A stretch of DNA of 64,000 nt, from positions 186,001 through 250,000 of the forward strand of contig NZ_BJHU01000057.1 of the NCBI RefSeq assembly GCF_005405905.1, given 5' to 3'. A program made the position numbers and the translations under genes. This DNA comes from Acidovorax sp. NB1 (GTDB taxonomy: Bacteria > Pseudomonadota > Gammaproteobacteria > Burkholderiales > Burkholderiaceae_C). The notes beneath the pieces were generated by a model. That model saw only the letters and a program-made list of their open reading frames with translations, did no database searches and was not told where the DNA came from. Within the stretch, counting starts at the first letter, position 1; each line of letters starts with the position of its first letter. Shown here one piece after another: positions 1-64,000 of this stretch.

Positions 1-288
1 CTGTATGTCTCCTGGCTGCTGCTCAAGGGCAGCTGGGCGCAGATGGTGATCAATGCCGACACCGAAGCACCGGTCACGGGGGCATCGGTGGGCATCTTCT
101 ACGCCAGCGGTGTGCTCATGGGCGGGTCCGCCATTGCCATCCTGCTGCGTGATCTGCTGCGCACACTCTTTGTGCCGCTGAGCGAAAACGAACTGGTCAT
201 GGTGCAGGAAAGCGAAGAACTCGCAGCGCTGCAACACCGCACGGAAGACGCCAGTGCAACCCCTCCCTCGGCAGGCCCGCGCCGCTGA
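1..288 (+). CDS. dctQ: TRAP transporter small permease (DctQ), 3' part
   Basis: This is the C-terminal 95 residues of a four-helix DctQ-type small membrane subunit; the gene starts before the window. In TRAP transporters DctQ pairs with DctM and helps couple substrate uptake to a sodium gradient. What is visible is the end of one hydrophobic stretch, a glycine/alanine-rich final helix at roughly visible residues 29-56 ending in an arginine pair, and an acidic cytoplasmic tail. The reading frame is open from base 1. dctM follows after 27 bp. The family call rests mainly on this context plus the helix pattern, since only the last third of the protein is present. Confidence 0.8.
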   Translation: MYVSWLLLKGSWAQMVINADTEAPVTGASVGIFYASGVLMGGSAIAILLRDLLRTLFVPLSENELVMVQESEELAALQHRTEDASATPPSAGPRR

Positions 289-315
289 TCCCCCTTTTGC
301 ACTGGAACGCGCACC

Positions 316-1596
316 ATGACCGTCACCATCTTCCTGGGCTCCCTTTTGCTTGCCATGGCGATCGGCGTCCCCATCGCTTACGCGCTGCTGATCTGCGGTG
401 TGGCGCTGATGTGGCATCTGGACCTGTTCGACGCACAAATCCTGGCGCAGAACGTGATCAACGGCGCGGACAGTTTTCCGCTGCTGGCCGTGCCTTTCTT
501 CATGCTGGCGGGCGAGATCATGAATGTGGGGGGGCTGTCCAAGCGCATCGTGAAGCTGGCGCTCACCATGGTGGGCCATGTCCCCGGTGGCCTGGGCTAT
601 GTGGCCATCATGGCGGCTGTGATCCTGGCAGCTGTGTCCGGCTCGGCCGTGGCGGATGCGGCGGCCTTGGCGTCGCTCCTGCTGCCGATGATGGTGGCGG
701 CTGGGCACAACAAGGAGCGGTCGGCAGGCCTGATTGCCTCCGCCGGGATCATCGCTCCGGTCATCCCGCCGTCCATCGGTTTTGTGATCTTTGGTGTGGC
801 CGCCAACGTGTCCATCAGCAAGCTGTTCCTGGCGGGCATTGTGCCGGGCGTACTGTTGGGGCTCTCGTTGGCCGGGACATGGTGGTGGCTCGTGCGCCGC
901 GAGGATGTGGCGCCACCGAAGCGCGCCACGCGCGGCGAGCTGCTGCTGGCGCTGCGCGAGGCCGTGTGGGCACTGGGCCTGCCCATCATCATCCTGGTGG
1001 GCCTGCGCATGGGGGTGTTCACGCCGACAGAAGCCGCCGTGGTGGCCGCCGTCTACTCGCTGTTTGTCGCGATGGTGGTGTACCGCGAGCTGACCCTGCG
1101 CCAGCTGGTGGAGATCTTCCAGACTTCCGCACGCACCAGTGCCGTGGTCATGTTCCTGGTCGCGGCTGCCATGGTGTCGGCCTGGCTCATCACCGTGGCC
1201 GATCTTCCGTCCGCTGTCATCGGCATGCTGGAGCCTTTCATGGGCAACCAGACGCTGCTGCTGATCGCCATCATGGTGCTGGTGATGGTGGTGGGTACCG
1301 CGATGGACATGACACCCACCATCCTCATCCTCACTCCCGTGTTGATGCCGGTGGTGAAGGCTGCGGGCATCGACCCGGTCTACTTTGGCGTGCTGTTCAT
1401 CATCAACAACGCCATTGGCCTCATCACACCACCCGTGGGCACCGTGCTCAATGTGGTGGCCGGGGTGGGCCGCATTTCCATGTCGCAGGTCACCCGGGGT
1501 GTCATGCCGTTCATGGTGGCGCAGTTCATCGTTATGTTCCTGCTGGTTCTGTTCCCGTCCATCGTTCTCGTGCCCTTGCGCCTGCTGGGGGGCTGA
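316..1596 (+). CDS. dctM: TRAP transporter large permease (DctM)
   Basis: This 426-residue DctM subunit is the ion-coupled translocation channel of a TRAP importer in the inner membrane. It is hydrophobic throughout. It shows the repeated helix hairpins of the family, including the AGIIAPVIPPSIGFVIFG region near residues 143-160 and the related NNAIGLITPPVGTVLNV repeat near residues 365-381, both typical of ion-transporter superfamily proteins. Its length is normal for the family. ATG 316 was chosen because the conserved N-terminal helix begins immediately; the ribosome site is weak. The subunit order here is Q-M-P, whereas many TRAP operons run P-Q-M. Substrate cannot be read from this subunit. 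Confidence 0.93.
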   Translation: MTVTIFLGSLLLAMAIGVPIAYALLICGVALMWHLDLFDAQILAQNVINGADSFPLLAVPFFMLAGEIMNVGGLSKRIVKLALTMVGHVPGGLGYVAIMAAVILAAVSGSAVADAAALASLLLPMMVAAGHNKERSAGLIASAGIIAPVIPPSIGFVIFGVAANVSISKLFLAGIVPGVLLGLSLAGTWWWLVRREDVAPPKRATRGELLLALREAVWALGLPIIILVGLRMGVFTPTEAAVVAAVYSLFVAMVVYRELTLRQLVEIFQTSARTSAVVMFLVAAAMVSAWLITVADLPSAVIGMLEPFMGNQTLLLIAIMVLVMVVGTAMDMTPTILILTPVLMPVVKAAGIDPVYFGVLFIINNAIGLITPPVGTVLNVVAGVGRISMSQVTRGVMPFMVAQFIVMFLLVLFPSIVLVPLRLLGG

Positions 1597-1651
1597 CCCT
1601 CCCTCTCGCGCCTACCGTTTCTGCCTGCCCAAAAACCAAGGAGACCATCCC

Positions 1652-2656
1652 ATGAAGCTGCTCAAAACCCTGCTCGCCACGGCCCTCGTCGCCGCATCGC
1701 TGCTGCCCGCTGCGCACGCGCAGGAGCGCACCATCAAGTTCGCCTTCCAGAACCAGAAGGACCACCCGCAAGCCCAGGGCGCGCAGAAGTTTGCCGACCT
1801 GGTGGCGGCCAAGACCAACGGCCGCATTGCCGTGAAGCTCTTCCCTGGCGGCACGCTGGGCGGCGACCTGCAGACCGTGTCGGCGCTGCAAGGTGGCACG
1901 GTGGAGATGACGGTGCTCAACGCGGGCATTCTGTCGGCCCAGGCCAAGGAATTCGGCATCTACGACTTCCCCTTCCTGTTCGCTACGCCCCAAGAGGCCG
2001 ATGCCGTGACGGATGGTCCCTTCGGCAAGAAGCTGCTCGACAAGCTGCAGGCCAAGAACCTGGTGGGCCTGGGTTATTGGGAGCTGGGCTTTCGCAACCT
2101 CACCAACAGCAAGCGCCCCATCACCAAGGCTGAAGACATTGCAGGCCTCAAGATCCGCGTGATCCAGTCGCCCATCTACATCGACATGTTCAACGCGCTG
2201 GGCGCCAATGCCGTGCCGATGCCCTTCCCTGAGCTGTACACGGCCATGGAGCAGAAGGCCGTGGACGGCCAGGAGAACCCGTTTTCCACCATCCTGTCGT
2301 CCAAGTTTGCGGAGGTGCAGAAGTACCTGACCGTGACGCGCCACATGTACAACCCCCAGGCCGTGATCGTGAGCAAGAAGTTCTGGGACAGCCTGAACCC
2401 TGCTGACCAAAAGGCGCTTACCGACGCCATGGCCGAGGCCACAACCTTCCAGCGCGGTGTGTCGCGCGTGCAGGCCAATGTGGCGCTGGAAGACCTCAAG
2501 AAGACCGGCATGCAGGTGTCCGAGTTCTCGCCTGCCGAGCTGGACAAGCTGCGCGCCAAGGTGAAACCCGTGGTCGAAAAGCACAGCGAAAAAGTGGGCG
2601 CTGAGACGGTGAAAGAGGTCTACGCCACGCTGGCCAAGCTGCGCGGCGGCAAGTAA
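1652..2656 (+). CDS. dctP: TRAP transporter substrate-binding protein (DctP family)
   Basis: This 334-residue periplasmic solute-binding protein delivers an organic anion to DctQM. A signal peptide is clear: charged MKLLK, a hydrophobic core, and probable cleavage after AHA near residue 23. The family landmarks FRNLTNSKRPI (146-157) and GLKIRV with Arg169, the usual carboxylate-binding arginine, are present. The AMEQKAVDGQENP segment (198-210) follows. A ribosome site (AAGGAG-like) precedes ATG 1652. It lies 55 bp after dctM and 81 bp before a quinate/shikimate dehydrogenase gene. I infer a cyclic hydroxy-acid ligand such as quinate or shikimate, from context only. Confidence 0.92.
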   Translation: MKLLKTLLATALVAASLLPAAHAQERTIKFAFQNQKDHPQAQGAQKFADLVAAKTNGRIAVKLFPGGTLGGDLQTVSALQGGTVEMTVLNAGILSAQAKEFGIYDFPFLFATPQEADAVTDGPFGKKLLDKLQAKNLVGLGYWELGFRNLTNSKRPITKAEDIAGLKIRVIQSPIYIDMFNALGANAVPMPFPELYTAMEQKAVDGQENPFSTILSSKFAEVQKYLTVTRHMYNPQAVIVSKKFWDSLNPADQKALTDAMAEATTFQRGVSRVQANVALEDLKKTGMQVSEFSPAELDKLRAKVKPVVEKHSEKVGAETVKEVYATLAKLRGGK

Positions 2657-2737
2657 GCCCCACGCTGCCCTCCCCGCACGGCTGCCAATGGCCTGGCCAC
2701 GACCGGCCGTGCATTCACCCCGTCTCCCGCCTGCCCC

Positions 2738-3646
2738 ATGAGCACCCAGCTGCTTGATCCCCCGGTCACCACACCTACGTCCACCATGCCTTCCACTAGC
2801 CTCCGCAAGGTGCTGATCGGACTGATCGGTGCCGGCATCCAGAAGTCGCTGTCGCCCGCGCTGCACGAAGAAGAAGCACGCCACCACGGCATGCGCCTGC
2901 ACTACCAGCTCATTGACCTGGACCGCTCGGCCTCCTCGGTGGAGCATCTGCCCACGTTGTTGTCAGCGGCGCGCATCATGGGCTACGCCGGCTGCAACGT
3001 GACCTACCCCTGCAAGCAGGCCGTGATCCCGCACCTCGACAGCCTGTCCGAAGAAGCGCGCGCGATGGGCGCCGTGAACACCGTGGTCATCCAGGGCGGA
3101 CAACTGGTGGGGCACAACACCGACGGATCGGGCTGGGCCTGGGGCTTTACCCGCGCGCTGCCCGGTGCTGACCTGCGCCGCGTGGTGCTGCTGGGTGCGG
3201 GTGGCGCGGGCGCTGCGATTGCCCATGCCGTGCTGCGCCTGGGCGCCGAGCACCTGAGCATTGTCGATGCACAGCCCGAGCGCGCAGCGCAACTGGCGGC
3301 CGACGTGAACGCACTCTACGGAGTCCGGGCCGAAGCAGTTGACATCCAAACGGCCATGGCACAAGCCACCGGCCTGATCCACGCCACGCCCACGGGCATG
3401 GACAAGCTGCCCGGCCTGCCGCTGGACGTTGCGCTGCTGAGGCCCGCGATGTGGGTGTCAGAGGTGGTGTATTTCCCGCTCGACACCGCGCTGGTGCAGG
3501 CCGCGCGCGCACTGGGCTGCCGCGTGTCGGACGGCGGCGGCATGGCCGTGGGCCAAGCCGTGGGCGCGTTCGAGCTGTTCACCGGCGAGGCGCCCGATGC
3601 CGCACGCATGGACGCGCATTTCCGCCGCCTGGTCAGCACCCGCTGA
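2738..3646 (+). CDS. Quinate/shikimate dehydrogenase (catabolic AroE-like)
   Basis: This 302-residue enzyme oxidises quinate to 3-dehydroquinate and/or shikimate to 3-dehydroshikimate. The substrate domain shows SLSPALHEEEA (37-47) and NVTYPCKQ with catalytic Lys93. The YPCKQ form is typical of catabolic quinate/shikimate dehydrogenases rather than biosynthetic AroE (IPHK). NTDG with Asp129 is the second catalytic residue. The Rossmann loop GAGGAGAA (153-160) is followed by an acidic Asp177 at the end of the second strand, which favours NAD over NADP and so oxidation. The first 20 residues are a poorly conserved Thr/Pro-rich extension; ATG 2786 is a possible alternative start. Neighbours supply uptake and the next dehydratase step. 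Confidence 0.88.
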   Translation: MSTQLLDPPVTTPTSTMPSTSLRKVLIGLIGAGIQKSLSPALHEEEARHHGMRLHYQLIDLDRSASSVEHLPTLLSAARIMGYAGCNVTYPCKQAVIPHLDSLSEEARAMGAVNTVVIQGGQLVGHNTDGSGWAWGFTRALPGADLRRVVLLGAGGAGAAIAHAVLRLGAEHLSIVDAQPERAAQLAADVNALYGVRAEAVDIQTAMAQATGLIHATPTGMDKLPGLPLDVALLRPAMWVSEVVYFPLDTALVQAARALGCRVSDGGGMAVGQAVGAFELFTGEAPDAARMDAHFRRLVSTR

Positions 3647-3683
3647 TGCCTCCGCCCACCGCAACGAACAAGGAGCCCCACCC

Positions 3684-4583
3684 ATGAGCACCCCGATGAT
3701 GGCCGCCCGCGAAGCGCTGGGCGAACTGCCCAACCCCCTGGGCTTGCAGGGCGTGGAGTTCATCGAATACGCCACCAGCCGCCCGCAAGCGCTGGGCCAG
3801 GCGCTGGAGCGCATGGGTCTTCAGCCCGTGGCGCGCCACCGCTCGCGCGAGGTGCTGCTGTACCGCCAGGGCGACATGAACATCATCGTCAACGCACACC
3901 AGGATTCCGAGCGCACGGGCCTGCATGCGCCGCCCGCGCTCACCGAAGCCCCCGTGCTGGCCGCCGTCGCATTCCGTGTCGGCAATGCCGCCGCAGCGTT
4001 TCGCCGCGTGCTGGAGCTGGGCGCCTGGGCCGTGCACACCGAGGTCGAGGTGATGGAGCTGAACATCCCCGCCATCCACGGCGTGGGCGCAAGCCGCATC
4101 TACTTTGTGGACCGCTGGAAAGAGTTCTCCATCTACGACGTTGACTTTGTGCCCATCCCCACCGTCCACCCGCGCCCGCCCGCGCTGCAGGGCCTGCACC
4201 TGTTCGGCGTGGTGCAGTACATCGGCCTGGGGCGCGCGGCGGACTGGATCCACTTCTACAGCGAGCTGTTCGGCTTTGCCGAGCTGGCGCCCAACCAGTC
4301 GTTTGGCGTGCTCACCCACGGCCGCATCCTGTCCAGCCCGTGCGGCACTTTGCACTGGCAACTGATTGAGCCGCAGGTCGATGCGCTGGATGCCGACCCC
4401 GAGGAGCTGCTGCAGCGCGTGGCCTTTGGCACGCCCGACGTGCTGGCCACCGTGCAGGCATTGCGTGCGCGGGGCGTGGAGTTTGTGGAGTCGCCCACGG
4501 GCGTGCACACCGGCACGCGCGGCGCCCTCACGCGCGCCGATGCGGCCTCGCCCAGCTTTGAGCTGGTGCTCGACGCCCGCTGA
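3684..4583 (+). CDS. HPPD-like VOC-fold protein, probable partner of 3-dehydroshikimate dehydratase
   Basis: This 299-residue protein has two vicinal-oxygen-chelate halves like 4-hydroxyphenylpyruvate dioxygenase. Aligning on the FYSELFGF and VAFGTPDV segments, the first metal histidine of HPPD corresponds to about Gly175 and the second to Arg245. Only the final glutamate (SFELV, Glu293) remains, so true dioxygenase activity looks unlikely. Known QuiC1-type dehydroshikimate dehydratases carry an HPPD-like domain fused C-terminal to the dehydratase. Here the equivalent is a separate gene placed just upstream of the dehydratase. The start is supported by AAGGAG 8 bp before ATG 3684. The role is inferred to be structural or accessory. 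Confidence 0.75.
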   Translation: MSTPMMAAREALGELPNPLGLQGVEFIEYATSRPQALGQALERMGLQPVARHRSREVLLYRQGDMNIIVNAHQDSERTGLHAPPALTEAPVLAAVAFRVGNAAAAFRRVLELGAWAVHTEVEVMELNIPAIHGVGASRIYFVDRWKEFSIYDVDFVPIPTVHPRPPALQGLHLFGVVQYIGLGRAADWIHFYSELFGFAELAPNQSFGVLTHGRILSSPCGTLHWQLIEPQVDALDADPEELLQRVAFGTPDVLATVQALRARGVEFVESPTGVHTGTRGALTRADAASPSFELVLDAR

Positions 4584-4598
4584 GCCTGGAGACCGCCC

Positions 4599-5504
4599 AT
4601 GCGCCGATCCACCATGCAACGCAACGTCGCCGATTTCGGCATGGACACCATCAGCCTGGCTGGGCCACTGGAGGCCAAGCTCGCCGCCGTCAAGGCCGCA
4701 GGTTTTGGCCAGATCATGCTGGCCGCGCGCGACATCGTGGGCCACCCTGAGGGCATCGAAGCCGCCGTGCACGCCGTGCGCAACAGCAGCCTGCGCGTGA
4801 CGGGCTTTCAGGTGCTGCGCGATTTTGAAGGCCTCTCAGGCCACCTGCACAGCTACAAGGTGGACATTGCCAAGCAGATGATCCTGATGGCGCGCGACCT
4901 GGGCGCGCCCGTGCTGCTGGCCTGCAGCTCCACCTCGTCACACGCCACGGCCGACGCCGATGCCATTGCGCGCGACCTGCGCAAGCTGGCCCTGCTGGCG
5001 CTGCCGCACGGCATCCGCGTGGCATTTGAAGGCCTCTCGTGGGGCCGCCACATCAACGAGGTGCACCAGGCCTGGGCGGCTGTGGAGCAGGCCGACTGCC
5101 CCAACCTGGGCCTGGCCATCGATTCGTACCACCAGTTCGCCACCAGCACGCCACTCTCGGCGCTGGAGGACGTGGACCCGGCCAAGATCTACCTCGTGCA
5201 GCTGTCGGACTTCATGTGGCAGGAAACGCGCACGGTGCAGGAGCGCATCGAGACTGCGCGGCACTTTCGCGTGTTTCCCGGCGAGGGCGTACACAGCCAG
5301 GCGCTGGCCGAGCTGGTGCGCACGCTGGATGGCATGGGCTACCAGGGCGACTACAGCTTTGAAGTCTTCAACGACGACTACCAACAGCTGCCGCTGCCCT
5401 ATGTGGCGCAACGGGCGTGGAACAGTGCGCTGTGGCTGGCCGAAGGCGTGCTGCGGCGCGCGGTGCCGCTGCCGGGGCATCCGCGCATCCGTGCGGTGGG
5501 CTGA
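4599..5504 (+). CDS. 3-dehydroshikimate dehydratase, sugar phosphate isomerase/epimerase fold
   Basis: This 301-residue TIM-barrel protein probably dehydrates 3-dehydroshikimate to protocatechuate, feeding the beta-ketoadipate or meta-cleavage routes. Candidate metal ligands are Glu144 (FEGLSWGRHIN), Asp175 (IDSYH), Gln201 (VQLSDF) and Glu255 (FEVFND). The 31- and 26-residue spacings between the first three match those I recall for QuiC1 dehydratases. It lacks the fused C-terminal HPPD-like domain, which is the gene immediately upstream (15 bp gap). GGAG 8 bp before ATG 4599 supports the start; ATG 4614 is an alternative. If it is not a dehydratase, it could be another AP-endonuclease-2-family isomerase, but the neighbouring dehydrogenase argues for this role. 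Confidence 0.82.
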   Translation: MRRSTMQRNVADFGMDTISLAGPLEAKLAAVKAAGFGQIMLAARDIVGHPEGIEAAVHAVRNSSLRVTGFQVLRDFEGLSGHLHSYKVDIAKQMILMARDLGAPVLLACSSTSSHATADADAIARDLRKLALLALPHGIRVAFEGLSWGRHINEVHQAWAAVEQADCPNLGLAIDSYHQFATSTPLSALEDVDPAKIYLVQLSDFMWQETRTVQERIETARHFRVFPGEGVHSQALAELVRTLDGMGYQGDYSFEVFNDDYQQLPLPYVAQRAWNSALWLAEGVLRRAVPLPGHPRIRAVG

Positions 5505-5519
5505 TGAAGGCCCGGACCG

Positions 5520-5975
5520 TCAGCTATTGGCGCGCTTCTTGAGCCAGCGCATCAGCGCGCCCACCACGGGCAGCTTCTCGTACAGCTCTTCGGCGGCATC
5601 CCAGTAGTCGCGGTGCAAGGTCACTTGGCCTTGGGCGTCCAGCACCAGGTGCGAGGCGCCACGCACCGTCTGCGTCACGCCCTTGTGGAAGTCTTTGAAC
5701 GCGAACAAAAAGTCCCAGGTCAAAAAGCACTGCTGCCCCTGCACCACGCGGCCCGTGACCACAAAACGCGGCTGCTCCAGTGCCTCGAACATGTGGGCAA
5801 AGATGCCCTGGATGGCAGGCACGCCCACCACCTCGTTGAACGGGTCTTTGAAGCGCGCCTGGGGCGCGTAGAACTGGCCGATGGTCGCCACATCGGCGGG
5901 CGACAGGTTCTCAAAAAACGCAATGACGCGCTTGACGGCTTCTTCGGTGGCGGGGGCGGTGTAAGGAGGCTGCAT
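5520..5975 (-). CDS. NTF2/SnoaL-like protein
   Basis: This 151-residue small alpha+beta protein has the NTF2-like pattern: an N-terminal helix (EEAVKRVIAFFENLS), then FYAPQARFKDPFNEVVG and a beta-rich C-terminal half with HRDYWDAAEELYEKLP. Such folds serve as isomerases, cyclases, hydratases or non-catalytic binding proteins, so the reaction cannot be read. It is the last gene of the minus-strand lipid cluster and starts 6 bp after the SDR stop. Its stop lies 15 bp from the convergent dehydratase gene end. Cytoplasmic; no signal peptide. Confidence 0.82.
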   Translation of the reverse strand: MQPPYTAPATEEAVKRVIAFFENLSPADVATIGQFYAPQARFKDPFNEVVGVPAIQGIFAHMFEALEQPRFVVTGRVVQGQQCFLTWDFLFAFKDFHKGVTQTVRGASHLVLDAQGQVTLHRDYWDAAEELYEKLPVVGALMRWLKKRANS

Positions 5976-5981
5976 GGAAAC

Positions 5982-6764
5982 TCAGAGTCCCGTGAACTTG
6001 CGAACCGCCGGAAAGTACCACCGGTACGGCAATAAGCGCAGCAGCTTCATCACACGCGTGAAGCGCTTGGGAAAGTGGATGTCGAACTGCCCCCGAGCCC
6101 AGCCTTGCAGGATCTCATCGGCCGCCGCTTCGGGGGAGATGAGCGCAGGCATGGTGAAGTCGTTGCCCGCCGTGAGCGGCGTGGCCACAAAGCCCGGGTT
6201 GATCACGCTCACGCCCAGGCCCAGGTCGTGCAGGTCCAGGTACAGCGCCTCGGCCAGGTTGATGAGCGCGGCCTTGGTGGGCCCGTAGGCCAGGCTCTTG
6301 GGCAGGCCCCGGAACCCCGCCACGCTGCTGATCAGGCTCACATGCCCCGGCCGCCCTGCCTGCGCGGCGGCGAGCATGGCGGGCAGCACGGCGGCCAGCA
6401 CATGCAGTGCGCCGTTGTAGTTGATCTGCTCGTGGCGCAGCATCACGGTCAGGTCGAAATCGGTGGCGCGCATGTCGCGGTAGTAGCCCGCGCAGTAGCA
6501 CACCAGGTCGGGCGCGCCATCCGCCAGCACCTGCGCGGCGGCGGCTTGCACCTGGGCCGGTTCGGCCGTGTCAAAAGCCAGCGCCGTGCTGCCGGGGTGC
6601 TGCACCACAAAGGCGTTCAGCGCATCGCTGCTCCGGGCCGAGACGATGACCTGCGCGCCGCGCGCGTGCAGCGCTGCCGCCGTGGCCCGGCCTATGCCGC
6701 TGCTGGCCCCGATGAGCCAGGCCCGGCGGCCCTTCCAGTCGCGCAAGGGTGGGTTGAGTTTCAT
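5982..6764 (-). CDS. Short-chain dehydrogenase/reductase
   Basis: This 260-residue classical SDR shows the cofactor motif GASSGIG near residues 19-25, and the active-site serine in SLISSVAG with the YGPTK tyrosine-lysine pair downstream. SAR follows the second beta strand, suggesting NADP(H) preference. The start overlaps the DUF3833 lipoprotein stop by ATGA, so the two are translationally coupled. The substrate is unknown. Position in the cyclopropane-synthase/DUF1365 cluster suggests a lipid-linked or membrane-associated carbonyl or alcohol substrate. Confidence 0.9.
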   Translation of the reverse strand: MKLNPPLRDWKGRRAWLIGASSGIGRATAAALHARGAQVIVSARSSDALNAFVVQHPGSTALAFDTAEPAQVQAAAAQVLADGAPDLVCYCAGYYRDMRATDFDLTVMLRHEQINYNGALHVLAAVLPAMLAAAQAGRPGHVSLISSVAGFRGLPKSLAYGPTKAALINLAEALYLDLHDLGLGVSVINPGFVATPLTAGNDFTMPALISPEAAADEILQGWARGQFDIHFPKRFTRVMKLLRLLPYRWYFPAVRKFTGL

Positions 6765-7300
6765 GGTGCGCGCTTGGTGAAGGACAGGGTGATTTCGCCC
6801 AGCCGCACGCCGAACTTGCTCATGGTCGCGCGGTTGAGCATCACGCGGTCGTCGATGAGGTACATCCAGTCGTCCAGGTCCACGTTGTAGACCTTGCCAT
6901 CCACGGGCAGGGCCAGCGTGTAGTTCCAGCGGAAGGCGTTGCCGCGCGTCTGGCCGTTGGCCGTGCCCACCACATCGTCGGCGGTGCCGGTGTAGCGGCC
7001 GTCGGCGTGTTTGGTCAGCCGCCAGATGCGGCGCTGCGTGGTGCCGTCGGAATAGGTGAAGGCCTCGTCCAGCACGCCCTCGTTGCCCTTCCAGGTGCAG
7101 TCCATCACCACGGTGAAGCGTTTGACGATCTGGCCGCTGCGGTCCTGGAAGATGCCGTACGCGTCGATCTTGCCGTTGAAATACTGGGCCAGGTCCAGCA
7201 CGGGTTTTTCGCTGGCGTAGCCGTCAATGCTCTGGCTGGCGCAGCCCGACAGGACCATAGGTGCGGCCACGGCGGCGGAGAGAAGAAGGCGTCTTTGCAT
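6761..7300 (-). CDS. DUF3833-type lipoprotein
   Basis: This 179-residue predicted lipoprotein has a short charged start MQRR, a hydrophobic stretch and a lipobox VLSGC with Cys20. The mature part is a beta-rich domain resembling DUF3833 proteins (LAQYFNGKIDAYGIFQDRSG, MDCTWKGNEG, DDWMYLIDDRVMLNR). ATG 7300 is preferred because AAGGG lies 9 bp upstream; ATG 7309 would sit directly on that site. The reading frame stays open far upstream inside the MFS gene, but that is a shadow frame. The family commonly occurs beside cyclopropane-synthase and DUF1365 genes. The molecular role is not established. Confidence 0.85.
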   Translation of the reverse strand: MQRRLLLSAAVAAPMVLSGCASQSIDGYASEKPVLDLAQYFNGKIDAYGIFQDRSGQIVKRFTVVMDCTWKGNEGVLDEAFTYSDGTTQRRIWRLTKHADGRYTGTADDVVGTANGQTRGNAFRWNYTLALPVDGKVYNVDLDDWMYLIDDRVMLNRATMSKFGVRLGEITLSFTKRAP

Positions 7301-7320
7301 GTTGAGCATCCCTTGAAAAA

Positions 7321-8613
7321 TCAGGCACTGGCCACGCCGCGCGCAGGCCGAAGCACCAGCCCATACAGCGCCCCCGCTGCCAGCAGCTTGAGCGCGCAAG
7401 GCAACACGGCATAAGCCCAGCCCAGGGTCTGCAGGCCTGCTTCGCTGCGTGTGCCGGGGGTGTAGCCCCACCAGCCCAGCAGCGGCAGCGCGAGGCCTGC
7501 GGCCAAAGCCAGGTTGAGCTTGGTGGCAAAGTTCCACCAGCCAAAATACGCCCCCTCGTGCTGGCCGCTGTCGCCCTCGGCGGCAATCACGCCCGCCAGC
7601 AGGGCGCTGGGCAGGGCCAGGTCCGTGCCCAGTGCCACGCCCGACAGCGCGCAGACCACCAGGAAGGGCAGCATGTCGCCGCGCCCGAGGAACGCAGTCC
7701 ACACAAACACGGCAATCGCCAGCAGCATGCCCGCCAGCCAGGTGCGCGCGAGGCCCCAGCGCGCCACGGCACGCAGCCACAGCGGAATGGACAGCGCCGC
7801 ACAGACGAAATAGACCGCCAGAAACATCGGCTCCTGCGCGGGCGGTGCCTGCAGGCGGTCCTGGATGAAAAACAGCACCAGCGTGGCCGGGATGGCACTG
7901 GCAATGCCGTTGAGCATGAACACCACCAGCAGGCGGCGGAAGGCAGGCCGTCCCCAGGGACGCCACAGGCTGGCACGGTGGGGAGGGCGGTACACACCCG
8001 CCACGGCACCCGCGTGGCCTGTGGGGCGCGGGGCGCGCGCCCAGCACCACCAGCCCAGCAGCAGGGCGAGGGCAAACACGCTGAGCATCACCGGCAGGCC
8101 CAGCAGCGCAGGCAACACCGAGGCCAGCACCACACCCATCAGCGCGGCCCCTTCGCGCCAGGCCACGATGCGGCTGCGCTGCAGTTCGTCACCGCCCAGG
8201 CGCGCGCCCCAGGACTGGTGCGCAATGCTGAGCTGGCTGTAGGCGGTGTAAGTGATGAGCAGCGCCACCAGCGCCCAGGCGACGAGCGCATCGGCCCCGC
8301 GCGCCAGGGGGAAGAACAGGCTGGTCAGCCCCAGTGCCAGCACCGTGGCCGACACCGCGCCAACCGCCAGCACCGAACGCACCGAGCGGCCAAACAGGTA
8401 GTCGGCAAGGCGACCCAGCAGCGGGTCGATGAAGGCATCGAACAGCCGCGCCGCCAGCAGCACGGCGCCCAGCGTGGCCAGCGGCATGCCAAATTCGCGG
8501 GCGTAGTGGTTGGGCAGCAGCACATACAGCGGCAGCGCCACAAACGCCAGCGGCAGGCCCAGCAGCCCATAGGCCAGGCCGTGGCCGGCGCGCATGGGCG
8601 TGGTGGTGGTCAT
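7321..8613 (-). CDS. MFS transporter, GPH/MFS_2-like
   Basis: This 430-residue protein has about twelve hydrophobic helices and starts LAYGLLGLPLAFVALPLYVLLPNHY. The loop after helix 2 contains FDAFIDPLLGRLADYLFGR, a variant of the D-P-(L/I)-x-G-x-x-(A/S)-D motif of GPH/MFS_2 transporters such as melibiose and lysolipid carriers. Its start overlaps the chalcone-isomerase-like gene stop by 4 bp (ATGA). In clusters of this composition the transporter may move a lipid or lipid precursor across the inner membrane; that is inference. The internal helices are Ala/Leu-rich like the neighbours and I see no frameshift. Confidence 0.88.
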   Translation of the reverse strand: MTTTTPMRAGHGLAYGLLGLPLAFVALPLYVLLPNHYAREFGMPLATLGAVLLAARLFDAFIDPLLGRLADYLFGRSVRSVLAVGAVSATVLALGLTSLFFPLARGADALVAWALVALLITYTAYSQLSIAHQSWGARLGGDELQRSRIVAWREGAALMGVVLASVLPALLGLPVMLSVFALALLLGWWCWARAPRPTGHAGAVAGVYRPPHRASLWRPWGRPAFRRLLVVFMLNGIASAIPATLVLFFIQDRLQAPPAQEPMFLAVYFVCAALSIPLWLRAVARWGLARTWLAGMLLAIAVFVWTAFLGRGDMLPFLVVCALSGVALGTDLALPSALLAGVIAAEGDSGQHEGAYFGWWNFATKLNLALAAGLALPLLGWWGYTPGTRSEAGLQTLGWAYAVLPCALKLLAAGALYGLVLRPARGVASA

Positions 8614-9206
8614 TGCGGGCCCTGGCCTGCGGTGCGGGTGGCCGCGATCAGCTGCTGCCGCAGCCCGGGCTCGGAGGTCTGGGGCGACAGCCAGATGCCG
8701 AAGAACAGGCGCGAGAACTCGGCATCGGCCACCTCGCCCACCACGCGGCCGCCCATCTTGAAGACGGCGCCTGCGCCGGGCTGGTACAGGCCCAGCAGGC
8801 GGTCGCCGGGCTTCACGTCCGGCAAGGCCGCCTGCAGTGCCTGCTGCCAGCGGGTGGCCTGCTGCGGCGTGAAGCTGCCCACGCGGCGCATCTCTTCGAT
8901 GGAGCGTTTGGCAATCGCCTCGGCCGTGAAGTTGCGCTGGTAGGTCAGCTCCAGCGCCAGCGGGTGGGCGCTGTACTGGTCGGCGTCAAAACCGGGCTGG
9001 GCCCACAGGCGCGCGCGGTACACCTCAAAACCCAGGAAGCGCATCGTGCCTTGACCCACCAGGCGCGCGCCCGCCAGCGGTGCGCTGGCGCCAGGCGACG
9101 CGCTCGCTACCCCTTCCGTCCCCTGCGCCATTGCAAAATTTGAGAAAAAAACAGCCTCTGCGCCTGCTAGCAAAGCGCCAATAGCTATGTTTTTTATAGC
9201 AATCAT
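8610..9206 (-). CDS. Chalcone-isomerase-like exported protein
   Basis: This 198-residue protein has a signal-peptide-like N-terminus with probable cleavage after AMA near residue 27. A chalcone-isomerase-like domain follows (GTMRFLGFEVYRARLWA, then LELTYQRNFTAEAIAKRSIEEMRR and FSRLFFGIWL). Bacterial members are usually non-catalytic for chalcones and may bind fatty acids. The start codon overlaps the cyclopropane-synthase stop (ATGA), which fixes it. The first roughly 25 codons after the start coincide with a copy of the dispersed repeat (9143-9200). That DNA is AT-richer than the rest of the gene and gives an odd signal peptide with a Glu and two Phe in its core. Confidence 0.85.
   Translation of the reverse strand: MIAIKNIAIGALLAGAEAVFFSNFAMAQGTEGVASASPGASAPLAGARLVGQGTMRFLGFEVYRARLWAQPGFDADQYSAHPLALELTYQRNFTAEAIAKRSIEEMRRVGSFTPQQATRWQQALQAALPDVKPGDRLLGLYQPGAGAVFKMGGRVVGEVADAEFSRLFFGIWLSPQTSEPGLRQQLIAATRTAGQGPQ
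9143..9200 (-). repeat. Dispersed ~55-bp repeat, copy inside a signal-peptide coding region
   Basis: Read on the minus strand it carries the ordered blocks ATAGCTATTGGCGCTTT, then GGCGCAGAGGC, then a T-run. These are the same blocks in the same order as the intergenic copies at 32266, 33616, 35736, 42930 and 47300. It begins 3 bp inside the chalcone-isomerase-like gene and encodes the signal peptide core. Confidence 0.75.
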
Positions 9207-10447
9207 GCTTTCACCAGGGTGTACTGCACCAGGTCGATATTGCGCATGGCGAACGCTGCCTCGCAGTAGGCCAGGTAGAACTCCCAGATGTGCATGAAAC
9301 GCTCATCAAACCCCAGCTGCAAGATCTGTGTGCGCTGCGCCAGGAAGCGCTCGCGCCAGCGCTTGAGGGTTTCGGCGTAGTCCTGGCCAAACGCGAACTC
9401 GTCCACCACGCGCAGGCCCGCCGCCTCGGCCTCGCGGCGGAACTCGCGCGGGCAGGGCAGGCAGCCGCCAGGGAAGATGTACTGCTGGATGAAGTCGGTG
9501 GAGCTGATGTAGCGCTCGAACAGGCTGTCGTCGATGACGATGCTCTGGATGCAGGCCTTGCCACCGGGTTTGAGCAGGCGGTTCACCGACTGGAAGTAGG
9601 TGGGCCAGTATTCGCGGCCCACGGCCTCGACCATCTCGATGGAGCAGATAGCGTCGTAAGGGCCGTCCTGGATGTCGCGGTAGTCCTGCAGGCGCAGGTC
9701 GGCACGCTCAGCCACCCCCTGCTGCGCCATGCGCTTTTGCGCAAATGCGAGCTGTTCGGTGGAGAGCGTCACGCCTGTGAGGTCGGCGCCGAATTCGAAA
9801 GTCGCCATCTCGGCCAGCGCGCCCCAGCCGCAGCCGATCTCCAGCACCCGGGAGCCTGGCTCCACCCCCGCCATGCGCAGGGCGCGGCGCACCTTGGCAT
9901 GTTGGGCCTTGCGCATGTCGCCGCCCGCATCGCCCTCAAACCAGGCGGACGAGTAATTCATCGTATCGTCCAGCCAGAGTTCGTAGAACGCATTGCCCAG
10001 GTCGTAGTGGGCGTGGATGTTCTTCTGGCTGTTGGTGCGGGTGTTGCGGTTGAGCAGGTGCTTGATGCGGTACAGCAGCCGGCCCGCCCAGGTGCCGTAG
10101 ATCACGCCTTCCACCTGCTGGCGGTTGGCGATGAAAAGCTTGAGCAGGTCGGTGAGGTGCGGCGTGGTCCAGTCACCCGCGATGTAGCTCTCGGCAAAGC
10201 CGATGTCGCCGGACTTGAGTGCGGCACTGCACACGTTCCAGTTCTTGAGCGTGATGGCGGCCGAGGGGCCATCGCCGTGCCCGAAGTGCTGCAACGTGCC
10301 ATCGGGCAGCTGCACCGTGAGGTGGCCGTGCTGCAGGCGCTGCAGCAGCTTGAGCGCCGTGCGGGCGGCAGCGGGGGTGCCTGCGGGCAGGGCCAGCGCG
10401 GTGCGGGGGGCGGTGGTGGAGTTCATGGCGGCGTTCTCGTTCGTCAT
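9203..10447 (-). CDS. Cyclopropane-fatty-acyl-phospholipid synthase family methyltransferase
   Basis: This 414-residue SAM-dependent enzyme transfers a methyl or methylene group onto double bonds of membrane phospholipid acyl chains. The SAM motif VLEIGCGWGALAE is clear. Other family blocks are HYDLGNAFYELWLDDTMNYS, where substrate and bicarbonate site residues lie, and the CSIEMVEAVGREY segment. Length is normal. ATG 10447 is 5 bp after the DUF1365 stop; ATG 10426 is an alternative and neither has a strong ribosome site. Because it sits with an FAD oxidoreductase and DUF1365, it may make a modified fatty acid (methylated, furan or cyclopropane) rather than plain cyclopropane lipids. Confidence 0.92.
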   Translation of the reverse strand: MTNENAAMNSTTAPRTALALPAGTPAAARTALKLLQRLQHGHLTVQLPDGTLQHFGHGDGPSAAITLKNWNVCSAALKSGDIGFAESYIAGDWTTPHLTDLLKLFIANRQQVEGVIYGTWAGRLLYRIKHLLNRNTRTNSQKNIHAHYDLGNAFYELWLDDTMNYSSAWFEGDAGGDMRKAQHAKVRRALRMAGVEPGSRVLEIGCGWGALAEMATFEFGADLTGVTLSTEQLAFAQKRMAQQGVAERADLRLQDYRDIQDGPYDAICSIEMVEAVGREYWPTYFQSVNRLLKPGGKACIQSIVIDDSLFERYISSTDFIQQYIFPGGCLPCPREFRREAEAAGLRVVDEFAFGQDYAETLKRWRERFLAQRTQILQLGFDERFMHIWEFYLAYCEAAFAMRNIDLVQYTLVKA

Positions 10448-10452
10448 GGAAA

Positions 10453-11256
10453 TCAGCGGGTCACGATGGATGCAGGCGCCTCGGGCTTGCGGTGGAAACG
10501 CACGCGCTTGAGCCACAGCTGCAGCGCGTGCCAGTGAATGCGGGCAATGATGGCCAGCGTCATGGCGGGGTAGCCCCAGAGCGCCTGGCGCAGGGTCTGT
10601 GGGGTGATGGCTTGCAAGGTGCCGCTCACGCTGGTCTGGATGAGGGGGCCGGTGTCGTCGTCGTGGTCAATGCGGACCACGGTACGGCCAGCATCCTGCG
10701 CACCAACTTCGGTGCGCATGAAGCGGAAGCGGTAGCCGCCACTCACCGCGCAGAACGGCGACACATGGAACACCTTGCGCGCCTGCTGTTCCACGCCGTA
10801 CTGCGGCGCGTCCAGCAGGTAGCAATGGCGCTCGCCAAAGGTGTTGTTCACCTCGACCACGATGGCACGCAGGGGGCCGTCCGCGCGGTGGCAGTACCAG
10901 AAGCTCACAGGCTTGAAGGTGTAGCCCAGCACGCGCGGGTAGCAGTGCAGCCAGACCTCGCCGGTGGCGTCGGTGATGCCTTCGGTGCGCAGCAGCTCGT
11001 CCAGCCAGGCCAGCGCACCGCCCTGCGCGGCGCTGCGTCCGTCGCCGTGGTCCACGTCATGGAAGCTGATGGCGCCGCTGCGGTTCACCGCCAGCGGTGT
11101 GTGTGTGCTGGTGTGTGCGCCGCTCAGGCCGCGCATCGGCAGCATGAGGAAAAAAGTGGGGTAGGCAAATGCATGCCGCCGGGGCCGCAGCCGCGTGTGG
11201 CGCACCTGGCCGAAGCCGATGAGGGGCGCTGCGGGGGCGGCCGGGGCGTGGCTCAC
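10453..11256 (-). CDS. DUF1365 family protein
   Basis: This 267-residue protein starts with GTG at 11256, overlapping the FAD oxidoreductase stop (GTGA). The N-terminus GFGQVRHTRLRPRRHAFAYPTFFLMLP and the block CYPRVLGYTFKPVSFWYCH are hallmarks of DUF1365. The ending contains IARIHWHALQLWLKRVRF. The family has no proven reaction but nearly always accompanies a cyclopropane synthase and an FAD-dependent amine-oxidase-like protein, as here. The open frame continues upstream through the oxidoreductase gene, which is a shadow frame, so the overlap start is preferred. Confidence 0.9.
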   Translation of the reverse strand: MSHAPAAPAAPLIGFGQVRHTRLRPRRHAFAYPTFFLMLPMRGLSGAHTSTHTPLAVNRSGAISFHDVDHGDGRSAAQGGALAWLDELLRTEGITDATGEVWLHCYPRVLGYTFKPVSFWYCHRADGPLRAIVVEVNNTFGERHCYLLDAPQYGVEQQARKVFHVSPFCAVSGGYRFRFMRTEVGAQDAGRTVVRIDHDDDTGPLIQTSVSGTLQAITPQTLRQALWGYPAMTLAIIARIHWHALQLWLKRVRFHRKPEAPASIVTR

Positions 11257-12563
11257 GCAGCCTCCGCCAAAGGGGCTGGCAGGGCTGCCCGCAATTGCTC
11301 GGCCACGGCCAGGCCGGATTTCAGCCCGTCTTCGTGGAAGCCGTAGCCCGTCCAGGCTCCGCAGAACCAGGTGTGCTGCTGCCCTTGCAGCTTGCCCACC
11401 TGCTGCTGCGCGCGGATGGCGGTCATGTCGAACACCGGGTGGGCGTATTCGTAGCTGCCGATCACGTGCTCGGGCGCAATGTCGCGCACCGGGTTCAGCG
11501 ACACCACCACGGGCTGCGCAAAAGGCACGGGCTGCAGCTGGTTGATGAGGTAGTGCAGGCACACGCGGGCAGACTCGCGGCTGCGCTGCGGGGCGCGCTC
11601 GTAGTTCCAGGCGGCCCAAGCGGCGCGGCGCTGGGGTAGCACAGACGTATCGGTGTGCAGCACCGCGCGGTTGGCCTGGTAGCGGATGGCGCCGAGCACG
11701 GCGCGCTCCTGGGTCGTGGGCTGGGCCAGCAGCGCGAGCGACTGGTCGGAGTGCGTGGCCAGCACCACCTTGTCAAAGTGTTCGGTATGGCCTGCGGTCA
11801 CCACGCGCACACCGGCGGCATCGCGCTCGATGCGGCGCACGGGGGTGTTCAGGCGCTTGTCGGCAATGCCCGCCACGATCTTGTCCACATAGTGGCGCGC
11901 GCCGCCGGACACCGTCCACCACTGCGGCCGGTTGCTCACCTGGATCAGGCCATGGTTGTGGCAGAACCGGATCATGGTGGCCACGGGGAACTTCAGCATC
12001 TGGTCGGTGGGGCAGCTCCAGATGCAGCCCAGCATGGGCAAGAAGTACCAGTCGCGGAACGCGTCGCCAAAGCGGTGCTCGCGCAAGAAGTCCGAGAGCG
12101 GCTGTGCCAGAGCCGCCTCGGCCTGCTGCTCGGCAATGCGCGTGCAGAGCTTGTTGAAGCGCAGCAGGTCGCGCAGCATGCCCAGAAAACGCTGGTTGAC
12201 CAGGTTGGAGCGCTGGGCAAACACGGTGCTGAGGTTGGTGCCGCTCCATTCCAGGGCTCTGCCGACGCCCAGGGCTGCGGGCACTTGCACCGAGAACGAC
12301 ATGTCGGATTTGGCCGTCTTCACGCCCAGCTCGGCCAGCAGGCGGATCAGGTTCGGATAGGTGCGCTCGTTAAACACCAGAAAGCCGGTGTCCACGCCGT
12401 GGGTGACAGGGGTGCCAGACGCATCGGGCAAGGTGACATCCACGGTGTGGGTGTGCCCCCCGAAGTAGTCGCCCGCTTCAAACAGTGTGATGTCCGCTTG
12501 GCCACGCAGCTGATGCGCGACCGACAGCCCAGAGATGCCGGAGCCGATGATGGCGATTTTCAT
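11253..12563 (-). CDS. FAD-dependent oxidoreductase (NAD(P)-binding/amine-oxidase family)
   Basis: This 436-residue flavoprotein begins with the dinucleotide fold IAIIGSGISGLSVAHQL (3-19), followed by the second strand ending in ITLFEAGDYFGGHTHTV. The C-terminal FAD-contact block is WFCGAWTGYGFHEDGLKSGL. It belongs to the group found beside DUF1365 and cyclopropane synthases; homologues are proposed to desaturate or oxidise modified acyl chains. It is the first gene of the eight-gene minus-strand cluster. The 244 bp upstream contains a 10-bp inverted repeat (12600-12692) but no promoter I can call firmly. Confidence 0.9.
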   Translation of the reverse strand: MKIAIIGSGISGLSVAHQLRGQADITLFEAGDYFGGHTHTVDVTLPDASGTPVTHGVDTGFLVFNERTYPNLIRLLAELGVKTAKSDMSFSVQVPAALGVGRALEWSGTNLSTVFAQRSNLVNQRFLGMLRDLLRFNKLCTRIAEQQAEAALAQPLSDFLREHRFGDAFRDWYFLPMLGCIWSCPTDQMLKFPVATMIRFCHNHGLIQVSNRPQWWTVSGGARHYVDKIVAGIADKRLNTPVRRIERDAAGVRVVTAGHTEHFDKVVLATHSDQSLALLAQPTTQERAVLGAIRYQANRAVLHTDTSVLPQRRAAWAAWNYERAPQRSRESARVCLHYLINQLQPVPFAQPVVVSLNPVRDIAPEHVIGSYEYAHPVFDMTAIRAQQQVGKLQGQQHTWFCGAWTGYGFHEDGLKSGLAVAEQLRAALPAPLAEAA

Positions 12564-12599
12564 GGCCGGCCCCCTCTGGCCGGCGCCTGGAATAAAAAG

Positions 12600-12692
12600 G
12601 TTGCGAAGCGTCCCGAAACGAATAAGAGAGGGAGGGAGGAGAAGCGCTCCAGGAGGTCAGTCGGAACCCGGGGGCCCGAAAGGCTTCGCAAC
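12600..12692. repeat. Perfect 10-bp inverted repeat upstream of the lipid cluster
   Basis: The arms GTTGCGAAGC (12600-12609) and GCTTCGCAAC (12683-12692) are perfect complements separated by 73 bp, in the leader of the FAD oxidoreductase gene. The space between is purine-rich (a GGGAGGGAGGAG-like tract). It could form a long hairpin in the 5' leader or be a looped operator. Function unknown. Confidence 0.45.
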
Positions 12693-12807
12693 GTTAAAAC
12701 TGTACGCCGCGCAATCGTCTTGCGCAATGGATAGAGTGCGGCCATCTGCGCGAAGTTCCAGAGTACGTCTGGATTTTTTTTAAAGAAACGTAAAGAAGCC
12801 ATGGCGC

Positions 12808-13392
12808 TCACCGGGGAACGGGCCGGGCCAGTTGTTGCTCGATCGCCCGCACCAGACCCTTGTTGTCGGGCCCGGTCAGGCTGGAGTAGTTGTCCACCAG
12901 CTGGCCGTCGCGCCCCAGCAGGTATTTGTGGAAGTTCCAGCGCGGCGCCGTGCCCGAGAGCTGCGCCAACTGCTGGAACAGCGGCGAGGCCTCGGGGCCT
13001 TTCACGCTGCTCTTGGCGAACATCGGAAATTTCACCCCGAAGGTGCTTTCGCAGAAGTCCGCGATTTCCTTGTTGCTGCCTTTTTCCTGGGCGAAGTCGT
13101 TGGACGGGAAGCCCAGCACCACCAGGCCCTTGTCCTTGTAGCGCGCATACAGCTCCTCCAACCCCTTGTACTGGCCGGTAAAGCCACAGAAGCTGGCCGT
13201 GTTGACTACCAGCACCACTTTTCCGCTGTACTGGCACAGCGACTGGGGCTTTTCATCCTGCAGGCGCAGAAAGCTGTGCTGCAACGTGGCCGGGCAGCTG
13301 GCGGGCGCATCGGCCGCCTGGGCGGCGGGCGCCAGCAACAGCCCTGCCGCCAGCAGAGCGGCCAGAGAGAAGCGACGAGACAGTGTGTTCAT
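12808..13392 (-). CDS. Secreted glutathione-peroxidase family protein
   Basis: This 194-residue thiol peroxidase has a signal peptide (RRFSL... cleavage near AQA, residue 26), so it is probably periplasmic. The peroxidatic cysteine is Cys69 in NTASFCGFT. The second conserved block is LGFPSNDFAQEKGSN and the third is WNFHKYLL with Trp152 and Asn153. The usual tetrad glutamine (NQF) is replaced by Asp99 (NDF), a variant I recall in exported bacterial members. Cys114 may be the resolving cysteine, making it thioredoxin-like in reductant use. The start ATG 13392 gives a proper signal peptide; the open frame upstream is not coding-like. It lies beside the lipid cluster but is separated by 244 bp. 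Confidence 0.9.
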   Translation of the reverse strand: MNTLSRRFSLAALLAAGLLLAPAAQAADAPASCPATLQHSFLRLQDEKPQSLCQYSGKVVLVVNTASFCGFTGQYKGLEELYARYKDKGLVVLGFPSNDFAQEKGSNKEIADFCESTFGVKFPMFAKSSVKGPEASPLFQQLAQLSGTAPRWNFHKYLLGRDGQLVDNYSSLTGPDNKGLVRAIEQQLARPVPR

Positions 13393-13482
13393 GGTGTGAT
13401 GTGCAGCAGGCGGTCGATGGGGGCAATTTAACCGCTTCATTATTTTTTGTCCACATGAGTTTTTATTTGTACTGAACGGTAT

Positions 13483-13499
13483 ACGCAGTACTCCTGCGT
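13483..13499. repeat. Short palindrome upstream of the peroxidase gene
   Basis: ACGCAG and CTGCGT flank a 5-bp centre, about 90 bp upstream of the glutathione-peroxidase start in an AT-rich, promoter-like stretch (13430-13480). A candidate regulator site or small hairpin; nothing in the window names its binding protein. Confidence 0.3.
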
Positions 13500-13645
13500 T
13501 TGGATTCAGATTTCCGACATGGCGGCATGGATGACTCCGCCCGCCGCCCTGCACCCAGCCCCCGGGCAGGCGCACGCAGGCCATGCCTGCAAGGCACAAG
13601 GCCGGCAGGCAGACCAGGGGAAAAAGGGAAAGGAGGGGAGAAACG

Positions 13646-13672
13646 GCAGGCCACACCCGGGGTGCGGCCTGC
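13646..13672 (-). terminator. Rho-independent terminator-like hairpin after the HD-GYP-like gene
   Basis: On the minus strand, GCAGGCC and GGCCTGC close a stem that continues through a G-C-rich inner part with one G-U pair, followed by CGTTTCT. It begins 3 bp after the stop of the HD-GYP-like gene. The T-run is imperfect. Confidence 0.6.
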
Positions 13673-13674
13673 GG

Positions 13675-14886
13675 TCAGACCATCTGCAGCAGGCGGTCCA
13701 GCGAGAGCTTGACCCGCACGTCCTTGAAGGCCACCACACCGGTGATCTTCCAGGGCGGCATGCCCGTGTCGCGCGGGATGGGCTCGCCCGTGGGCATGCC
13801 GTCGCGGTTGGTAACCACGGCCACCTTGGGCGTGGTGGCGGTGGTGCCCCGGCGGATGACCACACCCACTTCGCGGCTTGCCAGCCGCACAAAGGCGCCG
13901 GGCGGGTACACCCCCAGGGTCTTGACCAGTGCGGCACCGGCTTCGTCGGCCTGTTGCTCTTCGTCGTAGTAGCTGGCCTGCATGGCCGCCGTGACCGGCA
14001 TAGGCCAGCGGGCGGCGCGGGGCGCCAGGCGGGCACCGAAGATGTCGGCGCGTTGCACCAGGCGCGCCATCTGCTGGGCTTCGGTCTTTTTGTCGAGCGG
14101 GCCGGGGGTGCGGTGGTGGTGGCAGCGCACGGCCTCCAGCCACACGGGGTCAGCCACGCCCAGGTGGCGCAGGAGCGCCTCGGAACGCGCGGCATGGTCC
14201 TCCACCGCCGCGATCTGGGCGGCGGTCAGTGGGTGGGTCTGCTGGGTCAGCTGGTCCTGCAGCTCGGTCATGGCAATGTTCATGCTGAGGGCGGCATGCC
14301 CCACCTGCCGTACCCGGCCGCTGGGCCAGCGCAGCATCTCGCGCGCCACCACCATGCACACACAGCTCACCAGCATCGAATGCGTGGCGCTGTACATGCG
14401 GGTCTCCTGGGCCGACAGGTAGATCAGCGCCAGCAGGGTGGCGTCGGGCGTCTGCTCGCAGTGACGCACCAGCTCATCGTGCAGCGCCTGGAAGCGCCCG
14501 CCAAAGTCGCTGGGCGAGGGCGAACGCAGCAGCTGCGTGGCGCGCAGTTGCAGCTCGGGCCAGTCTGCCTGGGCCCGGGCTGCGGCTGCACGGTCCCGGC
14601 TCGCGGACTCCTCGGCGGCCGTCATCTTCATCGAGGCGATTTCGCCCAGATTGGTGTCGGCCATCAGCATGCGCTGCAACTGGGCCAGGTAGGCGCGGTG
14701 GCTACCGCCCGACTCGTCGGTGTCCACACACAGCTGGCGGCCCCGGGCCACCATCTTCGCTAGCTCCTCCCGGGTGCGGATCACATAGCCCTTCTGGGCC
14801 AGCAGAGCGCCATCGGAGCCCCGCAGCACAAAAGGCAGCGGGTGGCCGAGCTGGATGGATTCGATGTTGAGGCTGACGAGGTTCAT
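13675..14886 (-). CDS. Degenerate HD-GYP domain protein
   Basis: This 403-residue cytoplasmic protein has a Gln/Ala-rich N-terminal part and an HD-GYP-like helical core at about 155-300. Only HS at 169-170 recalls the first metal site. The HDIGK block is replaced by GHAALSMNIAM (196-206), and the HHE-GYP block by HHHRTPG (256-262). The downstream LVQRADIFGAR matches the usual DVYDAL region. Loss of most metal ligands suggests it no longer cleaves cyclic-di-GMP and acts as a scaffold or binding protein. ATG 14886 is preferred over an earlier in-frame start at 14925, because the conserved NIESIQLGHPLPF segment begins here. It is a single gene with a terminator-like hairpin after it. Confidence 0.8.
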   Translation of the reverse strand: MNLVSLNIESIQLGHPLPFVLRGSDGALLAQKGYVIRTREELAKMVARGRQLCVDTDESGGSHRAYLAQLQRMLMADTNLGEIASMKMTAAEESASRDRAAAARAQADWPELQLRATQLLRSPSPSDFGGRFQALHDELVRHCEQTPDATLLALIYLSAQETRMYSATHSMLVSCVCMVVAREMLRWPSGRVRQVGHAALSMNIAMTELQDQLTQQTHPLTAAQIAAVEDHAARSEALLRHLGVADPVWLEAVRCHHHRTPGPLDKKTEAQQMARLVQRADIFGARLAPRAARWPMPVTAAMQASYYDEEQQADEAGAALVKTLGVYPPGAFVRLASREVGVVIRRGTTATTPKVAVVTNRDGMPTGEPIPRDTGMPPWKITGVVAFKDVRVKLSLDRLLQMV

Positions 14887-14995
14887 GGTGCTCGTTACAT
14901 TATCTAACGCATCCCACCCCGCCAAAGCCTTGGCCTACCGGGTGATTTCCCGGCTTTTCGGCCGAAAGAGTCCTCCAGAATGTAAGCGCCTGCTT

Positions 14996-17900
14996 TCAAT
15001 GGGTGGCAGGTGGTGCGTCTGGTGTGGGTGGCACCGCTGGCGGATGCGCCGGGTGCCGCCCCCGCAACCGGCGCAGCATACGCCCGAACCACTGGCCCAG
15101 GTCGTCCACGCTGGTGAACACCGGCGGAATCACCAGCAGGCTCAGCAGCGTGGAGGTGATGAGCCCTCCGATCACCGCCACTGCCATCGGCGAGCGGAAG
15201 CTCGCATCCGCCGCGCCAAAGCCAATGGCGATGGGCAGCATGCCCGCGCCCATGGCCAGCGTGGTCATGATGATGGGCCGCGCACGCTTGTGGCAGGCGT
15301 CGATGAGTGCCTCGAAGCGCGTCATGCCATGCTCGCGCCGCGCCAGGATGGCGTACTCCACCAGCAGGATGGAGTTCTTGGTCGCAATGCCCATGAGCAT
15401 GATGAGCCCGATGAGCGAGGGCATAGAGAAGCTCTTCTGCGCCACCAGCAGCCCCACAAACGCGCCCCCCAGCGACAGCGGCAGCGCGGCCAGGATGGTG
15501 ACCGGGTGCAGGAAGTCCTTGAACAGCAGCACCAGCACGATGTAGATGCACAGCACGCCCGTGAGCATGGCCAGGCCGAAGCTCGCAAACAGCTCGCCCA
15601 TCATCTCGGCATCGCCGATGGTGATCTGGCGCACACCCGGCGGCAGGTTCTGGATGGAGGGCAGGGCCGCGACGGCCTTGGTCACATCGCCCAGGGGCTG
15701 GCCCGAGAGTTCGATCTCAAAGTTCACATTGCGCGCGCGGTCGTAGCGGTCCACCACGGCCGGGCCGCCGCTGAACTCCAGCGTGGCCACCTGGCCGAGC
15801 ATGACCGGGCCCTTGCTGCCCTGCACCGGCAGGCGCTCCAGCAGCGCGAGGTCCTTGCGCGCATCGTCCTGCAGCTTGACCACGATGGGCACCTGGCGCG
15901 AGGCCAGGTTGAGCTTGGGCAGCGAGACGTCGTAGTCGCCCACGGTGGCGATGCGCAAAGTCTCGGCAATGGCGCTGCTGGTCACGCCCAGGTCGGCGGC
16001 ACGCGCGAAGTCGGGGCGCACGGCGATCTCCGAACGGATCAGGCTCGCGGTCGAGGACACGCTGCCCAGGCCGGGAATGGTGCGCAAGTCCTTCTCGACC
16101 GCGAGCGCCGCCGTGGTCAGCGCCTGCGGGTCGTCGCCCGTGAGCACCAGCACGTATTTTTCGCCCGAGCCGCCCAGGCCCACCTTGCTGCGCACGCCGG
16201 GCAGGGTCTCCAGCGCGGCGCGGATCTGGTTCTCGATGCCCTGCTTGCGCGGGCGGTCGCCGCGCTCGGCCAGCAGGATGGTGAGCGTGGCCTTGCGCGT
16301 TTCGGCGTTGGAACTGCCCATGAACGGGTCGCCCCCGGCGGTGCCGCCGCCAATGGTGGTGTAGACGCTCTTCACATGGTCCACCCGGGCGATGCGCTCG
16401 CGCGCGTCCTCGGCCACGGCGCGGGTCTGCGACAGCGTGGCGCCGGGGGGCAGCTCCAGGTACACCTGGGTCTGCGAGTTGTCGTCCGGCGGGATGAAGC
16501 CCGTGGGCAGCAGCGGAATCAGCGCCAGCGAGCCGATGAAGAACGCCGCCGTGCCCAGGAAGGTGATCCAGCGGTGCTTGATGCACCAGGCCGCCCAGCG
16601 CAGGTAGGTCGTCATCCAGCGCGGGTCCTTGTGCTCGCCCACGATGGGCTTGAGGATGTACGCCGCCATCATGGGCGTGAGCAGGCGCGCCACCACCAGG
16701 CTGGCAAACACCGCGAGCGACGCCGTCCAGCCAAACTGCTTGAAGAACTTGCCCGCAATGCCGCTCATGAAGGCCGTGGGCAAAAACACGGCGATCAGCG
16801 TGAAGGTGGTGGCCACCACGGCCAGGCCAATTTCGTCGGCGGCTTCCATGGCCGCCTGGTAGGGCGTCTTGCCCATGCGCAGGTGGCGCACGATGTTCTC
16901 GACCTCCACGATGGCGTCGTCCACCAGGATGCCCACTACCAGCGACATGGCCAGCAGCGTGATCACGTTGATGGAAAAACCCAGCCAGTACATGCCGATG
17001 AACGCCGGGATCACCGACAGCGGCAGCGCCACGGCCGAGACGAACGTGGCGCGCCAGTCGCGCAGGAACAGCCACACCACCAGCACGGCCAGCAGCGCGC
17101 CTTCATACAGCAGGTGCATGGAGCCGTCGTACTCCTCCTGCACCGGCAACACGAAGTTGAAGGCCTCGGTGATGCTGAGGTCCGGGTGCTGGTCACGCAT
17201 CTCCTGCAGCGCCAGCTGCACGGCGGAGCCCACCTCGACCTCGCTCGCGCCCTTGCTGCGCGCCACCTCAAAGCCCACCACGGGCTTGCCGTTGAGCAAC
17301 GCCAGAGCGCGCGGCTCGGCAATGGTGTCGGACACCGTGGCCACCTGGTCCAATCGAACATGGCGGCCATCGGACAGCGCGAGCGTGAGGCCCGCCAGTT
17401 CCTGCGCCGACTGCACGGTGGCCAGCGTGCGCACGGGCTGCTCGCTGCCGCCCAGGTCGGTGCGGCCCCCGGCGCTTTCGGTCTGCACCTGGCGCAGCTG
17501 GCGCGACACATCGGCCGCAGTGGCGCCCAGGGCCTGCAGCTTGACCGGGTCCAGCGCCACATGCACCTCGCGCTGCACGCCGCCCACGCGGGTGACCGCA
17601 CCCACACCGCGCACGGTGAGCAGCTTCTTGGCCACGGCATCGTCCACAAACCACGACAGCGCCTCGTCGTCCATGCGGGTCGAGGCGATGGTGAACGCCA
17701 GCACGGGCTGGGCGGCCAGGTCCATCTTGGTCACGATGGGATCGCGCACATCGCCCGGCAGCTCGCCGCGCACACGCGCCACGGCCGAGCGCACATCATC
17801 GAGCGCCTCCTGCGTGGGCTTCTCCAGCCGGAACTCGGCGGTGATGGTGGCCCCACCATCCTGCACCTTGGTGTAGATGTGCTTGAGGCCCTGCAGCGTG

Positions 17901-18115
17901 GCAATGCTGTTCTCGACCTTGCGCGCCACGTCGTTTTCGAGCTGCGCAGGGGAGGCACCCGGCAGCGCCACGGTCACCGAGATCGTGGGCAGGTCGATGT
18001 CGGGAAAGTTCTGCACCTTCATCGCGTTGAAGGACAGCAGGCCGCCGAAGGTCAGCAGCACAAACAGCATCAGCGCCGGTATCGGGTTCTTGATGGACCA
18101 GGTGGATAGATTCAT
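14996..18115 (-). CDS. RND multidrug efflux permease (HAE1/AcrB-like)
   Basis: This 1039-residue inner-membrane proton/drug antiporter starts NLSTWSIKNPIPALMLFVLL. The two aspartates of the proton relay (LVDDAIVEVENI) lie at about residue 400 and the matching lysine region (ATKNSILLVE) at about 905. Large periplasmic loops follow helices 1 and 7. ATG 18115 has GAGGAG 7 bp upstream; a TTG 15 bp earlier is in frame but less likely. It follows the adaptor and outer-membrane factor genes in one TetR-headed operon and would form the tripartite pump with them. The substrate range is not predictable. Confidence 0.94.
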   Translation of the reverse strand: MNLSTWSIKNPIPALMLFVLLTFGGLLSFNAMKVQNFPDIDLPTISVTVALPGASPAQLENDVARKVENSIATLQGLKHIYTKVQDGGATITAEFRLEKPTQEALDDVRSAVARVRGELPGDVRDPIVTKMDLAAQPVLAFTIASTRMDDEALSWFVDDAVAKKLLTVRGVGAVTRVGGVQREVHVALDPVKLQALGATAADVSRQLRQVQTESAGGRTDLGGSEQPVRTLATVQSAQELAGLTLALSDGRHVRLDQVATVSDTIAEPRALALLNGKPVVGFEVARSKGASEVEVGSAVQLALQEMRDQHPDLSITEAFNFVLPVQEEYDGSMHLLYEGALLAVLVVWLFLRDWRATFVSAVALPLSVIPAFIGMYWLGFSINVITLLAMSLVVGILVDDAIVEVENIVRHLRMGKTPYQAAMEAADEIGLAVVATTFTLIAVFLPTAFMSGIAGKFFKQFGWTASLAVFASLVVARLLTPMMAAYILKPIVGEHKDPRWMTTYLRWAAWCIKHRWITFLGTAAFFIGSLALIPLLPTGFIPPDDNSQTQVYLELPPGATLSQTRAVAEDARERIARVDHVKSVYTTIGGGTAGGDPFMGSSNAETRKATLTILLAERGDRPRKQGIENQIRAALETLPGVRSKVGLGGSGEKYVLVLTGDDPQALTTAALAVEKDLRTIPGLGSVSSTASLIRSEIAVRPDFARAADLGVTSSAIAETLRIATVGDYDVSLPKLNLASRQVPIVVKLQDDARKDLALLERLPVQGSKGPVMLGQVATLEFSGGPAVVDRYDRARNVNFEIELSGQPLGDVTKAVAALPSIQNLPPGVRQITIGDAEMMGELFASFGLAMLTGVLCIYIVLVLLFKDFLHPVTILAALPLSLGGAFVGLLVAQKSFSMPSLIGLIMLMGIATKNSILLVEYAILARREHGMTRFEALIDACHKRARPIIMTTLAMGAGMLPIAIGFGAADASFRSPMAVAVIGGLITSTLLSLLVIPPVFTSVDDLGQWFGRMLRRLRGRHPAHPPAVPPTPDAPPATH

Positions 18116-18126
18116 CCTGATGCTCC

Positions 18127-19338
18127 TCAATTAGTAGCATTCAGCGCTTTACCATCGCGCGGTGAAGGCTGTTTTTGCTTTGAACTTTCGACTGCCGATG
18201 TCTGCACAGCCGCGCCTGGGGCTGCGGGGGCGGCAGCCACACGCACCAGATCGCCATCGTTGAGGAAGCCCGCGCCGCGCACGGCCACCGAGGCGTTGGC
18301 GTCCAGGCCGGTGAGCACTTCCACCCGGTCGGCCACGCGGCGGCCCGCCTGCACCTTGCGCTGCTGCACGCGCTGGTCGGCCCCCACCACAAACACATAC
18401 GAGAAGCCATCGCGCACCACCAGCGCCTCCTGCGGCACGGTGAGTGCATCGCTGGTGCCCAGCGCAAATTCGCCGCGCGCAAACATGCCCGCGCGGAAGT
18501 CGGCATTGGCGGGCAGGTCCACATACACCAGCGCATTGCGCGTCTGCGGGTCCACCGTGGGCGCAACCATGCGCACCGTGCCTTCGGCCGTGGCGCCGCT
18601 GGCCGCCGTCACGCTGACCTTGGCGCCCGGGGCGATGCGGCGCAGCTCGGTCGATGTGACTTCGGCACGCCACTCCAGGCGGCCTTTGCGCACCATGCGG
18701 AACAGCTCGGTGCCCGCGCCCACCACCGCGCCCACCGTGGCGGTGCGGGCCGAGATCACACCGCTGTCAGGCGCCACCACCTGGGTGTGCTTCAGGCGCA
18801 GCTGCTGTGCGTTCAGCGTGGCCTGGGCCGCTTCCACCCGCGCCTGGGCCGTCTTCTCGGCGGTGGTGAATTGCTGGATCTGCTGCTGGCTCAAGGCGCC
18901 CGTGGCCTGCAGCGAACGCGCGCGGTCGGCATTGGCCGCTGCCTCGGCCGCATTGGCCTGGGCTTCGAGCAGGCTCGCGCGCATCTGCGCCACATCGGCT
19001 TGCACGGTCTCGGCCGAGAAGGTGGCCAGCACCTGGCCCGCCTTGACCACGTCGCCCACGTTCACGCGCACATCGGTCAGGCGCAGGCCATTGCTCTCGG
19101 CGCCGATGCTGGCCTCTTGCCAGGCAGCCACATTGCCGTTGGCGGCCAGGCGCACCGGCACGGCGGTGCGCTGCGGCTGGGCCGTGCTCACCGTGAGCGC
19201 GGGGCGGGGCTGGCCCGCCTTGGGTTCATCGGCTGCGCGCGATGCGCCGGAGTACACCAGGGCGCCCCCCGTGGCCAGCACACAGGCGGCGATCACGGCA
19301 AAGGCGGTGGCAGAAAATTGAAAGCGTTGCTTTGGCAT
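18127..19338 (-). CDS. RND efflux periplasmic adaptor (membrane fusion protein)
   Basis: This 403-residue adaptor has an N-terminal membrane anchor or signal (FAVIAACVLATGGALVYSG). A lipoyl-like beta region is split by a coiled-coil hairpin (about 95-160, with repeated Ala/Gln heptads), then beta-barrel and membrane-proximal domains follow (VPQEALVVRDGFSYVFVVGAD). It links the permease to the outer-membrane factor. The last about 20 codons are encoded by a dispersed repeat copy (18130-18180): the tail SSKQKQPSPRDGKALNATN is unlike adaptor termini and AT-richer than the gene body. It lies 11 bp upstream of the permease start. Confidence 0.92.
   Translation of the reverse strand: MPKQRFQFSATAFAVIAACVLATGGALVYSGASRAADEPKAGQPRPALTVSTAQPQRTAVPVRLAANGNVAAWQEASIGAESNGLRLTDVRVNVGDVVKAGQVLATFSAETVQADVAQMRASLLEAQANAAEAAANADRARSLQATGALSQQQIQQFTTAEKTAQARVEAAQATLNAQQLRLKHTQVVAPDSGVISARTATVGAVVGAGTELFRMVRKGRLEWRAEVTSTELRRIAPGAKVSVTAASGATAEGTVRMVAPTVDPQTRNALVYVDLPANADFRAGMFARGEFALGTSDALTVPQEALVVRDGFSYVFVVGADQRVQQRKVQAGRRVADRVEVLTGLDANASVAVRGAGFLNDGDLVRVAAAPAAPGAAVQTSAVESSKQKQPSPRDGKALNATN
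18130..18180 (+). repeat. Dispersed repeat copy forming the 3' end of the adaptor gene
   Basis: On the plus strand the blocks run TAGTAGCATTCAGCGCTTT, then CGCGCGGTGAAGGC, then TTTTTG. This matches the intergenic copy at 47300-47350 (AGCGCTT, GCGCGGTGAGGCC, TTTTT). On the opposite strand it encodes the C-terminus of the adaptor. Confidence 0.75.
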
Positions 19339-19410
19339 GTTGTCTATCCGTTCATCCAGTCGGTGTCAGGAAAAGGAGGTCGGCGATCGGCCAGGCCTCC
19401 GGGGTTGTGT

Positions 19411-20847
19411 TCAGCGTGCAGCGGTGGCTGCCGCCGAGGGAGCGGCCGTGGCGACGGCCGTCTGCCCGTCCCATCCTCCGCCTGCGGCGCGGTACAGCGC
19501 AATCCAGGCGGCCTGGCGTTCGTGCTGCAGCGCGACCAGCGCGTTTTCGGCAGCGAGCGAGGTGCGCCGCGCATCCTCCAGCTCCACCAGGCTGGCCAGC
19601 CCGCCGCGCCAGCGGGCCTCGGTCGCGTCGAACGAAGCGCGGTAGCCCTCGGCCGCCGTGCGCGCGCTGGCGTTGCGCTCGGCCGTGCTCTGCAGCCGCA
19701 CCAGCGCCTGCTCGACCTCGCTCACGGCCTGGCGCACCTTGGCACGGTACAGCGACGCGGCCTCGTCATAGCGGGCCTGTGCGGCGTCGGTCAACGCGGC
19801 GCGTCGGCCACCGTCGAACAAGGGCACGCTCAGCGCCAGCGGGCCGATGGTCCAGGTGTTCAGGTCGGTCGTGACGCCATTGGCGCGCACCCAGGCACTG
19901 CCCACCGAGCCACTGAGCGACAGGCGCGGGTAGCGCTGCGCCTGCGCGCTGCCCACCTCGGCACTGGCGGCGGCCACTTCGCGCTCGGCGTTGTACACAT
20001 CAGGACGCTGGGCCAGCACCTGGGCAGGCAGCGCAGCAATCGCAAACAGCGTGTCGGGTGCCGCAGCCACGGGCGCGGCCAGGCGGGTGCGCAGGGTGGG
20101 CTCTTCCCAGCCCGTGAGCGCCACCAGGGTCTTCACGTCCACATCGCACAGCATGCGCTGCTGCGATGCGCGGGCCTGGGCCTCGGCCGCACTCGCACGT
20201 GCCAGGGCCGCCGTGGCGGGCGCCGTGAAGCCCGCACGTTCGCTCAGGCCGGACAGGCGCGAGGTCTCGCCCCGCGACTGCGCATCGCGCTCCGCCACCT
20301 GCAGTTGTGCGAGGCAGGTGCGCAGGCTGCTGGCCTGCAGTGCCACCTCGGCCGCCACGCTCACGCGCGCCTCGTGCCACAGCGCCTGCGCACCGGCCAG
20401 CCGCTCATCGGCGGCCGTTTTGGTGGCCCGGTTGGCCCCGAAAAGATCGATCTCCCAGCTCGCCTGCAGTCCGGCCTGGGTCGTGGTGGCCACACGCGCC
20501 AGTTGCTCGTTGAGGCCCCGGCTCGCGCTGGCCTGCGCATCGAGCGACGGCAGCAGCGCGGCGCGGCTGCTGACCTGCGTGGCGCGGGCCTGCGCCAGGC
20601 GTGCCTGGGCCTGCGCGATGCCGGGGCTCACGGCCTGGGCGGCGTCGATCAGCTCCACCAGCAGCGGGTCTTGCAGCTGGGTCCACCACCGGGCCATGTC
20701 GCCCAGCGAGCCCTGGTGTGGCAGGGGGGCCTGCCAGGCCACGGGCGGGGCTGCGGACACCTGGGCAGGCGGCGCGGTAGCCGCGCAGGCGCCCAGAACC
20801 AGGGGCAGGCAAGCGGCCCAGAGGGAGCGGGTGATGCTCAATGTCAT
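19411..20847 (-). CDS. Outer-membrane efflux lipoprotein (NodT/OprM-like)
   Basis: This 478-residue outer-membrane channel subunit has a lipoprotein signal with lipobox VLGAC (Cys21). Two OEP-type repeats are visible: long Ala/Gln/Arg-rich helical hairpins around 60-210 and 280-430, separated by PDTLFAIAALPAQVLAQRPDVYNAEREV, the typical hinge with RPDV. The start overlaps the TetR gene stop by ATGA, fixing it within the operon. It trimerises and docks to the adaptor to export substrates across the outer membrane. Confidence 0.93.
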   Translation of the reverse strand: MTLSITRSLWAACLPLVLGACAATAPPAQVSAAPPVAWQAPLPHQGSLGDMARWWTQLQDPLLVELIDAAQAVSPGIAQAQARLAQARATQVSSRAALLPSLDAQASASRGLNEQLARVATTTQAGLQASWEIDLFGANRATKTAADERLAGAQALWHEARVSVAAEVALQASSLRTCLAQLQVAERDAQSRGETSRLSGLSERAGFTAPATAALARASAAEAQARASQQRMLCDVDVKTLVALTGWEEPTLRTRLAAPVAAAPDTLFAIAALPAQVLAQRPDVYNAEREVAAASAEVGSAQAQRYPRLSLSGSVGSAWVRANGVTTDLNTWTIGPLALSVPLFDGGRRAALTDAAQARYDEAASLYRAKVRQAVSEVEQALVRLQSTAERNASARTAAEGYRASFDATEARWRGGLASLVELEDARRTSLAAENALVALQHERQAAWIALYRAAGGGWDGQTAVATAAPSAAATAAR

Positions 20848-21575
20848 GCGTTGGATTCCTTCTTGTGCGAAGTCCTGGAAGCGCGGCGCACAGGCCCTTG
20901 TGTGGCCTGCCGCCGGATGATTTCTCCGTGCACCATGCTCAATGCGTAGCCGGTGAGCCGCTCGACCCACTGGTCCACCGCCCCCGCTGTCGCGAGCTGG
21001 GGCGCAATGGCCTGCAGGGGGTCGCGCTGTGTCCACAGCTGCATGATCAAACCTGCCAGGGAGAAGGCGAGGCGGTGCATATCGTCGTCCACCACCGAGA
21101 CACCCATGTGTCGGCACAGGACCTGGATGAGTGCCATGTGGGGGGCACGGCACTCGCGTTCGATGAGTTCGGGCCAGACATGGGTAGGGTCCAGCAGCTC
21201 GCGCACATGCAGGCGCAGCGATTGCGTCACCAGGTCATCGTGCTTGAGGGGCTCCAGGAAACCCGCGAAGTAGTGGCGCAGCGCGCCCGCCAGGTCCAGG
21301 GCCGGGTCGGCAAACACCGGGATCAGGTCGCTGCCGCTGCCAAAGGGCTCGTAGAAGGTGGCGGTGTAGAGCTGCGCCTTGTCGCCAAAGTGGTAGGCAA
21401 TGGCCGCCACATTGGTGCCCGCCGCCTGGGCGATGGCGCGCACGGAAGTCTGGGCAAAGCCCTTTTCAGAAAAGAGCTGCAGCGCGGCCTGCAGCAGGCG
21501 TGCGCGCGTGTCTTCGCCGTCGCTGCGGGCCGTGCGCTGGGAGGCAGGAATGATGGAATGGGCACCGGAACTCAT
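20844..21575 (-). CDS. TetR-family repressor with CecR/DUF1956-like C-terminus
   Basis: This 243-residue regulator has an N-terminal helix-turn-helix (ARLLQAALQLFSEKGFAQTSVRAIAQAAGTNVAAIAYHFGDKAQLYTA in outline, about 24-70), with the YHFGDK recognition end typical of TetR. The C-terminal domain (AGALRHYFAGFLEPL, HVREL..PTHVWPELIERECR) resembles the CecR/DUF1956 group, which controls efflux genes. It is first in the operon with the outer-membrane factor, adaptor and permease. A near-perfect palindrome 22 bp upstream of its start is the likely operator, so it should repress itself and the pump. Confidence 0.92.
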   Translation of the reverse strand: MSSGAHSIIPASQRTARSDGEDTRARLLQAALQLFSEKGFAQTSVRAIAQAAGTNVAAIAYHFGDKAQLYTATFYEPFGSGSDLIPVFADPALDLAGALRHYFAGFLEPLKHDDLVTQSLRLHVRELLDPTHVWPELIERECRAPHMALIQVLCRHMGVSVVDDDMHRLAFSLAGLIMQLWTQRDPLQAIAPQLATAGAVDQWVERLTGYALSMVHGEIIRRQATQGPVRRASRTSHKKESNA

Positions 21576-21596
21576 GGCCCCGGATTAAACCACCAC

Positions 21597-21618
21597 AATT
21601 CAAACAGTTGTTTGAATT
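21597..21618. promoter_or_regulatory. Probable TetR operator of the efflux operon
   Basis: Perfect 10-bp arms AATTCAAACA and TGTTTGAATT flank a GT centre. Size and symmetry are those of TetR-family operators. It lies between the repressor start and the glnE end, in an otherwise AT-rich 117-bp gap, where binding would block transcription of the operon. Confidence 0.75.
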
Positions 21619-21692
21619 AATGAATTTTTCATGAAGCGGTGCTGCGCCAAGATGCAACCATTTGTCACCGCCAAGCGGCTGTTCAAAGGGCG

Positions 21693-24449
21693 CTACGCCC
21701 CCGCGCCAAACACGGCCCGCCACAGAGCCAGCACCGCGTCGCGCTCGGCCTGCAGCGCGGGCGGGGTCACCTGGGTGGGGGCTTCGTCCAGCCGCGCCAC
21801 ATGCTGCACCCGGCGCAGTTCGCGGTAGGCGTCGGCGGCCGCCACGCCCACACCGGCGGGCAGCAGCCCCACTTGCTCGGCACGCTGCAGCAGCGCAATG
21901 TTGCCCACGTTGCCGCGCAGTTCGGGGTGGGCTGCCGACTGCGACAGCACCAGGTACTGCACGGCGAACTCAGCGTCCACCATGCCACCCGGGCTGTGTT
22001 TCACATCGAAGCGCCCGGCAGGCGTGGGGTGGGCCGAGCGCACCCGCTCGCGCATGGTGACGATCTCGCCCTGCAAGGCCAGCGGATCGCGGGACGAGGT
22101 GATCACGGCTTCGCGCACGGCGTCAAAACGTGCCTGCAAGGCATCGCTGCCCATCACAAAACGCGCCCGTGTCATGGCCTGGTGTTCCCAGGTCCAGGCG
22201 GTGTTGCTGCCGCGCTGCTGCTGGTAGTTGGCGTAGGCCTCGAAGCTGGTCACCAGCAGGCCGGAGTTTCCGTTGGGCCGCAGGGCCGTGTCGATCTCGT
22301 ACAGGTCACCCTCACCGGTCTTGACAGTGAGCCAGTTGATGAGCTTGCGCACAAAGGCCGCATACACCTCGGGCGCGCGCTCGTCGTCGTCGTCGAACAC
22401 AAACACGATGTCGAGATCGCTGCCATAGCCCAGCTCCTTGCCGCCCAGCTTGCCGTAGCCAATGATGGCGAACTGGGGTTCGTCGCGGTGGCGGTTCTTG
22501 AGTCGGCTCCAGCACCACTGGCTGGTGATGCGCAGCACGCTGTCGGCCAGGGCGCTGAGGTCGTCGGCCACCTGCTCGACGGTGATGCGGCGCTCCACAT
22601 CGCGCGCCAGGGTGCGGAAGGTTTCGGCGTGCTGCGCACGGCGCAGCAGGTTGAGCAGGGTCTCGTCGTCGTCTTCGCCGGTGGACCGCAGCGAGGCAAG
22701 GCGCATGCCCAGCTCGCGCTCGAAGTCGGCCACCACAAAACGCTCGGACAGCAGGTGGTCGCCCACCAGTTCGTCGATCACGCCGGGGTGCTGCAGCAGG
22801 TAGCGTGCGGGCCACTTGGCCGCGCCCAGCAGGTGCAGCAGCTGTTCGTGCACCGAGGGGCGCTCCAGCAGCAGGGCCAGGTAGCTCTCGCGGCGCAGCA
22901 AGGGTTCGAGCCAGTTGACCAGCCGCACGGAGGCTTCTTCGGTCACGCGGCCTTCTTTCAGCCACTGCGCGGTGCGCTGCACCAGGCGGAACAGGCGCGC
23001 GCGCGCCTCGTCGCGCAGGCCTTCCACACGCGGATGGCTGCGCCATTCGGCCACGCGCTCGCGAAAGCCGCCAGACAGTTGCTCCAGCAGGGCCTCCAGC
23101 TCGGGCGGTGGGGGCGCGGCGGCACGGGGGCCACCACAGCCACCGCCGTTGCACTGTTTTTTGCCCGCGCCACCCAGCAGGGTGTCGAACTCCTGCGCCA
23201 CCAGCTCGCGGTGGGCGTCCAGCTCGTGCAAGAACGCACAGCAATCCTTGAAGCCCAGGGTCTGGGCGATCCAGGCCAGGTCGTCGTCGCGCGTAGGCAG
23301 CACATGGGTCTGCTGGTCGTCCAGGTACTGGATACGGTGCTCCACCCGGCGCAGGAACACATAGGCCTGCGCCAGCGCGTCGGCCGTTGCCTGGGGCATG
23401 AGGCCCGCATGGGCCAGCCGCTGCAAGGCATCGAGCGTGGGGCGGCGGCGCAGCTCGGGGAACTGCCCGCCGCGCACCACCTGCAACAGCTGCACGGTGA
23501 ATTCGATCTCGCGGATGCCGCCGCGCGAGAGCTTCACGTCGTTGGCGCGCTCCGGGTGGCCCGCGCTGCGCTTGGCCGCGTGGTCGCGGATCTGGCTGTG
23601 CAGGGAGCGCAGCGCATCGAACACGCTGTAGTCCAGGTAGCGGCGGAACACAAAAGGCAGCACCACCCCGCGCAGCGCCTGCACCTCGGGGCGGCCAATG
23701 CAGTCGCGCGGGGCCACCACCCGGCTCTTGAGCCAGGCAAACCGCTCCCATTCGCGGCCCTGGATCTGCAGGTATTCCTCCAGCGCCGCCAGGGACACCG
23801 AGGCCGGGCCCGAGTTGCCATTGGGCCGCAGCGCCAGGTCCACGCGGAACACAAAACCATGTTCGGTGGTGTCGCCCACCAGGCTGTAGATGGCCTTGAC
23901 GGCGCGCGCAAAGTATTCGTGGTTGGAGATACGGCCCCGGCCATCCGGCATGCCCGCCGTTTCGCCGTCGTGCTCATAGACATAGATCAGATCAATGTCG
24001 CTGGACACATTCAGCTCGCGGGCGCCGAACTTGCCCATGCCGATGATCCAGAGCTGCACGGGCTGCCCGTCGGGCCCACAGGGCGCGCCATGGCGCTCGT
24101 CGAGTTCGCGGCGCGCCTGGGCGCAGGCGCGGTCCAGGGCCAGTTCGGCCAGCTCGGTCACGGCCCGGGTGATGTCGGCCAGCGGGGCCTGGGCTTCGCA
24201 GTCGAGCTGGATGAGACGCTCCATGACCAGCTGGCGCAGCATGCGCAGGGCGGTGCCGGTGTCGCAGCCCCGCGCGCGCAGCGCGTCGTACGCCTGCTCC
24301 ATGGTGACCAGCACCGGGTTACCGGGCGGCAACAGGCCCAGGTCGCCTGCGTAGCGGCGGTGCAGGCGCTGGTAGAAGCGCGAGTGTTCTGCCAGCGGCC
24401 CCGCAGGGAAAGGCTGGCTGCAACGGGGGTCAGAGGACGGTGCGTTCAT
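21693..24449 (-). CDS. glnE: Bifunctional glutamine synthetase adenylyltransferase/deadenylase
   Basis: This 918-residue enzyme attaches AMP to and removes it from glutamine synthetase in response to PII proteins. Two nucleotidyltransferase domains are visible: GMGKFGARELNVSSDIDLIYVYE (137-159, deadenylylase half) and GYGKLGGKELGYGSDLDIVFVF (about 661-682, adenylylase half), each with the D-x-D metal pair. Each is followed by a glutamate-rich PII-uridylyltransferase-like helical region. The linker near residue 430 holds an unusual Cys/Gly/Pro-rich stretch (KKQCNGGGCGG). The start ATG 24449 is divergent from yhdP over 98 bp. Length is within the family range. Confidence 0.96.
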   Translation of the reverse strand: MNAPSSDPRCSQPFPAGPLAEHSRFYQRLHRRYAGDLGLLPPGNPVLVTMEQAYDALRARGCDTGTALRMLRQLVMERLIQLDCEAQAPLADITRAVTELAELALDRACAQARRELDERHGAPCGPDGQPVQLWIIGMGKFGARELNVSSDIDLIYVYEHDGETAGMPDGRGRISNHEYFARAVKAIYSLVGDTTEHGFVFRVDLALRPNGNSGPASVSLAALEEYLQIQGREWERFAWLKSRVVAPRDCIGRPEVQALRGVVLPFVFRRYLDYSVFDALRSLHSQIRDHAAKRSAGHPERANDVKLSRGGIREIEFTVQLLQVVRGGQFPELRRRPTLDALQRLAHAGLMPQATADALAQAYVFLRRVEHRIQYLDDQQTHVLPTRDDDLAWIAQTLGFKDCCAFLHELDAHRELVAQEFDTLLGGAGKKQCNGGGCGGPRAAAPPPPELEALLEQLSGGFRERVAEWRSHPRVEGLRDEARARLFRLVQRTAQWLKEGRVTEEASVRLVNWLEPLLRRESYLALLLERPSVHEQLLHLLGAAKWPARYLLQHPGVIDELVGDHLLSERFVVADFERELGMRLASLRSTGEDDDETLLNLLRRAQHAETFRTLARDVERRITVEQVADDLSALADSVLRITSQWCWSRLKNRHRDEPQFAIIGYGKLGGKELGYGSDLDIVFVFDDDDERAPEVYAAFVRKLINWLTVKTGEGDLYEIDTALRPNGNSGLLVTSFEAYANYQQQRGSNTAWTWEHQAMTRARFVMGSDALQARFDAVREAVITSSRDPLALQGEIVTMRERVRSAHPTPAGRFDVKHSPGGMVDAEFAVQYLVLSQSAAHPELRGNVGNIALLQRAEQVGLLPAGVGVAAADAYRELRRVQHVARLDEAPTQVTPPALQAERDAVLALWRAVFGAGA

Positions 24450-24547
24450 GGCGGGTAAGGCACGGGAAGCCCGAAGCTGCGTACTGAGTTTGTAGTGAAC
24501 CCACGCGAGGCCCGCGGGTCATAATTCCTGCCACATTCAATCCCACC

Positions 24548-27500
24548 ATGATCGATCCCACCACGCACCCCTCACGCCTGCTCAAAATAGTGGCAGGTTT
24601 TGCGCGGTGGTCACTGGGTCTGCTGCTGGCCTTCTGGCTGCTGCTGGCCATCGCGTGGGGGGCCCTTCATGGCTGGATTGTGCCGCGAATCGGGGACTTC
24701 CGCCCACAGCTGGAAGCGCATGCCGCACGGGCTCTGGGGGTTCCCGTCCAGATCGGTGCCATCACGGCCAGCACCGAAGGGCTGGTGCCGTCGATCGAGC
24801 TGTCGAACGTAGCGCTGCTGGACGCGGCAGGCCGCGCGGCCCTGCAGCTGCCCCGGGTGGTGGTGGCACTGTCGCCACGCTCCCTGCTCAACGGCGGGTT
24901 CGAGCAGCTGTATGTGCAGGGGCCGGAGCTGGATGTGCGCCGCGCCGCCGATGGCCGCATCTACGTGGCGGGCCTGGAGTTTGCCCAGAACCAGGGCGAC
25001 AACAATGACGCGGCCGACTGGCTTTTTTCGCAGGGCGAGGTGTTCATCCAGGACGGTACCGTGCGCTGGACCGACGAGCAGCGCGGCGCCCCCGAACTCG
25101 CCCTGGAGAAGGTCAACCTGCTGCTGCGCAACGGCAACTGGCACCACCACATGCGCCTGGATGCCACCCCGCCACCGGCCTGGGGCGACCGCTTTACGGT
25201 GGTGGGCCTGTTCCGCGCACCGCTGCTGCGCGCCCGCGATGGCAACTGGAAACACTGGAACGGCCAGGTATTTGCCGATTTCACGCGCGTCGATGTCTCG
25301 CAGCTGCGCCACCATGCCGATGTGGGCATTGCGGTGGCGCAGGGCCGTGGGGCGCTGCGCGCCTGGGCCGATGTGCGCAGCGGGCAGCTGGTGGGCGGCA
25401 CGGCCGACTTGGCGCTGGCCGATGTGAACACCACCCTCAGCCCCGACCTGCAGGCGCTGGTGTTGCCCTCCATCCAGGGGCGCCTGGGCGGGCGGCGGCT
25501 GAGCGGCGGGTTCGAGTTCTCCACCCAGGGTCTGCAGTTCCAGACCGATGACGGCCTGACCTGGCCCGGCGGAAACCTGCGGCTTATCCACACCGCTGCT
25601 ACGGGCAAAGCCCCGGAGCAGGGCGAGTTCCGCGCCGACCGCCTGGACCTGGCCGCGCTGGCGCAGATCGCCAGCCGCCTGCCCCTGGGGCCCACGGCCC
25701 ACGATGCCGTGCACACCTATGCACCCCAGGGCCTGGTCGATGAGATCCAGGCCACCTGGAAAGGCCCGCTGGACAGCCTGCAGCAGTACCAGGTCAAGGG
25801 CCGCATCCGAGGCCTGGCGCTGGCCGGGGCCCCCACGGATGCCGCCCCCACCCACCTGGGCTTGCGCGGCGCCACGGTGGACATCGACATGACCCAGGCC
25901 GGTGGCAAGGCGGCACTCACGATGGCCTCCGGGGCGCTGGTGTTGCCCGGTGTGTTTGAAGACCCCGTGTTGCCGCTGGACCGGCTCAGCGCCGACCTGC
26001 GCTGGCAAATCGAAGGCAGCCGCATTGCCGTGCAGGCCAACGATATGCAGTTTGCCAACGCCGACGCCCAGGGTGAGGCGCGCGCCACCTGGCACACCAG
26101 CGATGCCGCCAAGGCGCCGCACAAATCGCGCTTTCCGGGCGTGCTTGACCTCACCGGCACGCTGAACCGCGCCGACGGCACGCGCGTGCACCGCTACCTG
26201 CCCCTGTCCATCCCCGCCGAGTCGCGCCACTATGTGCGCGATGCCGTCGTGGCGGGCACCGCCAGCAATGTGCAGTTCCGCGTGAAGGGCGATCTGCACG
26301 ACCTGCCGTTCAACGACCCCAAGCTGGGCGAATTTCGCATCGCTGCGCGGGTCAAGGATGTGACCTATGCCTATGTGCCGCCCTCGCTGCAGCCTGCGGG
26401 CACCCTGCCTTGGCCCGCGCTCACGGAGCTGGGCGGCGAACTGATCTTCGAGCGGTCGTCGATGATGGTGCGTGGCGCCAGCGGCGGTTTTGCGGGCAGC
26501 AAGGGCCTGCGGCTGTCCAAGGTGGACGCCAAGATCCCCGACCTGGCGCATACCGTGGTGGGGGTGAATGCCGACGCACGCGGCCCGCTGGCCGAGCTGC
26601 TCACGCTCATGACCACCTCGCCCCTGGGGGGCATGACGGGCAACGCCCTCGGCCAGGCCAGTGGCACGGGCAATGCCGACTTCCAGCTGCGCCTGAGTCT
26701 GCCCATCAGCGACATCCACAAGTCCAAGGTACAAGGCAGTGTCACGCTGGCGGGCAACGAGCTGCGCATCACCCCCGACACGCCCGCACTGAGCCGGGTG
26801 CGGGGCGCCGTGCAGTTCAGCGAAACCGGGTTCTCGCTGACCAATGTGCAGGCCCTGGCGCTGGGCGGCAATGTGCGGCTTGAAGGCGGCATGCGGGCGC
26901 TGGCACCCAACGCGCCCGCCACCGAATCGGCCGTGCAGTTGCGCGCCCAGGGCATGGCCACCGCCGAGGGCCTGCAGCAGACGCCGCAGCTGGGCATGCT
27001 GGCGCAACTGGCCCGCCGCGCCACCGGCAGCACGCCCTACACCCTGGCCCTGGCGTTCCGCCGGGGTGTGCCCGAGCTGCAGGTAAGCACCACCCTGCAA
27101 GGCCTGGCGCTGGCACTGCCGCCGCCGCTGGGCAAACCTGCCGACAGCAGCCTGCCCCTGCGCTTTGAGAGCCAGGTGGCGCGCGAATCCCTCACCGGCC
27201 TGGCTGCCAACGGCAATGGCAACGGGGCGCCGCCGCTGCGCGACCAGATCACCCTCGACCTGGGCGCCCTGGGTTCCGCCACCTACCTGCGCGACCTGAG
27301 CGGGCCCCAGCCCCGTGTGCTGCGCGGCGCCATTGGCCTGGGGCTGAGCGGGGGGGAATCTGCCCCGCTGCCGGTGCAAGGTGTGGCGGCCAACATCAGC
27401 CAGGGCAAGGTGGACGTGGACGCCTGGGAGGATGTGCTGACCCAGGCCACCACGGCCGAGCCCGCAGCCCGCACGGCCCCGGCCGCAACCCCCACCGGCC

Positions 27501-28696
27501 CCGCCGTGGCGCAGGACTATCTGCCCACCACCCTGGCGCTGCGCGCGCGCGAGCTGACACTGCAGGGCCGCACCCTGCACAACGTGGTGGCGGGCGCGCT
27601 GCGCGACGGCACCACCTGGCGCGCCAACCTCGACGCGACCGAACTCAATGGCTACCTGGAATACCGCCAGCCCGGCGCACCCGACAACAGCAGTGGCCGC
27701 CTGTTCGCCCGCCTGTCGCGCGTGAACATGCCACAGAGCGAGGTCACGCAGGTGGAATCCCTGCTGGACGAGCAGCCCGGCACACTGCCTGCACTCGACA
27801 TCGTGGTGGACGACTTCGAGCTGCGCGGCAAACGGCTGGGCCGGGTCGAGATGGAAGCCCAGAACCGGGGCGGCGAAGGGGCTCAGCGCGAATGGCGCCT
27901 CGCCAAGTTCAACATCACCGCGCCCGAAGCCAGCCTCACAGCCAATGGCAACTGGGCCGTGCTCAATGCCGCAGGTACCACACCACGTGCGGCCGAGCGG
28001 CGCACGGTGCTCAATTTCAAGCTCGACATCCGTGACTCGGGCGACCTGCTGGGCCGCATGGGCATGGCCAACGTGGTGCGGCGCGGCAAGGGCCGCATGG
28101 AAGGGCAGGTGGCCTGGATCGGCGCACCGTTCAGCCCCGACTACCGCAGCATGACCGGCCAGATCAACCTCAACATCGAGTCCGGCCAGTTCCTCAAGGC
28201 CGACCCGGGCCTGGCCAAGCTGCTGGGCGTGCTCAGCCTGCAGTCGCTGCCGCGCCGGCTCACGCTCGACTTCCGCGACGTGTTCAGCGAAGGTTTTGCG
28301 TTCGACTTCGTGCGCGGCGACCTGCGCATCGAGCAAGGCGTGGCCACCACCAACAACCTGCAGATGAAGGGCGTGAACGCCGCCGTGCTGATGGAAGGCC
28401 ACGCCAACATCGACCAGGAAACCCAGGACCTGCGCGTGGTGGTGGTGCCCGAGATCAATGCCATGACGGCCTCCCTGGTGGCCACGGCCATCAACCCCGT
28501 GATCGGGCTGGGCAGCTTCCTGGCCCAGGTGTTCCTGCGCGGCCCGCTCATCGAAGCCGCCACGCAGGAGTTCCGCGTGGACGGCACCTGGGCAGACCCC
28601 CGCGTGGTGCGTGTGCCACGCCGCGCGCGCGATGCCAGCCCCGCCACCGACGCCGCGCCCCGCAGCAGCCCCCCCAAGACCGGAGAGCCCTCATGA
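24548..28696 (+). CDS. yhdP: YhdP family AsmA-like envelope lipid transport protein
   Basis: This 1382-residue protein has one N-terminal membrane helix (WSLGLLLAFWLLLAIAWGALHGWIV) and a very long periplasmic beta-rich body of the AsmA/TamB-like type. Typical blocks include VPVQIGAITASTEGLVPSIEL near the start and a C-terminal region (TLDFRDVFSEGFAFDFVRGDLRI, PVIGLGSFLAQVFLRGPL). In E. coli YhdP helps move phospholipids between membranes; here that is by homology. Its end overlaps the amidase start by ATGA, so it heads a four-gene operon. It starts close to a TCATAATTC sequence that may be a -10 element. Confidence 0.93.
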   Translation: MIDPTTHPSRLLKIVAGFARWSLGLLLAFWLLLAIAWGALHGWIVPRIGDFRPQLEAHAARALGVPVQIGAITASTEGLVPSIELSNVALLDAAGRAALQLPRVVVALSPRSLLNGGFEQLYVQGPELDVRRAADGRIYVAGLEFAQNQGDNNDAADWLFSQGEVFIQDGTVRWTDEQRGAPELALEKVNLLLRNGNWHHHMRLDATPPPAWGDRFTVVGLFRAPLLRARDGNWKHWNGQVFADFTRVDVSQLRHHADVGIAVAQGRGALRAWADVRSGQLVGGTADLALADVNTTLSPDLQALVLPSIQGRLGGRRLSGGFEFSTQGLQFQTDDGLTWPGGNLRLIHTAATGKAPEQGEFRADRLDLAALAQIASRLPLGPTAHDAVHTYAPQGLVDEIQATWKGPLDSLQQYQVKGRIRGLALAGAPTDAAPTHLGLRGATVDIDMTQAGGKAALTMASGALVLPGVFEDPVLPLDRLSADLRWQIEGSRIAVQANDMQFANADAQGEARATWHTSDAAKAPHKSRFPGVLDLTGTLNRADGTRVHRYLPLSIPAESRHYVRDAVVAGTASNVQFRVKGDLHDLPFNDPKLGEFRIAARVKDVTYAYVPPSLQPAGTLPWPALTELGGELIFERSSMMVRGASGGFAGSKGLRLSKVDAKIPDLAHTVVGVNADARGPLAELLTLMTTSPLGGMTGNALGQASGTGNADFQLRLSLPISDIHKSKVQGSVTLAGNELRITPDTPALSRVRGAVQFSETGFSLTNVQALALGGNVRLEGGMRALAPNAPATESAVQLRAQGMATAEGLQQTPQLGMLAQLARRATGSTPYTLALAFRRGVPELQVSTTLQGLALALPPPLGKPADSSLPLRFESQVARESLTGLAANGNGNGAPPLRDQITLDLGALGSATYLRDLSGPQPRVLRGAIGLGLSGGESAPLPVQGVAANISQGKVDVDAWEDVLTQATTAEPAARTAPAATPTGPAVAQDYLPTTLALRARELTLQGRTLHNVVAGALRDGTTWRANLDATELNGYLEYRQPGAPDNSSGRLFARLSRVNMPQSEVTQVESLLDEQPGTLPALDIVVDDFELRGKRLGRVEMEAQNRGGEGAQREWRLAKFNITAPEASLTANGNWAVLNAAGTTPRAAERRTVLNFKLDIRDSGDLLGRMGMANVVRRGKGRMEGQVAWIGAPFSPDYRSMTGQINLNIESGQFLKADPGLAKLLGVLSLQSLPRRLTLDFRDVFSEGFAFDFVRGDLRIEQGVATTNNLQMKGVNAAVLMEGHANIDQETQDLRVVVVPEINAMTASLVATAINPVIGLGSFLAQVFLRGPLIEAATQEFRVDGTWADPRVVRVPRRARDASPATDAAPRSSPPKTGEPS

Positions 28697-29511
28697 AAGT
28701 AGCCGCCATCCAGATGGTGTCTGGCACCCAGCGCGACGACAACCTGCGCGCGGCCCGCGTACTGCTGGAGCAGGCCGCGCAGGGCGGCGCCGAGCTGGCT
28801 GTGCTGCCCGAATACTTCTGCGTGATGGGCCACAAGGACACCGACAAGCTCGCGCTGCGCGAGGCCGACGGCGACGGGGTGATCCAGCGCTTTCTGGCCG
28901 ACACGGCACGTGCGCTGCAAATGTGGATCGTGGGCGGCACCCTGCCCCTGCAGACCACGGCACCCGACCGCGTGCGCAACACCACGCTGGTCTTCAACCC
29001 CAGTGGCGCCTGCGTGGCGCGCTACGACAAGATCCACCTGTTCCACTTCGACAACGGGCGCGAGGTCTATGACGAAGGCCGTGTGATCGAGGCGGGCAAC
29101 ACCCCGGTGCAGTTTGACCTGCAGGCGCGCGACGGCCAGCACTGGCGCGTGGGCCTGTCGGTGTGCTACGACCTGCGCTTTCCCGAGCTGTACCGCGCCC
29201 ATGCCCGCGCAGGGACCGACCTGCTGCTGGTGCCCAGCGCCTTCACCCACACCACGGGGCAGGCGCATTGGGAGGTGCTGCTGCGCGCCCGCGCCATCGA
29301 AAACCTGGCCTACGTGCTAGCCCCCGCCCAGGGCGGCGTGCACGAGAACGGGCGTCACACCTGGGGCCACAGCATGCTGGTGGACCCCTGGGGCACCGTG
29401 CTGGCGCAGCAGGACCAAGGCCCCGGCACCGTGGCTGGTGTGCTCGACGCCCAGCGGCTGCGCGCCGTGCGCGCCCAGCTGCCCGCGCTGACGCACCGCG
29501 TGCTGCCGTGA
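28693..29511 (+). CDS. Nit-type carbon-nitrogen hydrolase (omega-amidase / deaminated glutathione amidase)
   Basis: This 272-residue nitrilase-fold enzyme has the full catalytic triad: Glu40 in VLPEYFC, Lys113 in YDKIHLFHFD and Cys158 in GLSVCYDLRFPELYR. The wording around lysine and cysteine places it in the Nit1/Nit2 group, which clears deaminated glutathione or alpha-ketoacid omega-amides. It is cytoplasmic. It overlaps yhdP upstream (ATGA) and the kinase gene downstream (GTGA), so all are probably co-translated. There is no obvious functional link to the envelope protein beside it, although yhdP followed by a nit gene is a recurrent arrangement in these bacteria as I recall. Confidence 0.92.
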   Translation: MKVAAIQMVSGTQRDDNLRAARVLLEQAAQGGAELAVLPEYFCVMGHKDTDKLALREADGDGVIQRFLADTARALQMWIVGGTLPLQTTAPDRVRNTTLVFNPSGACVARYDKIHLFHFDNGREVYDEGRVIEAGNTPVQFDLQARDGQHWRVGLSVCYDLRFPELYRAHARAGTDLLLVPSAFTHTTGQAHWEVLLRARAIENLAYVLAPAQGGVHENGRHTWGHSMLVDPWGTVLAQQDQGPGTVAGVLDAQRLRAVRAQLPALTHRVLP

Positions 29512-31607
29512 CCGAGCCCCGCGCACCGCGCCCCCCCCGCACCCTGCTACAGCGCTGGCGTGGTGCCTGGCGCCGCTGGTCGCTGTGGACGGCGCTGGTG
29601 CTGCTGGTGGTGTCGATGCTGGCCACCATGGTGTGGCTGGCGGGGCGCTACGAAGCCAGCCAGGTGCAGACGCGGCTGGAGCGCGATGCGGCCGATGCGG
29701 TGTCCGACATCCGCACCGCCCTCACGCACAACCTGCAAAGCCTGCAGGCCCTGCCCGCAGACACCCCGGGGCAGTTGGCCTGGGAGGTCGAGGCATCGGA
29801 GCTGCTGCGTATCCGCCGCGAGCTGGTGCGCATTGAATGGCGCGACGCCCACCTGAAGCTGCGCACCCATGTGCAGTCGCCCTACCGCCCCGTGGCCTGG
29901 GATGTGCGGGCGCGCGACAGCAACCAGTCCGACCTGACCATTGCGTGCACCAACGCCCGGCGCCTGGGCAGCCCGGCGTATTCCACCAGCTACTTCCAGC
30001 CGCACGGCGACGGCCTGGGCTCCGAGATGATGGAACTGTGTGTGCCCCTGACCGCAGGCGGGCGCACCACCGGGTTCCTGGTGGCCACCTACGGGCTGCA
30101 GGACATCCTGCTGAACCTGGTGGCACACAACCTCACGCGCAGCCAGGAGGCATCGTTCACCGAACCCGACGGCACCCGCCTGGCCGTGATGGGCGCGGCC
30201 CGCCGGGGCTCGCGCATGTTCACCGCCCAGCACCTGCTGGACCTGCCCGGCGCCACCCTGGTGCTGCGCATGGATGGCTGGCACACCGCGCCCAGCGTGT
30301 TCCCCAACGTGCTCACAGCGCTGGTCACGGCCATGTCGATTGCGCTGGTCACGGTGATGGTGGTGCTGGTGCGCGACAACCGCCGCCGCCTGCGCGCCGA
30401 ACGCGACCTGGCCGACGCGCTGGCCTTTCGCAAGGCGATGGAGGACTCGCTCGTCACCGGCCTGCGCGCACGCGACCTGGAGGGCCGCATCACCTATGTG
30501 AACCCGGCCTTCTGCGAGATGGTGGGCTTCAGCCCGCAGGAGCTGCTGGGCCTGAGCATGTCGGCCCCGTACTGGCCGCCCGAGCGCGTGGAGGAATACC
30601 AGCAGCGCCAGGCCATCCGCTTTGCGGGCACCATGCCACCGCGCGAGGGCTTCGAGTCTGAATTCATGCGCAAAGACGGCACGCGCTTCCCGGTGCTCAT
30701 CATCGAGGCGCCGCTCATCAACGCCCAGGGGCAGCACACGGGCTGGATGAGCGCCTTCCTGGACATCAGCGAGCAGCGCCGCGTCGAAGAACTCTCGCGC
30801 GCCTCGCAGGAGCGGCTGCAGGCCACGGCCCGGCTGGCCACGGTGGGCGAGATGGCCTCGCTGCTCAGCCACGAGCTGAACCAGCCGCTAGCCGCCATCT
30901 CCAGCTATGCCAACGGTTCGCTGAACCTGCTGGAGCAACCAGCCACACCCGCGCTTGCCACAGCATCCGCAACCACATCCGCCGGCACCGCTGCAGCCCC
31001 GCCCGGCCCCGATGCGCTGGACGACGTGCGCATGGCCATGCGCCAGATCGCGCGCCAGGCCGAACGTGCGGGCCGCGTGATCAAGAGCGTGCACGACTTC
31101 GTGCGCCGCCGCGACCAGGCGCGCGAGGCCGTCTACGCGCAGCAACTGCTCGACGCCATCCTGCCGCTGGTGAGCCTGCAGGCGCGCAAGCTGGGTGTGC
31201 GCGTGCACACCACCGTGGAGCCCGGCCTGCCCCCCACGCTGTGCGACCGCACCATGGTCGAGCAGGTGCTGCTGAACCTGGCGCGCAATGCCATGCAGGC
31301 CATGGACGACCCCACCGTGCGCGCCCGCGTGCTCGATATCCGGGTGCGGCGCGCGGCCTCCAACCAGCACAGCGGCTGGATCGAATTTGTGGTGACCGAC
31401 CAGGGCACCGGCATCCCGCCCGAGGTGGGCGCCAAGCTCTTCACCCCCTTCTTCACCACCCGCCCCGAAGGCATGGGCCTGGGCCTGAGCATGTGCCGCA
31501 CGGTGATCGAGCAGCACGGTGGTTTTCTCGGGTTCGCGCCCCATGAGCCGCGTGGTACGGTGTTCACATTTACGCTGCCTGCGTCCCAACCTGATTCAAG
31601 ACCCTGA
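29508..31607 (+). CDS. Membrane PAS sensor histidine kinase (DctS/FixL-like)
   Basis: This 699-residue kinase starts with GTG 29508, overlapping the amidase stop. Membrane helices lie at about 25-45 and 264-288 and enclose a 220-residue periplasmic sensor region. A PAS domain follows at about 305-425 (GRITYVNPAFCEMVGFSPQEL). The phosphoacceptor is His455 in SLLSHELNQPLAA. The ATPase domain has N590-N594 (NLARNAMQAM), DQGTGIP and GMGLGLSM. The HELNQPLAA type is shared with DctB/DctS and FixL kinases. An unusual Ala/Thr/Pro-rich stretch of about 27 residues (476-502) interrupts the dimerisation helical hairpin. The cognate regulator is the next gene (1-bp overlap). Confidence 0.92.
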   Translation: MTEPRAPRPPRTLLQRWRGAWRRWSLWTALVLLVVSMLATMVWLAGRYEASQVQTRLERDAADAVSDIRTALTHNLQSLQALPADTPGQLAWEVEASELLRIRRELVRIEWRDAHLKLRTHVQSPYRPVAWDVRARDSNQSDLTIACTNARRLGSPAYSTSYFQPHGDGLGSEMMELCVPLTAGGRTTGFLVATYGLQDILLNLVAHNLTRSQEASFTEPDGTRLAVMGAARRGSRMFTAQHLLDLPGATLVLRMDGWHTAPSVFPNVLTALVTAMSIALVTVMVVLVRDNRRRLRAERDLADALAFRKAMEDSLVTGLRARDLEGRITYVNPAFCEMVGFSPQELLGLSMSAPYWPPERVEEYQQRQAIRFAGTMPPREGFESEFMRKDGTRFPVLIIEAPLINAQGQHTGWMSAFLDISEQRRVEELSRASQERLQATARLATVGEMASLLSHELNQPLAAISSYANGSLNLLEQPATPALATASATTSAGTAAAPPGPDALDDVRMAMRQIARQAERAGRVIKSVHDFVRRRDQAREAVYAQQLLDAILPLVSLQARKLGVRVHTTVEPGLPPTLCDRTMVEQVLLNLARNAMQAMDDPTVRARVLDIRVRRAASNQHSGWIEFVVTDQGTGIPPEVGAKLFTPFFTTRPEGMGLGLSMCRTVIEQHGGFLGFAPHEPRGTVFTFTLPASQPDSRP

Positions 31608-32236
31608 TGGAACCCATCACCAACGCCACCGTGTACATCGTGGACGATGATGCCAGCGTGCGCGAAGCCCTGGCCTGGCTGCTGCGCTCGCGCAGGCTGC
31701 CCAGCGAGTCCTACGACAGCGCCGAGGCCTTTGACGCCATGCTGCAAAGCCGCCCGGCCCAGCGCCAGCCCTGCTGCCTGCTGCTGGACGTGCGCATGCC
31801 CGGCATGAGCGGGCTGGCGCTGTTCGACCTGCTGGCCGCACGCGGCGACCTGGCCACCATGCCGGTGATTTTTCTCACCGGCCACGCCGACGTGCCCACG
31901 GCGGTGGACACCGTCAAGCGCGGAGCCTTCGACTTCTGCGAAAAGCCGTTCTCCGACAACGCGCTGGTGGATCGCATCGAACAGGCCCTGGCCCAGTCCA
32001 GCGAACACCTCACCCAGCTGCGCGCACGCAGCGGCCTGCAGGAGCGGCTGGCCGAGCTGACCGACCGCGAACGCGATGTGATGGACCTGGTGGTGGCGGG
32101 CCTGCCCAACAAGCTGATCGCCGACCAGCTCGACATCAGCGTGCGCACGGTGGAAGTGCACCGCTCTCGTGTGTTCGACAAGATGCAGGTGAAGTCGGCC
32201 GTGGAGCTGGCCAACCTGCTGCGGGGAGCGGCCTGA
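31607..32236 (+). CDS. FixJ/DctR-type response regulator
   Basis: This 209-residue two-domain regulator has a receiver domain (1-125) with acidic pair Asp13-Asp14, phosphoacceptor Asp61 (LLLDVRMPGMSG), Thr91 and Lys113. A LuxR-type helix-turn-helix follows (148-206: LTDRERDVMDLVVAGLPNKLIA, then ISVRTVEVHRSRVFDKM). The start shares one base with the kinase stop (TGATG), so the pair is tightly coupled. FixJ-type regulators with DctS-like kinases often control carboxylate transporters. The dct genes of this window are about 29 kb away and a link is only a possibility. Confidence 0.94.
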   Translation: MEPITNATVYIVDDDASVREALAWLLRSRRLPSESYDSAEAFDAMLQSRPAQRQPCCLLLDVRMPGMSGLALFDLLAARGDLATMPVIFLTGHADVPTAVDTVKRGAFDFCEKPFSDNALVDRIEQALAQSSEHLTQLRARSGLQERLAELTDRERDVMDLVVAGLPNKLIADQLDISVRTVEVHRSRVFDKMQVKSAVELANLLRGAA

Positions 32237-32265
32237 CTGTCAGCAGTCCTGGACTGCGGATTCAG

Positions 32266-32322
32266 AGCTTTTTAGGCCGTCTCCGCGCATCCAGTGGCGC
32301 TTTAAAGCTATCAAAAAATGAG
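32266..32322 (-). repeat. Dispersed repeat copy between convergent genes
   Basis: On the minus strand it has the blocks TGATAGCTTTAAAGCGC, then GGATGCGCGGAGACGGCC, then TAAAAAG. It fills the gap between the response regulator gene and the end of the small membrane peptide gene and may act as a bidirectional transcript end. Confidence 0.8.
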
Positions 32323-32451
32323 TTATTTGGGAGGCTGATTGGCGTCGTCGCTCGGCAGCTCGCCCTTCTTGCGGCCCGAAAACATGGTCCACCAGACGAT
32401 GGCCACCAGCACCACCAGCGCCAGCAGCGCTTCAAGCAAAATCAGCCCCAT
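32323..32451 (-). CDS. Small single-helix membrane protein
   Basis: This 42-residue peptide is almost all one membrane helix (MGLILLEALLALVVLVAIVWWTMF) followed by a charged tail (SGRKKGELPSDDANQPPK). It has the positive-inside arrangement of a real small inner-membrane protein. An AGGGGG-like ribosome site lies upstream on the minus strand. Its ATG shares bases with the ATG of mltA on the other strand (CATG at 32449-32452). No function can be assigned. The helix plus tail pattern, and the stop lying exactly at the edge of a repeat, argue that it is genuine. Confidence 0.6.
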   Translation of the reverse strand: MGLILLEALLALVVLVAIVWWTMFSGRKKGELPSDDANQPPK

Positions 32452-33607
32452 GACCCTGAACCCCCTGCGCCTTGTTGTGACGGCGCTGATTGTAGGAACG
32501 CTGGCCGCCTGCTCCACGCCGCCCGCCCCAAGCCCCTCCCGCCCCGGGGCCATCCCGCCCCCGCCGCCTGCCAGCACCGTGGTGCTGCCCGGCGACACCG
32601 GCCCGCTGCCGCCGCCGCTGGCGCAGCCCAAAAGCCGCTGGGTCCCCGTGCGCTGGGCCGAGCTGCCGGGTTTTGGCGATGACGCACTGCACGAAGCCTG
32701 GAACGCCTGGATCAAGAGCTGCGAGCGGCCCGTGCCCCCCTTCACCGCGCTGTGCAGCGACGTGCGCCAGCTGAGCATTGCCACCGCCGACGAGCAGCGC
32801 GCCTGGCTCGTCGCCCGCCTGCAGCCCTACCGCGTCGAGGCCACCGACGGCAATTCCGAGGGCCTGCTCACCGCCTACTACGAACCCATGATGGACGCCG
32901 CGCGCCAGCCCGGCAACGGCTTCACCGTGCCCGTCTACCGCCTGCCTGCAGGCTTTGGCGCACGCAAGCCCTGGTACACGCGCCAGCAGATCGAGACCCT
33001 GCCCGAGGCCCAGGCCGCACTCGCGGGCCGCGCCATCGCCTGGCTGCGCGACCCGGTCGAATCGATGGTGCTGCACATCCAGGGCTCGGGCCGGCTGCGC
33101 ATTGCCGAGGCCGACGGCAGCGTCACCACCGTGCGCGTGGCCTACGCGGGCACCAACGACCAGCCCTACCAGAGCATCGGCCGCTGGCTGCTGGACCAGG
33201 GCTACACCCGCGACGCCACCTGGCCCGGCATCCGCGCCTGGCTGGCGGCCAACCCCCAGCGCACCAACGAGCTGATGTGGACCAACCCGCGCTACGTGTT
33301 CTTCAAGGAAGAACCCCTGGTGGGCATGGACGCGGGCTTTGGCCCCAAGGGCGCACAGGGCGTGCCGCTCACGCCCGGCCGCTCCATCGCGGTAGACCGC
33401 CAGAGCATCCCCTACGGCACGCCCGTGTGGCTGGCCTCCAGCGGCCCGCAGGTGCAACTGAGCCGCATGGTGCTGGCGCAGGACACGGGCAGCGCCATCC
33501 TGGGCGCGGTGCGCGCCGACTACTTCACCGGCTGGGGCCCCGAGGCGGGCGACATTGCCGGGCGCCTCAAGCAGAACCTGCGGCTGTGGGCGCTGTGGCC
33601 AAAGTAG
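32450..33607 (+). CDS. mltA: Membrane-bound lytic murein transglycosylase A
   Basis: This 385-residue outer-membrane lipoprotein cleaves peptidoglycan between MurNAc and GlcNAc, forming 1,6-anhydroMurNAc. The lipobox is TLAAC with Cys21, followed by a Pro/Ser-rich tether. The MltA domain includes LLTAYYEPMMDAAR, VLHIQGSGRLRIAEADG and the C-terminal 3D domain, with the catalytic Asp in LAQDTGSAILGAVRADYF. ATG 32450 gives the correct lipoprotein signal; the earlier in-frame ATG at 32339 would place the signal internally. There is no strong ribosome site, and the divergent small gene begins on the same four bases. Confidence 0.93.
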   Translation: MTLNPLRLVVTALIVGTLAACSTPPAPSPSRPGAIPPPPPASTVVLPGDTGPLPPPLAQPKSRWVPVRWAELPGFGDDALHEAWNAWIKSCERPVPPFTALCSDVRQLSIATADEQRAWLVARLQPYRVEATDGNSEGLLTAYYEPMMDAARQPGNGFTVPVYRLPAGFGARKPWYTRQQIETLPEAQAALAGRAIAWLRDPVESMVLHIQGSGRLRIAEADGSVTTVRVAYAGTNDQPYQSIGRWLLDQGYTRDATWPGIRAWLAANPQRTNELMWTNPRYVFFKEEPLVGMDAGFGPKGAQGVPLTPGRSIAVDRQSIPYGTPVWLASSGPQVQLSRMVLAQDTGSAILGAVRADYFTGWGPEAGDIAGRLKQNLRLWALWPK

Positions 33608-33615
33608 TGCCCAAA

Positions 33616-33665
33616 ATGCCCCTCTGCGCGCAACCATCAAGCGCTGATAGCTATTAAATCAGGAG
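33616..33665 (-). repeat. Dispersed repeat copy upstream of the DUF2868 gene
   Basis: On the minus strand it has TAATAGCTATCAGCGCTTGATG, split here as TAATAGCTAT and CAGCGCTTGATG, then GCGCGCAGAGGGGC and a T-run. Its end supplies the CAGGAG ribosome site of the DUF2868 gene. Confidence 0.8.
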
Positions 33666-33670
33666 CGTTC

Positions 33671-35728
33671 ATGCGCGTGACCGAGCCCCAGCTGCGCACC
33701 TTGCTGCTGGCCCAGGCCATCGAGCAGGCCGACACCCGGCACACCCTGGTCAGCCCGGTGGAGCTGCAGGAAGCCACGCGCAGCGCCGTGGCCGCAGCCC
33801 GGGCGCGCGGGCTGCCCCGCGTGGGGGTGGCCGAGGTGATGCTGGAGCGCGCCACCACCATCGCCGACCACGCCAGCGGCCGCGACAGCACCGTGGCTGC
33901 GCTGCACGCCCTACACGCTCCACACACCCAGCAGCCCGGCGCAGGCGGGCTGGGGCCCTGGGTGGCGCGTGGCCTGCCGCTGGCCGCGCTGTTGCTGGGC
34001 CTGGCCATTGACCGCATCAGCAACGCGCACCGGGTGGACCTGCTCTCACCCCCGCTGCTCACCGTGCTGGCCTGGAACCTCACCGTCTACCTGCTGATCG
34101 CCTGGCGCGCATGGCGCCCGCCCTCGCAGCCCAGCGCATGGCTGCAGCAGGCGCTGCGCCCCCTGGGCAACCCCTTTGGCCGTGCCGAGCGGGGACGCGG
34201 GCTGGCCGCGCGCATTGCGGCCGACTTTCACCAGCGCTGGTGGGCCCATGCGGCCGACCTGCTGCAACAGCGCGCCGCGCGGGTGCTGCACCTGTGCGCC
34301 GCTGCCTGGGGCGCGGGCATTGCGCTGTCGCTGCTGTTGCGCGGGTTGGTGGTGCGCTACCAGTTTGGCTGGGAGAGCACCTTTCTCGATGCCACGCAGG
34401 TGCACGCTATTGTCTCGGTGCTGTTTGCACCGCTGACCCTGCTGCTGGGCCTCGCGCCCTTCACGCTGCAGGAGATCGCGGCCACGCAGAACTTTGCGGG
34501 CGAAAGCGGCGTGGCGGGCATGGCAGGTGGGGGCGGCGCCGCAGGCAGCCGCTGGGTGGGGATGTACGTGGGCTTGCTGCTGCTGGCCGTGGTGCTGCCG
34601 CGCCTGGCCCTGGCCGCCTGGGCACGCTGGCGCGAACACCGGTGGCAGGGCCACATCGATCCACAAGGCGCCGCCTTTGACACACTGCGCGCCAGCCTGC
34701 CGGGCGACCTGGTGATCGGCCTGCACGGCCCGCAAGCCCAAGCCCAGGTGCTGCTGGGCGCCAGCCTGCAGACCCCACAGGGCGACCGGCTGCAGTGGGT
34801 GGCCGATGCCAGCGCCCCCGTGGATGCCGTGCTGGTCTGGACCCCCGACCCGCTCCCGCTCGCCTGGCAGGCCGCCCCCCGCGTGGTGCTGCGCTGGGAA
34901 GACTTTGGCGCCAGCTGGGTGCTGGAGCCCACGCTGTTTGACCGGCTCAGCGCAGCCCTGCCCGCCCACCACCATGCCCTCGCCCGCCTGTGTGCCGCCT
35001 GGGTGGAGCGCAACGAGCAGCGTTTTGGCCAGGCCCTGCTGGCGCTGGCGCAGCACCTGCGCGCCTGTGCCGCACTCACCCGCCTGCCGCCAGACGATGC
35101 CGCCGCACGCTATGCCGAGCAGGTGCACGCGCTGGACGCCACGCTGCGCGCCCTGCATGGCGAGCCCGCCACGCCAGCCCCCCACCCGCTACCAGCGGCA
35201 CACCTGGCCCCGCCGCCCACCGCACCACGCCGCCTCGATGGAGCGGCCCTGGCCCTGGGCACCTCGGCCGGGGCCGCTGCGGGCGCTGCCGCCGGGGCCA
35301 AGGCGGGCGCGCTGATCGACCTGGGCACGGGCGGCCTGACCCTGGGCGCAGGCACGGCCCTGGGCGCGCTGCTGGGCGGCACCGCGGCCTGGGTGGTGCG
35401 ATCGCTGCAAAAGAAGGACGCAGGGCGGCAGGACCTGCTGCAACACGCCGCCGAAGCGGCCTGCAGCCACTACCTCGCCATCGCCCACCAGCAGCGCATG
35501 CCACCGGACGATGCCCACCCCTGGGCTGCGCGCTGGCGCGCCGAGGTCACCGGCACGGTGGCCGCCCACGGCACCGCACTGACCGCCGCGCTGGAAGACG
35601 GCGCCGATGCACAGGCCCTGGTGCCGCTGCTGCGCACGGAGCTGATGGGTATCCTGCAGCGCAGCTGTGTGGCCGAGGGGAGCGGCGCGGCCCCAGCAGG
35701 CTCACCGACAGGCTCATCGGCAGGTTGA
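33671..35728 (+). CDS. DUF2868 membrane protein with Gly/Ala-rich C-terminal extension
   Basis: This 685-residue protein has an N-terminal DUF2868-like part (TEPQLRTLLLAQAIEQADTRHTLVSP) and membrane helices at about 97-145, 209-236, 246-265 and 295-320. After a globular region comes an unusual tail (about 515-580). It is rich in glycine and alanine with GAAAGAAAGAKAGALIDLG and LGAGTALGALLGG, a glycine-zipper pattern like that in DUF3482 GTPase-type proteins, which are usually the adjacent partner gene. No Walker A motif is present here and no GTPase gene follows. The start has CAGGAG contributed by a repeat copy. Function unknown. Confidence 0.82.
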   Translation: MRVTEPQLRTLLLAQAIEQADTRHTLVSPVELQEATRSAVAAARARGLPRVGVAEVMLERATTIADHASGRDSTVAALHALHAPHTQQPGAGGLGPWVARGLPLAALLLGLAIDRISNAHRVDLLSPPLLTVLAWNLTVYLLIAWRAWRPPSQPSAWLQQALRPLGNPFGRAERGRGLAARIAADFHQRWWAHAADLLQQRAARVLHLCAAAWGAGIALSLLLRGLVVRYQFGWESTFLDATQVHAIVSVLFAPLTLLLGLAPFTLQEIAATQNFAGESGVAGMAGGGGAAGSRWVGMYVGLLLLAVVLPRLALAAWARWREHRWQGHIDPQGAAFDTLRASLPGDLVIGLHGPQAQAQVLLGASLQTPQGDRLQWVADASAPVDAVLVWTPDPLPLAWQAAPRVVLRWEDFGASWVLEPTLFDRLSAALPAHHHALARLCAAWVERNEQRFGQALLALAQHLRACAALTRLPPDDAAARYAEQVHALDATLRALHGEPATPAPHPLPAAHLAPPPTAPRRLDGAALALGTSAGAAAGAAAGAKAGALIDLGTGGLTLGAGTALGALLGGTAAWVVRSLQKKDAGRQDLLQHAAEAACSHYLAIAHQQRMPPDDAHPWAARWRAEVTGTVAAHGTALTAALEDGADAQALVPLLRTELMGILQRSCVAEGSGAAPAGSPTGSSAG

Positions 35729-35735
35729 ATATCGC

Positions 35736-35790
35736 CTTTTTTGGCCTCTACCGCCTGATGGTATTACCCTGATAGCTATCAAAACAGGAG
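35736..35790 (-). repeat. Dispersed repeat copy after the DUF2868 gene
   Basis: On the minus strand it has TGATAGCTATCAGGG, then a variant middle, AGAGGCC and AAAAAAGG. It sits between the DUF2868 gene and the convergent secreted-protein gene. Confidence 0.75.
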
Positions 35791-35803
35791 TGAATCACTG
35801 CCC

Positions 35804-36247
35804 TCAGGGGCAGGCCACCCGGGCCGCCTCGGTCTCCACGCGGGGGGCCGCAGCCGCCGCCGCAAACGCCATGGCCGGGGGCACGGTCACGGTGCGCAGC
35901 CGGTCGCCGTCGATGCGGTATTCGTACTCGCGGGTCGAACCCACCATCTCGGTGCGAAAGCTGCTGCTGGCCATGGTGGCCGCATACACCTGCGGCCGCA
36001 CCACCTGGTAGCGGTAGGTGGTGGTGGACACGCCACTGGAGGTCTTGCAGACGGAGTCGAACTGGTCGTCCTTGAACTGCAGCGTGCAGCGGCCCGAGCT
36101 GTCTTCGGCCTTCTCACCGGCGGGCGTGTGCAGCACGATCTTGGTAGCGCGCCAGCAGCCGAGCAGGGCGGGGTCGGGCGCGGCGGCGTGGATGGCAGGG
36201 GCCCCAAGGGCCAGGGCCCAGAGGGCAGAACGCAAATAGCTCGGCAT
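35804..36247 (-). CDS. Secreted hypothetical protein
   Basis: This 147-residue protein has a signal peptide (MPSYLRSALWALALGAPAIHA, cleavage near residue 21). The mature beta-rich domain starts ALLGCWRATKIV and contains paired cysteines (Cys31, Cys54, Cys67 region) and a TYRYQVVRPQVYAATM strand. The opening pattern of a residue pair GCW followed by an effect and a test-like C-x-L block recalls lipocalin-like or DUF3617-like exported proteins, but I cannot place it firmly. The C-terminal AAAAAAPRVETEAAR is low complexity. It is monocistronic, convergent with the DUF2868 gene. Confidence 0.72.
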   Translation of the reverse strand: MPSYLRSALWALALGAPAIHAAAPDPALLGCWRATKIVLHTPAGEKAEDSSGRCTLQFKDDQFDSVCKTSSGVSTTTYRYQVVRPQVYAATMASSSFRTEMVGSTREYEYRIDGDRLRTVTVPPAMAFAAAAAAPRVETEAARVACP

Positions 36248-36337
36248 GCGGAATGGACGGCCCCGCCAGGGGCACGCGGTCAGGCTGGGAAGGCCGCCAT
36301 GGTAGGCGAAGCCGGGAGGCACCCCACACGCAGGCGC

Positions 36338-38101
36338 CTACTCCACCGACCACCGCGTCACCCGGGGTGGCGCATCGCCCACATGGAAGGCCAGCTTGCG
36401 GTCGCGCAGCGCCACGTCCGAGGCGGTCACGCGGTCGAAGCGCCGCAGGTGCTCCGTCCACGACTCGTCCTCGATGCGCTCCACGTAACGCGCGGGCTGG
36501 GCGATGTCGTGCAGCAGCTGCCAGCCCAATGCGCCCTGGCGCAGGCGGCTGCGGCGGCTTTCCTGCATCACGGCGCGGAATTCGGTGGCACGGGCGGGGT
36601 CGATGAAGTATTCGATGGTGACCACCACATGCCCCGCGCCGGGCGGCACTTCGGCCACCGGGGCCTTGAAGGCGCGCGAAGGGCTGAGGTCTTCTTCCAT
36701 GCTGCGGTCGGCCACCAGACGCTGCACCAGCAGCATGGCCACCACGCCGGTGGCGGCGGCAATGCCCAGGCTCACATGCACATCGGTGACCGTGGCCACC
36801 TGGCCCCACACGGCGGCGCCCAGCGCGGTGGCGCCCATGATGGACATCTGGTAAATCGACATGCCACGCGCGCGCACCCAGTTGGGCAGGGCAAGCTGGG
36901 CCGACACGCTGAGCGAATTGGCGGTGGTGATCCACGCCATGCCCGCCACGAACATCGCGGGCACGGCCACATACACGTTGGGCGCCACGGCCATCACGCC
37001 CGTGGCGGCGGCCTGCAGCGCCGTGCCGCGTATCACCAGCACATCGCGCGCCATGGCCTGGCGCAGGCGCGGCAAAAACATGGCCGCCGTGATGGCGCCC
37101 GCGCCCATGCTGGCCAGCAGCAGCGTAAAGGTGCCCGCGCCGCCGCCTTCGAGCCCCTTGGCCAGCAGCGGCAGCAGGGCCAGCAGCGCGGTGGCGTGCA
37201 GGAAGAAGACGGAGATGCGCCACAGCACAGCCCGCATGCGCGGCGACTGGCGCACAAACTGCAAGCCCACGCGCATGGCGCTGGTCAGCTTTTCGCGGCC
37301 CAGCGGGCTGGGCGTGTGCACCCGCTTCCAGCGCATGATGGTGAAGCCGGAAACGATGGACAGCACCGCGTTGAGCACAAACACCCAGGCGCTGCCCGCA
37401 CTCGCGATGATGGCGCCCGCCAGCAGCGGGCCAATGATGCGCGAGGCGTTCATGGCCACGCCGTTGAGCGCCAGCGCGGCAGGCAGTTGCGGGCGGCTGA
37501 CCAGCTCGGGCACGATGGCTGCGAACACCGGCCAGCGCATGGCCAGGCCAATGCCGTTGGCAAAGGTGAGCGCCAGCAGCAGCGGCGCCGTCATGCCCCC
37601 GGCCAGGATGGCCACACACAACACCAGCGCCACGGCCGCCACCCAGAACTGCGTGGCGATGAAGTAACGCCGCCGGTCCAGGATGTCGGCCAGCGCGCCG
37701 CTGGGCAGGCCCAGCAAGAAGACGGGCAGCGTGGAGGCGGTCTGCACCAGCGCCACCAGCACGGGCGAGGTGGTGAGCGTGGTCATGAGCCAGGCGGCCG
37801 CCACGTCGTTCATCCACATGCAGGTGTTGGCCGCCACCCAGGTGAGCCAGAGCATGCGGAACACGGGGACGGACAGCGGGGCCAGCGGTGAGAGCGAGGC
37901 GGCCTGGTTCAGCGCCGCAGCCCCAGCGCCGAGCTGCGCGGCGACGGATTCCTCCGTGCCATGGGCCAGATCTGCTGCGCGCGCGGCGCGGTCTGCGGCT
38001 GCGTCGTCCTGCGGCGGGGCGCCCGGGTTCAGAGCCTGCGGGTCAGGGGAGGGCGGGGGCGCAACGCTGCGCGGGCTTTCGTGGGACGGCAGAGGGGGCA
38101 T
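36338..38101 (-). CDS. MFS exporter of the EntS/MFS_3 type with C-terminal monooxygenase-like domain
   Basis: This 587-residue protein has a low-complexity N-terminal tail (1-70), about twelve membrane helices (75-475) with the MFS loop GLPSGALADILDRRRYF after helix 2, and a cytoplasmic C-terminal domain (about 490-587; VVVTIEYFIDPARATEFRAVM). The last domain resembles antibiotic-biosynthesis-monooxygenase (ABM) folds. This architecture is known for the MFS_3 family related to the enterobactin exporter EntS. The transported compound is unknown; no siderophore genes are nearby. Confidence 0.88.
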   Translation of the reverse strand: MPPLPSHESPRSVAPPPSPDPQALNPGAPPQDDAAADRAARAADLAHGTEESVAAQLGAGAAALNQAASLSPLAPLSVPVFRMLWLTWVAANTCMWMNDVAAAWLMTTLTTSPVLVALVQTASTLPVFLLGLPSGALADILDRRRYFIATQFWVAAVALVLCVAILAGGMTAPLLLALTFANGIGLAMRWPVFAAIVPELVSRPQLPAALALNGVAMNASRIIGPLLAGAIIASAGSAWVFVLNAVLSIVSGFTIMRWKRVHTPSPLGREKLTSAMRVGLQFVRQSPRMRAVLWRISVFFLHATALLALLPLLAKGLEGGGAGTFTLLLASMGAGAITAAMFLPRLRQAMARDVLVIRGTALQAAATGVMAVAPNVYVAVPAMFVAGMAWITTANSLSVSAQLALPNWVRARGMSIYQMSIMGATALGAAVWGQVATVTDVHVSLGIAAATGVVAMLLVQRLVADRSMEEDLSPSRAFKAPVAEVPPGAGHVVVTIEYFIDPARATEFRAVMQESRRSRLRQGALGWQLLHDIAQPARYVERIEDESWTEHLRRFDRVTASDVALRDRKLAFHVGDAPPRVTRWSVE

Positions 38102-38182
38102 GTCTGCACATTGTGCGACGGTTGGCGCAGCCGTGGTGGTTCAACGCCCAATAGCCGACTGCAGGCGTGTCCCTGCGCTTCG

Positions 38183-39682
38183 TCACGCCGCATCGGTCGG
38201 CGCAGCCGCTGCCTGCTTGTCCGCCTGTTGGGTCTGCCGCAGCAGCAACCAGGCCATGAGCGCCAGCGCGGCGACGCCTGCCACCAGCACACCCCACAGC
38301 ACGGCACTGCGCAAGGAGACGCCGCTGCTCACGGCGGCTGCAGGCACCAGCGCGCCGCCCGCAGGCGGGCCGCCGGTGATGTCGGCCCGCGCCACATCGA
38401 CCTGCGCCAGGGGCAGGCTGTTTTCTTGCTGGGGCTGGTAGCCCGGCACCAGGCTCGCCAGGGGCAAGAAGGCGCTGGCTGCCCCTGTGGCGCCGGTCAA
38501 CCCGGCCGCCAGGGTGAAGGGCCCCTGCCCGCTGGCCAGGAAGACCAGTTGCACGGGCTCGAACTGCAGCGCCACCTCGGGCGCGGCCGCAAAGCCGGGG
38601 GTCTTGGGGTCGGCCTCGATCTTGACCTCGCGCACCGAGGCGCCGCCCAGCTCGATGGGGCCGCTGGCCTGTTCCTTTCCGCCCAACACCATCTTGTAGA
38701 CCACGGCGCTGGCCAGCGGCGACCAGGGCTGTTCGCGGTGGTTGCGGCCCAGCACACGCACCGGGATCAGAACATTGCTGCCGGGCGGCGTGATGGCGAG
38801 CGCGGCCACCGGCGTGGCAAACGGCAGGGCCAGCACCAGCTCGCGGGGTTGGGCTTGGAATTGGGTCAGCGGGGGCATGGCCAGGCGGGCGCTGACGCGT
38901 TCGCGCGCCACTGCGCTGTGCGTGGTGACCAGCGTGGCGCCGCGCAGGGTCACGGCGGCGTCGCCCCAGGTCACGCGCAGGTAGTGGCCCTGGAGGCTGG
39001 TGCGGTGCAGGTCGATCTGCTCGGCGCCCAGGCGGCCCGGCGCGGCGGGGGTGGTGGCGGCATCGGCGCGGTAGAGCACCGTTTCGGCCAGTGGCCGCCA
39101 GGTTTTCAGGTCTTGGCTGGCCTGCACCTGGAAGGTGACCGGCTGCCCGGCGGGCAGGTCCGCATCCAGGGCCATGCGGGCCACGGGCTGCTGCAAGCCG
39201 CGCGCATCCAGCAACGCACCCCGGACGACCTGGGCGGCCTGGGCACCCGCCGTGCTGGGCGTGTCGATCTGCACCACCCGCTGGCCCTGGCGCTCTTCGA
39301 TGCGCAGCGACAGGCCTTCGAGTGGGGCCGATCCCGCCGTAGTCGCCATAGTGGCCGAGCCCAGGATGGGGTAGGCAGGCAGCACCACCGATGCCTCTGG
39401 CGCAGGGGCCGCCGCCGCACCCGCCAGGGCCATGGGCACGGGCTGGCCCGCGCCGTTGAAGAGGCGCAGGTCGGCATAGCCCGGGCTTTGCAGGCGCACC
39501 AGCACCTCGGCGGGCAGGGCGACGCGCTGCAGCGGCGCATCGGCCGCGAGCGCCACGGGGATGCGGATGGCGTAGGCCGCAGGGCTGCTGGCATCGGTCG
39601 TCGCCTGGGCCACACCGGCGCACAGGGACAAGGCGGCCGTGGCCAGCACCAGGGGCAGGTTCAGGGCGACAGACTTCTTCAT
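38183..39682 (-). CDS. DUF3999 family exported membrane protein
   Basis: This 499-residue protein has a signal peptide (LPLVLATAALSLCAGVAQA, cleavage near 28), a long beta-rich periplasmic region with two sandwich-like halves (DLRLFNGAGQPVPMAL, LKTWRPLAETVLYR, FTLAAGLTGATG), and one C-terminal membrane helix (VLWGVLVAGVAALALMAWLLLRQT). This is the DUF3999 layout. The start overlaps the stop of the DUF2339 gene by ATGA; the two families are habitual neighbours and probably work together in the envelope. No enzymatic motif is visible. Confidence 0.87.
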   Translation of the reverse strand: MKKSVALNLPLVLATAALSLCAGVAQATTDASSPAAYAIRIPVALAADAPLQRVALPAEVLVRLQSPGYADLRLFNGAGQPVPMALAGAAAAPAPEASVVLPAYPILGSATMATTAGSAPLEGLSLRIEERQGQRVVQIDTPSTAGAQAAQVVRGALLDARGLQQPVARMALDADLPAGQPVTFQVQASQDLKTWRPLAETVLYRADAATTPAAPGRLGAEQIDLHRTSLQGHYLRVTWGDAAVTLRGATLVTTHSAVARERVSARLAMPPLTQFQAQPRELVLALPFATPVAALAITPPGSNVLIPVRVLGRNHREQPWSPLASAVVYKMVLGGKEQASGPIELGGASVREVKIEADPKTPGFAAAPEVALQFEPVQLVFLASGQGPFTLAAGLTGATGAASAFLPLASLVPGYQPQQENSLPLAQVDVARADITGGPPAGGALVPAAAVSSGVSLRSAVLWGVLVAGVAALALMAWLLLRQTQQADKQAAAAPTDAA

Positions 39683-42642
39683 TGCAGTGTTTCTGGTTGC
39701 GATGGCGCCAGCGGTGGCGCAGCAGGCTCCGCTGGGGCGGCCGACTTGGGTGGCGACTTCGGAGGTAGAGGCGCAAAGTAGCCCACCACCAGCATCAGCA
39801 CACCCACGGCGATGAAGGCAATGATGCGCTCGGCCCCACCCGCGTTGGACAGATCGATCAGCAGCAGCTTGACCACCACCACGCCCAGCAGGCCCGCGCC
39901 CACCAGCCACAGCGGCCGCTGCGTGCGGCGGTGCGCCAGCACCATCAGGCTGAGCGCCAGCAGCGTCCACAGGATGGCGTAGCCGGTCTGCACCACAAAG
40001 CTGTTGAACAGCGCCGAAGCATCCCAGCGCACGCCGAAGAAGTGGTGGGCCACGCGCAGCCACACGGTGTTGATCACGATGAACGCCAGCAGCGCCAGGG
40101 CCACCAGCGCGTGGCGCCCCGTGGCCCAGCCCGTGCCCACCGGGGGCGGCGCCGCAGACAGCAGCACCCGCCGCCAGAACACCAGGCTGCCCAGCGCCAG
40201 CGCCAGCGTGAGGTCGGTGGGGTTGAGCAGCGGGATGTAGGGCAGCGGCGCGGTGTGGCCCGACGAGTGCACGGCAGCCAGCAGTGCGCCCCCAAACACC
40301 AGCACCGCCAGCGGCAGGGCGGCCAGACCGTAGTACGCCTCGGCATGGGGGTTGAGTGGCCAGCGCAGCGCCGCGCGCGCAGCGGGCTGGTGGCCACGCC
40401 CCGCCCAGAGCGCCAGCAGCATCAGCACCGCAATGGCGCTGACCAGCAGGACCACACCGGCCCACGAAGTGCGCCACAGCTCGCCCTTGGCGATGCCGGA
40501 CCACAGGCAGTCGGCCAGCAGCAAGGTCACCAGCCAGGCGGTGGCGGCGTGGAACCAGCCGAAGCGCGAGGCGCCATGGGAGGGCAAGCCCTCCGCGCCC
40601 GCCGCCTGCAAGCGGTCGGTCTGCAACAGCATCCACCCATGCAGCGCCAGCACGACGGGCCACACGGCCCAGGCGGGCGTGGTCAGCACGCGGTGGCCAT
40701 CCACCACCTGCGCGACAAAACCCAGCGCCAGCACGGCGATGGTGCCGCGCGCGGGCCAGGTGGCCACGGCCCAGCGCGTGCGCAGGCCCAGCACCATCGA
40801 CAGGGCGGCGCTGACCACCACGGCCAGCATGCCCAGCAGCTCGGCAACGCGGCCCGAGAACACCGGCACCGGCCACTGGTTCGCCTCGGTGGCGGGCACG
40901 CTGCGCGTGATCTCCAGCCACCAGGCCAGGCACCAGAACACAAAACCGTAGAGGTAGGCCGGGCTGGACAGCTGCGCCTCCACGCCTGCATAGCCCCGCG
41001 CCCAGGATGAGCCACTGTGTGGCAGCGGCTGGCGCAGCCACCAGGCCAGCAGCAGCGCGGGCAGCGCAATCAGCAGGGCGCCGATGAAGGCCGGGTTGGC
41101 CAGTGGCAGGGACGAGACCTGCAGGCCGCCGCCGTCCACACCGGACATGAAAACCAGCATCGCCACGCCCTGCAGCACCAGGCCAAAGGCACGCGGCATC
41201 CAGCGCGCCTGGCGCATTCCGACCCAGAAGGCGCCTGCGCCCTCCAGCGCCCAGACCGCCGAGGTCCACTGCGCATCCAGCGCGAGCGGCACGGCCAGCG
41301 TGGCAAAACCCACGCCGATGGCGATGAAACATTCAATGAGCAGGCGCCAGCTGGCGTGCGCGCGGCGCACCAGCACGGTCGCGGTCAGCAGGTAGACCGC
41401 CGCAAAGGCCAGCGCCGAGAAAGCCGCACCCAGCTCGAAGGGCTGCACCAGCCCCGCCTGCAGGCCGAAGCCCACGAGTGGCGTGCCAAAGACCAGCATG
41501 GTGTCCACCGTGTGGCCCAGCTTGGTCGGCGTGTTGCGCGCATACAGGATGGCGGTGAACAGGTAGATGAGCACAAAGACCGCAAGGAAGGGCTGCGTGC
41601 TGGCGTAGTGATCCGGCACATATTTGAGCGCCCCCCAGGCCGAGGCCACGCCAAAGGTGGCGACAAAGCCCACCACATTGAGCACGCGCCAGGCGCGCTG
41701 GTGGGCGATGAAAAGAATGGCCAGGTTAAGCAGCGTGTAGTAGCTGAACAGGCCCACGTGGCTGCCCTGGCCGGTGGACAGCAAGATGGGCGCCGCAAAG
41801 CCGCCCGCAAACGCCGCCACCGCCAGCGCGCGCGAGTCCTGCAGCAGCGCCAGCGCACAGCTGGCCGCGCAGACCGCGATCATCAGCCCGAAGGCCCAGA
41901 GCGGCGGCAACAGCCCGTAGAGCCGGAAGGCCGCAAACACGGTGAGGTACATCACCGCCACGCCGCCGCCCTGCAGGGCCAGCGCAAAGCCGGGTTTGTC
42001 GGCGCGCTTGCGGAACCCCACCCCCAGCAACGCAATGCCCACCGCCGCAACCGCCGCCAGGCGGAACTCGACCGGCAGCAGCCCGGCCGAGGCGGCGTAG
42101 CGGGCGAGGAAGGACAGGCCGATGAACAGAATCACCAGCCCCACCCGCACGATGGTGTTGCCGCCCAGGAGCCAGTTTTTGGCGGCGAGCACGGCCAGGT
42201 CGATGGGGTTGGGCTGTGCCGTCTTGCGGGGCGCGGCGGGCGGGATGGGCGCGTCCGCACGTGCGGCGGCTGGGGTGGAAGCCGGGACGCGCGGCAGGCC
42301 TTGGGGTGTGAGTTCGCCGGTCCAGAACGCGTCGTCCGCGTCCCGGGGGTCGTCGCTGCGGGTGGGCGGTGGAGGGGGCGCCTGTAGCGCGGGCCCTGGC
42401 GGCAGGGGCGCTGCCGCCACAGGCCGGTCTTCGGCAACCGCTGCCTGCGGCGCCCGCGTGGGCTGGGCTGCGACTTTGGCGGCCTGCGCCTGCAGCTCGG
42501 TGCGGATGGCGGAGCGGATCGCCCAGCGCAGCGACAGCCCGGCGAAAAAGCCCAGGATGCCGCCCACAAACGGCCCGAAGTCGCCGTAGCCGCCAAACCA
42601 CGACCCCAGCACCGCGCCCCAGAAAATGCCCCAGATGATCAT
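39679..42642 (-). CDS. DUF2339 polytopic membrane protein
   Basis: This 987-residue protein has more than twenty hydrophobic helices. The N-terminus begins with a glycine-rich helix pair (IIWGIFWGAVLGSWFGGYGDFGPFVGGILGF), then a Pro/Ala-rich soluble linker (about 60-145), then continuous membrane helices to the C-terminus. It is the DUF2339 family, long and found with DUF3999 as here. No transport or catalytic motif stands out. Its role is inferred to be in envelope biogenesis or transport, only from partner and topology. The gene after it in transcription order is DUF3999 (4-bp overlap). Confidence 0.88.
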   Translation of the reverse strand: MIIWGIFWGAVLGSWFGGYGDFGPFVGGILGFFAGLSLRWAIRSAIRTELQAQAAKVAAQPTRAPQAAVAEDRPVAAAPLPPGPALQAPPPPPTRSDDPRDADDAFWTGELTPQGLPRVPASTPAAARADAPIPPAAPRKTAQPNPIDLAVLAAKNWLLGGNTIVRVGLVILFIGLSFLARYAASAGLLPVEFRLAAVAAVGIALLGVGFRKRADKPGFALALQGGGVAVMYLTVFAAFRLYGLLPPLWAFGLMIAVCAASCALALLQDSRALAVAAFAGGFAAPILLSTGQGSHVGLFSYYTLLNLAILFIAHQRAWRVLNVVGFVATFGVASAWGALKYVPDHYASTQPFLAVFVLIYLFTAILYARNTPTKLGHTVDTMLVFGTPLVGFGLQAGLVQPFELGAAFSALAFAAVYLLTATVLVRRAHASWRLLIECFIAIGVGFATLAVPLALDAQWTSAVWALEGAGAFWVGMRQARWMPRAFGLVLQGVAMLVFMSGVDGGGLQVSSLPLANPAFIGALLIALPALLLAWWLRQPLPHSGSSWARGYAGVEAQLSSPAYLYGFVFWCLAWWLEITRSVPATEANQWPVPVFSGRVAELLGMLAVVVSAALSMVLGLRTRWAVATWPARGTIAVLALGFVAQVVDGHRVLTTPAWAVWPVVLALHGWMLLQTDRLQAAGAEGLPSHGASRFGWFHAATAWLVTLLLADCLWSGIAKGELWRTSWAGVVLLVSAIAVLMLLALWAGRGHQPAARAALRWPLNPHAEAYYGLAALPLAVLVFGGALLAAVHSSGHTAPLPYIPLLNPTDLTLALALGSLVFWRRVLLSAAPPPVGTGWATGRHALVALALLAFIVINTVWLRVAHHFFGVRWDASALFNSFVVQTGYAILWTLLALSLMVLAHRRTQRPLWLVGAGLLGVVVVKLLLIDLSNAGGAERIIAFIAVGVLMLVVGYFAPLPPKSPPKSAAPAEPAAPPLAPSQPETLQ

Positions 42643-42797
42643 GCCGCCCTCGCCCTCTTGGTGGGCTCCGGTCGGCAGGCCCTGGGCCTGTGCGCGAGAG
42701 GAGCCGTTCTATTGGTAGACCCACCGGCAACTGCTCGCGCCGCCAGCTAGCGGGCGGGTAATGAAGAAGGTGCGTGCGGCGGCTTGGCAGCCCCGCT

Positions 42798-42840
42798 GTG
42801 GTTCCGCAGGCTTATACAGCACACCCCGCGCAGGAACCAC
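42798..42840. repeat. Inverted repeat, 8-bp arms
   Basis: GTGGTTCC (42798-42805) and GGAACCAC (42833-42840) are perfect complements around a 27-bp loop, about 155 bp upstream of the DUF2339 start. It could be an operator pair or an RNA hairpin; no regulator can be named. Confidence 0.45.
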
Positions 42841-42929
42841 GCCCTAACGCCTTGTTACCTTGCAGGGCGCCCGCCCACATCGCGCCCCTCACCTTGGGGA
42901 GGGGGTCTGTTCTGCCGGGATGACATGCC

Positions 42930-42982
42930 AAAACAGGCCCTTCCGCGCGTCCATCAAGCGCCACTAGCTATCAATAAAAAGC
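42930..42982 (-). repeat. Dispersed repeat copy downstream of lrp
   Basis: On the minus strand it has TTGATAGCTAGTGGCGCTTG, then GACGCGCGGAAGGGCC and TGTTTTGG. It starts just after the lrp stop codon, so it may double as the end of the lrp transcript. Confidence 0.8.
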
Positions 42983-42984
42983 AT

Positions 42985-43470
42985 CTACCCTTTGACCCGT
43001 GCGAGGTGCGCCAGTGGCAGTGCCCCGCTGGCCTTGACCTCGCCCAGCGAGAAACTGGTGTGCATGTCCTTCACGTTGGGCAGGTTGAGCAGCACGTCGC
43101 GCGCGAACTGCGAGAAGCTGTCCAGGTCCCGCGCCACCACCTGCAGCTCGAAGGTGCCGGTGCCGCTGATGTAGTGGCAGGACACGACCTCGGGGATCTG
43201 GCGAATGGCTTCCTCCATCTTGCGCGTGAGGTTGCCGGTGCTGCGGTCGGCATCGAGCCGCACAAAGGCCAGCACCCCCAGGCCGATCTTGTGCCGGTCG
43301 ATCTCGGCGCGGTAGCCCTTGATGAAGCCTTGCTCCTCCAGCGCCCGCACGCGGCGCCAGCAGGGCGCGGCCGACAGGCCCACGCGCTGGGCCAGCTCGG
43401 CATTCGTCAGGCGGGCGTCAGCCTGCAGCTCGTTGAGGATGGCGATATCGAATTTGTCGAGAGTGTTCAC
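42985..43470 (-). CDS. Lrp/AsnC family regulator
   Basis: This 161-residue regulator has an N-terminal helix-turn-helix (DKFDIAILNELQADARLTNAELAQRVGLS, about 4-33, and CWRRVRALEEQGFIKGY) and a C-terminal ligand-sensing RAM domain (VVSCHYISGTGTFELQVVARDLDSF). It lies divergent to the indolepyruvate oxidoreductase gene, 188 bp apart, and probably senses an aromatic or branched-chain amino acid or keto acid. A perfect palindrome 15 bp before its start is a candidate autoregulatory site. ATG 43470 opens directly into the conserved helix. Confidence 0.92.
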   Translation of the reverse strand: MNTLDKFDIAILNELQADARLTNAELAQRVGLSAAPCWRRVRALEEQGFIKGYRAEIDRHKIGLGVLAFVRLDADRSTGNLTRKMEEAIRQIPEVVSCHYISGTGTFELQVVARDLDSFSQFARDVLLNLPNVKDMHTSFSLGEVKASGALPLAHLARVKG

Positions 43471-43484
43471 AAAGCGGCTAATAA

Positions 43485-43501
43485 GAGAAAGATCCTTTCT
43501 C
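43485..43501. promoter_or_regulatory. Candidate Lrp-family operator
   Basis: Arms GAGAAAG and CTTTCTC flank ATC, giving a 17-bp perfect palindrome in the divergent control region, 15 bp from the lrp start and about 160 bp from the oxidoreductase start. Length and symmetry suit Lrp-type sites, although the sequence does not match the classical E. coli consensus. Confidence 0.5.
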
Positions 43502-43658
43502 AGAATAGCCTAAACACGGCACACAACGCAAAGACATATCAGCCACGCAGACATACACTTACCTCCACATTGGAGCCGCTGCCCTAAACGGGCGGATGGC
43601 CCCTGCCCCACCGGCCCACAAGGCCCGGCCCCACAAAGAAGCCATTGGAGACATAGCC

Positions 43659-46600
43659 ATGAATGCCCCGTTGCCCGAATCCATCCGCAAGGCGCTGGAA
43701 ACCGTCACCCTCGACGACAAATACTCCCTGGGCCACGGCCGGGCCTTCATGAGCGGGGTGCAGGCCCTGGTGCGCCTGCCCATGCTGCAGCGCCAGCGCG
43801 ATGCCGCTGCCGGCCTGAACACGGCGGGCTTCATCAGCGGCTACCGGGGCTCGCCCCTGGGCACGTATGACCAGGCACTGTGGGCAGCCAAGAAGCACCT
43901 GGCAGCCAACAACATCGTCTTTCAGCCTGGGGTGAACGAGGAACTGGGCGCGACGGCCGTCTGGGGCACGCAGCAGCTCGACCTGTACCCGCAGAGCAAG
44001 AAGTTCGACGGTGTCTTCGGCATCTGGTACGGCAAGGGCCCCGGTGTGGACCGCTGCTCGGACGTGTTCAAGCACGCCAACATGGCCGGCACGGCCAAAC
44101 ACGGTGGCGTGATCGCCATCGCAGGCGACGACCACATCAGCAAGAGCAGCACGGCCGCGCACCAGAGCGACCACATCTTCAAGGCCTGCGGCACACCGGT
44201 GTTCTTCCCGAGCAGCGTGCAGGAAATCCTGGACATGGGCCTGCATGCCTTCGCCATGAGCCGCTTCTCGGGCGTGTGGTCGGGCATGAAGACCATCCAG
44301 GAGGTGGTGGAGTCCTCCAGCAGCATCAACATCGACCCGGACCGCGTGAAGATCGTGATGCCCGAGGACTTCGCGATGCCGCCCGGCGGCCTGCACATCC
44401 GCTGGCCTGACGCGCCGCTGGAGCAGGAGGCGCGCCTCATGGACTACAAGTGGTACGCGGCCCTGGCGTACATCCGCGCCAACAAGCTCAACTACAACGT
44501 CATCGAAGGCAAGAACGACCGCTTCGGCATCATCGCCAGCGGCAAGGCCTACAACGACACGCGCCAGGCCCTGGTGGACCTGGGCCTCGATGACGACACA
44601 TGCCGCCAGCTGGGCATCCGTGTGCACAAGGTCAATGTGGTCTGGCCGCTCGAAGCCACCATCACGCGCGACTTTGCCGAGGGCCTGCAGGAAATCCTGG
44701 TGGTGGAGGAAAAGCGCCAGGTCATCGAGTACCAGCTGAAAGAAGAGCTGTACAACTGGCGCTCGGACGTGCGCCCCCACGTGCTGGGCAAGTTCGACGA
44801 GCCCGAGGGCGACGCCACCGGCGGCGAATGGTCCATGCCCAACCCCAGCCAGAACTGGCTGCTGCGCGCCAAGGCCGACCTGACGCCCGCCATCATCGCC
44901 AAGGCGATTGCCAAGCGCCTGAAGAAGCTGGGCGTCTCCGGCGACATCATCGCCCGCATGGATGCGCGCATCGCCGTGATCGAGGCGAGCGAGCGCGGCA
45001 TGGCGGAACTGAAGGTGGACACGGGCGAGCGCGCTCCGTGGTTCTGCAGCGGCTGCCCGCACAACACCAGCACCCGCGTGCCCGAGGGCTCGCGCGCCGT
45101 GGCCGGCATCGGCTGCCACTACATGGCCAACTGGATGCCCGACCGCAAGACATCCACCTTCACGCAGATGGGTGGCGAGGGCGTGACCTGGGTGGGCCAG
45201 GCGCCGTTCACCACCGACCAGCATGTGTTCGCCAACCTGGGCGACGGCACGTACTTCCACAGCGGGCTGCTGGCCATCCGCCAGAGCATTGCAGCAGGCA
45301 CCAGCATCACCTACAAGGTGCTCTACAACGACGCGGTGGCCATGACCGGCGGCCAGACCGTGGGCGAGCGGCCCGAGGGACACTCGGTGCTGCAGATCAT
45401 GAACAGCCTCAAGTCCGAAGGTGTGGTCAAGCTGATCATCGTGACCGACGAGCCGCAGAAGTACGACGGCGTGGCGCTGGCCGATGGCGTGACGGTGCAC
45501 CACCGCGACGAGCTGGACACGCTGCAGCGCCAGTTCCGCGAGATCAAGGGCTGCACGGTCATCATCTATGACCAGACCTGCGCCACCGAAAAGCGCCGCC
45601 GCCGCAAGCGCGGCACGCTGGCCACGCCCGACAAGACGGTGGTCATCAACGACCTGGTGTGCGAGGGCTGCGGCGACTGCTCGACCAAGTCCAACTGCCT
45701 GTCCGTCGAACCGGTAGAGACGGAGTTCGGCCGCAAGCGCCGCATCAACCAGAGCACCTGCAACAAGGACTACTCCTGCGTCAACGGCTTCTGCCCCAGT
45801 TTTGTGACAGTGGAAGGCGGCAAGCTCAAGAAGCCCAAGAAGGAGAAGAAGGGCGACCTGTCGGCGCTACCCACCATCCCTGAGCCGGTGCTGCCGGTGG
45901 CCGAGGCCGCCTGGGGCATCGTGGTGGGCGGTGTGGGCGGCACGGGCGTGATCACCATCGGCTCGCTGCTGGGCATGGCGGCCCACCTGGATGGCAAGGG
46001 CGTGATCACGCAGGACGCCGGTGGCCTGGCGCAAAAGGGCGGCGCTACCTGGAGCCATATCCAGATCGCCAACCGGCCCGAGGCCATCTACACCACCAAG
46101 GTCGATACCGCCAAGGCAGACCTGGTGATCGGCTGCGACTCCATCGTGGCCGCGCACAAGTACACGCTGACGGTGATGCAACCGGGCCGCACCTTTGTGG
46201 CGCTGAACACCCACAGCACGCCCACGGCGGCTTTTGTGACCAACCCGGACTGGCAGTTCCCCGGAGCCAATTGCGACAGCGCGATTGCGGCGGCCGTGGG
46301 TGCAGGCGGTGTGGGCAGCTTTGACGCCGAACAGGTGGCCACGCAGCTGCTGGGCGACAGCATCTACACCAACCCGCTGATGCTGGGCTACGCTTGGCAA
46401 AAGGGCCGCGTGCCGCTCACGCTGGCGTCGCTGATGCGCGCCATGGAACTGAACGGCGTGCAGGTGGACAACAACAAGGCCGCGTTTGAATGGGGCCGCC
46501 GCTGCGCGCACGATCTGGCGTCGGTGCAGGCGTTGTTCCAGGCAGCGCAGGTGATCCAATTTGTGAAGAAGCCTTCGCTCACCGACATGGTGGCCAAGCG

Positions 46601-47234
46601 GGTGGAGTTCCTGACCGGCTACCAGCATGCCGCTTACGCGTCCGAGTACCAGGCGTTTGTCGAGAAGGTGAAGGCGGCAGAAGCCAAGCTGGGCAGCAGC
46701 ACCCGCCTGTCCGAGGCCGTGGCCCGCTACCTGTTCAAGCTCATGGCCTACAAGGACGAGTACGAAGTGGCGCGCCTGCACACCGACAAGGCCTTCACGG
46801 ACAAGATCGCCAATATGTTCGAAGGCGACTACAAGCTGGTGCACCACCTGGCGCCGCCGCTCACGGCCAAGAAGAACGACAAGGGCGAGCTGGTCAAGCA
46901 ACCCTTCGGCCCCTGGATGCACAGCGCGTTCGGCGTGCTGGCCAAGATGAAGGGCCTGCGTGGCACGGCGCTGGACATCTTCGGCAAGACCGAGGAGCGC
47001 CGCATGGAGCGTGGGCTGATCGTGGAGTACCGCGCCTGCATCGACGAGCTGCTGGCCCGCCTGAACGCCGACAACCTGGCCCTGGCGGTGGAGATTGCCC
47101 GCATCCCCGAAGAAATCCGTGGCTACGGCCATGTGAAGGAGCGCCACCTGGCCGCCGCCCGCCCCAAGTGGGACGGCCTGATGGCCCAGTGGCGCAGCGG
47201 CCAGGCAACCTCCAGCCACCGTCAGGCGGCTTGA
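43659..47234 (+). CDS. Indolepyruvate ferredoxin oxidoreductase, fused alpha-beta type
   Basis: This 1191-residue enzyme oxidatively decarboxylates aryl or branched 2-keto acids to acyl-CoA using thiamine diphosphate and ferredoxin-like acceptors. The N-terminal pyruvate-oxidoreductase part has the SGYRGSPLGTYD block. The TPP domain contains CSGCPHNTSTRVPEGS (about 463) and the GDGTYF ... YNDAVAMTGGQ motif. Clustered cysteines CEGCGDCSTKSNC (about 667-679) and CNKDYSCVNGFC bind iron-sulfur clusters. The gamma-like C-terminal part has VGGVGGTGVITIG and DAGGLAQKGGATWSH. GGAG 9 bp before ATG 43659 supports the start; an earlier in-frame ATG (43596) would add 21 atypical residues. Confidence 0.93.
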   Translation: MNAPLPESIRKALETVTLDDKYSLGHGRAFMSGVQALVRLPMLQRQRDAAAGLNTAGFISGYRGSPLGTYDQALWAAKKHLAANNIVFQPGVNEELGATAVWGTQQLDLYPQSKKFDGVFGIWYGKGPGVDRCSDVFKHANMAGTAKHGGVIAIAGDDHISKSSTAAHQSDHIFKACGTPVFFPSSVQEILDMGLHAFAMSRFSGVWSGMKTIQEVVESSSSINIDPDRVKIVMPEDFAMPPGGLHIRWPDAPLEQEARLMDYKWYAALAYIRANKLNYNVIEGKNDRFGIIASGKAYNDTRQALVDLGLDDDTCRQLGIRVHKVNVVWPLEATITRDFAEGLQEILVVEEKRQVIEYQLKEELYNWRSDVRPHVLGKFDEPEGDATGGEWSMPNPSQNWLLRAKADLTPAIIAKAIAKRLKKLGVSGDIIARMDARIAVIEASERGMAELKVDTGERAPWFCSGCPHNTSTRVPEGSRAVAGIGCHYMANWMPDRKTSTFTQMGGEGVTWVGQAPFTTDQHVFANLGDGTYFHSGLLAIRQSIAAGTSITYKVLYNDAVAMTGGQTVGERPEGHSVLQIMNSLKSEGVVKLIIVTDEPQKYDGVALADGVTVHHRDELDTLQRQFREIKGCTVIIYDQTCATEKRRRRKRGTLATPDKTVVINDLVCEGCGDCSTKSNCLSVEPVETEFGRKRRINQSTCNKDYSCVNGFCPSFVTVEGGKLKKPKKEKKGDLSALPTIPEPVLPVAEAAWGIVVGGVGGTGVITIGSLLGMAAHLDGKGVITQDAGGLAQKGGATWSHIQIANRPEAIYTTKVDTAKADLVIGCDSIVAAHKYTLTVMQPGRTFVALNTHSTPTAAFVTNPDWQFPGANCDSAIAAAVGAGGVGSFDAEQVATQLLGDSIYTNPLMLGYAWQKGRVPLTLASLMRAMELNGVQVDNNKAAFEWGRRCAHDLASVQALFQAAQVIQFVKKPSLTDMVAKRVEFLTGYQHAAYASEYQAFVEKVKAAEAKLGSSTRLSEAVARYLFKLMAYKDEYEVARLHTDKAFTDKIANMFEGDYKLVHHLAPPLTAKKNDKGELVKQPFGPWMHSAFGVLAKMKGLRGTALDIFGKTEERRMERGLIVEYRACIDELLARLNADNLALAVEIARIPEEIRGYGHVKERHLAAARPKWDGLMAQWRSGQATSSHRQAA

Positions 47235-47265
47235 AGTTCTGCGAACCAGCAGCACCTTTGCAGAG

Positions 47266-47290
47266 AAGCCCGCGCTTGCGCGGGCTTTTT
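47266..47290 (+). terminator. Rho-independent terminator after the oxidoreductase gene
   Basis: AAGCCCGCG and CGCGGGCTT form a 9-bp stem with a CTTG loop followed by TTTT. It lies 31 bp after the stop codon and directly before a dispersed repeat copy. Confidence 0.9.
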
Positions 47291-47299
47291 TACTATCAA

Positions 47300-47350
47300 A
47301 ATGAGAGCTATTAGCGCTTATCCAATGCGCGGTGAGGCCGATTTTTAACG
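47300..47350 (+). repeat. Dispersed repeat copy between terminator and yajC
   Basis: Blocks on the plus strand are AATGAGAGCTATTAGCGCTTA, here AATGAGAGCTATTA then GCGCTTA, then AATGCGCGGTGAGGCC and ATTTTTAACG. It is the clearest intergenic reference copy for the family in this window. Confidence 0.85.
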
Positions 47351-47421
47351 ATTTTTGACTGCCCACCTGTTGCGCCTTGCCCCCCTGCACAAACACCCGG
47401 TGCAGGCCTGGGTCTTACCCC

Positions 47422-47451
47422 TTGGGGGGCGGGCAAGGCGCCGCATACAAT
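47422..47451 (+). promoter_or_regulatory. Possible promoter of yajC-secDF
   Basis: TTGGGG (47422-47427) and TACAAT (47446-47451), 18 bp apart, lie 85 bp upstream of the yajC start in the 301-bp gap that follows the oxidoreductase terminator. The -35 box is a poor match. Confidence 0.35.
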
Positions 47452-47535
47452 GTCCTGTTCCGCCCTGGCGGGCGCGTTGGCGCTGGCTGTTGGCGGTTTT
47501 TGTGTATTTTGACCATCCGTTGTGGAGTCCCGTCC

Positions 47536-47871
47536 GTGTTTATTTCTTCCGCTTTTGCCCAAACCGCACCTGCCGCAGCCGCTGGTGGCGGCGACATGAT
47601 GTCCACGCTCACGGGCATGCTGCCCCTGGTGCTCATGTTCGTGGTGCTGTACTTCGTCATGATCCGCCCCCAGATGAAGCGCCAGAAGGAACACCGCGCC
47701 ATGATCGACGCCATCGCCAAGGGCGATGAAGTGGCCACTGCCGGGGGCATCCTGGGCAAGGTCACGCGCCTGTCCGAAGGTTTCCTGCACATCGAGATCG
47801 CCAGCAACGTGGAAGTGCAGATCCAGCGCAGCGCCGTGGTGCAGGTCCTGCCCAAGGGCTCCGTCAAGTAA
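47536..47871 (+). CDS. yajC: Preprotein translocase accessory subunit YajC
   Basis: This 111-residue inner-membrane protein is part of the SecDF-YajC complex that aids protein export. A short Ala/Gly-rich N-terminus precedes one membrane helix (LPLVLMFVVLYFVMIRP), then a cytoplasmic domain with the family signature QMKRQKEHRAMIDAIAKGDEVATAGGILGKVTR. The GTG start at 47536 has GGAG about 9 bp upstream; the longer open frame upstream is not plausible. It is first in the operon with secD and secF. The usual upstream tgt/queA genes are absent here. Confidence 0.94.
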   Translation: MFISSAFAQTAPAAAAGGGDMMSTLTGMLPLVLMFVVLYFVMIRPQMKRQKEHRAMIDAIAKGDEVATAGGILGKVTRLSEGFLHIEIASNVEVQIQRSAVVQVLPKGSVK

Positions 47872-48005
47872 TCAATGAACAGCCCCTGCGGGCGCTGCAT
47901 ACCGCCTCCCGTCGCCTGCGCAGCGCGCAGAACGGGTGACGGAGCCAGCGCAGCAGGGCGGCCCTTGCACGGCATTGGCTGGCAGGGCGTGGAAAAGGCG
48001 TAAAC

Positions 48006-49889
48006 ATGAACCGTTATCCGGTCTGGAAGTACGCGATCCTGGTGATCGTGCTGCTGGTGGGGGCCTTGTACACCCTGCCCAATTTCTTTGGCGAAGCCCC
48101 TGCGGTGCAGGTGTCGTCGGCCAAGGCCACCGTCAAGGTGGACACCGCCGTGCAGCAGCGGGTGGAAGAAGCCCTCAAGGCCGCCGGTGTCACGCCCGAC
48201 TTCGTGGCGCTGGAAGGCAACTCGGTGCGTGCACGTTTTGACACGCCCGACACCCAGCTCAAGGCCAAGGACGCGATCCAGAAGGCCCTGGTGCCCGATG
48301 CCAACGACGCCTCGTACATCGTGGCGCTGAACCTGGTGTCGCGCTCGCCCCTGTGGCTCAAGGCCTTGCACGCCAACCCCATGTACCTGGGTCTGGACCT
48401 GCGCGGTGGCGTGCACTTCATGCTGCAGGTGGACATGCAGGCCGCGCTGACCAAGAAGGCCGAGTCGTACGCGGGCGACATCCGCACCGCGCTGCGCGAC
48501 AAGAGCATCCGCCACGGCGGCATCAGCCGCGAAGGCCAGAACATCGACATCAAGGTGCGCGACGAAGCCACGCTCACGGCCACCCGCAACCTGATTGCCG
48601 ACCAGTTCACCGACCTGCAGGTCACCAGCACGCCTGAAGGCAGCGAGTTCAAGCTGCGCGCCTCCATCAAGCCCGAGGCCACACGCCGCGTGCAGGAACA
48701 GGCCCTCAAGCAGAACATCGTCACGCTGCACAACCGCATCAACGAACTGGGTGTGGCCGAGCCCGTGATCCAGCAGCAGGGCCTGGACCGCATCGTGGTG
48801 CAGCTGCCCGGCGTGCAGGACACCGCCAAGGCCAAGGACATTCTGGGCCGCACCGCGACGCTGGAAGTGCGCCTGGTGGACGAAGGCACCGAAGCCCGCG
48901 CCGCCGAAACCGGCCGGGGCCCCGTGCCGTTCGGCTCCGAACGCTACCTGGAGCGCAGTGGCCAGCCCGTGATCGTGAAGAAGCAGGTCATCCTGACCGG
49001 CGAAAACCTGACGGACGCCCAGCCCGGCTTTGACGGCCAGACGCAGGAACCCACCGTGAACCTCACGCTGGACGCCAAGGGCTCGCGCATCTTCAAGGAC
49101 ATCACGCGCGAGAACATCGGCAAGCGCATGGCCATCGTGCTGTTCGAAAAGGGCAAGGGCGAAGTGGTCACCGCCCCCGTGATCCGCTCGGAAATCGGCG
49201 GCGGCCGCGTGCAGATCTCTGGCCGCATGACCACGGCCGAGGCCAATGACACTTCGCTGCTGCTGCGCGCCGGCTCCCTGGCCGCGCCCATGGAAATCAT
49301 CGAGGAATACACCATCGGCCCCAGCCTGGGCGCCGACAACATCGAGCGTGGCATCCACAGCGTGGTCTGGGGCATGGTGGCGATTGCGGTGTTCATGTGC
49401 ATCTACTACGCGCTGTTTGGCGTGTTCTCGACCGTGGCGCTGGCCGTGAACGTGCTGCTGCTGCTGGCCATCCTGTCCATGCTGCAGGCCACGCTGACCT
49501 TGCCCGGCATTGCCGCCATGGCGCTGGCGCTGGGTGTGGCCATCGACTCCAACGTGCTGATCAATGAACGCATCCGCGAGGAACTGCGCGACGGTGTCTC
49601 GCCGCAGGCGGCCATCCATGCGGGTTACGAACGCGCCTGGGCCACGATCCTGGACTCGAACGTGACCACGCTGATCGCGGGCCTGGCGCTGCTGGCCTTC
49701 GGCTCCGGCCCGGTGCGCGGCTTTGCCGTGGTGCACTGCATCGGCATCCTGACCAGCATGTTCTCGGCCGTGTTCTTCTCGCGCGGCCTGGTGAACCTGT
49801 GGTACGGCCGCCAGAAGAAGCTCAAGAGCGTGTCGATCGGCCAGGTGTGGAAGCCTGAACCCGATAGCGCTGTGGCCAAGACGAACTAA
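48006..49889 (+). CDS. secD: Protein translocase subunit SecD
   Basis: This 627-residue RND-related membrane protein uses the proton gradient to complete Sec-dependent export. The first helix (YAILVIVLLVGALYTLPNFFG) is followed by a large periplasmic region with the signature YLGLDLRGGVHFMLQVD (about 116-132). The C-terminal membrane half has TLPGIAAMALALGVAIDSNVLINERIREE (about 498-526), where the conserved Asp and Arg lie. It lies 134 bp after yajC. An AAAGGAGG ribosome-site sequence overlaps its stop codon and was probably that of secF before an insertion separated them. Confidence 0.96.
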   Translation: MNRYPVWKYAILVIVLLVGALYTLPNFFGEAPAVQVSSAKATVKVDTAVQQRVEEALKAAGVTPDFVALEGNSVRARFDTPDTQLKAKDAIQKALVPDANDASYIVALNLVSRSPLWLKALHANPMYLGLDLRGGVHFMLQVDMQAALTKKAESYAGDIRTALRDKSIRHGGISREGQNIDIKVRDEATLTATRNLIADQFTDLQVTSTPEGSEFKLRASIKPEATRRVQEQALKQNIVTLHNRINELGVAEPVIQQQGLDRIVVQLPGVQDTAKAKDILGRTATLEVRLVDEGTEARAAETGRGPVPFGSERYLERSGQPVIVKKQVILTGENLTDAQPGFDGQTQEPTVNLTLDAKGSRIFKDITRENIGKRMAIVLFEKGKGEVVTAPVIRSEIGGGRVQISGRMTTAEANDTSLLLRAGSLAAPMEIIEEYTIGPSLGADNIERGIHSVVWGMVAIAVFMCIYYALFGVFSTVALAVNVLLLLAILSMLQATLTLPGIAAMALALGVAIDSNVLINERIREELRDGVSPQAAIHAGYERAWATILDSNVTTLIAGLALLAFGSGPVRGFAVVHCIGILTSMFSAVFFSRGLVNLWYGRQKKLKSVSIGQVWKPEPDSAVAKTN

Positions 49890-49900
49890 AGGAGGAAGAC

Positions 49901-49989
49901 CATGGAATTCTTAGTTCCAGCATCACATGCGCTGCGCGCATATGAGCTTCCTCTGAAAATTCCAGCACAAGGTTAAGAATCATGGAATT
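49901..49989. mobile_element. Probable 71-80 bp miniature insertion between secD and secF
   Basis: CATGGAATT occurs at 49901-49909 and again at 49981-49989, exactly 80 bp apart. The segment has terminal inverted sequences ATTCTTA (49907-49913) and TAAGAAT (49974-49980) and an internal hairpin (ATGCGC, TGC, GCGCAT at 49926-49940). Removing one repeat plus the insert would restore secF right behind AAAGGAGG with normal spacing. It encodes no transposase. Confidence 0.5.
49902..49976 (+). CDS. Possible 24-residue leader peptide before secF
   Basis: This short open frame starts at ATG 49902, 6 bp behind the consensus ribosome site AGGAGG, and ends with TAA 5 bp before the secF start. Its first residues MEFL echo MEFF of SecF because the start region is duplicated. 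It may be translated and couple to secF. There is no signal-peptide or arrest-peptide motif, and it more likely arose as a by-product of an insertion than as a selected protein. Confidence 0.35.
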   Translation: MEFLVPASHALRAYELPLKIPAQG

Positions 49990-50932
49990 TTTCCGCATCC
50001 GAAAAGACATCCCCTTCATGAAGCACGCGTTGATCTTCAACGCGATCTCCTTCATCACCTTCGCGCTCGCCGTGTTCTTCCTGGTCACGCGCGGACTGCA
50101 CCTGTCGGTGGAGTTCACGGGCGGCACCGTGATGGAAGTGGCCTACAGCCAACCTGCCGAGCTGGCCAAGGTCCGTGAGACCGTCTCCGGCCTGGGCTAC
50201 ACCGACGTGCAGGTGCAGAACTTCGGCACCGCGCGCGACGTGATGATCCGCCTGCCGGTGCAAAAGGGCGTGACCTCTGCGCAGCAAAGCGAACAGGTGC
50301 TGGGCGCGCTCAAGGCCGCCGACCCCGAAGTCACGCTGCGCCGCACCGAGTTCGTGGGCCCGCAGGTGGGCGAGGAGCTGGTGCACGGCGGCCTGATGGC
50401 ACTGGCCATGGTGGTCGTGGGCATCGTGATCTACCTGGCCTTCCGCTTCGAGTGGAAGTTCGGCGTCGCGGCCATCATTGCCAACCTGCACGACGTGGTG
50501 ATCATCCTGGGCTTCTTCGCATTCTTCCAGTGGGAGTTCTCGCTGGCGGTGCTGGCAGGCGTGCTCGCAGTGCTGGGCTACTCCGTGAACGAGTCGGTCG
50601 TGATCTTCGACCGGATCCGCGAGGCCTTCCGCAAATACCGCAAGATGAACACCCACGAGGTGATCGACCACGCCATCACGAGCACGATGAGCCGCACGAT
50701 CATCACCCATGCCTCTACCGAAGCAATGGTGCTGTCGATGCTCTTCTTTGGTGGCCCGAGCCTGCACTACTTCGCCATGGCGCTGACCATCGGGATTCTG
50801 TTCGGCATCTATTCGTCTGTGTTCGTGGCCGCTGCCATTGCCATGTGGCTCGGGGTCAAGCGCGAGGATCTTGTCAAGCCTGCCAAAAAGGAAGGGGATC
50901 CCAACGATCCCCATGCCGGAGCGACGGTTTGA
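49982..50932 (+). CDS. secF: Protein translocase subunit SecF
   Basis: This 316-residue partner of SecD has six membrane helices and a short periplasmic domain. The signature is GLHLSVEFTGGTVMEV near 40-55. The C-terminal half has the matching helices with YSVNESVVIFDRIREAFRK (about 200-218) and SRTIITHASTEAMVL. Its own ribosome site is only AAGG (49969-49972); the consensus site lies 87 bp further up behind secD. DUF1631 follows after 17 bp. Length and motifs are normal, so the protein is intact despite the altered leader. Confidence 0.96.
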   Translation: MEFFRIRKDIPFMKHALIFNAISFITFALAVFFLVTRGLHLSVEFTGGTVMEVAYSQPAELAKVRETVSGLGYTDVQVQNFGTARDVMIRLPVQKGVTSAQQSEQVLGALKAADPEVTLRRTEFVGPQVGEELVHGGLMALAMVVVGIVIYLAFRFEWKFGVAAIIANLHDVVIILGFFAFFQWEFSLAVLAGVLAVLGYSVNESVVIFDRIREAFRKYRKMNTHEVIDHAITSTMSRTIITHASTEAMVLSMLFFGGPSLHYFAMALTIGILFGIYSSVFVAAAIAMWLGVKREDLVKPAKKEGDPNDPHAGATV

Positions 50933-50949
50933 CCCGCTAATATCTGCCT

Positions 50950-53304
50950 ATGCAGCCCACGCCCTCTTCGGTCCCACAGCGTCGCCTGGCCCGCCAGGCG
51001 CGCCAGAAGTTCGTAGAGGGCCTGTGTTCCGGACTCCCTGAACTGGGCAAGACCGTTCAGGAGTTCCTGGCCACCCTGATGACCCAGACGGGCACGGCAC
51101 GCGAAATGCAGTCGCGCCGGGACGCATGGAGGCAGTACCAGCAGCTGCACGGCCCCTGGATCCAGCGCACTGCCAAGGCCTGGCAGGAAGCCCTGGCGCC
51201 CCACGTCAGCAGCACCCGGGGACAACTCGCCGTAGGCGCGGTGGGCAACCAGTTCGAGCTGCTCAGCGACGATGTGGTGGAGAACAAGATCCTGGCCTCG
51301 CGCATGGCCCTGACGATCACCGAGCAGGTCGGCCCCCAGTTCGACACCCTGCGCCAGCGCACACAGTCCCTGGAGGGCCAGGAACTCGATGGCAACGACA
51401 TCCTTCGGCCGGACGCTGTGTGCCTGCTGCTGGTGGAGCAGTGGGTGGAGTCCGGCCTGTCGCGCACCGACCTGCAGACCGTGGTGGACCCTTTGCAGCG
51501 TGACCTGGCCAATCTGCTCCAGAAGCACTACCAGGCCGTCAATGTGTTCTATGTCGAGCAGGGCATCACCCCGCAGGCAGACCTGAAATCCCGTGTGCGG
51601 CGTACCAGCGGTGGGGCCGTGACAGGCAGCGGAGGCGGCGACTCCGGCTCTGGTGGCCTGGCCTCGCAGGCTCTGGCGCAGACCCGCGAGGCCATGGCGG
51701 CAGCGCGTGGCACCGCCCCGTTCCCAGCACAGATGGCACGCCCACCCCAGTTGCCGCCCGGCTATCCCCGGCACGGCATGCCCACTGCCTTTGCCACGGG
51801 CATGACCCCGCTAGCTCGCGCCCGCCAGCGTGCACAAGGGGTCATGGGCCAACTGCGCCGCCTGCTTACCCAGCCCGCCACCGGGTTTGATATGGTCAAT
51901 GCCCCGCCCGCCTCGGCGGCGCTGGCCCATGCGCTCACCGCCCACCGCGTGCATGCCGATACCTACTACAGCAGTGTCGCAACGCTGATGGAAGATTACA
52001 GCCCGGCCGCAGTGGTCCAGCTGGCCGGTACGGTGCGGGAACGGTCCACGGAACTCAAGAAAAAGGCCACGACCACCGGCGAGAAGGCCATCATCGAAGT
52101 GGTGGCGCTGATGTTCCAGAGCATTCTGGCCGAAGACCGCATTCCCCCGGCGGTGCGCGTGTGGTTTGCGCGCCTGCAGGTGCCCGTGCTGCGGGTGGCG
52201 CTCGCAGAGCCTGAGTTTTTCAGTAACATGGACCACCCCGCGCGCAAGCTGATCGACCGCATGGGCGCCTGCGTGCTGGGCTTTGATTCCACCAGCATCA
52301 ATGGCAGTGCGCTGGAGACCGAAATCCGCCGCGTGGTGCAGGTGATTGAACAGTACCCCGAAACGGGGCGGCGGGTATTCCAGCTTGTGTACGACGAATT
52401 CGAGAAATTCCTGTCCAAGTTCCTCACCGAAAAGCAGGCCACGTCCCGCCTTGTCAGCGTGGCCCAACAGGTGGAACAGCGGGAAACCCTGGCCATCCAG
52501 TACACCATTGAGCTGCGGACGATGTTGCGCGACATGCCGGTACGCGACGAAATCCGGGAGTTCCTGTTCAAGACCTGGGCGGAGGTGCTGGCCCTGTCCG
52601 CAGTGCGTGATGGCCCGCAGCACGCCGACACCGTGGCCTTCAAACGCACGGCTGCCGACCTGGTCTGGGCCGCCAGCGCCAAACCCAACCGCAGCGACCG
52701 GGCCCAGGTGATCCAGAACCTGCCGGGCCTGCTGCAGCGCCTGCGCCAGGGTCTCACGCTGCTCGGCGTCAACGGTGCCGAGCAGGACACGCAGGTCAAG
52801 ACCCTGACCGACACGCTGGCCGATGCCTTCCTGTCCAAGACCGCCTCGATCCCGCAAGCGCACATCGAAGCCATGGCGAAGCGCCTGGCCAATCTTGAGG
52901 ACTTCATGAGCGACGCAGCATTGGGTGACATGCCACTCAATGCCGACAACATCGAGATGATGCTGGGCATTGATGCATCGTCCATCCATGTGGTGGCCGA
53001 CAACGGCGCTCCCGTGGATGACGCCATGGTGGCCTGGGCCCAGGAACTGCAGCCCGGCACCTGGTACACACTGGACCACAACGGCGCATCGGCCCAGGTC
53101 CAGTACGCCTGGCAGAGCCAGCGCAAGCAACTGCACCTGTTCGCGGCGGTCGATGGCAGCAGCTACCTGATCCAGTTGCGCCGCCTGGCCGCCTACCTGC
53201 AGGCGGGCCTGCTGGTGGCCCAGGACGAGGAGGGCCTGACGCTGCGTGCCACACGCGACGCGCTGGCCAAGCTCGATGCCAACCCCGAACGGTTGCTGGA
53301 CTGA
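50950..53304 (+). CDS. DUF1631 family protein
   Basis: This 784-residue soluble protein matches the betaproteobacterial DUF1631 family in length and in blocks such as RQARQKFVEGLCSGLPELG near the start, VRVWFARLQVPVLRVALAEPEFFS (about 400-423) and HPARKLIDRMG. The C-terminal part (WYTLDHNGASAQVQYAWQSQ) resembles a PilZ-like beta barrel, which would bind cyclic-di-GMP. The GS-rich stretch at about 222-240 is a linker. No membrane helix and no signal. Starts 17 bp after secF. The family function is not established. Confidence 0.87.
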   Translation: MQPTPSSVPQRRLARQARQKFVEGLCSGLPELGKTVQEFLATLMTQTGTAREMQSRRDAWRQYQQLHGPWIQRTAKAWQEALAPHVSSTRGQLAVGAVGNQFELLSDDVVENKILASRMALTITEQVGPQFDTLRQRTQSLEGQELDGNDILRPDAVCLLLVEQWVESGLSRTDLQTVVDPLQRDLANLLQKHYQAVNVFYVEQGITPQADLKSRVRRTSGGAVTGSGGGDSGSGGLASQALAQTREAMAAARGTAPFPAQMARPPQLPPGYPRHGMPTAFATGMTPLARARQRAQGVMGQLRRLLTQPATGFDMVNAPPASAALAHALTAHRVHADTYYSSVATLMEDYSPAAVVQLAGTVRERSTELKKKATTTGEKAIIEVVALMFQSILAEDRIPPAVRVWFARLQVPVLRVALAEPEFFSNMDHPARKLIDRMGACVLGFDSTSINGSALETEIRRVVQVIEQYPETGRRVFQLVYDEFEKFLSKFLTEKQATSRLVSVAQQVEQRETLAIQYTIELRTMLRDMPVRDEIREFLFKTWAEVLALSAVRDGPQHADTVAFKRTAADLVWAASAKPNRSDRAQVIQNLPGLLQRLRQGLTLLGVNGAEQDTQVKTLTDTLADAFLSKTASIPQAHIEAMAKRLANLEDFMSDAALGDMPLNADNIEMMLGIDASSIHVVADNGAPVDDAMVAWAQELQPGTWYTLDHNGASAQVQYAWQSQRKQLHLFAAVDGSSYLIQLRRLAAYLQAGLLVAQDEEGLTLRATRDALAKLDANPERLLD

Positions 53305-53374
53305 CGGTAACTTCCAACCGCCTGCCTCAGAACCCCAGGCAGGGCCCCGTGCCTTCGCCTCGAGTTTCTCGGCT

Positions 53375-54559
53375 TCAGCCTCGCACCAGACGCTGAAACA
53401 GCCCCCCGGGCAGACGGGCCACGCTGCCCGCCAGTTCCAACTCCAGCAGCATCACCTGCAGCGAAGCTGTGTCCATGCCGGTGCGCGCCACCAGCGCATC
53501 CAGGCCCAGGGGATCAAACCCCAGTGCCGCGAGCACCGGGTTGTTTTCGGGCTCACTCTCTGTGTGGGGCAGCTCCACAGCAGCCCCATCACGCTCAGCG
53601 GGCATGTCCGGCAAGCCCGGCACTGTGGTGGCAGGGAGCCGTAGCTCCTCCAAGACATCCTGCGCAGACTCGACCAGTTTAGCCCCCTGGCGGATCAGGG
53701 CGTGGCAGCCCCGAGACTGGGGGGCATGGATAGAGCCGGGAATGGCAAAAACCTCCCGGCCCTGTTCGACCGCCATCCGCGCCGTGATCAGGGAGCCCGA
53801 GGCCAGCGCAGCCTCGACGACCAGGGTTCCTTGGGACAGGCCCGAGATGATGCGGTTTCTCTTGGGGAAATTGGGCGCCAGCGGGGGCGTGCCCAGAGGA
53901 TATTCACTGACCAGCAGCCCCCGGGCTGCAATGCGGCGGGCCAGGTCGAGGTTCTTGCGGGGGTACACGCGGTCCAGGCCGGTTCCCACCACAGCGATGG
54001 TGGCCGCAGCCGAAGCGTCCGCCACAGACGCATCCAGCGCGCCCTCATGGGCGGCAGCATCCACCCCCAGCGCCAGCCCCGACACGATCGTCAGCCCGGC
54101 GCCATGCAGCGACCGCGCAAAGAGGCGGGCGGTCTCCGCGCCCTGGGCCGTGGGGTTGCGGCTGCCAACCACTGCCAGGCAGCGATCACTCGGGAAAGGC
54201 TGGTGCGCCAGCAGATGCTCAGGCCCTGTGAGGTAGAGCATCAGCGGGGGGTCTTCAGTGTCCAGCAAGGCCTGCGGATAGCGGACATCACCCAGCGTGA
54301 CAATCGTGCGCGACGGTCTTCCCGGATCCGCGCCAAACAACCACTGGGCCGTGGTGTCCCACAAGGCCTGCCAGGCGGCAGGGATCTCACACAAAGCCCG
54401 TGCCTGGGCATTGGTCACACATTGCTGCAACGCCGCCTCGGACTGCTGGAAAATCGCTTGCGGGAGCCCGAAACGGGCCAGCAGCCGCCGCGCGGCGCCA
54501 TTGCCCACGCCAGGGGTCAGCGTCAAACGCAGCCAGGCGCCCAACTCTTCATGGTCCAT
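53375..54559 (-). CDS. dprA: DNA-processing protein A
   Basis: This 394-residue protein loads RecA on incoming single-stranded DNA during transformation. An N-terminal SAM-like part (LTPGVGNGAARRLLARFG) precedes the Rossmann core with VVGSRNPTAQGAETARLFARSL, GLALGVDAAAHEGAL and PLAPNFPKRNRIISGLSQGTLVVEA. A winged-helix C-terminus (LGLDALVARTGMDTASLQVMLLELELAG) follows. ATG 54559 is chosen because known DprA proteins begin at the equivalent of DHEELGAWLRL; an in-frame start 27 bp earlier is possible. It lies downstream of a LysM gene (85 bp), a frequent pairing in betaproteobacteria. Confidence 0.94.
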   Translation of the reverse strand: MDHEELGAWLRLTLTPGVGNGAARRLLARFGLPQAIFQQSEAALQQCVTNAQARALCEIPAAWQALWDTTAQWLFGADPGRPSRTIVTLGDVRYPQALLDTEDPPLMLYLTGPEHLLAHQPFPSDRCLAVVGSRNPTAQGAETARLFARSLHGAGLTIVSGLALGVDAAAHEGALDASVADASAAATIAVVGTGLDRVYPRKNLDLARRIAARGLLVSEYPLGTPPLAPNFPKRNRIISGLSQGTLVVEAALASGSLITARMAVEQGREVFAIPGSIHAPQSRGCHALIRQGAKLVESAQDVLEELRLPATTVPGLPDMPAERDGAAVELPHTESEPENNPVLAALGFDPLGLDALVARTGMDTASLQVMLLELELAGSVARLPGGLFQRLVRG

Positions 54560-54644
54560 GGGTTTCAATCCGCCCGGGAATAACACGGCGCTACCGCTTC
54601 ACACCAAAGCGGCGACACCCCTTCCGCGCCGGAGCGCGCATGGC

Positions 54645-55856
54645 TTACTTGGGATTGACGAGGCGATCGCCTACGCGCACGCCGTTGCGAATCTCAAGGA
54701 GCAGCGCATAAGACACGCGCTCGAAGGTGCGGAACACCATGGCCGTGCCGTTGACTTCGCTGGGCAGCTTGACCATCGCCTTGGACTTGTCGGTGGTGTC
54801 CTTGATGCGGTCGCCCTTGGTCATCAGGCTGAGCACATGGCCAGGCTCCACACCGTCCTCCGAGCCCATGTTGATGGCCACCACCTGATTTTGCGCAGCG
54901 TAGGCCACAGCCGAGCTGCCGTAGATGGACACCACACGGGCGTCCACCTCAACCTCGGGCGCCCGCGGCGTGTAGCTCATGAAGGCGCGTGCGGGTGCGG
55001 GCAGCAGGCGGTCACCCGCCTGGACTTCTTCCTTGGTGGCCGACAGGTCTACCGTGGCGGGCACGTACTCGGCGTTGTATCCGCCTTTGCCATTGGGGGT
55101 TTCTTCGAAGGATTCGCCACGCACCAGTTCGGCCTTACCCACGTACTGCGCTTCGTAGCCAAGCACTGCACCCGTCATCGGGTCCTTGAGGGCCACCGCA
55201 TTGCGGAAGACGCGGTAGTAACGCGGTTCACCAGCTTCAGACAGCATGGGCGAGGCGGCATCTCCACGCACATAGACGCGGTCACCCGACCCCATGAGCA
55301 CACGCTCGTCGGTCGTGGCGATCACGCGCGGGGCGCGCAGCAGTGTCTGTTCGTCCACCACCAGCGGCTCGACCAGGAAGGGCTCGATCAGGTGCGGCTT
55401 GAGGGTGGGGAGTGCGGAATCCATCAGGCTGTCGCTGCGTGTGCGTGGCGAGACGCGCACGGTCTCGGGCTCGCCGGTGCCGCCAGGGCGGCTGGTGCTC
55501 AGGCGGGCATAACCGCCGTCCTTTTCCAGATAGAGCGTCTGGCCCGGGAAGATCAAGTGCGGGTTGGGAATGGCCTTGAGGTTCATGCCCCAGAGTTCAG
55601 GCCAGCGCCAGGGGCGCTTGAGGTACATGCCAGAGATACCCCAGAGCGTGTCGCCGCGCTTGACGGTGTAGCTGTCGGGTGCGTTGGGCGCCAGCTCTTC
55701 GAGGGGCACGCCCCGCTCGGACACCTGCTGCGCCGTGGCGCGCTGGCTGCTGGAGATGGGGTAGTTCTGCGCCTGAGCCGGCATGACCAGCAGGGCGCCA
55801 GCGATGATGGTGAGCGCGCCCAGGGCGGTCCGCCGCACGCTGGTGAATGCCGTCAT
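54645..55856 (-). CDS. Exported LysM-domain protein
   Basis: This 403-residue protein has a signal peptide (LTIIAGALLVMPAQAQ, cleavage near residue 29) and a LysM domain at about 60-115 (YTVKRGDTLWGISGMYLKRPWRWPELW, NPHLIFPGQTLYL) that binds peptidoglycan. A long C-terminal beta-rich region of unknown fold follows. AAGGAA 6 bp upstream supports ATG 55856. It is divergent from def over 199 bp and is followed by dprA. A role in the cell wall, possibly for DNA-uptake pilus passage, is suggested only by the neighbour. Confidence 0.9.
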   Translation of the reverse strand: MTAFTSVRRTALGALTIIAGALLVMPAQAQNYPISSSQRATAQQVSERGVPLEELAPNAPDSYTVKRGDTLWGISGMYLKRPWRWPELWGMNLKAIPNPHLIFPGQTLYLEKDGGYARLSTSRPGGTGEPETVRVSPRTRSDSLMDSALPTLKPHLIEPFLVEPLVVDEQTLLRAPRVIATTDERVLMGSGDRVYVRGDAASPMLSEAGEPRYYRVFRNAVALKDPMTGAVLGYEAQYVGKAELVRGESFEETPNGKGGYNAEYVPATVDLSATKEEVQAGDRLLPAPARAFMSYTPRAPEVEVDARVVSIYGSSAVAYAAQNQVVAINMGSEDGVEPGHVLSLMTKGDRIKDTTDKSKAMVKLPSEVNGTAMVFRTFERVSYALLLEIRNGVRVGDRLVNPK

Positions 55857-55992
55857 GTTGTTCCTTTTCTCATGCATTGTGAAACGCCCCCTCACTGGCA
55901 ACCCGGCGCCTGCAGCATGCGGGCGCCCGGGTAACTACGTTACAAACCTTCTTAGATTCTCTGCTCAAGCCCTTGATTCGGCAACGATTATT

Positions 55993-56015
55993 GGCCTGCA
56001 ACCCTGCGGCAGGCC
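55993..56015 (+). repeat. Hairpin in the def leader
   Basis: GGCCTGC and GCAGGCC form a perfect 7-bp stem around a 9-nt loop, 40 bp upstream of the def start codon. No run of T follows, so it is not a normal terminator; it may affect def translation or mRNA stability. Confidence 0.4.
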
Positions 56016-56055
56016 GCAAAAGTGGCGAAAATAGCGACATCTTCTACCTGCAGCC

Positions 56056-56565
56056 ATGGCAATCCTTCCCATTCTCTGTTACCCGGACCCCCGGCTCCAC
56101 AAGGTCGCACGCCCCATCGCGGTGGTGGACGATCGCATCCGTACGCTGGTGGCCGACATGCTGGCCACCATGTACGACGCCCACGGGATCGGCCTGGCGG
56201 CCACCCAGGTGGATGTGCACGAGCGCCTGGTGGTGATTGATGTGTCCGAAGAGCGTGACCAGCCCCTGGTGCTGATCAACCCCGAACTCGTCTGGACCAG
56301 CGCAGAAAAGCACTTGAACGACGAAGGCTGCTTGTCCGTCCCCGGCATCTACGACGGCGTGGAGCGGTTTGACGCCGTGCACGTGAAGGCGCTTGACGCC
56401 CAGGGCGCGTCCCGTGTCATCGAGGCAGACGGCCTGCTGGCCGTGTGCATCCAGCATGAGATGGACCACCTGATGGGCAAGGTGTTTGTGGAATACCTCT
56501 CCCCCCTCAAGCGCAACCGCATCAAGACCAAGATGATCAAGCAGCAACGGGAGGCCCGCGGGTGA
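56056..56565 (+). CDS. def: Peptide deformylase
   Basis: This 169-residue metalloenzyme removes the formyl group from nascent peptides. All three motifs are present: GIGLAATQ (44-51), EGCLSVPG with Cys92, and QHEMDHLMG with His134, Glu135 and His138. Its stop overlaps the GTG start of the lipoprotein gene. It heads an operon with that lipoprotein, fmt (which adds the formyl group removed by this enzyme) and azlCD. Confidence 0.97.
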
Positions 56566-57080
56566 AGCGGGCAGCGCTCTGCGCCCTGTGGGGCGGCGGA
56601 GTGCTGGCGCGTGTGGCGCTCGCGGCGCTGGTGGTTCAGCTGGCGGGCTGTGCGCTTCCTGCCCGCGAACAGCCCGGCGCACTGCGCGCCGAGGTCCTGG
56701 CCCGCCTGGGCCCGCCCAGTGCCACGTTTGCACTGGCGTCGGGTGAGCGGCTGCTGTATTCCGAGCTGCCTGCAGGTTTTGAAGCCCACGCCCTCGACTT
56801 CGATGCCAGCGGCCGCCTGCTGCGCAACGAGCAGGTGCTGACGCAGGCACGTTTCGACAACCTTCCGCTCGGTGCCTGGACCCGGGCGGATGTCGAGCGC
56901 ACCTTTGGTGCCCCCTTGCGGGTGGAGCGCGTGGCACGGTTTGATGGCGACATCTGGACCTACCGCTTCCGCCAGAACTCCGACCTGCGCCTGGCCCATG
57001 TGCACCTCGACCGCCAGGGTGTGGTGCAGAAGGTGCTGTTCACCGACGAACTCCCCCACTTTGACAACGCACGCGACTGA
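56562..57080 (+). CDS. BamE/SmpA-like lipoprotein between def and fmt
   Basis: This 172-residue predicted lipoprotein uses GTG 56562, overlapping the def stop (GTGA), with GGGAGG upstream. The lipobox is QLAGC at about residue 30. The mature part holds two related segments, [24 protein letters not shown] and [26 protein letters not shown]. Each is followed by a LxxDxxGxV-type strand, a pattern seen in the BamE/OmlA fold. Two such units in one small protein is unusual. It is probably anchored to the outer membrane. A direct role in translation initiation is unlikely; the operon may simply be conserved. Confidence 0.8.
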
Positions 57081-57112
57081 GCGTGCCCCCAGATATCCGC
57101 ATGCAGCCATCC

Positions 57113-58087
57113 ATGAAAGTCATTTTTGCCGGCACCCCCGAATTTGCCCGCGTGGCGCTGGAGCGGCTGCTGGCTGCGGGGTTCACCGTCCCGCTGGTGC
57201 TCACCCAGCCCGACCGCCCAGCGGGCCGGGGCATGAAGCTGCAGGCATCGCCGGTCAAGCAGTGCGCGCTGGACCATGGCATTTCGGTGGCACAGCCGCG
57301 CAGCCTGCGCCTAGATGGCAAGTACCCCGAAGACGCCGCTGCCGCGCGCGACGCGCTGCTGGCCGCCCAGGCCGATGTGATGGTCGTGGCCGCCTACGGA
57401 CTGATCCTGCCGCAGTGGACCCTGGACATGCCGCGCCTGGGCTGCCTGAACATCCACGCCAGCCTGCTGCCACGCTGGCGCGGCGCGGCGCCCATCCACC
57501 GTGCCATCGAAGCAGGCGATGCCGAAACCGGCGTAACCATCATGCAGATGGATGCCGGGCTGGACACGGGCGACATGCTGCTCACCGAGCGCCTGGCCAT
57601 CACCGCCGACGACACCACGGCGGCGCTGCACGACCGACTGGCCCACCTGGGCGGCCGCATGATCGTGGAAACCCTGGAGCTGGCAGCATGCGGCGGCCTG
57701 CAGCCCGTGGCCCAGCCCCCCGAGGGCATCACCTACGCCCACAAGATCGAGAAGGCCGAAAGCAGCATCGACTGGTCCCAACCCGCCAGCGTGATCGGCC
57801 AGCGCATCCGCGCGTTCGACCCGTTTCCGGGCGCCAGCACCGAGTGCAGCGGCGAGACCATCAAGATCTGGAGCTATGTTATTGATAGCTTAAAAGGCAA
57901 TACAGACGCGCGCAAAGGCCTTGTTTTATCTGCAGACGACACCGGCGTGGTCGTGGCGTGCGGCGCGGGCACGGCCCTGCGCCTGACCACGCTGCAGCGC
58001 GCGGGCGGCAAGCGCCTGCCTGCGGCCGACTTCCTGCGCGGCTTTGCGCTGCAGCCCGGCATGGTGCTGGGCACCGCCACCGCATGA
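57113..58087 (+). CDS. fmt: Methionyl-tRNA formyltransferase
   Basis: This 324-residue enzyme formylates initiator methionyl-tRNA. The N-terminal Rossmann part starts [16 protein letters not shown]. The catalytic signature [16 protein letters not shown] with Asn-His of LNIHAS is present at about 110-125, followed by [11 protein letters not shown]. The C-terminal OB-like domain ([18 protein letters not shown] ... [14 protein letters not shown]) contains a dispersed repeat copy (57878-57930) that encodes [18 protein letters not shown]. That stretch is locally AT-rich and differs from typical family sequence. ATG 57113 begins the family start MKVIF; ATG 57101 is also possible. The gene overlaps azlC by ATGA. 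Confidence 0.96.
57878..57930 (+). repeat. Dispersed repeat copy inside fmt
   Basis: Blocks TTATTGATAGCTTAAAAGGC, then GACGCGCGCAAAGGCC and TTGTTTTATC run in the family order on the plus strand. It stays in frame within fmt, in the surface-exposed C-terminal domain. Confidence 0.7.
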
Positions 58088-58908
58088 GCACACTCGCTGC
58101 CCTGCGCAGCACCGTGCGCCACCCGTCGTTCCGGCTCGCGGCCACGGACATGGCAGGCACATCGCTGGGCATCGCCGCCTGGGGTCTGGTCACGGGCGTG
58201 GCCATGGTCAAGAGCGGCATGCCGGTGGGCATGGCAGTGTTCATGTCGCTGCTGGTGTACGCGGGCAGCGCACAGCTGGCGGTCATCCCGCTGCTGTCCG
58301 TGGGCGCGCCGCTGTGGGTCATCTGGCTCACCGCCGCCTGCGTGAACCTGCGTTTTGTGATTTTCAGCAGCATGTGGCGCAGCTACTTTGCCCACCTGCC
58401 GCTGCGCCAGCGCCTCGCGCTCGGGTACTTCAGCGGCGACGTGATCTATGTGGCCTTCATGAAGCGCTTCCCCGAACCACGCCCCGCGCCCGAACAGGTA
58501 CCGTATTTCTGGGGCGCTGCCAGCACCAACTGGCTGGCCTGGCAGGTGCCGTCCATCGCGGGCATCCTGCTGGCCAATGCCGTGCCGCTGTCCTGGGGGC
58601 TGGGGTTTGCCGGGGTGCTGGCGCTGCTGGGCGTGCTGCTGTCGCTGCTGTTCGACCGCGCCACCTGGCTGGCCACGGGCGTGGCGGCCACGGCCGCGAT
58701 TGCCGCGTTCGCGCTGCCGCTCAAGCTCAACATCCTGGTGGCCCTGGCCGCTGCTGTGGCCGCCGGGCTGCTGATGGAGGCGGTGGACCGCCGCCGCCAC
58801 AAGCCCGAACTGCTGCTGGTGCCCGCCGACAGCGTCATGCCACCCGAAGAACGCGAACATGTCGCGGCGGGCGACGTGGTGCCGCTGCGTGAGGAGCGCC
58901 ATCCATGA
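58084..58908 (+). CDS. azlC: Branched-chain amino acid exporter, large subunit (AzlC family)
   Basis: This 274-residue inner-membrane protein pairs with AzlD to export amino acids. The hydrophobic core has the AzlC blocks [41 protein letters not shown] and [16 protein letters not shown]. The C-terminal tail after the last helix is charged ([14 protein letters not shown]). It overlaps fmt by ATGA upstream and azlD downstream by ATGATG. The role in the def-fmt operon is unclear; the substrate is inferred by family only. Confidence 0.9.
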
Positions 58909-59243
58909 TGAACGGATCCTGGATCGAACCGGTGCTGGCCATCGTGGGCCTGGCGGTCATCACCGTGGTGTCCCGCTCCTTCTTCATGATCCCTGAGCGC
59001 GAGCTGCCGCTGCCTGGCTGGCTCAAGCGCGGACTCAAGTACGCCCCCCTGGCGGCACTCACCGCCGTGATTGCGCCCGAGATCGTCATGACCCAAGGCG
59101 AACTCATCGACACCTTCATGGACGCCCGCCTGCCCGCCGTGGTGTGCGCCAGCGCCTACTACTTCTGGCGCCGGGGCATCCTGGGCACGATCCTGGTGGG
59201 CATGGCGGTGTACCTGCCGCTGCACATCGGCTGGGGCTGGTGA
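58905..59243 (+). CDS. azlD: Branched-chain amino acid exporter, small subunit (AzlD family)
   Basis: This 112-residue protein has about four membrane helices and the family block VISRSFF-like TVVSRSFFMIPERELPLPGW, followed by APLAALTAVIAPEIV. It is the small partner of AzlC. The start overlaps the AzlC stop (ATGA). The ending YFWRRGILGTILVGMAVYLPLHIG is typical. It is the last gene of the def operon. Confidence 0.9.
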   Translation: MMNGSWIEPVLAIVGLAVITVVSRSFFMIPERELPLPGWLKRGLKYAPLAALTAVIAPEIVMTQGELIDTFMDARLPAVVCASAYYFWRRGILGTILVGMAVYLPLHIGWGW

Positions 59244-59419
59244 AAATAGGCTCCCCCTGAGTCGCCTTCGGCGCCATCCCCCTGCGGGGGACGCACCCCG
59301 TGGCCTGGCAAAGCCCGTTCCACGGGAGCACTGGCAAAGACAGAAGGAGAAGGGCTCCCTCCACTGCGGTCACTAAAATGGCCGCCGCGAGAGCCCTCCT
59401 TCCCCCTTACACCTCTGCT
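59244..59419 (+). other. Intergenic region before pgk with a Comamonadaceae-like repeat segment
   Basis: This 176-bp gap starts with GGCTCCCCCTGAGTCGCC, containing a CGCC/GGCG stem, then CCCCCTGCGGGGG (a hairpin) and a GCAAAGCCCGTTCC stretch. The order recalls an intergenic repeat I associate with Acidovorax and relatives; only one copy is in this window. The end has CACTAAAAT (59371-59379), 40 bp before the pgk start, which may be a -10 region. Confidence 0.45.
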
Positions 59420-60619
59420 ATGAACATCCTCCGCTTTTCCGATCTGTGTGCCCAAGGCAAGGCCCAAGGCCAGCGCGTTTTCATCCGTGCGGACATGAAC
59501 GTTCCGCAGGACGACGCAGGTCGCATCACCGAAGACACGCGCATCCGCGCCTCGATCCCCTGCATCCGCATGGCACTGGACGCGGGCGCTGCCGTGATGG
59601 TCACCAGCCACCTGGGCCGCCCGACGGAAGGCGAATTCAAGCCTGAGGACTCGCTGGCCCCCGTGGCCCAGCGCCTGTCGGAGCTGCTGGGCCGCGACGT
59701 GCCGCTGGTGGCCAACTGGGTGGACGGCGTCACCGTGGCCCCCGGCCAGGTGGTGCTGCTGGAAAACTGCCGCCTGAACGTGGGCGAAAAGAAGAACAAG
59801 GAAGAACTGGCGCGCAAGATGGCCGCCCTGTGCGACATCTTCGTGAACGACGCGTTCGGCACTGCCCACCGCGCCGAAGGCACGACCTACGGCATCGCCC
59901 AGTTTGCCCCCGTGGCCTGCGCAGGCCCGCTGCTGTCGGCCGAAATCGACGCCCTGACCAAGGCCTTGGCCCAGCCCCAGCGCCCCCTGGCCGCCATCGT
60001 GGCAGGCTCCAAGGTCTCCACCAAGCTCACCATCCTGCAAAGCCTGGCCGACAAGGTGGACCAGCTCATCGTGGGCGGCGGCATTGCCAACACCTTCATG
60101 CTGGCCGCAGGCCTGCCCATCGGCAAGAGCCTGGCCGAGCCCGACCTGCTGGAGGCTGCCAAGTCCGTGATGGCCGCGATGAAGGCTCGGGGCGCCGAAG
60201 TGCCGATCCCCACTGACGTGGTCGTGGCCAAGGCGTTCGCCGCCGATGCCCCCGCCACCGTGAAGGCCGCGACCGATGTGGCGCCCGATGACCTGATCCT
60301 GGACATTGGCCCCGACACTGCCGCACGCCTGGCAACCCAGCTCAAGTCCGCAGGTACCATCGTCTGGAACGGCCCCGTGGGCGTGTTCGAGTTTGCCGCT
60401 TTCGAGAACGGCACCCGCGCCATCGCCACGGCCATTGCCGAATCGGCAGCGTTCAGCATTGCGGGCGGTGGCGACACCCTGGCCGCCATTGCCAAGTACG
60501 GCATTGAGAAACAGGTGGGTTACATCTCGACCGGCGGCGGCGCCTTCCTGGAAGTGCTGGAAGGCAAAAAACTGCCCGCTTTTGACATCCTGGAGCAGCG
60601 CGCCGTCGCCACCATGTAA
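59420..60619 (+). CDS. pgk: Phosphoglycerate kinase
   Basis: This 399-residue glycolytic enzyme transfers phosphate between 1,3-bisphosphoglycerate and ADP. Landmarks are [28 protein letters not shown] (substrate loop, about 16-45), [36 protein letters not shown] and the C-terminal nucleotide motif GGGDTLAA with STGGGAFLE. The start at ATG 59420 has no Shine-Dalgarno-like sequence. No fba or gapA gene lies beside it here; it stands alone with a hairpin after its stop. Confidence 0.97.
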
Positions 60620-60625
60620 GCAAAT

Positions 60626-60663
60626 GCAAGGCAAACCGGGCTATTTGGCACCGCGTGCCTTGC
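60626..60663 (+). repeat. Hairpin after pgk
   Basis: GCAAGGCA (60626-60633) and TGCCTTGC (60656-60663) pair perfectly. A competing inner stem GGCAC/GTGCC shares the right arm. It lies 6 bp after the pgk stop without a T-run, so it may mark the mRNA 3' end. The rest of the 206-bp gap up to 60825 is AT-rich and promoter-like. Confidence 0.5.
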
Positions 60664-60825
60664 AGCAACACACAACTGTGACCAAAAACAACGAACTGTG
60701 TACGGCGGAGCGCAGTTAGCGTAATTTTTTCTTGTTTTTGTTGAGGAACCCGCCCAGAATTATTTTTCAATCGTGCGGGCCGTATCTGTCCAGATCCTCG
60801 CAAATCTAGTCCGTAGGAGGGAATC

Positions 60826-61512
60826 ATGTCGTTTTCAAAGGCAATCAGCTTGGCCGTTCTGGCTGGCGCTGTAGCAACCTTGGTTGGGTGCGCACAGAAA
60901 GCGCCAATTCCCGTTGCGGAAAATTTCGAATACACCTCGCAACCCAAGGTCCGCTCCGCAGGCCATTGGGATCTGGTGTCGCGCGACGTGGTGGGCCAGA
61001 CGCTGGGCACCCTGGACAAGGCCGGTGTGGCCCCAGGCACCCCCATGCATGTGTCGCTGCCTGCCAATGCCACGCAGTTCGAAACCGCATTCCGCGAGTT
61101 CTTGATCACCAAGCTGGTCCAGAACGGTGCCGTGGTGCAACAAAGCCCCGGTCAGGCTCTGGACGTCTCTTACGGCATCCAGGTCGTGCGCCACAACAGC
61201 GAACGCCCCCGCTTCATCCCCGGTCAGTTCACCATGCTCGCTGCTGGCCTGTTTGCCGCCTACGGCCTGCGCCACGAGCATGTTGATGCCCAACTGGCCG
61301 CTGGGCTGGGCCTGTCGATCGCCGCTGACTACGCCAACAGCATCAACTCAGGCGGCCCGACCAACACCGAGCTGATTCTGACCACCACCGTCACGCGCGG
61401 TGGCCAGTACCTGGCACGCAAGACCGACGTGTACTACCTGGAAAACGCTGACACCCCGCTGTTCACGCGCCCCTCGTACAAGAACGTCAACATGAAGGTT
61501 GTCTCGCAATGA
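60826..61512 (+). CDS. Lipoprotein of unknown function, first of a coupled pair
   Basis: This 228-residue predicted lipoprotein has lipobox TLVGC (Cys22). GAGGG precedes ATG 60826 by 5 bp. The mature part shows no known family by eye. It has a VSYGIQVVRHN strand, a short hydrophobic segment (FTMLAAGLFAAYGL, near 138-151) and a C-terminal RPSYKNVNMKVV. It overlaps the next lipoprotein gene by ATGA. The gap before it is AT-rich (GTAATTTTTTCTTG) and probably holds its promoter. Role unknown; coupling to a FlgO-like protein suggests an outer-membrane complex. Confidence 0.82.
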   Translation: MSFSKAISLAVLAGAVATLVGCAQKAPIPVAENFEYTSQPKVRSAGHWDLVSRDVVGQTLGTLDKAGVAPGTPMHVSLPANATQFETAFREFLITKLVQNGAVVQQSPGQALDVSYGIQVVRHNSERPRFIPGQFTMLAAGLFAAYGLRHEHVDAQLAAGLGLSIAADYANSINSGGPTNTELILTTTVTRGGQYLARKTDVYYLENADTPLFTRPSYKNVNMKVVSQ

Positions 61513-62066
61513 AAACCCCCGCACTTCTTCTGACGGTGCTGGCCGGCGTGGTTCTGGCCGGTTGCGCCAACAATGCCGCGCCCACGCGCGTCGAGCCCAC
61601 CTACCAGGAAGCCGCCAGCAGCCAGTTCATCCAGACCAGCCGCGACGCCGTCACCAAGCTGACCACCGGCTTTGACATGACCGCCCTGGGCGCAGGCCCC
61701 GTGCTGGTGGCCACCGTGGTCAACGTCAACGACCTGAGCCGCGCGGCCCCCCTGGGCCGCACGCTGTCCGAGCAATACGCCACCAGCATGGCTGCCAGCG
61801 GTTTCAACGTGAAGGAAATCAAGCTGCGCGGCGACGTGTTCGTGCGCGAAGGCCAGGGCGAGCTGCTGCTGTCGCGCGAGATCAAGGACATCGCACGCAA
61901 CCACAACGCCTCGATGGTGCTGGTGGGCACCTACTCGGCCGCCGCCAACTACACCTACGTGAGCCTGAAGCTGGTGCGCACCGAAGACAGCCGCATCGTG
62001 CGCGGCCACGACTACGCACTGCCCAACGACCGCGACGTACAGCGCCTGCTGGCCGTGCCACGCTGA
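61509..62066 (+). CDS. FlgO-like lipoprotein
   Basis: This 185-residue lipoprotein has lipobox VLAGC (Cys19). The mature part (LGRTLSEQYATSMAASGFNVKEIKLRGDVFVREGQGELLLSREI) matches the FlgO-type domain: a helix, a beta strand with Gly-Phe-Asn, and an acidic turn, ending VVGTYS-like VLVGTYSAAANYTYVSLKLV. FlgO proteins sit in the outer membrane near flagella, but no flagellar gene is nearby, so another outer-membrane function is likely. It is translationally coupled to the upstream lipoprotein and followed by a good terminator. Confidence 0.82.
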   Translation: MKTPALLLTVLAGVVLAGCANNAAPTRVEPTYQEAASSQFIQTSRDAVTKLTTGFDMTALGAGPVLVATVVNVNDLSRAAPLGRTLSEQYATSMAASGFNVKEIKLRGDVFVREGQGELLLSREIKDIARNHNASMVLVGTYSAAANYTYVSLKLVRTEDSRIVRGHDYALPNDRDVQRLLAVPR

Positions 62067-62108
62067 GCTGCTGCTTGCACTCGCAGGTGTTCCCCACCTG
62101 CTCCAACA

Positions 62109-62136
62109 AAAAGGCCGTTTCGACGGCCTTTTTTTA
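62109..62136 (+). terminator. Rho-independent terminator after the lipoprotein pair
   Basis: AAAGGCCGT and ACGGCCTTT form a 9-bp stem with a TTCG tetraloop followed by a run of T. It separates the lipoprotein pair from pyrF. Confidence 0.93.
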
Positions 62137-62220
62137 TGCCTGCAGGACCCTTGGCAACCCGCCCACACAAGGTGCGCCGCAGCGCCTCAGGCCCCCCGAT
62201 GGGATCCCCAAGGACCCGCC

Positions 62221-62229
62221 CACTAAAAT
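62221..62229 (+). promoter_or_regulatory. Possible -10 region giving a near-leaderless pyrF mRNA
   Basis: CACTAAAAT lies just 9 bp before the pyrF ATG. The same nine bases precede pgk (59371-59379). If TAAAAT is a -10 box, the transcript would start about 1-3 bases before the start codon. No clear -35 box and no ribosome site are visible. Confidence 0.3.
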
Positions 62230-62237
62230 CACGCCCC

Positions 62238-63065
62238 ATGAACTTCACCGACATGCTGCGCGGCGCCACGGCGCAGAACAACTCCCTGCTGTGCGTGGGC
62301 CTGGACCCCGAACCCACCCGCTTCCCTGCGGGCATGCAGGGTGACCCGCGCAAGATCTACGACTTTTGCGCCGCCATCGTGGACGCCACGGCCGACCTGG
62401 TCTGCGCCTTCAAGCCCCAGATCGCCTACTTTGCCGCCCACAGCGCCGAAGACCAGCTGGAGCGCCTGATGCAGCACATGCGCGCCAATGCGCCCCAGGT
62501 GCCGGTGATCCTGGATGCCAAGCGCGGTGACATCGGCTCCACCGCTGAGCAATACGCCAAGGAAGCCTTCGAGCGCTATGGCGCCGATGCGGTGACGCTG
62601 TCGCCCTTCATGGGTTTTGACTCCATTGAGCCCTACCTGGCCTACCACGGCAAGGGCGCCTTCCTGCTGTGCCGCACCTCCAACCCGGGCGGGGACGACC
62701 TGCAGAACCAGCGCCTAGCCAGCATCGAAGGCCAGCCGCTCATGTACGAGCATGTGGCCCGCCTGGCGCAAGGCCCCTGGAACAAGAACGGCCAGCTCGG
62801 CCTGGTGGTGGGCGCCACCTACCCGCAGGAGATCGAGCGCGTGCGTGCCATCGCGCCCACGCTGCCCCTGCTGATCCCCGGCGTGGGCGCCCAGGGCGGC
62901 GACGCCGCCGCCACCGTGCGCGCCGGGCTGCGCAACGACGGCCCCATCATCGTGAACTCCTCGCGCGCCGTGTTGTACGCCTCCCAGGGTGCGGACTTTG
63001 CGGCCGCAGCGCGCACCGCCGCCCAGCACACCCGCGCGGTGCTTGAAGCCTCGCGCAGCCGCTAA
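62238..63065 (+). CDS. pyrF: Orotidine 5'-phosphate decarboxylase
   Basis: This 275-residue enzyme makes UMP in pyrimidine synthesis. It belongs to the long bacterial subfamily with the motif [15 protein letters not shown] (about 94-108, catalytic Asp-Lys-Asp), [10 protein letters not shown] upstream and [17 protein letters not shown] with [10 protein letters not shown] for phosphate binding. ATG 62238 is used because the conserved start [23 protein letters not shown] follows. No ribosome site is visible. Confidence 0.96.
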
Positions 63066-63114
63066 GCACCACGCGCCATCCTTCCCCAGCCCCCCGCAGC
63101 CACACCACACGCCC

Positions 63115-64000
63115 ATGCAGCTCAAGTGGCTGGAGGACTTCATCGTGCTGGCGCAGGAGCGCAGCTTCACCCGCGCCGCCGAGCTGCGGCATGTGACCCA
63201 CCCCGCCTTTGGCCGGCGCATCCGCGCGCTGGAGGTCTGGGCGGGCACGCCGCTGGTGGAGCGGGGCGGGGGGCCCGTCACCCTCACGCCCGCCGGGCAG
63301 AGTTTTCTGGACACCGCCGGGCAAATGGTGCGCAACCTCACGCAGTCGCACGAGGAGCTGCAGAGCCTGGCCGGGCGCCAGGCCCGCACCGTGACCCTGG
63401 CCACGGGCCGCACGCTGGCGCGCACCGTGGTGGCCGACTGGCTGGTGCGCCTGCAGCCCATCCTGCAGGGCGGCGAGCTGTGCATCCGCACCCGCGCGCT
63501 GGCCGACACCGTGGCCATGCTGGAGCGCAGCGAGGCCGACTTCTCCCTCGTCTACCACCACCCCACGCTGGCCGTGCGCCTGGACGCGCGCCAGTTCATG
63601 CACGTGACCGTGGCCTCGGACCGGCTGGTGCCCGTGTCACGCGCCACCGCGCAAGGGCAGGCGCTGCACCGCTTCGGGCCCGACGCCACGCGCGTGCCCT
63701 ACCTGGCCTATGCCCCGCAACTGGCCCTGGGGCGCCTGGTGGAAGACCACCTGGCCCAGAACCCGCACGCGCCCCGGCTGCAGCGGGTGGTCGAATGCGA
63801 CTCGGCCGACGCGCACTATGAATATGTGCAAAAGGGCCTGGGCGTGGCCTGGCTGCCCTGGTCCATGGTGTTTGCCGACTGCCAGGCCCAACGCATGGCC
63901 CTGGCGGGCGATGCGCGCATGGAGGTGCGCTTTGACGTGCGCCTGTACCGCCCCAAACGCCGTCTGGGCCCCCTGGCCGAAGCACTGTGGAAGGCGCTGG
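63115..64000 (+). CDS. LysR family regulator, HypT-like, 3' end outside the window
   Basis: This regulator is visible for 295 residues without a stop, so only the last few are missing. The N-terminal helix-turn-helix is KWLEDFIVLAQERSFTRAAELRHVTHPAFGRRIRALEVW, seen here at residues 4-42. The KWLxDF opening and HPAFGRRIRALE wording recall the HypT (YjiE) hypochlorite-responsive branch. The effector domain shows TLATGRTLARTVVADWL at about 98-114 and GVAWLPWSMV near 243-252. It begins 49 bp after pyrF. Its targets are unknown. Confidence 0.85.
   Translation, partial: MQLKWLEDFIVLAQERSFTRAAELRHVTHPAFGRRIRALEVWAGTPLVERGGGPVTLTPAGQSFLDTAGQMVRNLTQSHEELQSLAGRQARTVTLATGRTLARTVVADWLVRLQPILQGGELCIRTRALADTVAMLERSEADFSLVYHHPTLAVRLDARQFMHVTVASDRLVPVSRATAQGQALHRFGPDATRVPYLAYAPQLALGRLVEDHLAQNPHAPRLQRVVECDSADAHYEYVQKGLGVAWLPWSMVFADCQAQRMALAGDARMEVRFDVRLYRPKRRLGPLAEALWKAL

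Follow-up and report, generated by a model that had tools for sequence, protein, structure and literature searches.

The eight dispersed repeats of the window, as we call the whole 64-kb stretch of DNA analysed here, belong to one family of 69-bp elements, and sequence comparison leads us to propose, tentatively, that they could be DNA sites maintained for a putative trans-acting factor, REP/BIME-like in their working. The first-pass annotation had already listed these repeats as a single family. Indeed, model R1, used in a profile search of the window, matches all eight, with no ninth match in the 64 kb at E<=1. Six of the copies were part of the R1 training set; the two left out, at 32258-32326 and 57873-57930, were recovered with E values of 3e-8 and 1.3e-7, respectively. 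The copies are distributed as follows, with the R1 score and the share of relatives carrying an element at the same place.

Copy 1, 9134..9204, minus strand: 43.4 bits; 6/6 relatives with both flanks found; lies between genes for a CMAS-type methyltransferase and a chalcone-isomerase-like protein, both on the minus strand.
Copy 2, 18120..18186, plus strand: 48.5 bits; 6/6 relatives; overlaps the 3' end of an HlyD-type gene.
Copy 3, 32258..32326, minus strand: 29.4 bits; convergent genes on either side; one additional base within the NNN spacer.
Copy 4, 33603..33670, minus strand: 53.7 bits; 7/7 relatives with flanks found; occupies the whole gap between an MltA gene and a DUF3482/DUF2868 gene.
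Copy 5, 35727..35794, minus strand: 40.9 bits; 6/6 relatives with flanks found; convergent genes on either side.
Copy 6, 42920..42979, minus strand: 47.3 bits; 5/5 relatives with flanks found; 3' of an AsnC-type regulator gene.
Copy 7, 47289..47349, plus strand: 48.8 bits; 6/6 relatives with flanks found; immediately behind a GC-rich terminator-like hairpin with a T-run.
Copy 8, 57873..57930, plus strand: 27.4 bits; in frame within fmt (57113-58087).

In a 38-copy profile, positions -14 to +54 relative to the G of GATAGCT carry information, with sharp edges, which defines a repeat unit of 69 bp; 30 of these copies were chosen via an exact pattern, whose 12 fixed bases are conserved by this selection. 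The repeat is thus short, as described earlier, but longer than the ~50-60 bp then estimated. Its blocks follow the order initially perceived, namely TRCT, WWTTGATAGCT, NNN, AGCGCTT, a 7-nt loop, a GCG core, GGCC and a T-run, and the copies lie on both strands (three plus, five minus in the window). Chance origin of the repeats is excluded, since the genome contains GATAGCTNNNAGCGC 56 times and its reversal not once, and a profile scan of the kind the annotation had called for, with a weight matrix built without copies from this genome or from G222, returned 141 sites of 30 bits or more over 1.264 Mb versus none in the reversed sequence. The greater AT-richness of the repeats was also borne out, the eight window matches having a GC content of 0.39-0.51 versus 0.679 for the window; across the genome the copies are dispersed, with GC of 0.33-0.58 and a mean of 0.443. 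Several of the copy sets used below omit overlapping matches, including two on opposite strands, and copies under 20 bits; set A3 omits two low-scoring window copies. No Rfam match above the gathering score was obtained in the window, and 136 kb from eight other loci yielded only one tRNA and one C4 RNA. In the portions of the open-licence PMC literature covered, including those of PMC3733652, PMC12306157 and PMC2817692, there is no description of the element.

A total of 151 copies in the 1.264 Mb sampled extrapolates to ~650 per 5.49-Mb genome, and a search of the whole genome returned at least 150 matches. With a home-made gene caller, 128 of the 151 copies fall between genes, 21 within coding sequences and two at their edges, in line with the placement at gene ends and between genes described in the window. 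Convergent gene pairs are favoured: 149 such pairs contain 41 copies, compared with 79 copies for 772 tandem pairs and 8 for 153 divergent ones (convergent versus tandem, p=1.7e-7), and ~11% of gene 3' ends bear an element. Purging of insertions from promoters would also be expected to yield such an enrichment at gene ends. In this genome, the strand of the copies agrees with GC skew in 60 of 100 cases (p=0.057).

The inner GCGC blocks had been predicted to pair. They can do so, within a helix of 13 bp in which 78.7% of cells are paired in set A9 (88 of 129 listed candidate copies, selected by high score), but the stem is degenerate in this species, with a mean fold z of -0.74 versus about -2 in three other sets. 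An element acting in RNA, its GATAGCT-strand hairpin just 5' of the T-run serving as an intrinsic terminator or 3'-end stabiliser, would account for several features of the stem. In A9, both sides are changed in 41 cells versus 29.6 after shuffling, a value reached by none of 500 shuffles, while the covariation score is equalled by only 5 of 500; the whole-helix test gives p 0.002 in G128 and p<=0.0005 in same-genus copies, with slid controls not significant. T-rich sequence lies 3' of the stem in 81 of the 149 own copies versus 39 on the opposite strand, and in 48 versus 15 of the 119 copies of the named set. However, only three of the five A9 pairing measures exceed nearly all shuffles, the whole-helix test does not reach significance for this species (p 0.13) or the named set (p 0.11), and in G128 the T-rich stretch is found in 7 of 31 copies versus 10 on the other strand. 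A terminator-like hairpin already precedes copy 7. Moreover, in tandem gaps the element is oriented with transcription 39 times and against it 40 times, which is not the pattern of an intrinsic terminator. An RNA-level role therefore appears unlikely to us. Of the original label "REP-like RNA hairpins", the likeness to REP holds in copy number, 3'-end position and hairpin potential, whereas the RNA level is not supported, given the balanced orientation and the weak stem.

REP/BIME sequences of enterobacteria and Pseudomonas, which carry GTAG or CGTC tags, are likewise present as hundreds of short imperfect palindromes, mostly extragenic, on both strands and near gene 3' ends; the element shares with them a number of more than 100 copies per genome, a mostly extragenic position and an imperfect palindrome, although the latter is weak in this species. 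It differs by its length (69 bp versus 20-40 bp for REP) and by having neither tag at a fixed place, since GTAG, at its most frequent position, is found in only 25 of the 149 own copies (5 of 119 for the named set), and CGTC in 1 of 149. Nor does the element form the paired inverted clusters of REPIN/BIME, as among 90 pairs of neighbours one lies within 200 bp and three within 500 bp. Furthermore, different species, and in the case of fmt different genera, share copies of the element at orthologous sites, and its presence does not track that of the RAYT-type gene. Correia/NEMIS, ERIC, RUP and BOX are short intergenic hairpin repeats with proposed mRNA or regulatory effects; several of them are bounded by terminal inverted repeats and TA duplications, and terminal inverted repeats with a target duplication are also the mark of MITEs. 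The 38-copy column profile of the element contains no terminal repeats, and its flanks are unconserved. Rickettsia palindromic elements provide a precedent for a palindromic repeat in frame within a protein gene, as copy 8 is in fmt, but the copies studied here are mainly intergenic. A Beta-proteobacterial repeat element (BRE), dispersed, short, mostly intergenic and in part genic, is described from Bordetella, Polaromonas, Acidovorax and Delftia in PMC3110155, where Bordetella BRE are 75-91 bp long with an average GC of 69.0%, some tandem loci and at most 29 copies per genome, and where Correia/NEMIS, ERIC, RUP and BOX are named among short repeats (PMC3110155). Judged by these BRE features, the element appears distinct, being 69 bp long with a mean GC of 0.443 and dispersed in ~650 copies.

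In the genomes sampled, the element appears largely confined to the family of its host. R2 matches were found in 54 of 200 genomes of this GTDB family and, in an order-wide sample of 150 genomes, in only two, both family members. The abundance in Comamonadaceae stated in the annotation is corroborated by exact matches, among the matches listed, in records of seven named genera (Acidovorax, Simplicispira, Giesbergeria, Paenacidovorax, Comamonas, Rhodoferax and Polaromonas), the two Polaromonas matches spanning only half of the model. Of the 116 exact-pattern loci, 80 were scored with R1; matches in records labelled as belonging to a different phylum or class (e.g. L074, L101 and L138) reached only 17-18 bits and are probably due to chance. 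Within the genus, an element-poor clade has one R2 match in G213, two in G216, one in G220 and three in G241. An Fmt tree, based on this single gene, nests the clade (support 0.989) among rich species (enclosing node 0.900), its position beside this species (G000) being supported at only 0.530. Precise insertion or excision was considered as the source of this difference and rejected: the G220 gaps of 85, 46, 94, 53 and 100 compared with 114, 96, 147, 70 and 100 in the window (copies 1, 2, 3, 4 and 7) do not reveal a constant 69-bp difference, and copies 5 and 6 have no comparable gap pair in G220. At copy 7, where the gaps are of equal length, G220 may keep a remnant; in G219, this copy lies within a 3.5-kb gap.

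Where the element is present, it is mostly retained in place. For the seven intergenic window copies, a same-strand element was found in 37 of 43 comparisons with both flanks identified; all six missing cases concern copy 3, the other six copies being retained in 36 of 36. Copy 3 occurs in G222, L189 and L200 and is absent from six other rich relatives, where its flanks are ~920-1060 bp apart and element-free. Its restriction to close relatives indicates that single copies do get gained or lost, and since rich relatives also lack it, its gap in G220 is uninformative on loss. Between orthologous copies, differences affect 396 of 3042 cells in the conserved columns (0.130) and 1100 of 2574 in the variable ones (0.427), an estimate of constraint biased by the choice of sites having an element in the window. 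An old burst of repeats might have left these copies as neutral remnants, harmless near gene ends, with the apparent constraint arising from site choice and occasional gene conversion. The freedom of the variable columns to change would fit such remnants, as would the existence of one clade without copies and with no obvious replacement at the sites examined. Yet conserved columns are about three times less divergent than variable ones in the same orthologous copies, and site-specific traits persist across species, contrary to wholesale replacement: CATAGC or TATAGC at copy 1, and CTCCT at copy 2 in 6/6 and at copy 4 in 6/7 relatives. We consider neutral remnants improbable.

Copy 3 could speak for a non-autonomous mobile family of the REP type that a RAYT-type Y1 transposase has spread and whose copies are now mostly fixed. 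The linked REP-associated transposase that the annotation had suggested looking for does exist, in so far as the genome holds one Y1/RAYT-type gene, a homologue of its protein (E<=1e-20) is found in 190 of 200 family genomes, and R1 detects an element at the stop codon of this gene in 4 of the 12 loci examined within the genus (L246, L249, L250 and L252; weak in L249, at 18.2 bits). A GCTATCA-like piece was also seen by eye in the 3' flank in many of 25 loci (of 30). Single-stranded hairpin intermediates of such a family could re-anneal to other copies and rewrite their arms and loops, resulting in concerted change and loop flips, and loops do occur in both orientations (of 149 own loops, allowing one mismatch, 37 are GATGGAY and 23 its reverse complement, with none for the reverse or the complement). 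On the other hand, since ~11% of gene 3' ends have an element anyway, the linkage at this one locus is weak. Close homologues are encoded by all six element-poor same-genus genomes (G200, G207, G213, G216, G220 and G241), so that the repeats cannot be predicted from the gene, which is left unsupported as a driver by presence or absence. Conversely, no close homologue was found in the rich drafts G230, G233 and G238 (82-90% completeness), none at E<=1e-20 in G040 and G163 (74 and 70% complete), with 9 and 11 matches, and only a distant one in the element-rich G095 and G196. The missing GTAG/CGTC tag also argues against mobility of this type, as does the absence of replichore strand bias (halves with 15 plus/17 minus and 21/29 in G128, 9/11 and 13/9 in G004, counted by hand on records whose origins were not located). 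A mobile family thus seems rather unlikely to us, if less so than an RNA-level role.

The hairpin arm may bear a trace of the putative factor. In this species the arm is [CG]GCG in 137 of 149 copies and AAGCG in two, and sites found by the matrix lacking own and G222 copies give the same picture (129 and 3, n=141); G222 has 9 and 0 of 10, whereas most other species have mainly AAGCG. At five of six shared sites, [CG]GCG in G000 (and in G222 where readable) faces AAGCG in most other species, copy 5 being the exception. Minority [CG]GCG arms elsewhere (2/7 in G218, 2/6 in G187 and 2/7 in S. metamorpha) show that the arm change is a frequency shift, of which gene conversion could be the source.

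Copies appear to change or vanish together across the genome, which hints at a factor that recognises them. Under the proposal of maintained DNA sites, the ~650 chromosomal sites per genome would be largely inherited vertically, mainly near gene 3' ends, and selection would hold each of them because the putative trans-acting factor binds its DNA. This factor might be a protein acting in nucleoid structure, supercoiling or recombination; the conserved RAYT, if domesticated, is one possibility. The arm change would then follow from altered recognition, and loss of the factor would lead to decay of all copies.

Besides, some copies can, judging from their sequence, double as ribosome-binding sites, while one is part of a coding sequence. 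A Shine-Dalgarno-like motif is clear at copies 2 and 4: the minus-strand end of copy 2 is AGGAG (18127-18123), before the start codon of an AcrB-family gene (18115), with GCTCCT conserved in 6/6 relatives, and the plus strand of copy 4 has AGGAG at 33661-33665 ahead of an ATG at 33671. Shine-Dalgarno donation is not a general rule, as a strong motif is present in 4 of 14 start-adjacent and 14 of 137 other copies (p=0.066). At the copy 8 site, six same-genus relatives keep GATAGC and only one has a clear element score, while scores of 19-52 bits are reached there in 10 of the 13 element-rich genomes from other genera; this 36-codon span of fmt has the same length with element-like sequence as in 8 of 13 fmt genes without it.

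It has long been asked what function short bacterial repeats have, and whether they are parasites or belong to the chromosome. It is conceivable, though doubtful, that what superficially resembles a mobile repeat is here a chromosome-wide array of ~650 mostly fixed, co-evolving sites read by a putative factor. If so, a shift in the preference of the factor would drive a parallel change of the same arm at most sites, and its loss would let the whole array erode. A single genus, with rich species, a nested near-empty group and a lineage with the same altered arm in most copies, offers a natural experiment, and comparison of gene content across the rich, poor and arm-altered lineages could indicate the maintaining factor.

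All eight window copies belong to one family, as the first-pass annotation had proposed: a sequence-only family model (R1), trained on 36 copies, matched every one of them, including two outside its training set, and found no ninth copy in the 64-kb window. The column profile of 38 copies delimits a unit of 69 bp with sharp edges and unconserved flanks, and 88 copies from several genera (alignment A9) align across 69 columns without gaps. On the GATAGCT strand, the consensus runs TRCT, roughly four unconserved bases, WWTTGATAGCT, three variable bases and AGCGCTT, then a loop of 7 bases, an arm (AAGCGCT in the majority of sampled species), a triplet, GGCC, two bases, a T-run and a weaker tail. 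No Rfam match was obtained for the element.

The profile scan advised in that annotation carried the family far beyond the window. The genome of Acidovorax sp. NB1 (G000) was sampled as stretches at regular steps, picked independently of matches, plus the window; 151 copies were found in 1.264 of 5.49 Mb, which extrapolates to about 650 per genome. With the cut-off set at 30 bits, a matrix without copies from G000 or its close relative G222 recovered 141 copies; the reversed sequence gave no hit. Wider searches, run under stricter filters with a second family model (R2), gave at least 50 matches in 40 of 47 same-genus genomes, counting G000 itself, 26 in G221 and few in six "poor" genomes (G200, 0; G207, 0; G213, 1; G216, 2; G220, 1; G241, 3). 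At least one match was present in 54 of 200 genomes of the GTDB family, with at least 16 in 30 of these, and in 150 genomes from the order, matches came from just two, both members of the family: G000 and G128, the latter belonging to another genus. A C4 antisense RNA (Rfam RF01695) was also seen in G128, at L349:8522-8609, possibly a sign of a prophage.

In a tree of Fmt built with the linker removed, the poor genomes G213, G216, G220 and G241 form a single clade (0.989) nested among element-rich species; the node enclosing this clade has a support of 0.900, and its sister placement to G000 only 0.530. In G220, the gaps corresponding to copies 1, 2, 4 and 7 are shortened or eroded and clean removal was not seen; a possible remnant persists at copy 7, where the gap is of equal length, and the Shine-Dalgarno end is preserved at copy 2. 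The further poor genomes are G207, which lies far from the genus core on this tree, and G200, not included in it; separate loss, ancestral absence or misplacement are all possible for the two.

For the seven intergenic window copies, comparison with seven genomes of the genus located both flanks 43 times. A same-strand element lay between them in 37 cases, all six misses concerning copy 3, so that copies 1, 2, 4, 5, 6 and 7 were present in 36/36 comparisons (in G219, copy 7 lies within a 3.5-kb gap). Copy 3 was found in G222 and, by eye, in G209 and G228 (L189, L200); in six rich relatives its site spans about 920-1060 bp and carries no element, indicating a lineage-specific gain or differential loss. 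Orthologous copies differ at a rate of 0.130 in conserved columns versus 0.427 in variable ones (copies scoring <15, the near-identical pair G214/G215 and the fmt copy left out). CTCCT, which reads as Shine-Dalgarno on the opposite strand, has been retained by 6/6 relatives at copy 2 and by 6/7 at copy 4, where G234 has GTCCT.

Copy 8 encodes part of the linker in methionyl-tRNA formyltransferase (Pfam). Its GATAGC is preserved in six same-genus relatives, with a clear element score in G234 (36.4) and scores of 13.6, 13.6, 7.3, 5.8 and -4.2 in the other five. Among further fmt loci (25/26 readable), scores of 19.5 to 51.9 were obtained in 10 of 13 rich genomes of other genera; of the remaining three, G003 scored -9.6 despite a preserved GATAGC, and G128 and G023 showed no element-like sequence. 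G221 scored -6.4 with GATAGC preserved, and poor or element-free genomes scored -33 or lower in 11/11 cases. The span measures 36 codons in genes that carry element-like sequence and also in 8/13 genes that do not. The lack of a visible insertion scar means that fmt did not change, in either direction, by simply gaining or losing a 69-bp unit.

Gene context in the G000 sample relies on 1135 genes called by a home-made program. The 149 convergent pairs contain 41 elements, the 772 tandem pairs 79 and the 153 divergent pairs 8 (convergent versus tandem, p=1.7e-7; divergent versus tandem, p=0.067), with 21 more within genes and 2 at gene edges. This amounts to about one element for every nine gene 3' ends. 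Between tandem genes their orientation is neutral (39 versus 40). The trend has the same direction in G128, on few copies (31 in 400 kb: 7 in 46 convergent, 19 in 220 tandem and 1 in 43 divergent pairs). A terminator-like hairpin with a T-run (window 47255-47290) directly precedes copy 7, and the same arrangement occurs at locus L020; hence elements can sit behind pre-existing terminators.

In A9, 78.7% of the cells of the 13-bp helix (G4-C36 to T16-A24) are paired. Its 41 doubly changed cells exceed the shuffled mean of 29.6 (0/500 shuffles as high), and slid versions of the helix give 9 to 35; pairs with double change (4) and pair types (16) are not above shuffles in A9. With shuffles that ignore relatedness, p was 0.002 in G128, ≤0.0005 in same-genus copies, 0.11 in the named-host set (hosts among the matches listed) and 0.13 in the G000 species, where the triplet alone gave 0.02. 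RNAalifold recovered three pairs and no covariation on the G000 copies. The inner blocks pointed out at first pass can pair, but the stem is degenerate in the G000 species; the hairpin looks ancestral and is weak there. The 7-base loop has two forms, which are reverse complements of each other. Allowing one mismatch, 37 of 149 G000 loops read GATGGAY and 23 its reverse complement, with none matching its reverse or complement; the corresponding counts are 22/6 of 119 in the named-host set, 6/6 of 55 in same-genus copies and 8/0 of 31 in G128. Inversion of the loop between the palindromic arms would explain this most simply, through a cruciform or through template switching.

The arm itself has shifted. 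G000 has AAGCG in 2 and [CG]GCG in 137 of 149 copies (3 and 129 of 141 with the matrix free of G000 and G222 copies). [CG]GCG is also found in 9 of 10 copies of G222, none with AAGCG (93% identity to G000 across one window piece), and in 2/2 of A. kalamii. Elsewhere, AAGCG and [CG]GCG number 14/0 of 31 in G128, 4/0 of 12 in P. caeni, 8/0 of 9 in G215, 3/2 of 7 in G218, 4/2 of 6 in G187 and 3/2 of 7 in S. metamorpha. At orthologous sites the shift shows in individual copies: G000 has [CG]GCG at copies 1, 2, 4, 6 and 7, as does G222 at those that could be read, and 22/26 readings from other species have AAGCG; at copy 5, AAGCG is missing in other species too. Gene conversion via single-stranded intermediates, the main rival explanation, would account for this shift as well as for the loop flips.

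A linked transposase had also been proposed. The candidate, a RAYT-type gene (its family match is Pfam Y1_Tnp), has a neighbour in the inspected loci that we take to be gltB:

L249, G000:C21:271432-272133, RAYT-type gene of G000 (homologues L257-L286, L369-L395)

At least one Y1_Tnp match occurs in G000 and in each of 12 same-genus genomes, and an element (R1) overlies the stop codon in 4/12 same-genus loci, which is suggestive of a link. The distribution of the gene does not follow that of the repeats: homologues occur in 44/47 genus genomes, including all six poor ones (72-80% identity), and the three without are rich drafts, 82-90% complete. At E≤1e-20, 190/200 family genomes have a homologue of the G000 protein, in some cases a distant one and usually as a single match; such persistence suggests a domesticated host function. 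Downstream of the gene (L240-L286), TTTGATRTGTCCCCAATTAA-like and TCTGACCCCAATTAAT-like blocks in many displayed loci look like ends of a Y1-type unit. Identity between the G239 (L370) and G000 proteins is 91%, and window-region matches of G239 range from 80% (the longest) to 92%; exchange between species is a faint possibility.

Lying where transcription ends, and especially in convergent gaps, the element would resemble REP/BIME sites that bind gyrase or nucleoid proteins. Since it lacks the tag and clustering features of REPs and its link to the RAYT-type gene is suggestive, we class it as REP-like in manner rather than as one of the REPs. Literature searches turned up a single named betaproteobacterial repeat, BRE, which has a different GC content, length and copy number and also differs in its tandem habit (PMC3110155).

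The RNA hairpin role suggested at first pass is disfavoured by the neutral tandem orientation and by the weak stem in the G000 species. Together with the in-place constraint and the arm shift, these observations favour an element recognised as DNA rather than acting as RNA; a putative trans-acting factor would read it as a DNA site. Loop inversion, if true, would mean pairing of the arms in DNA.
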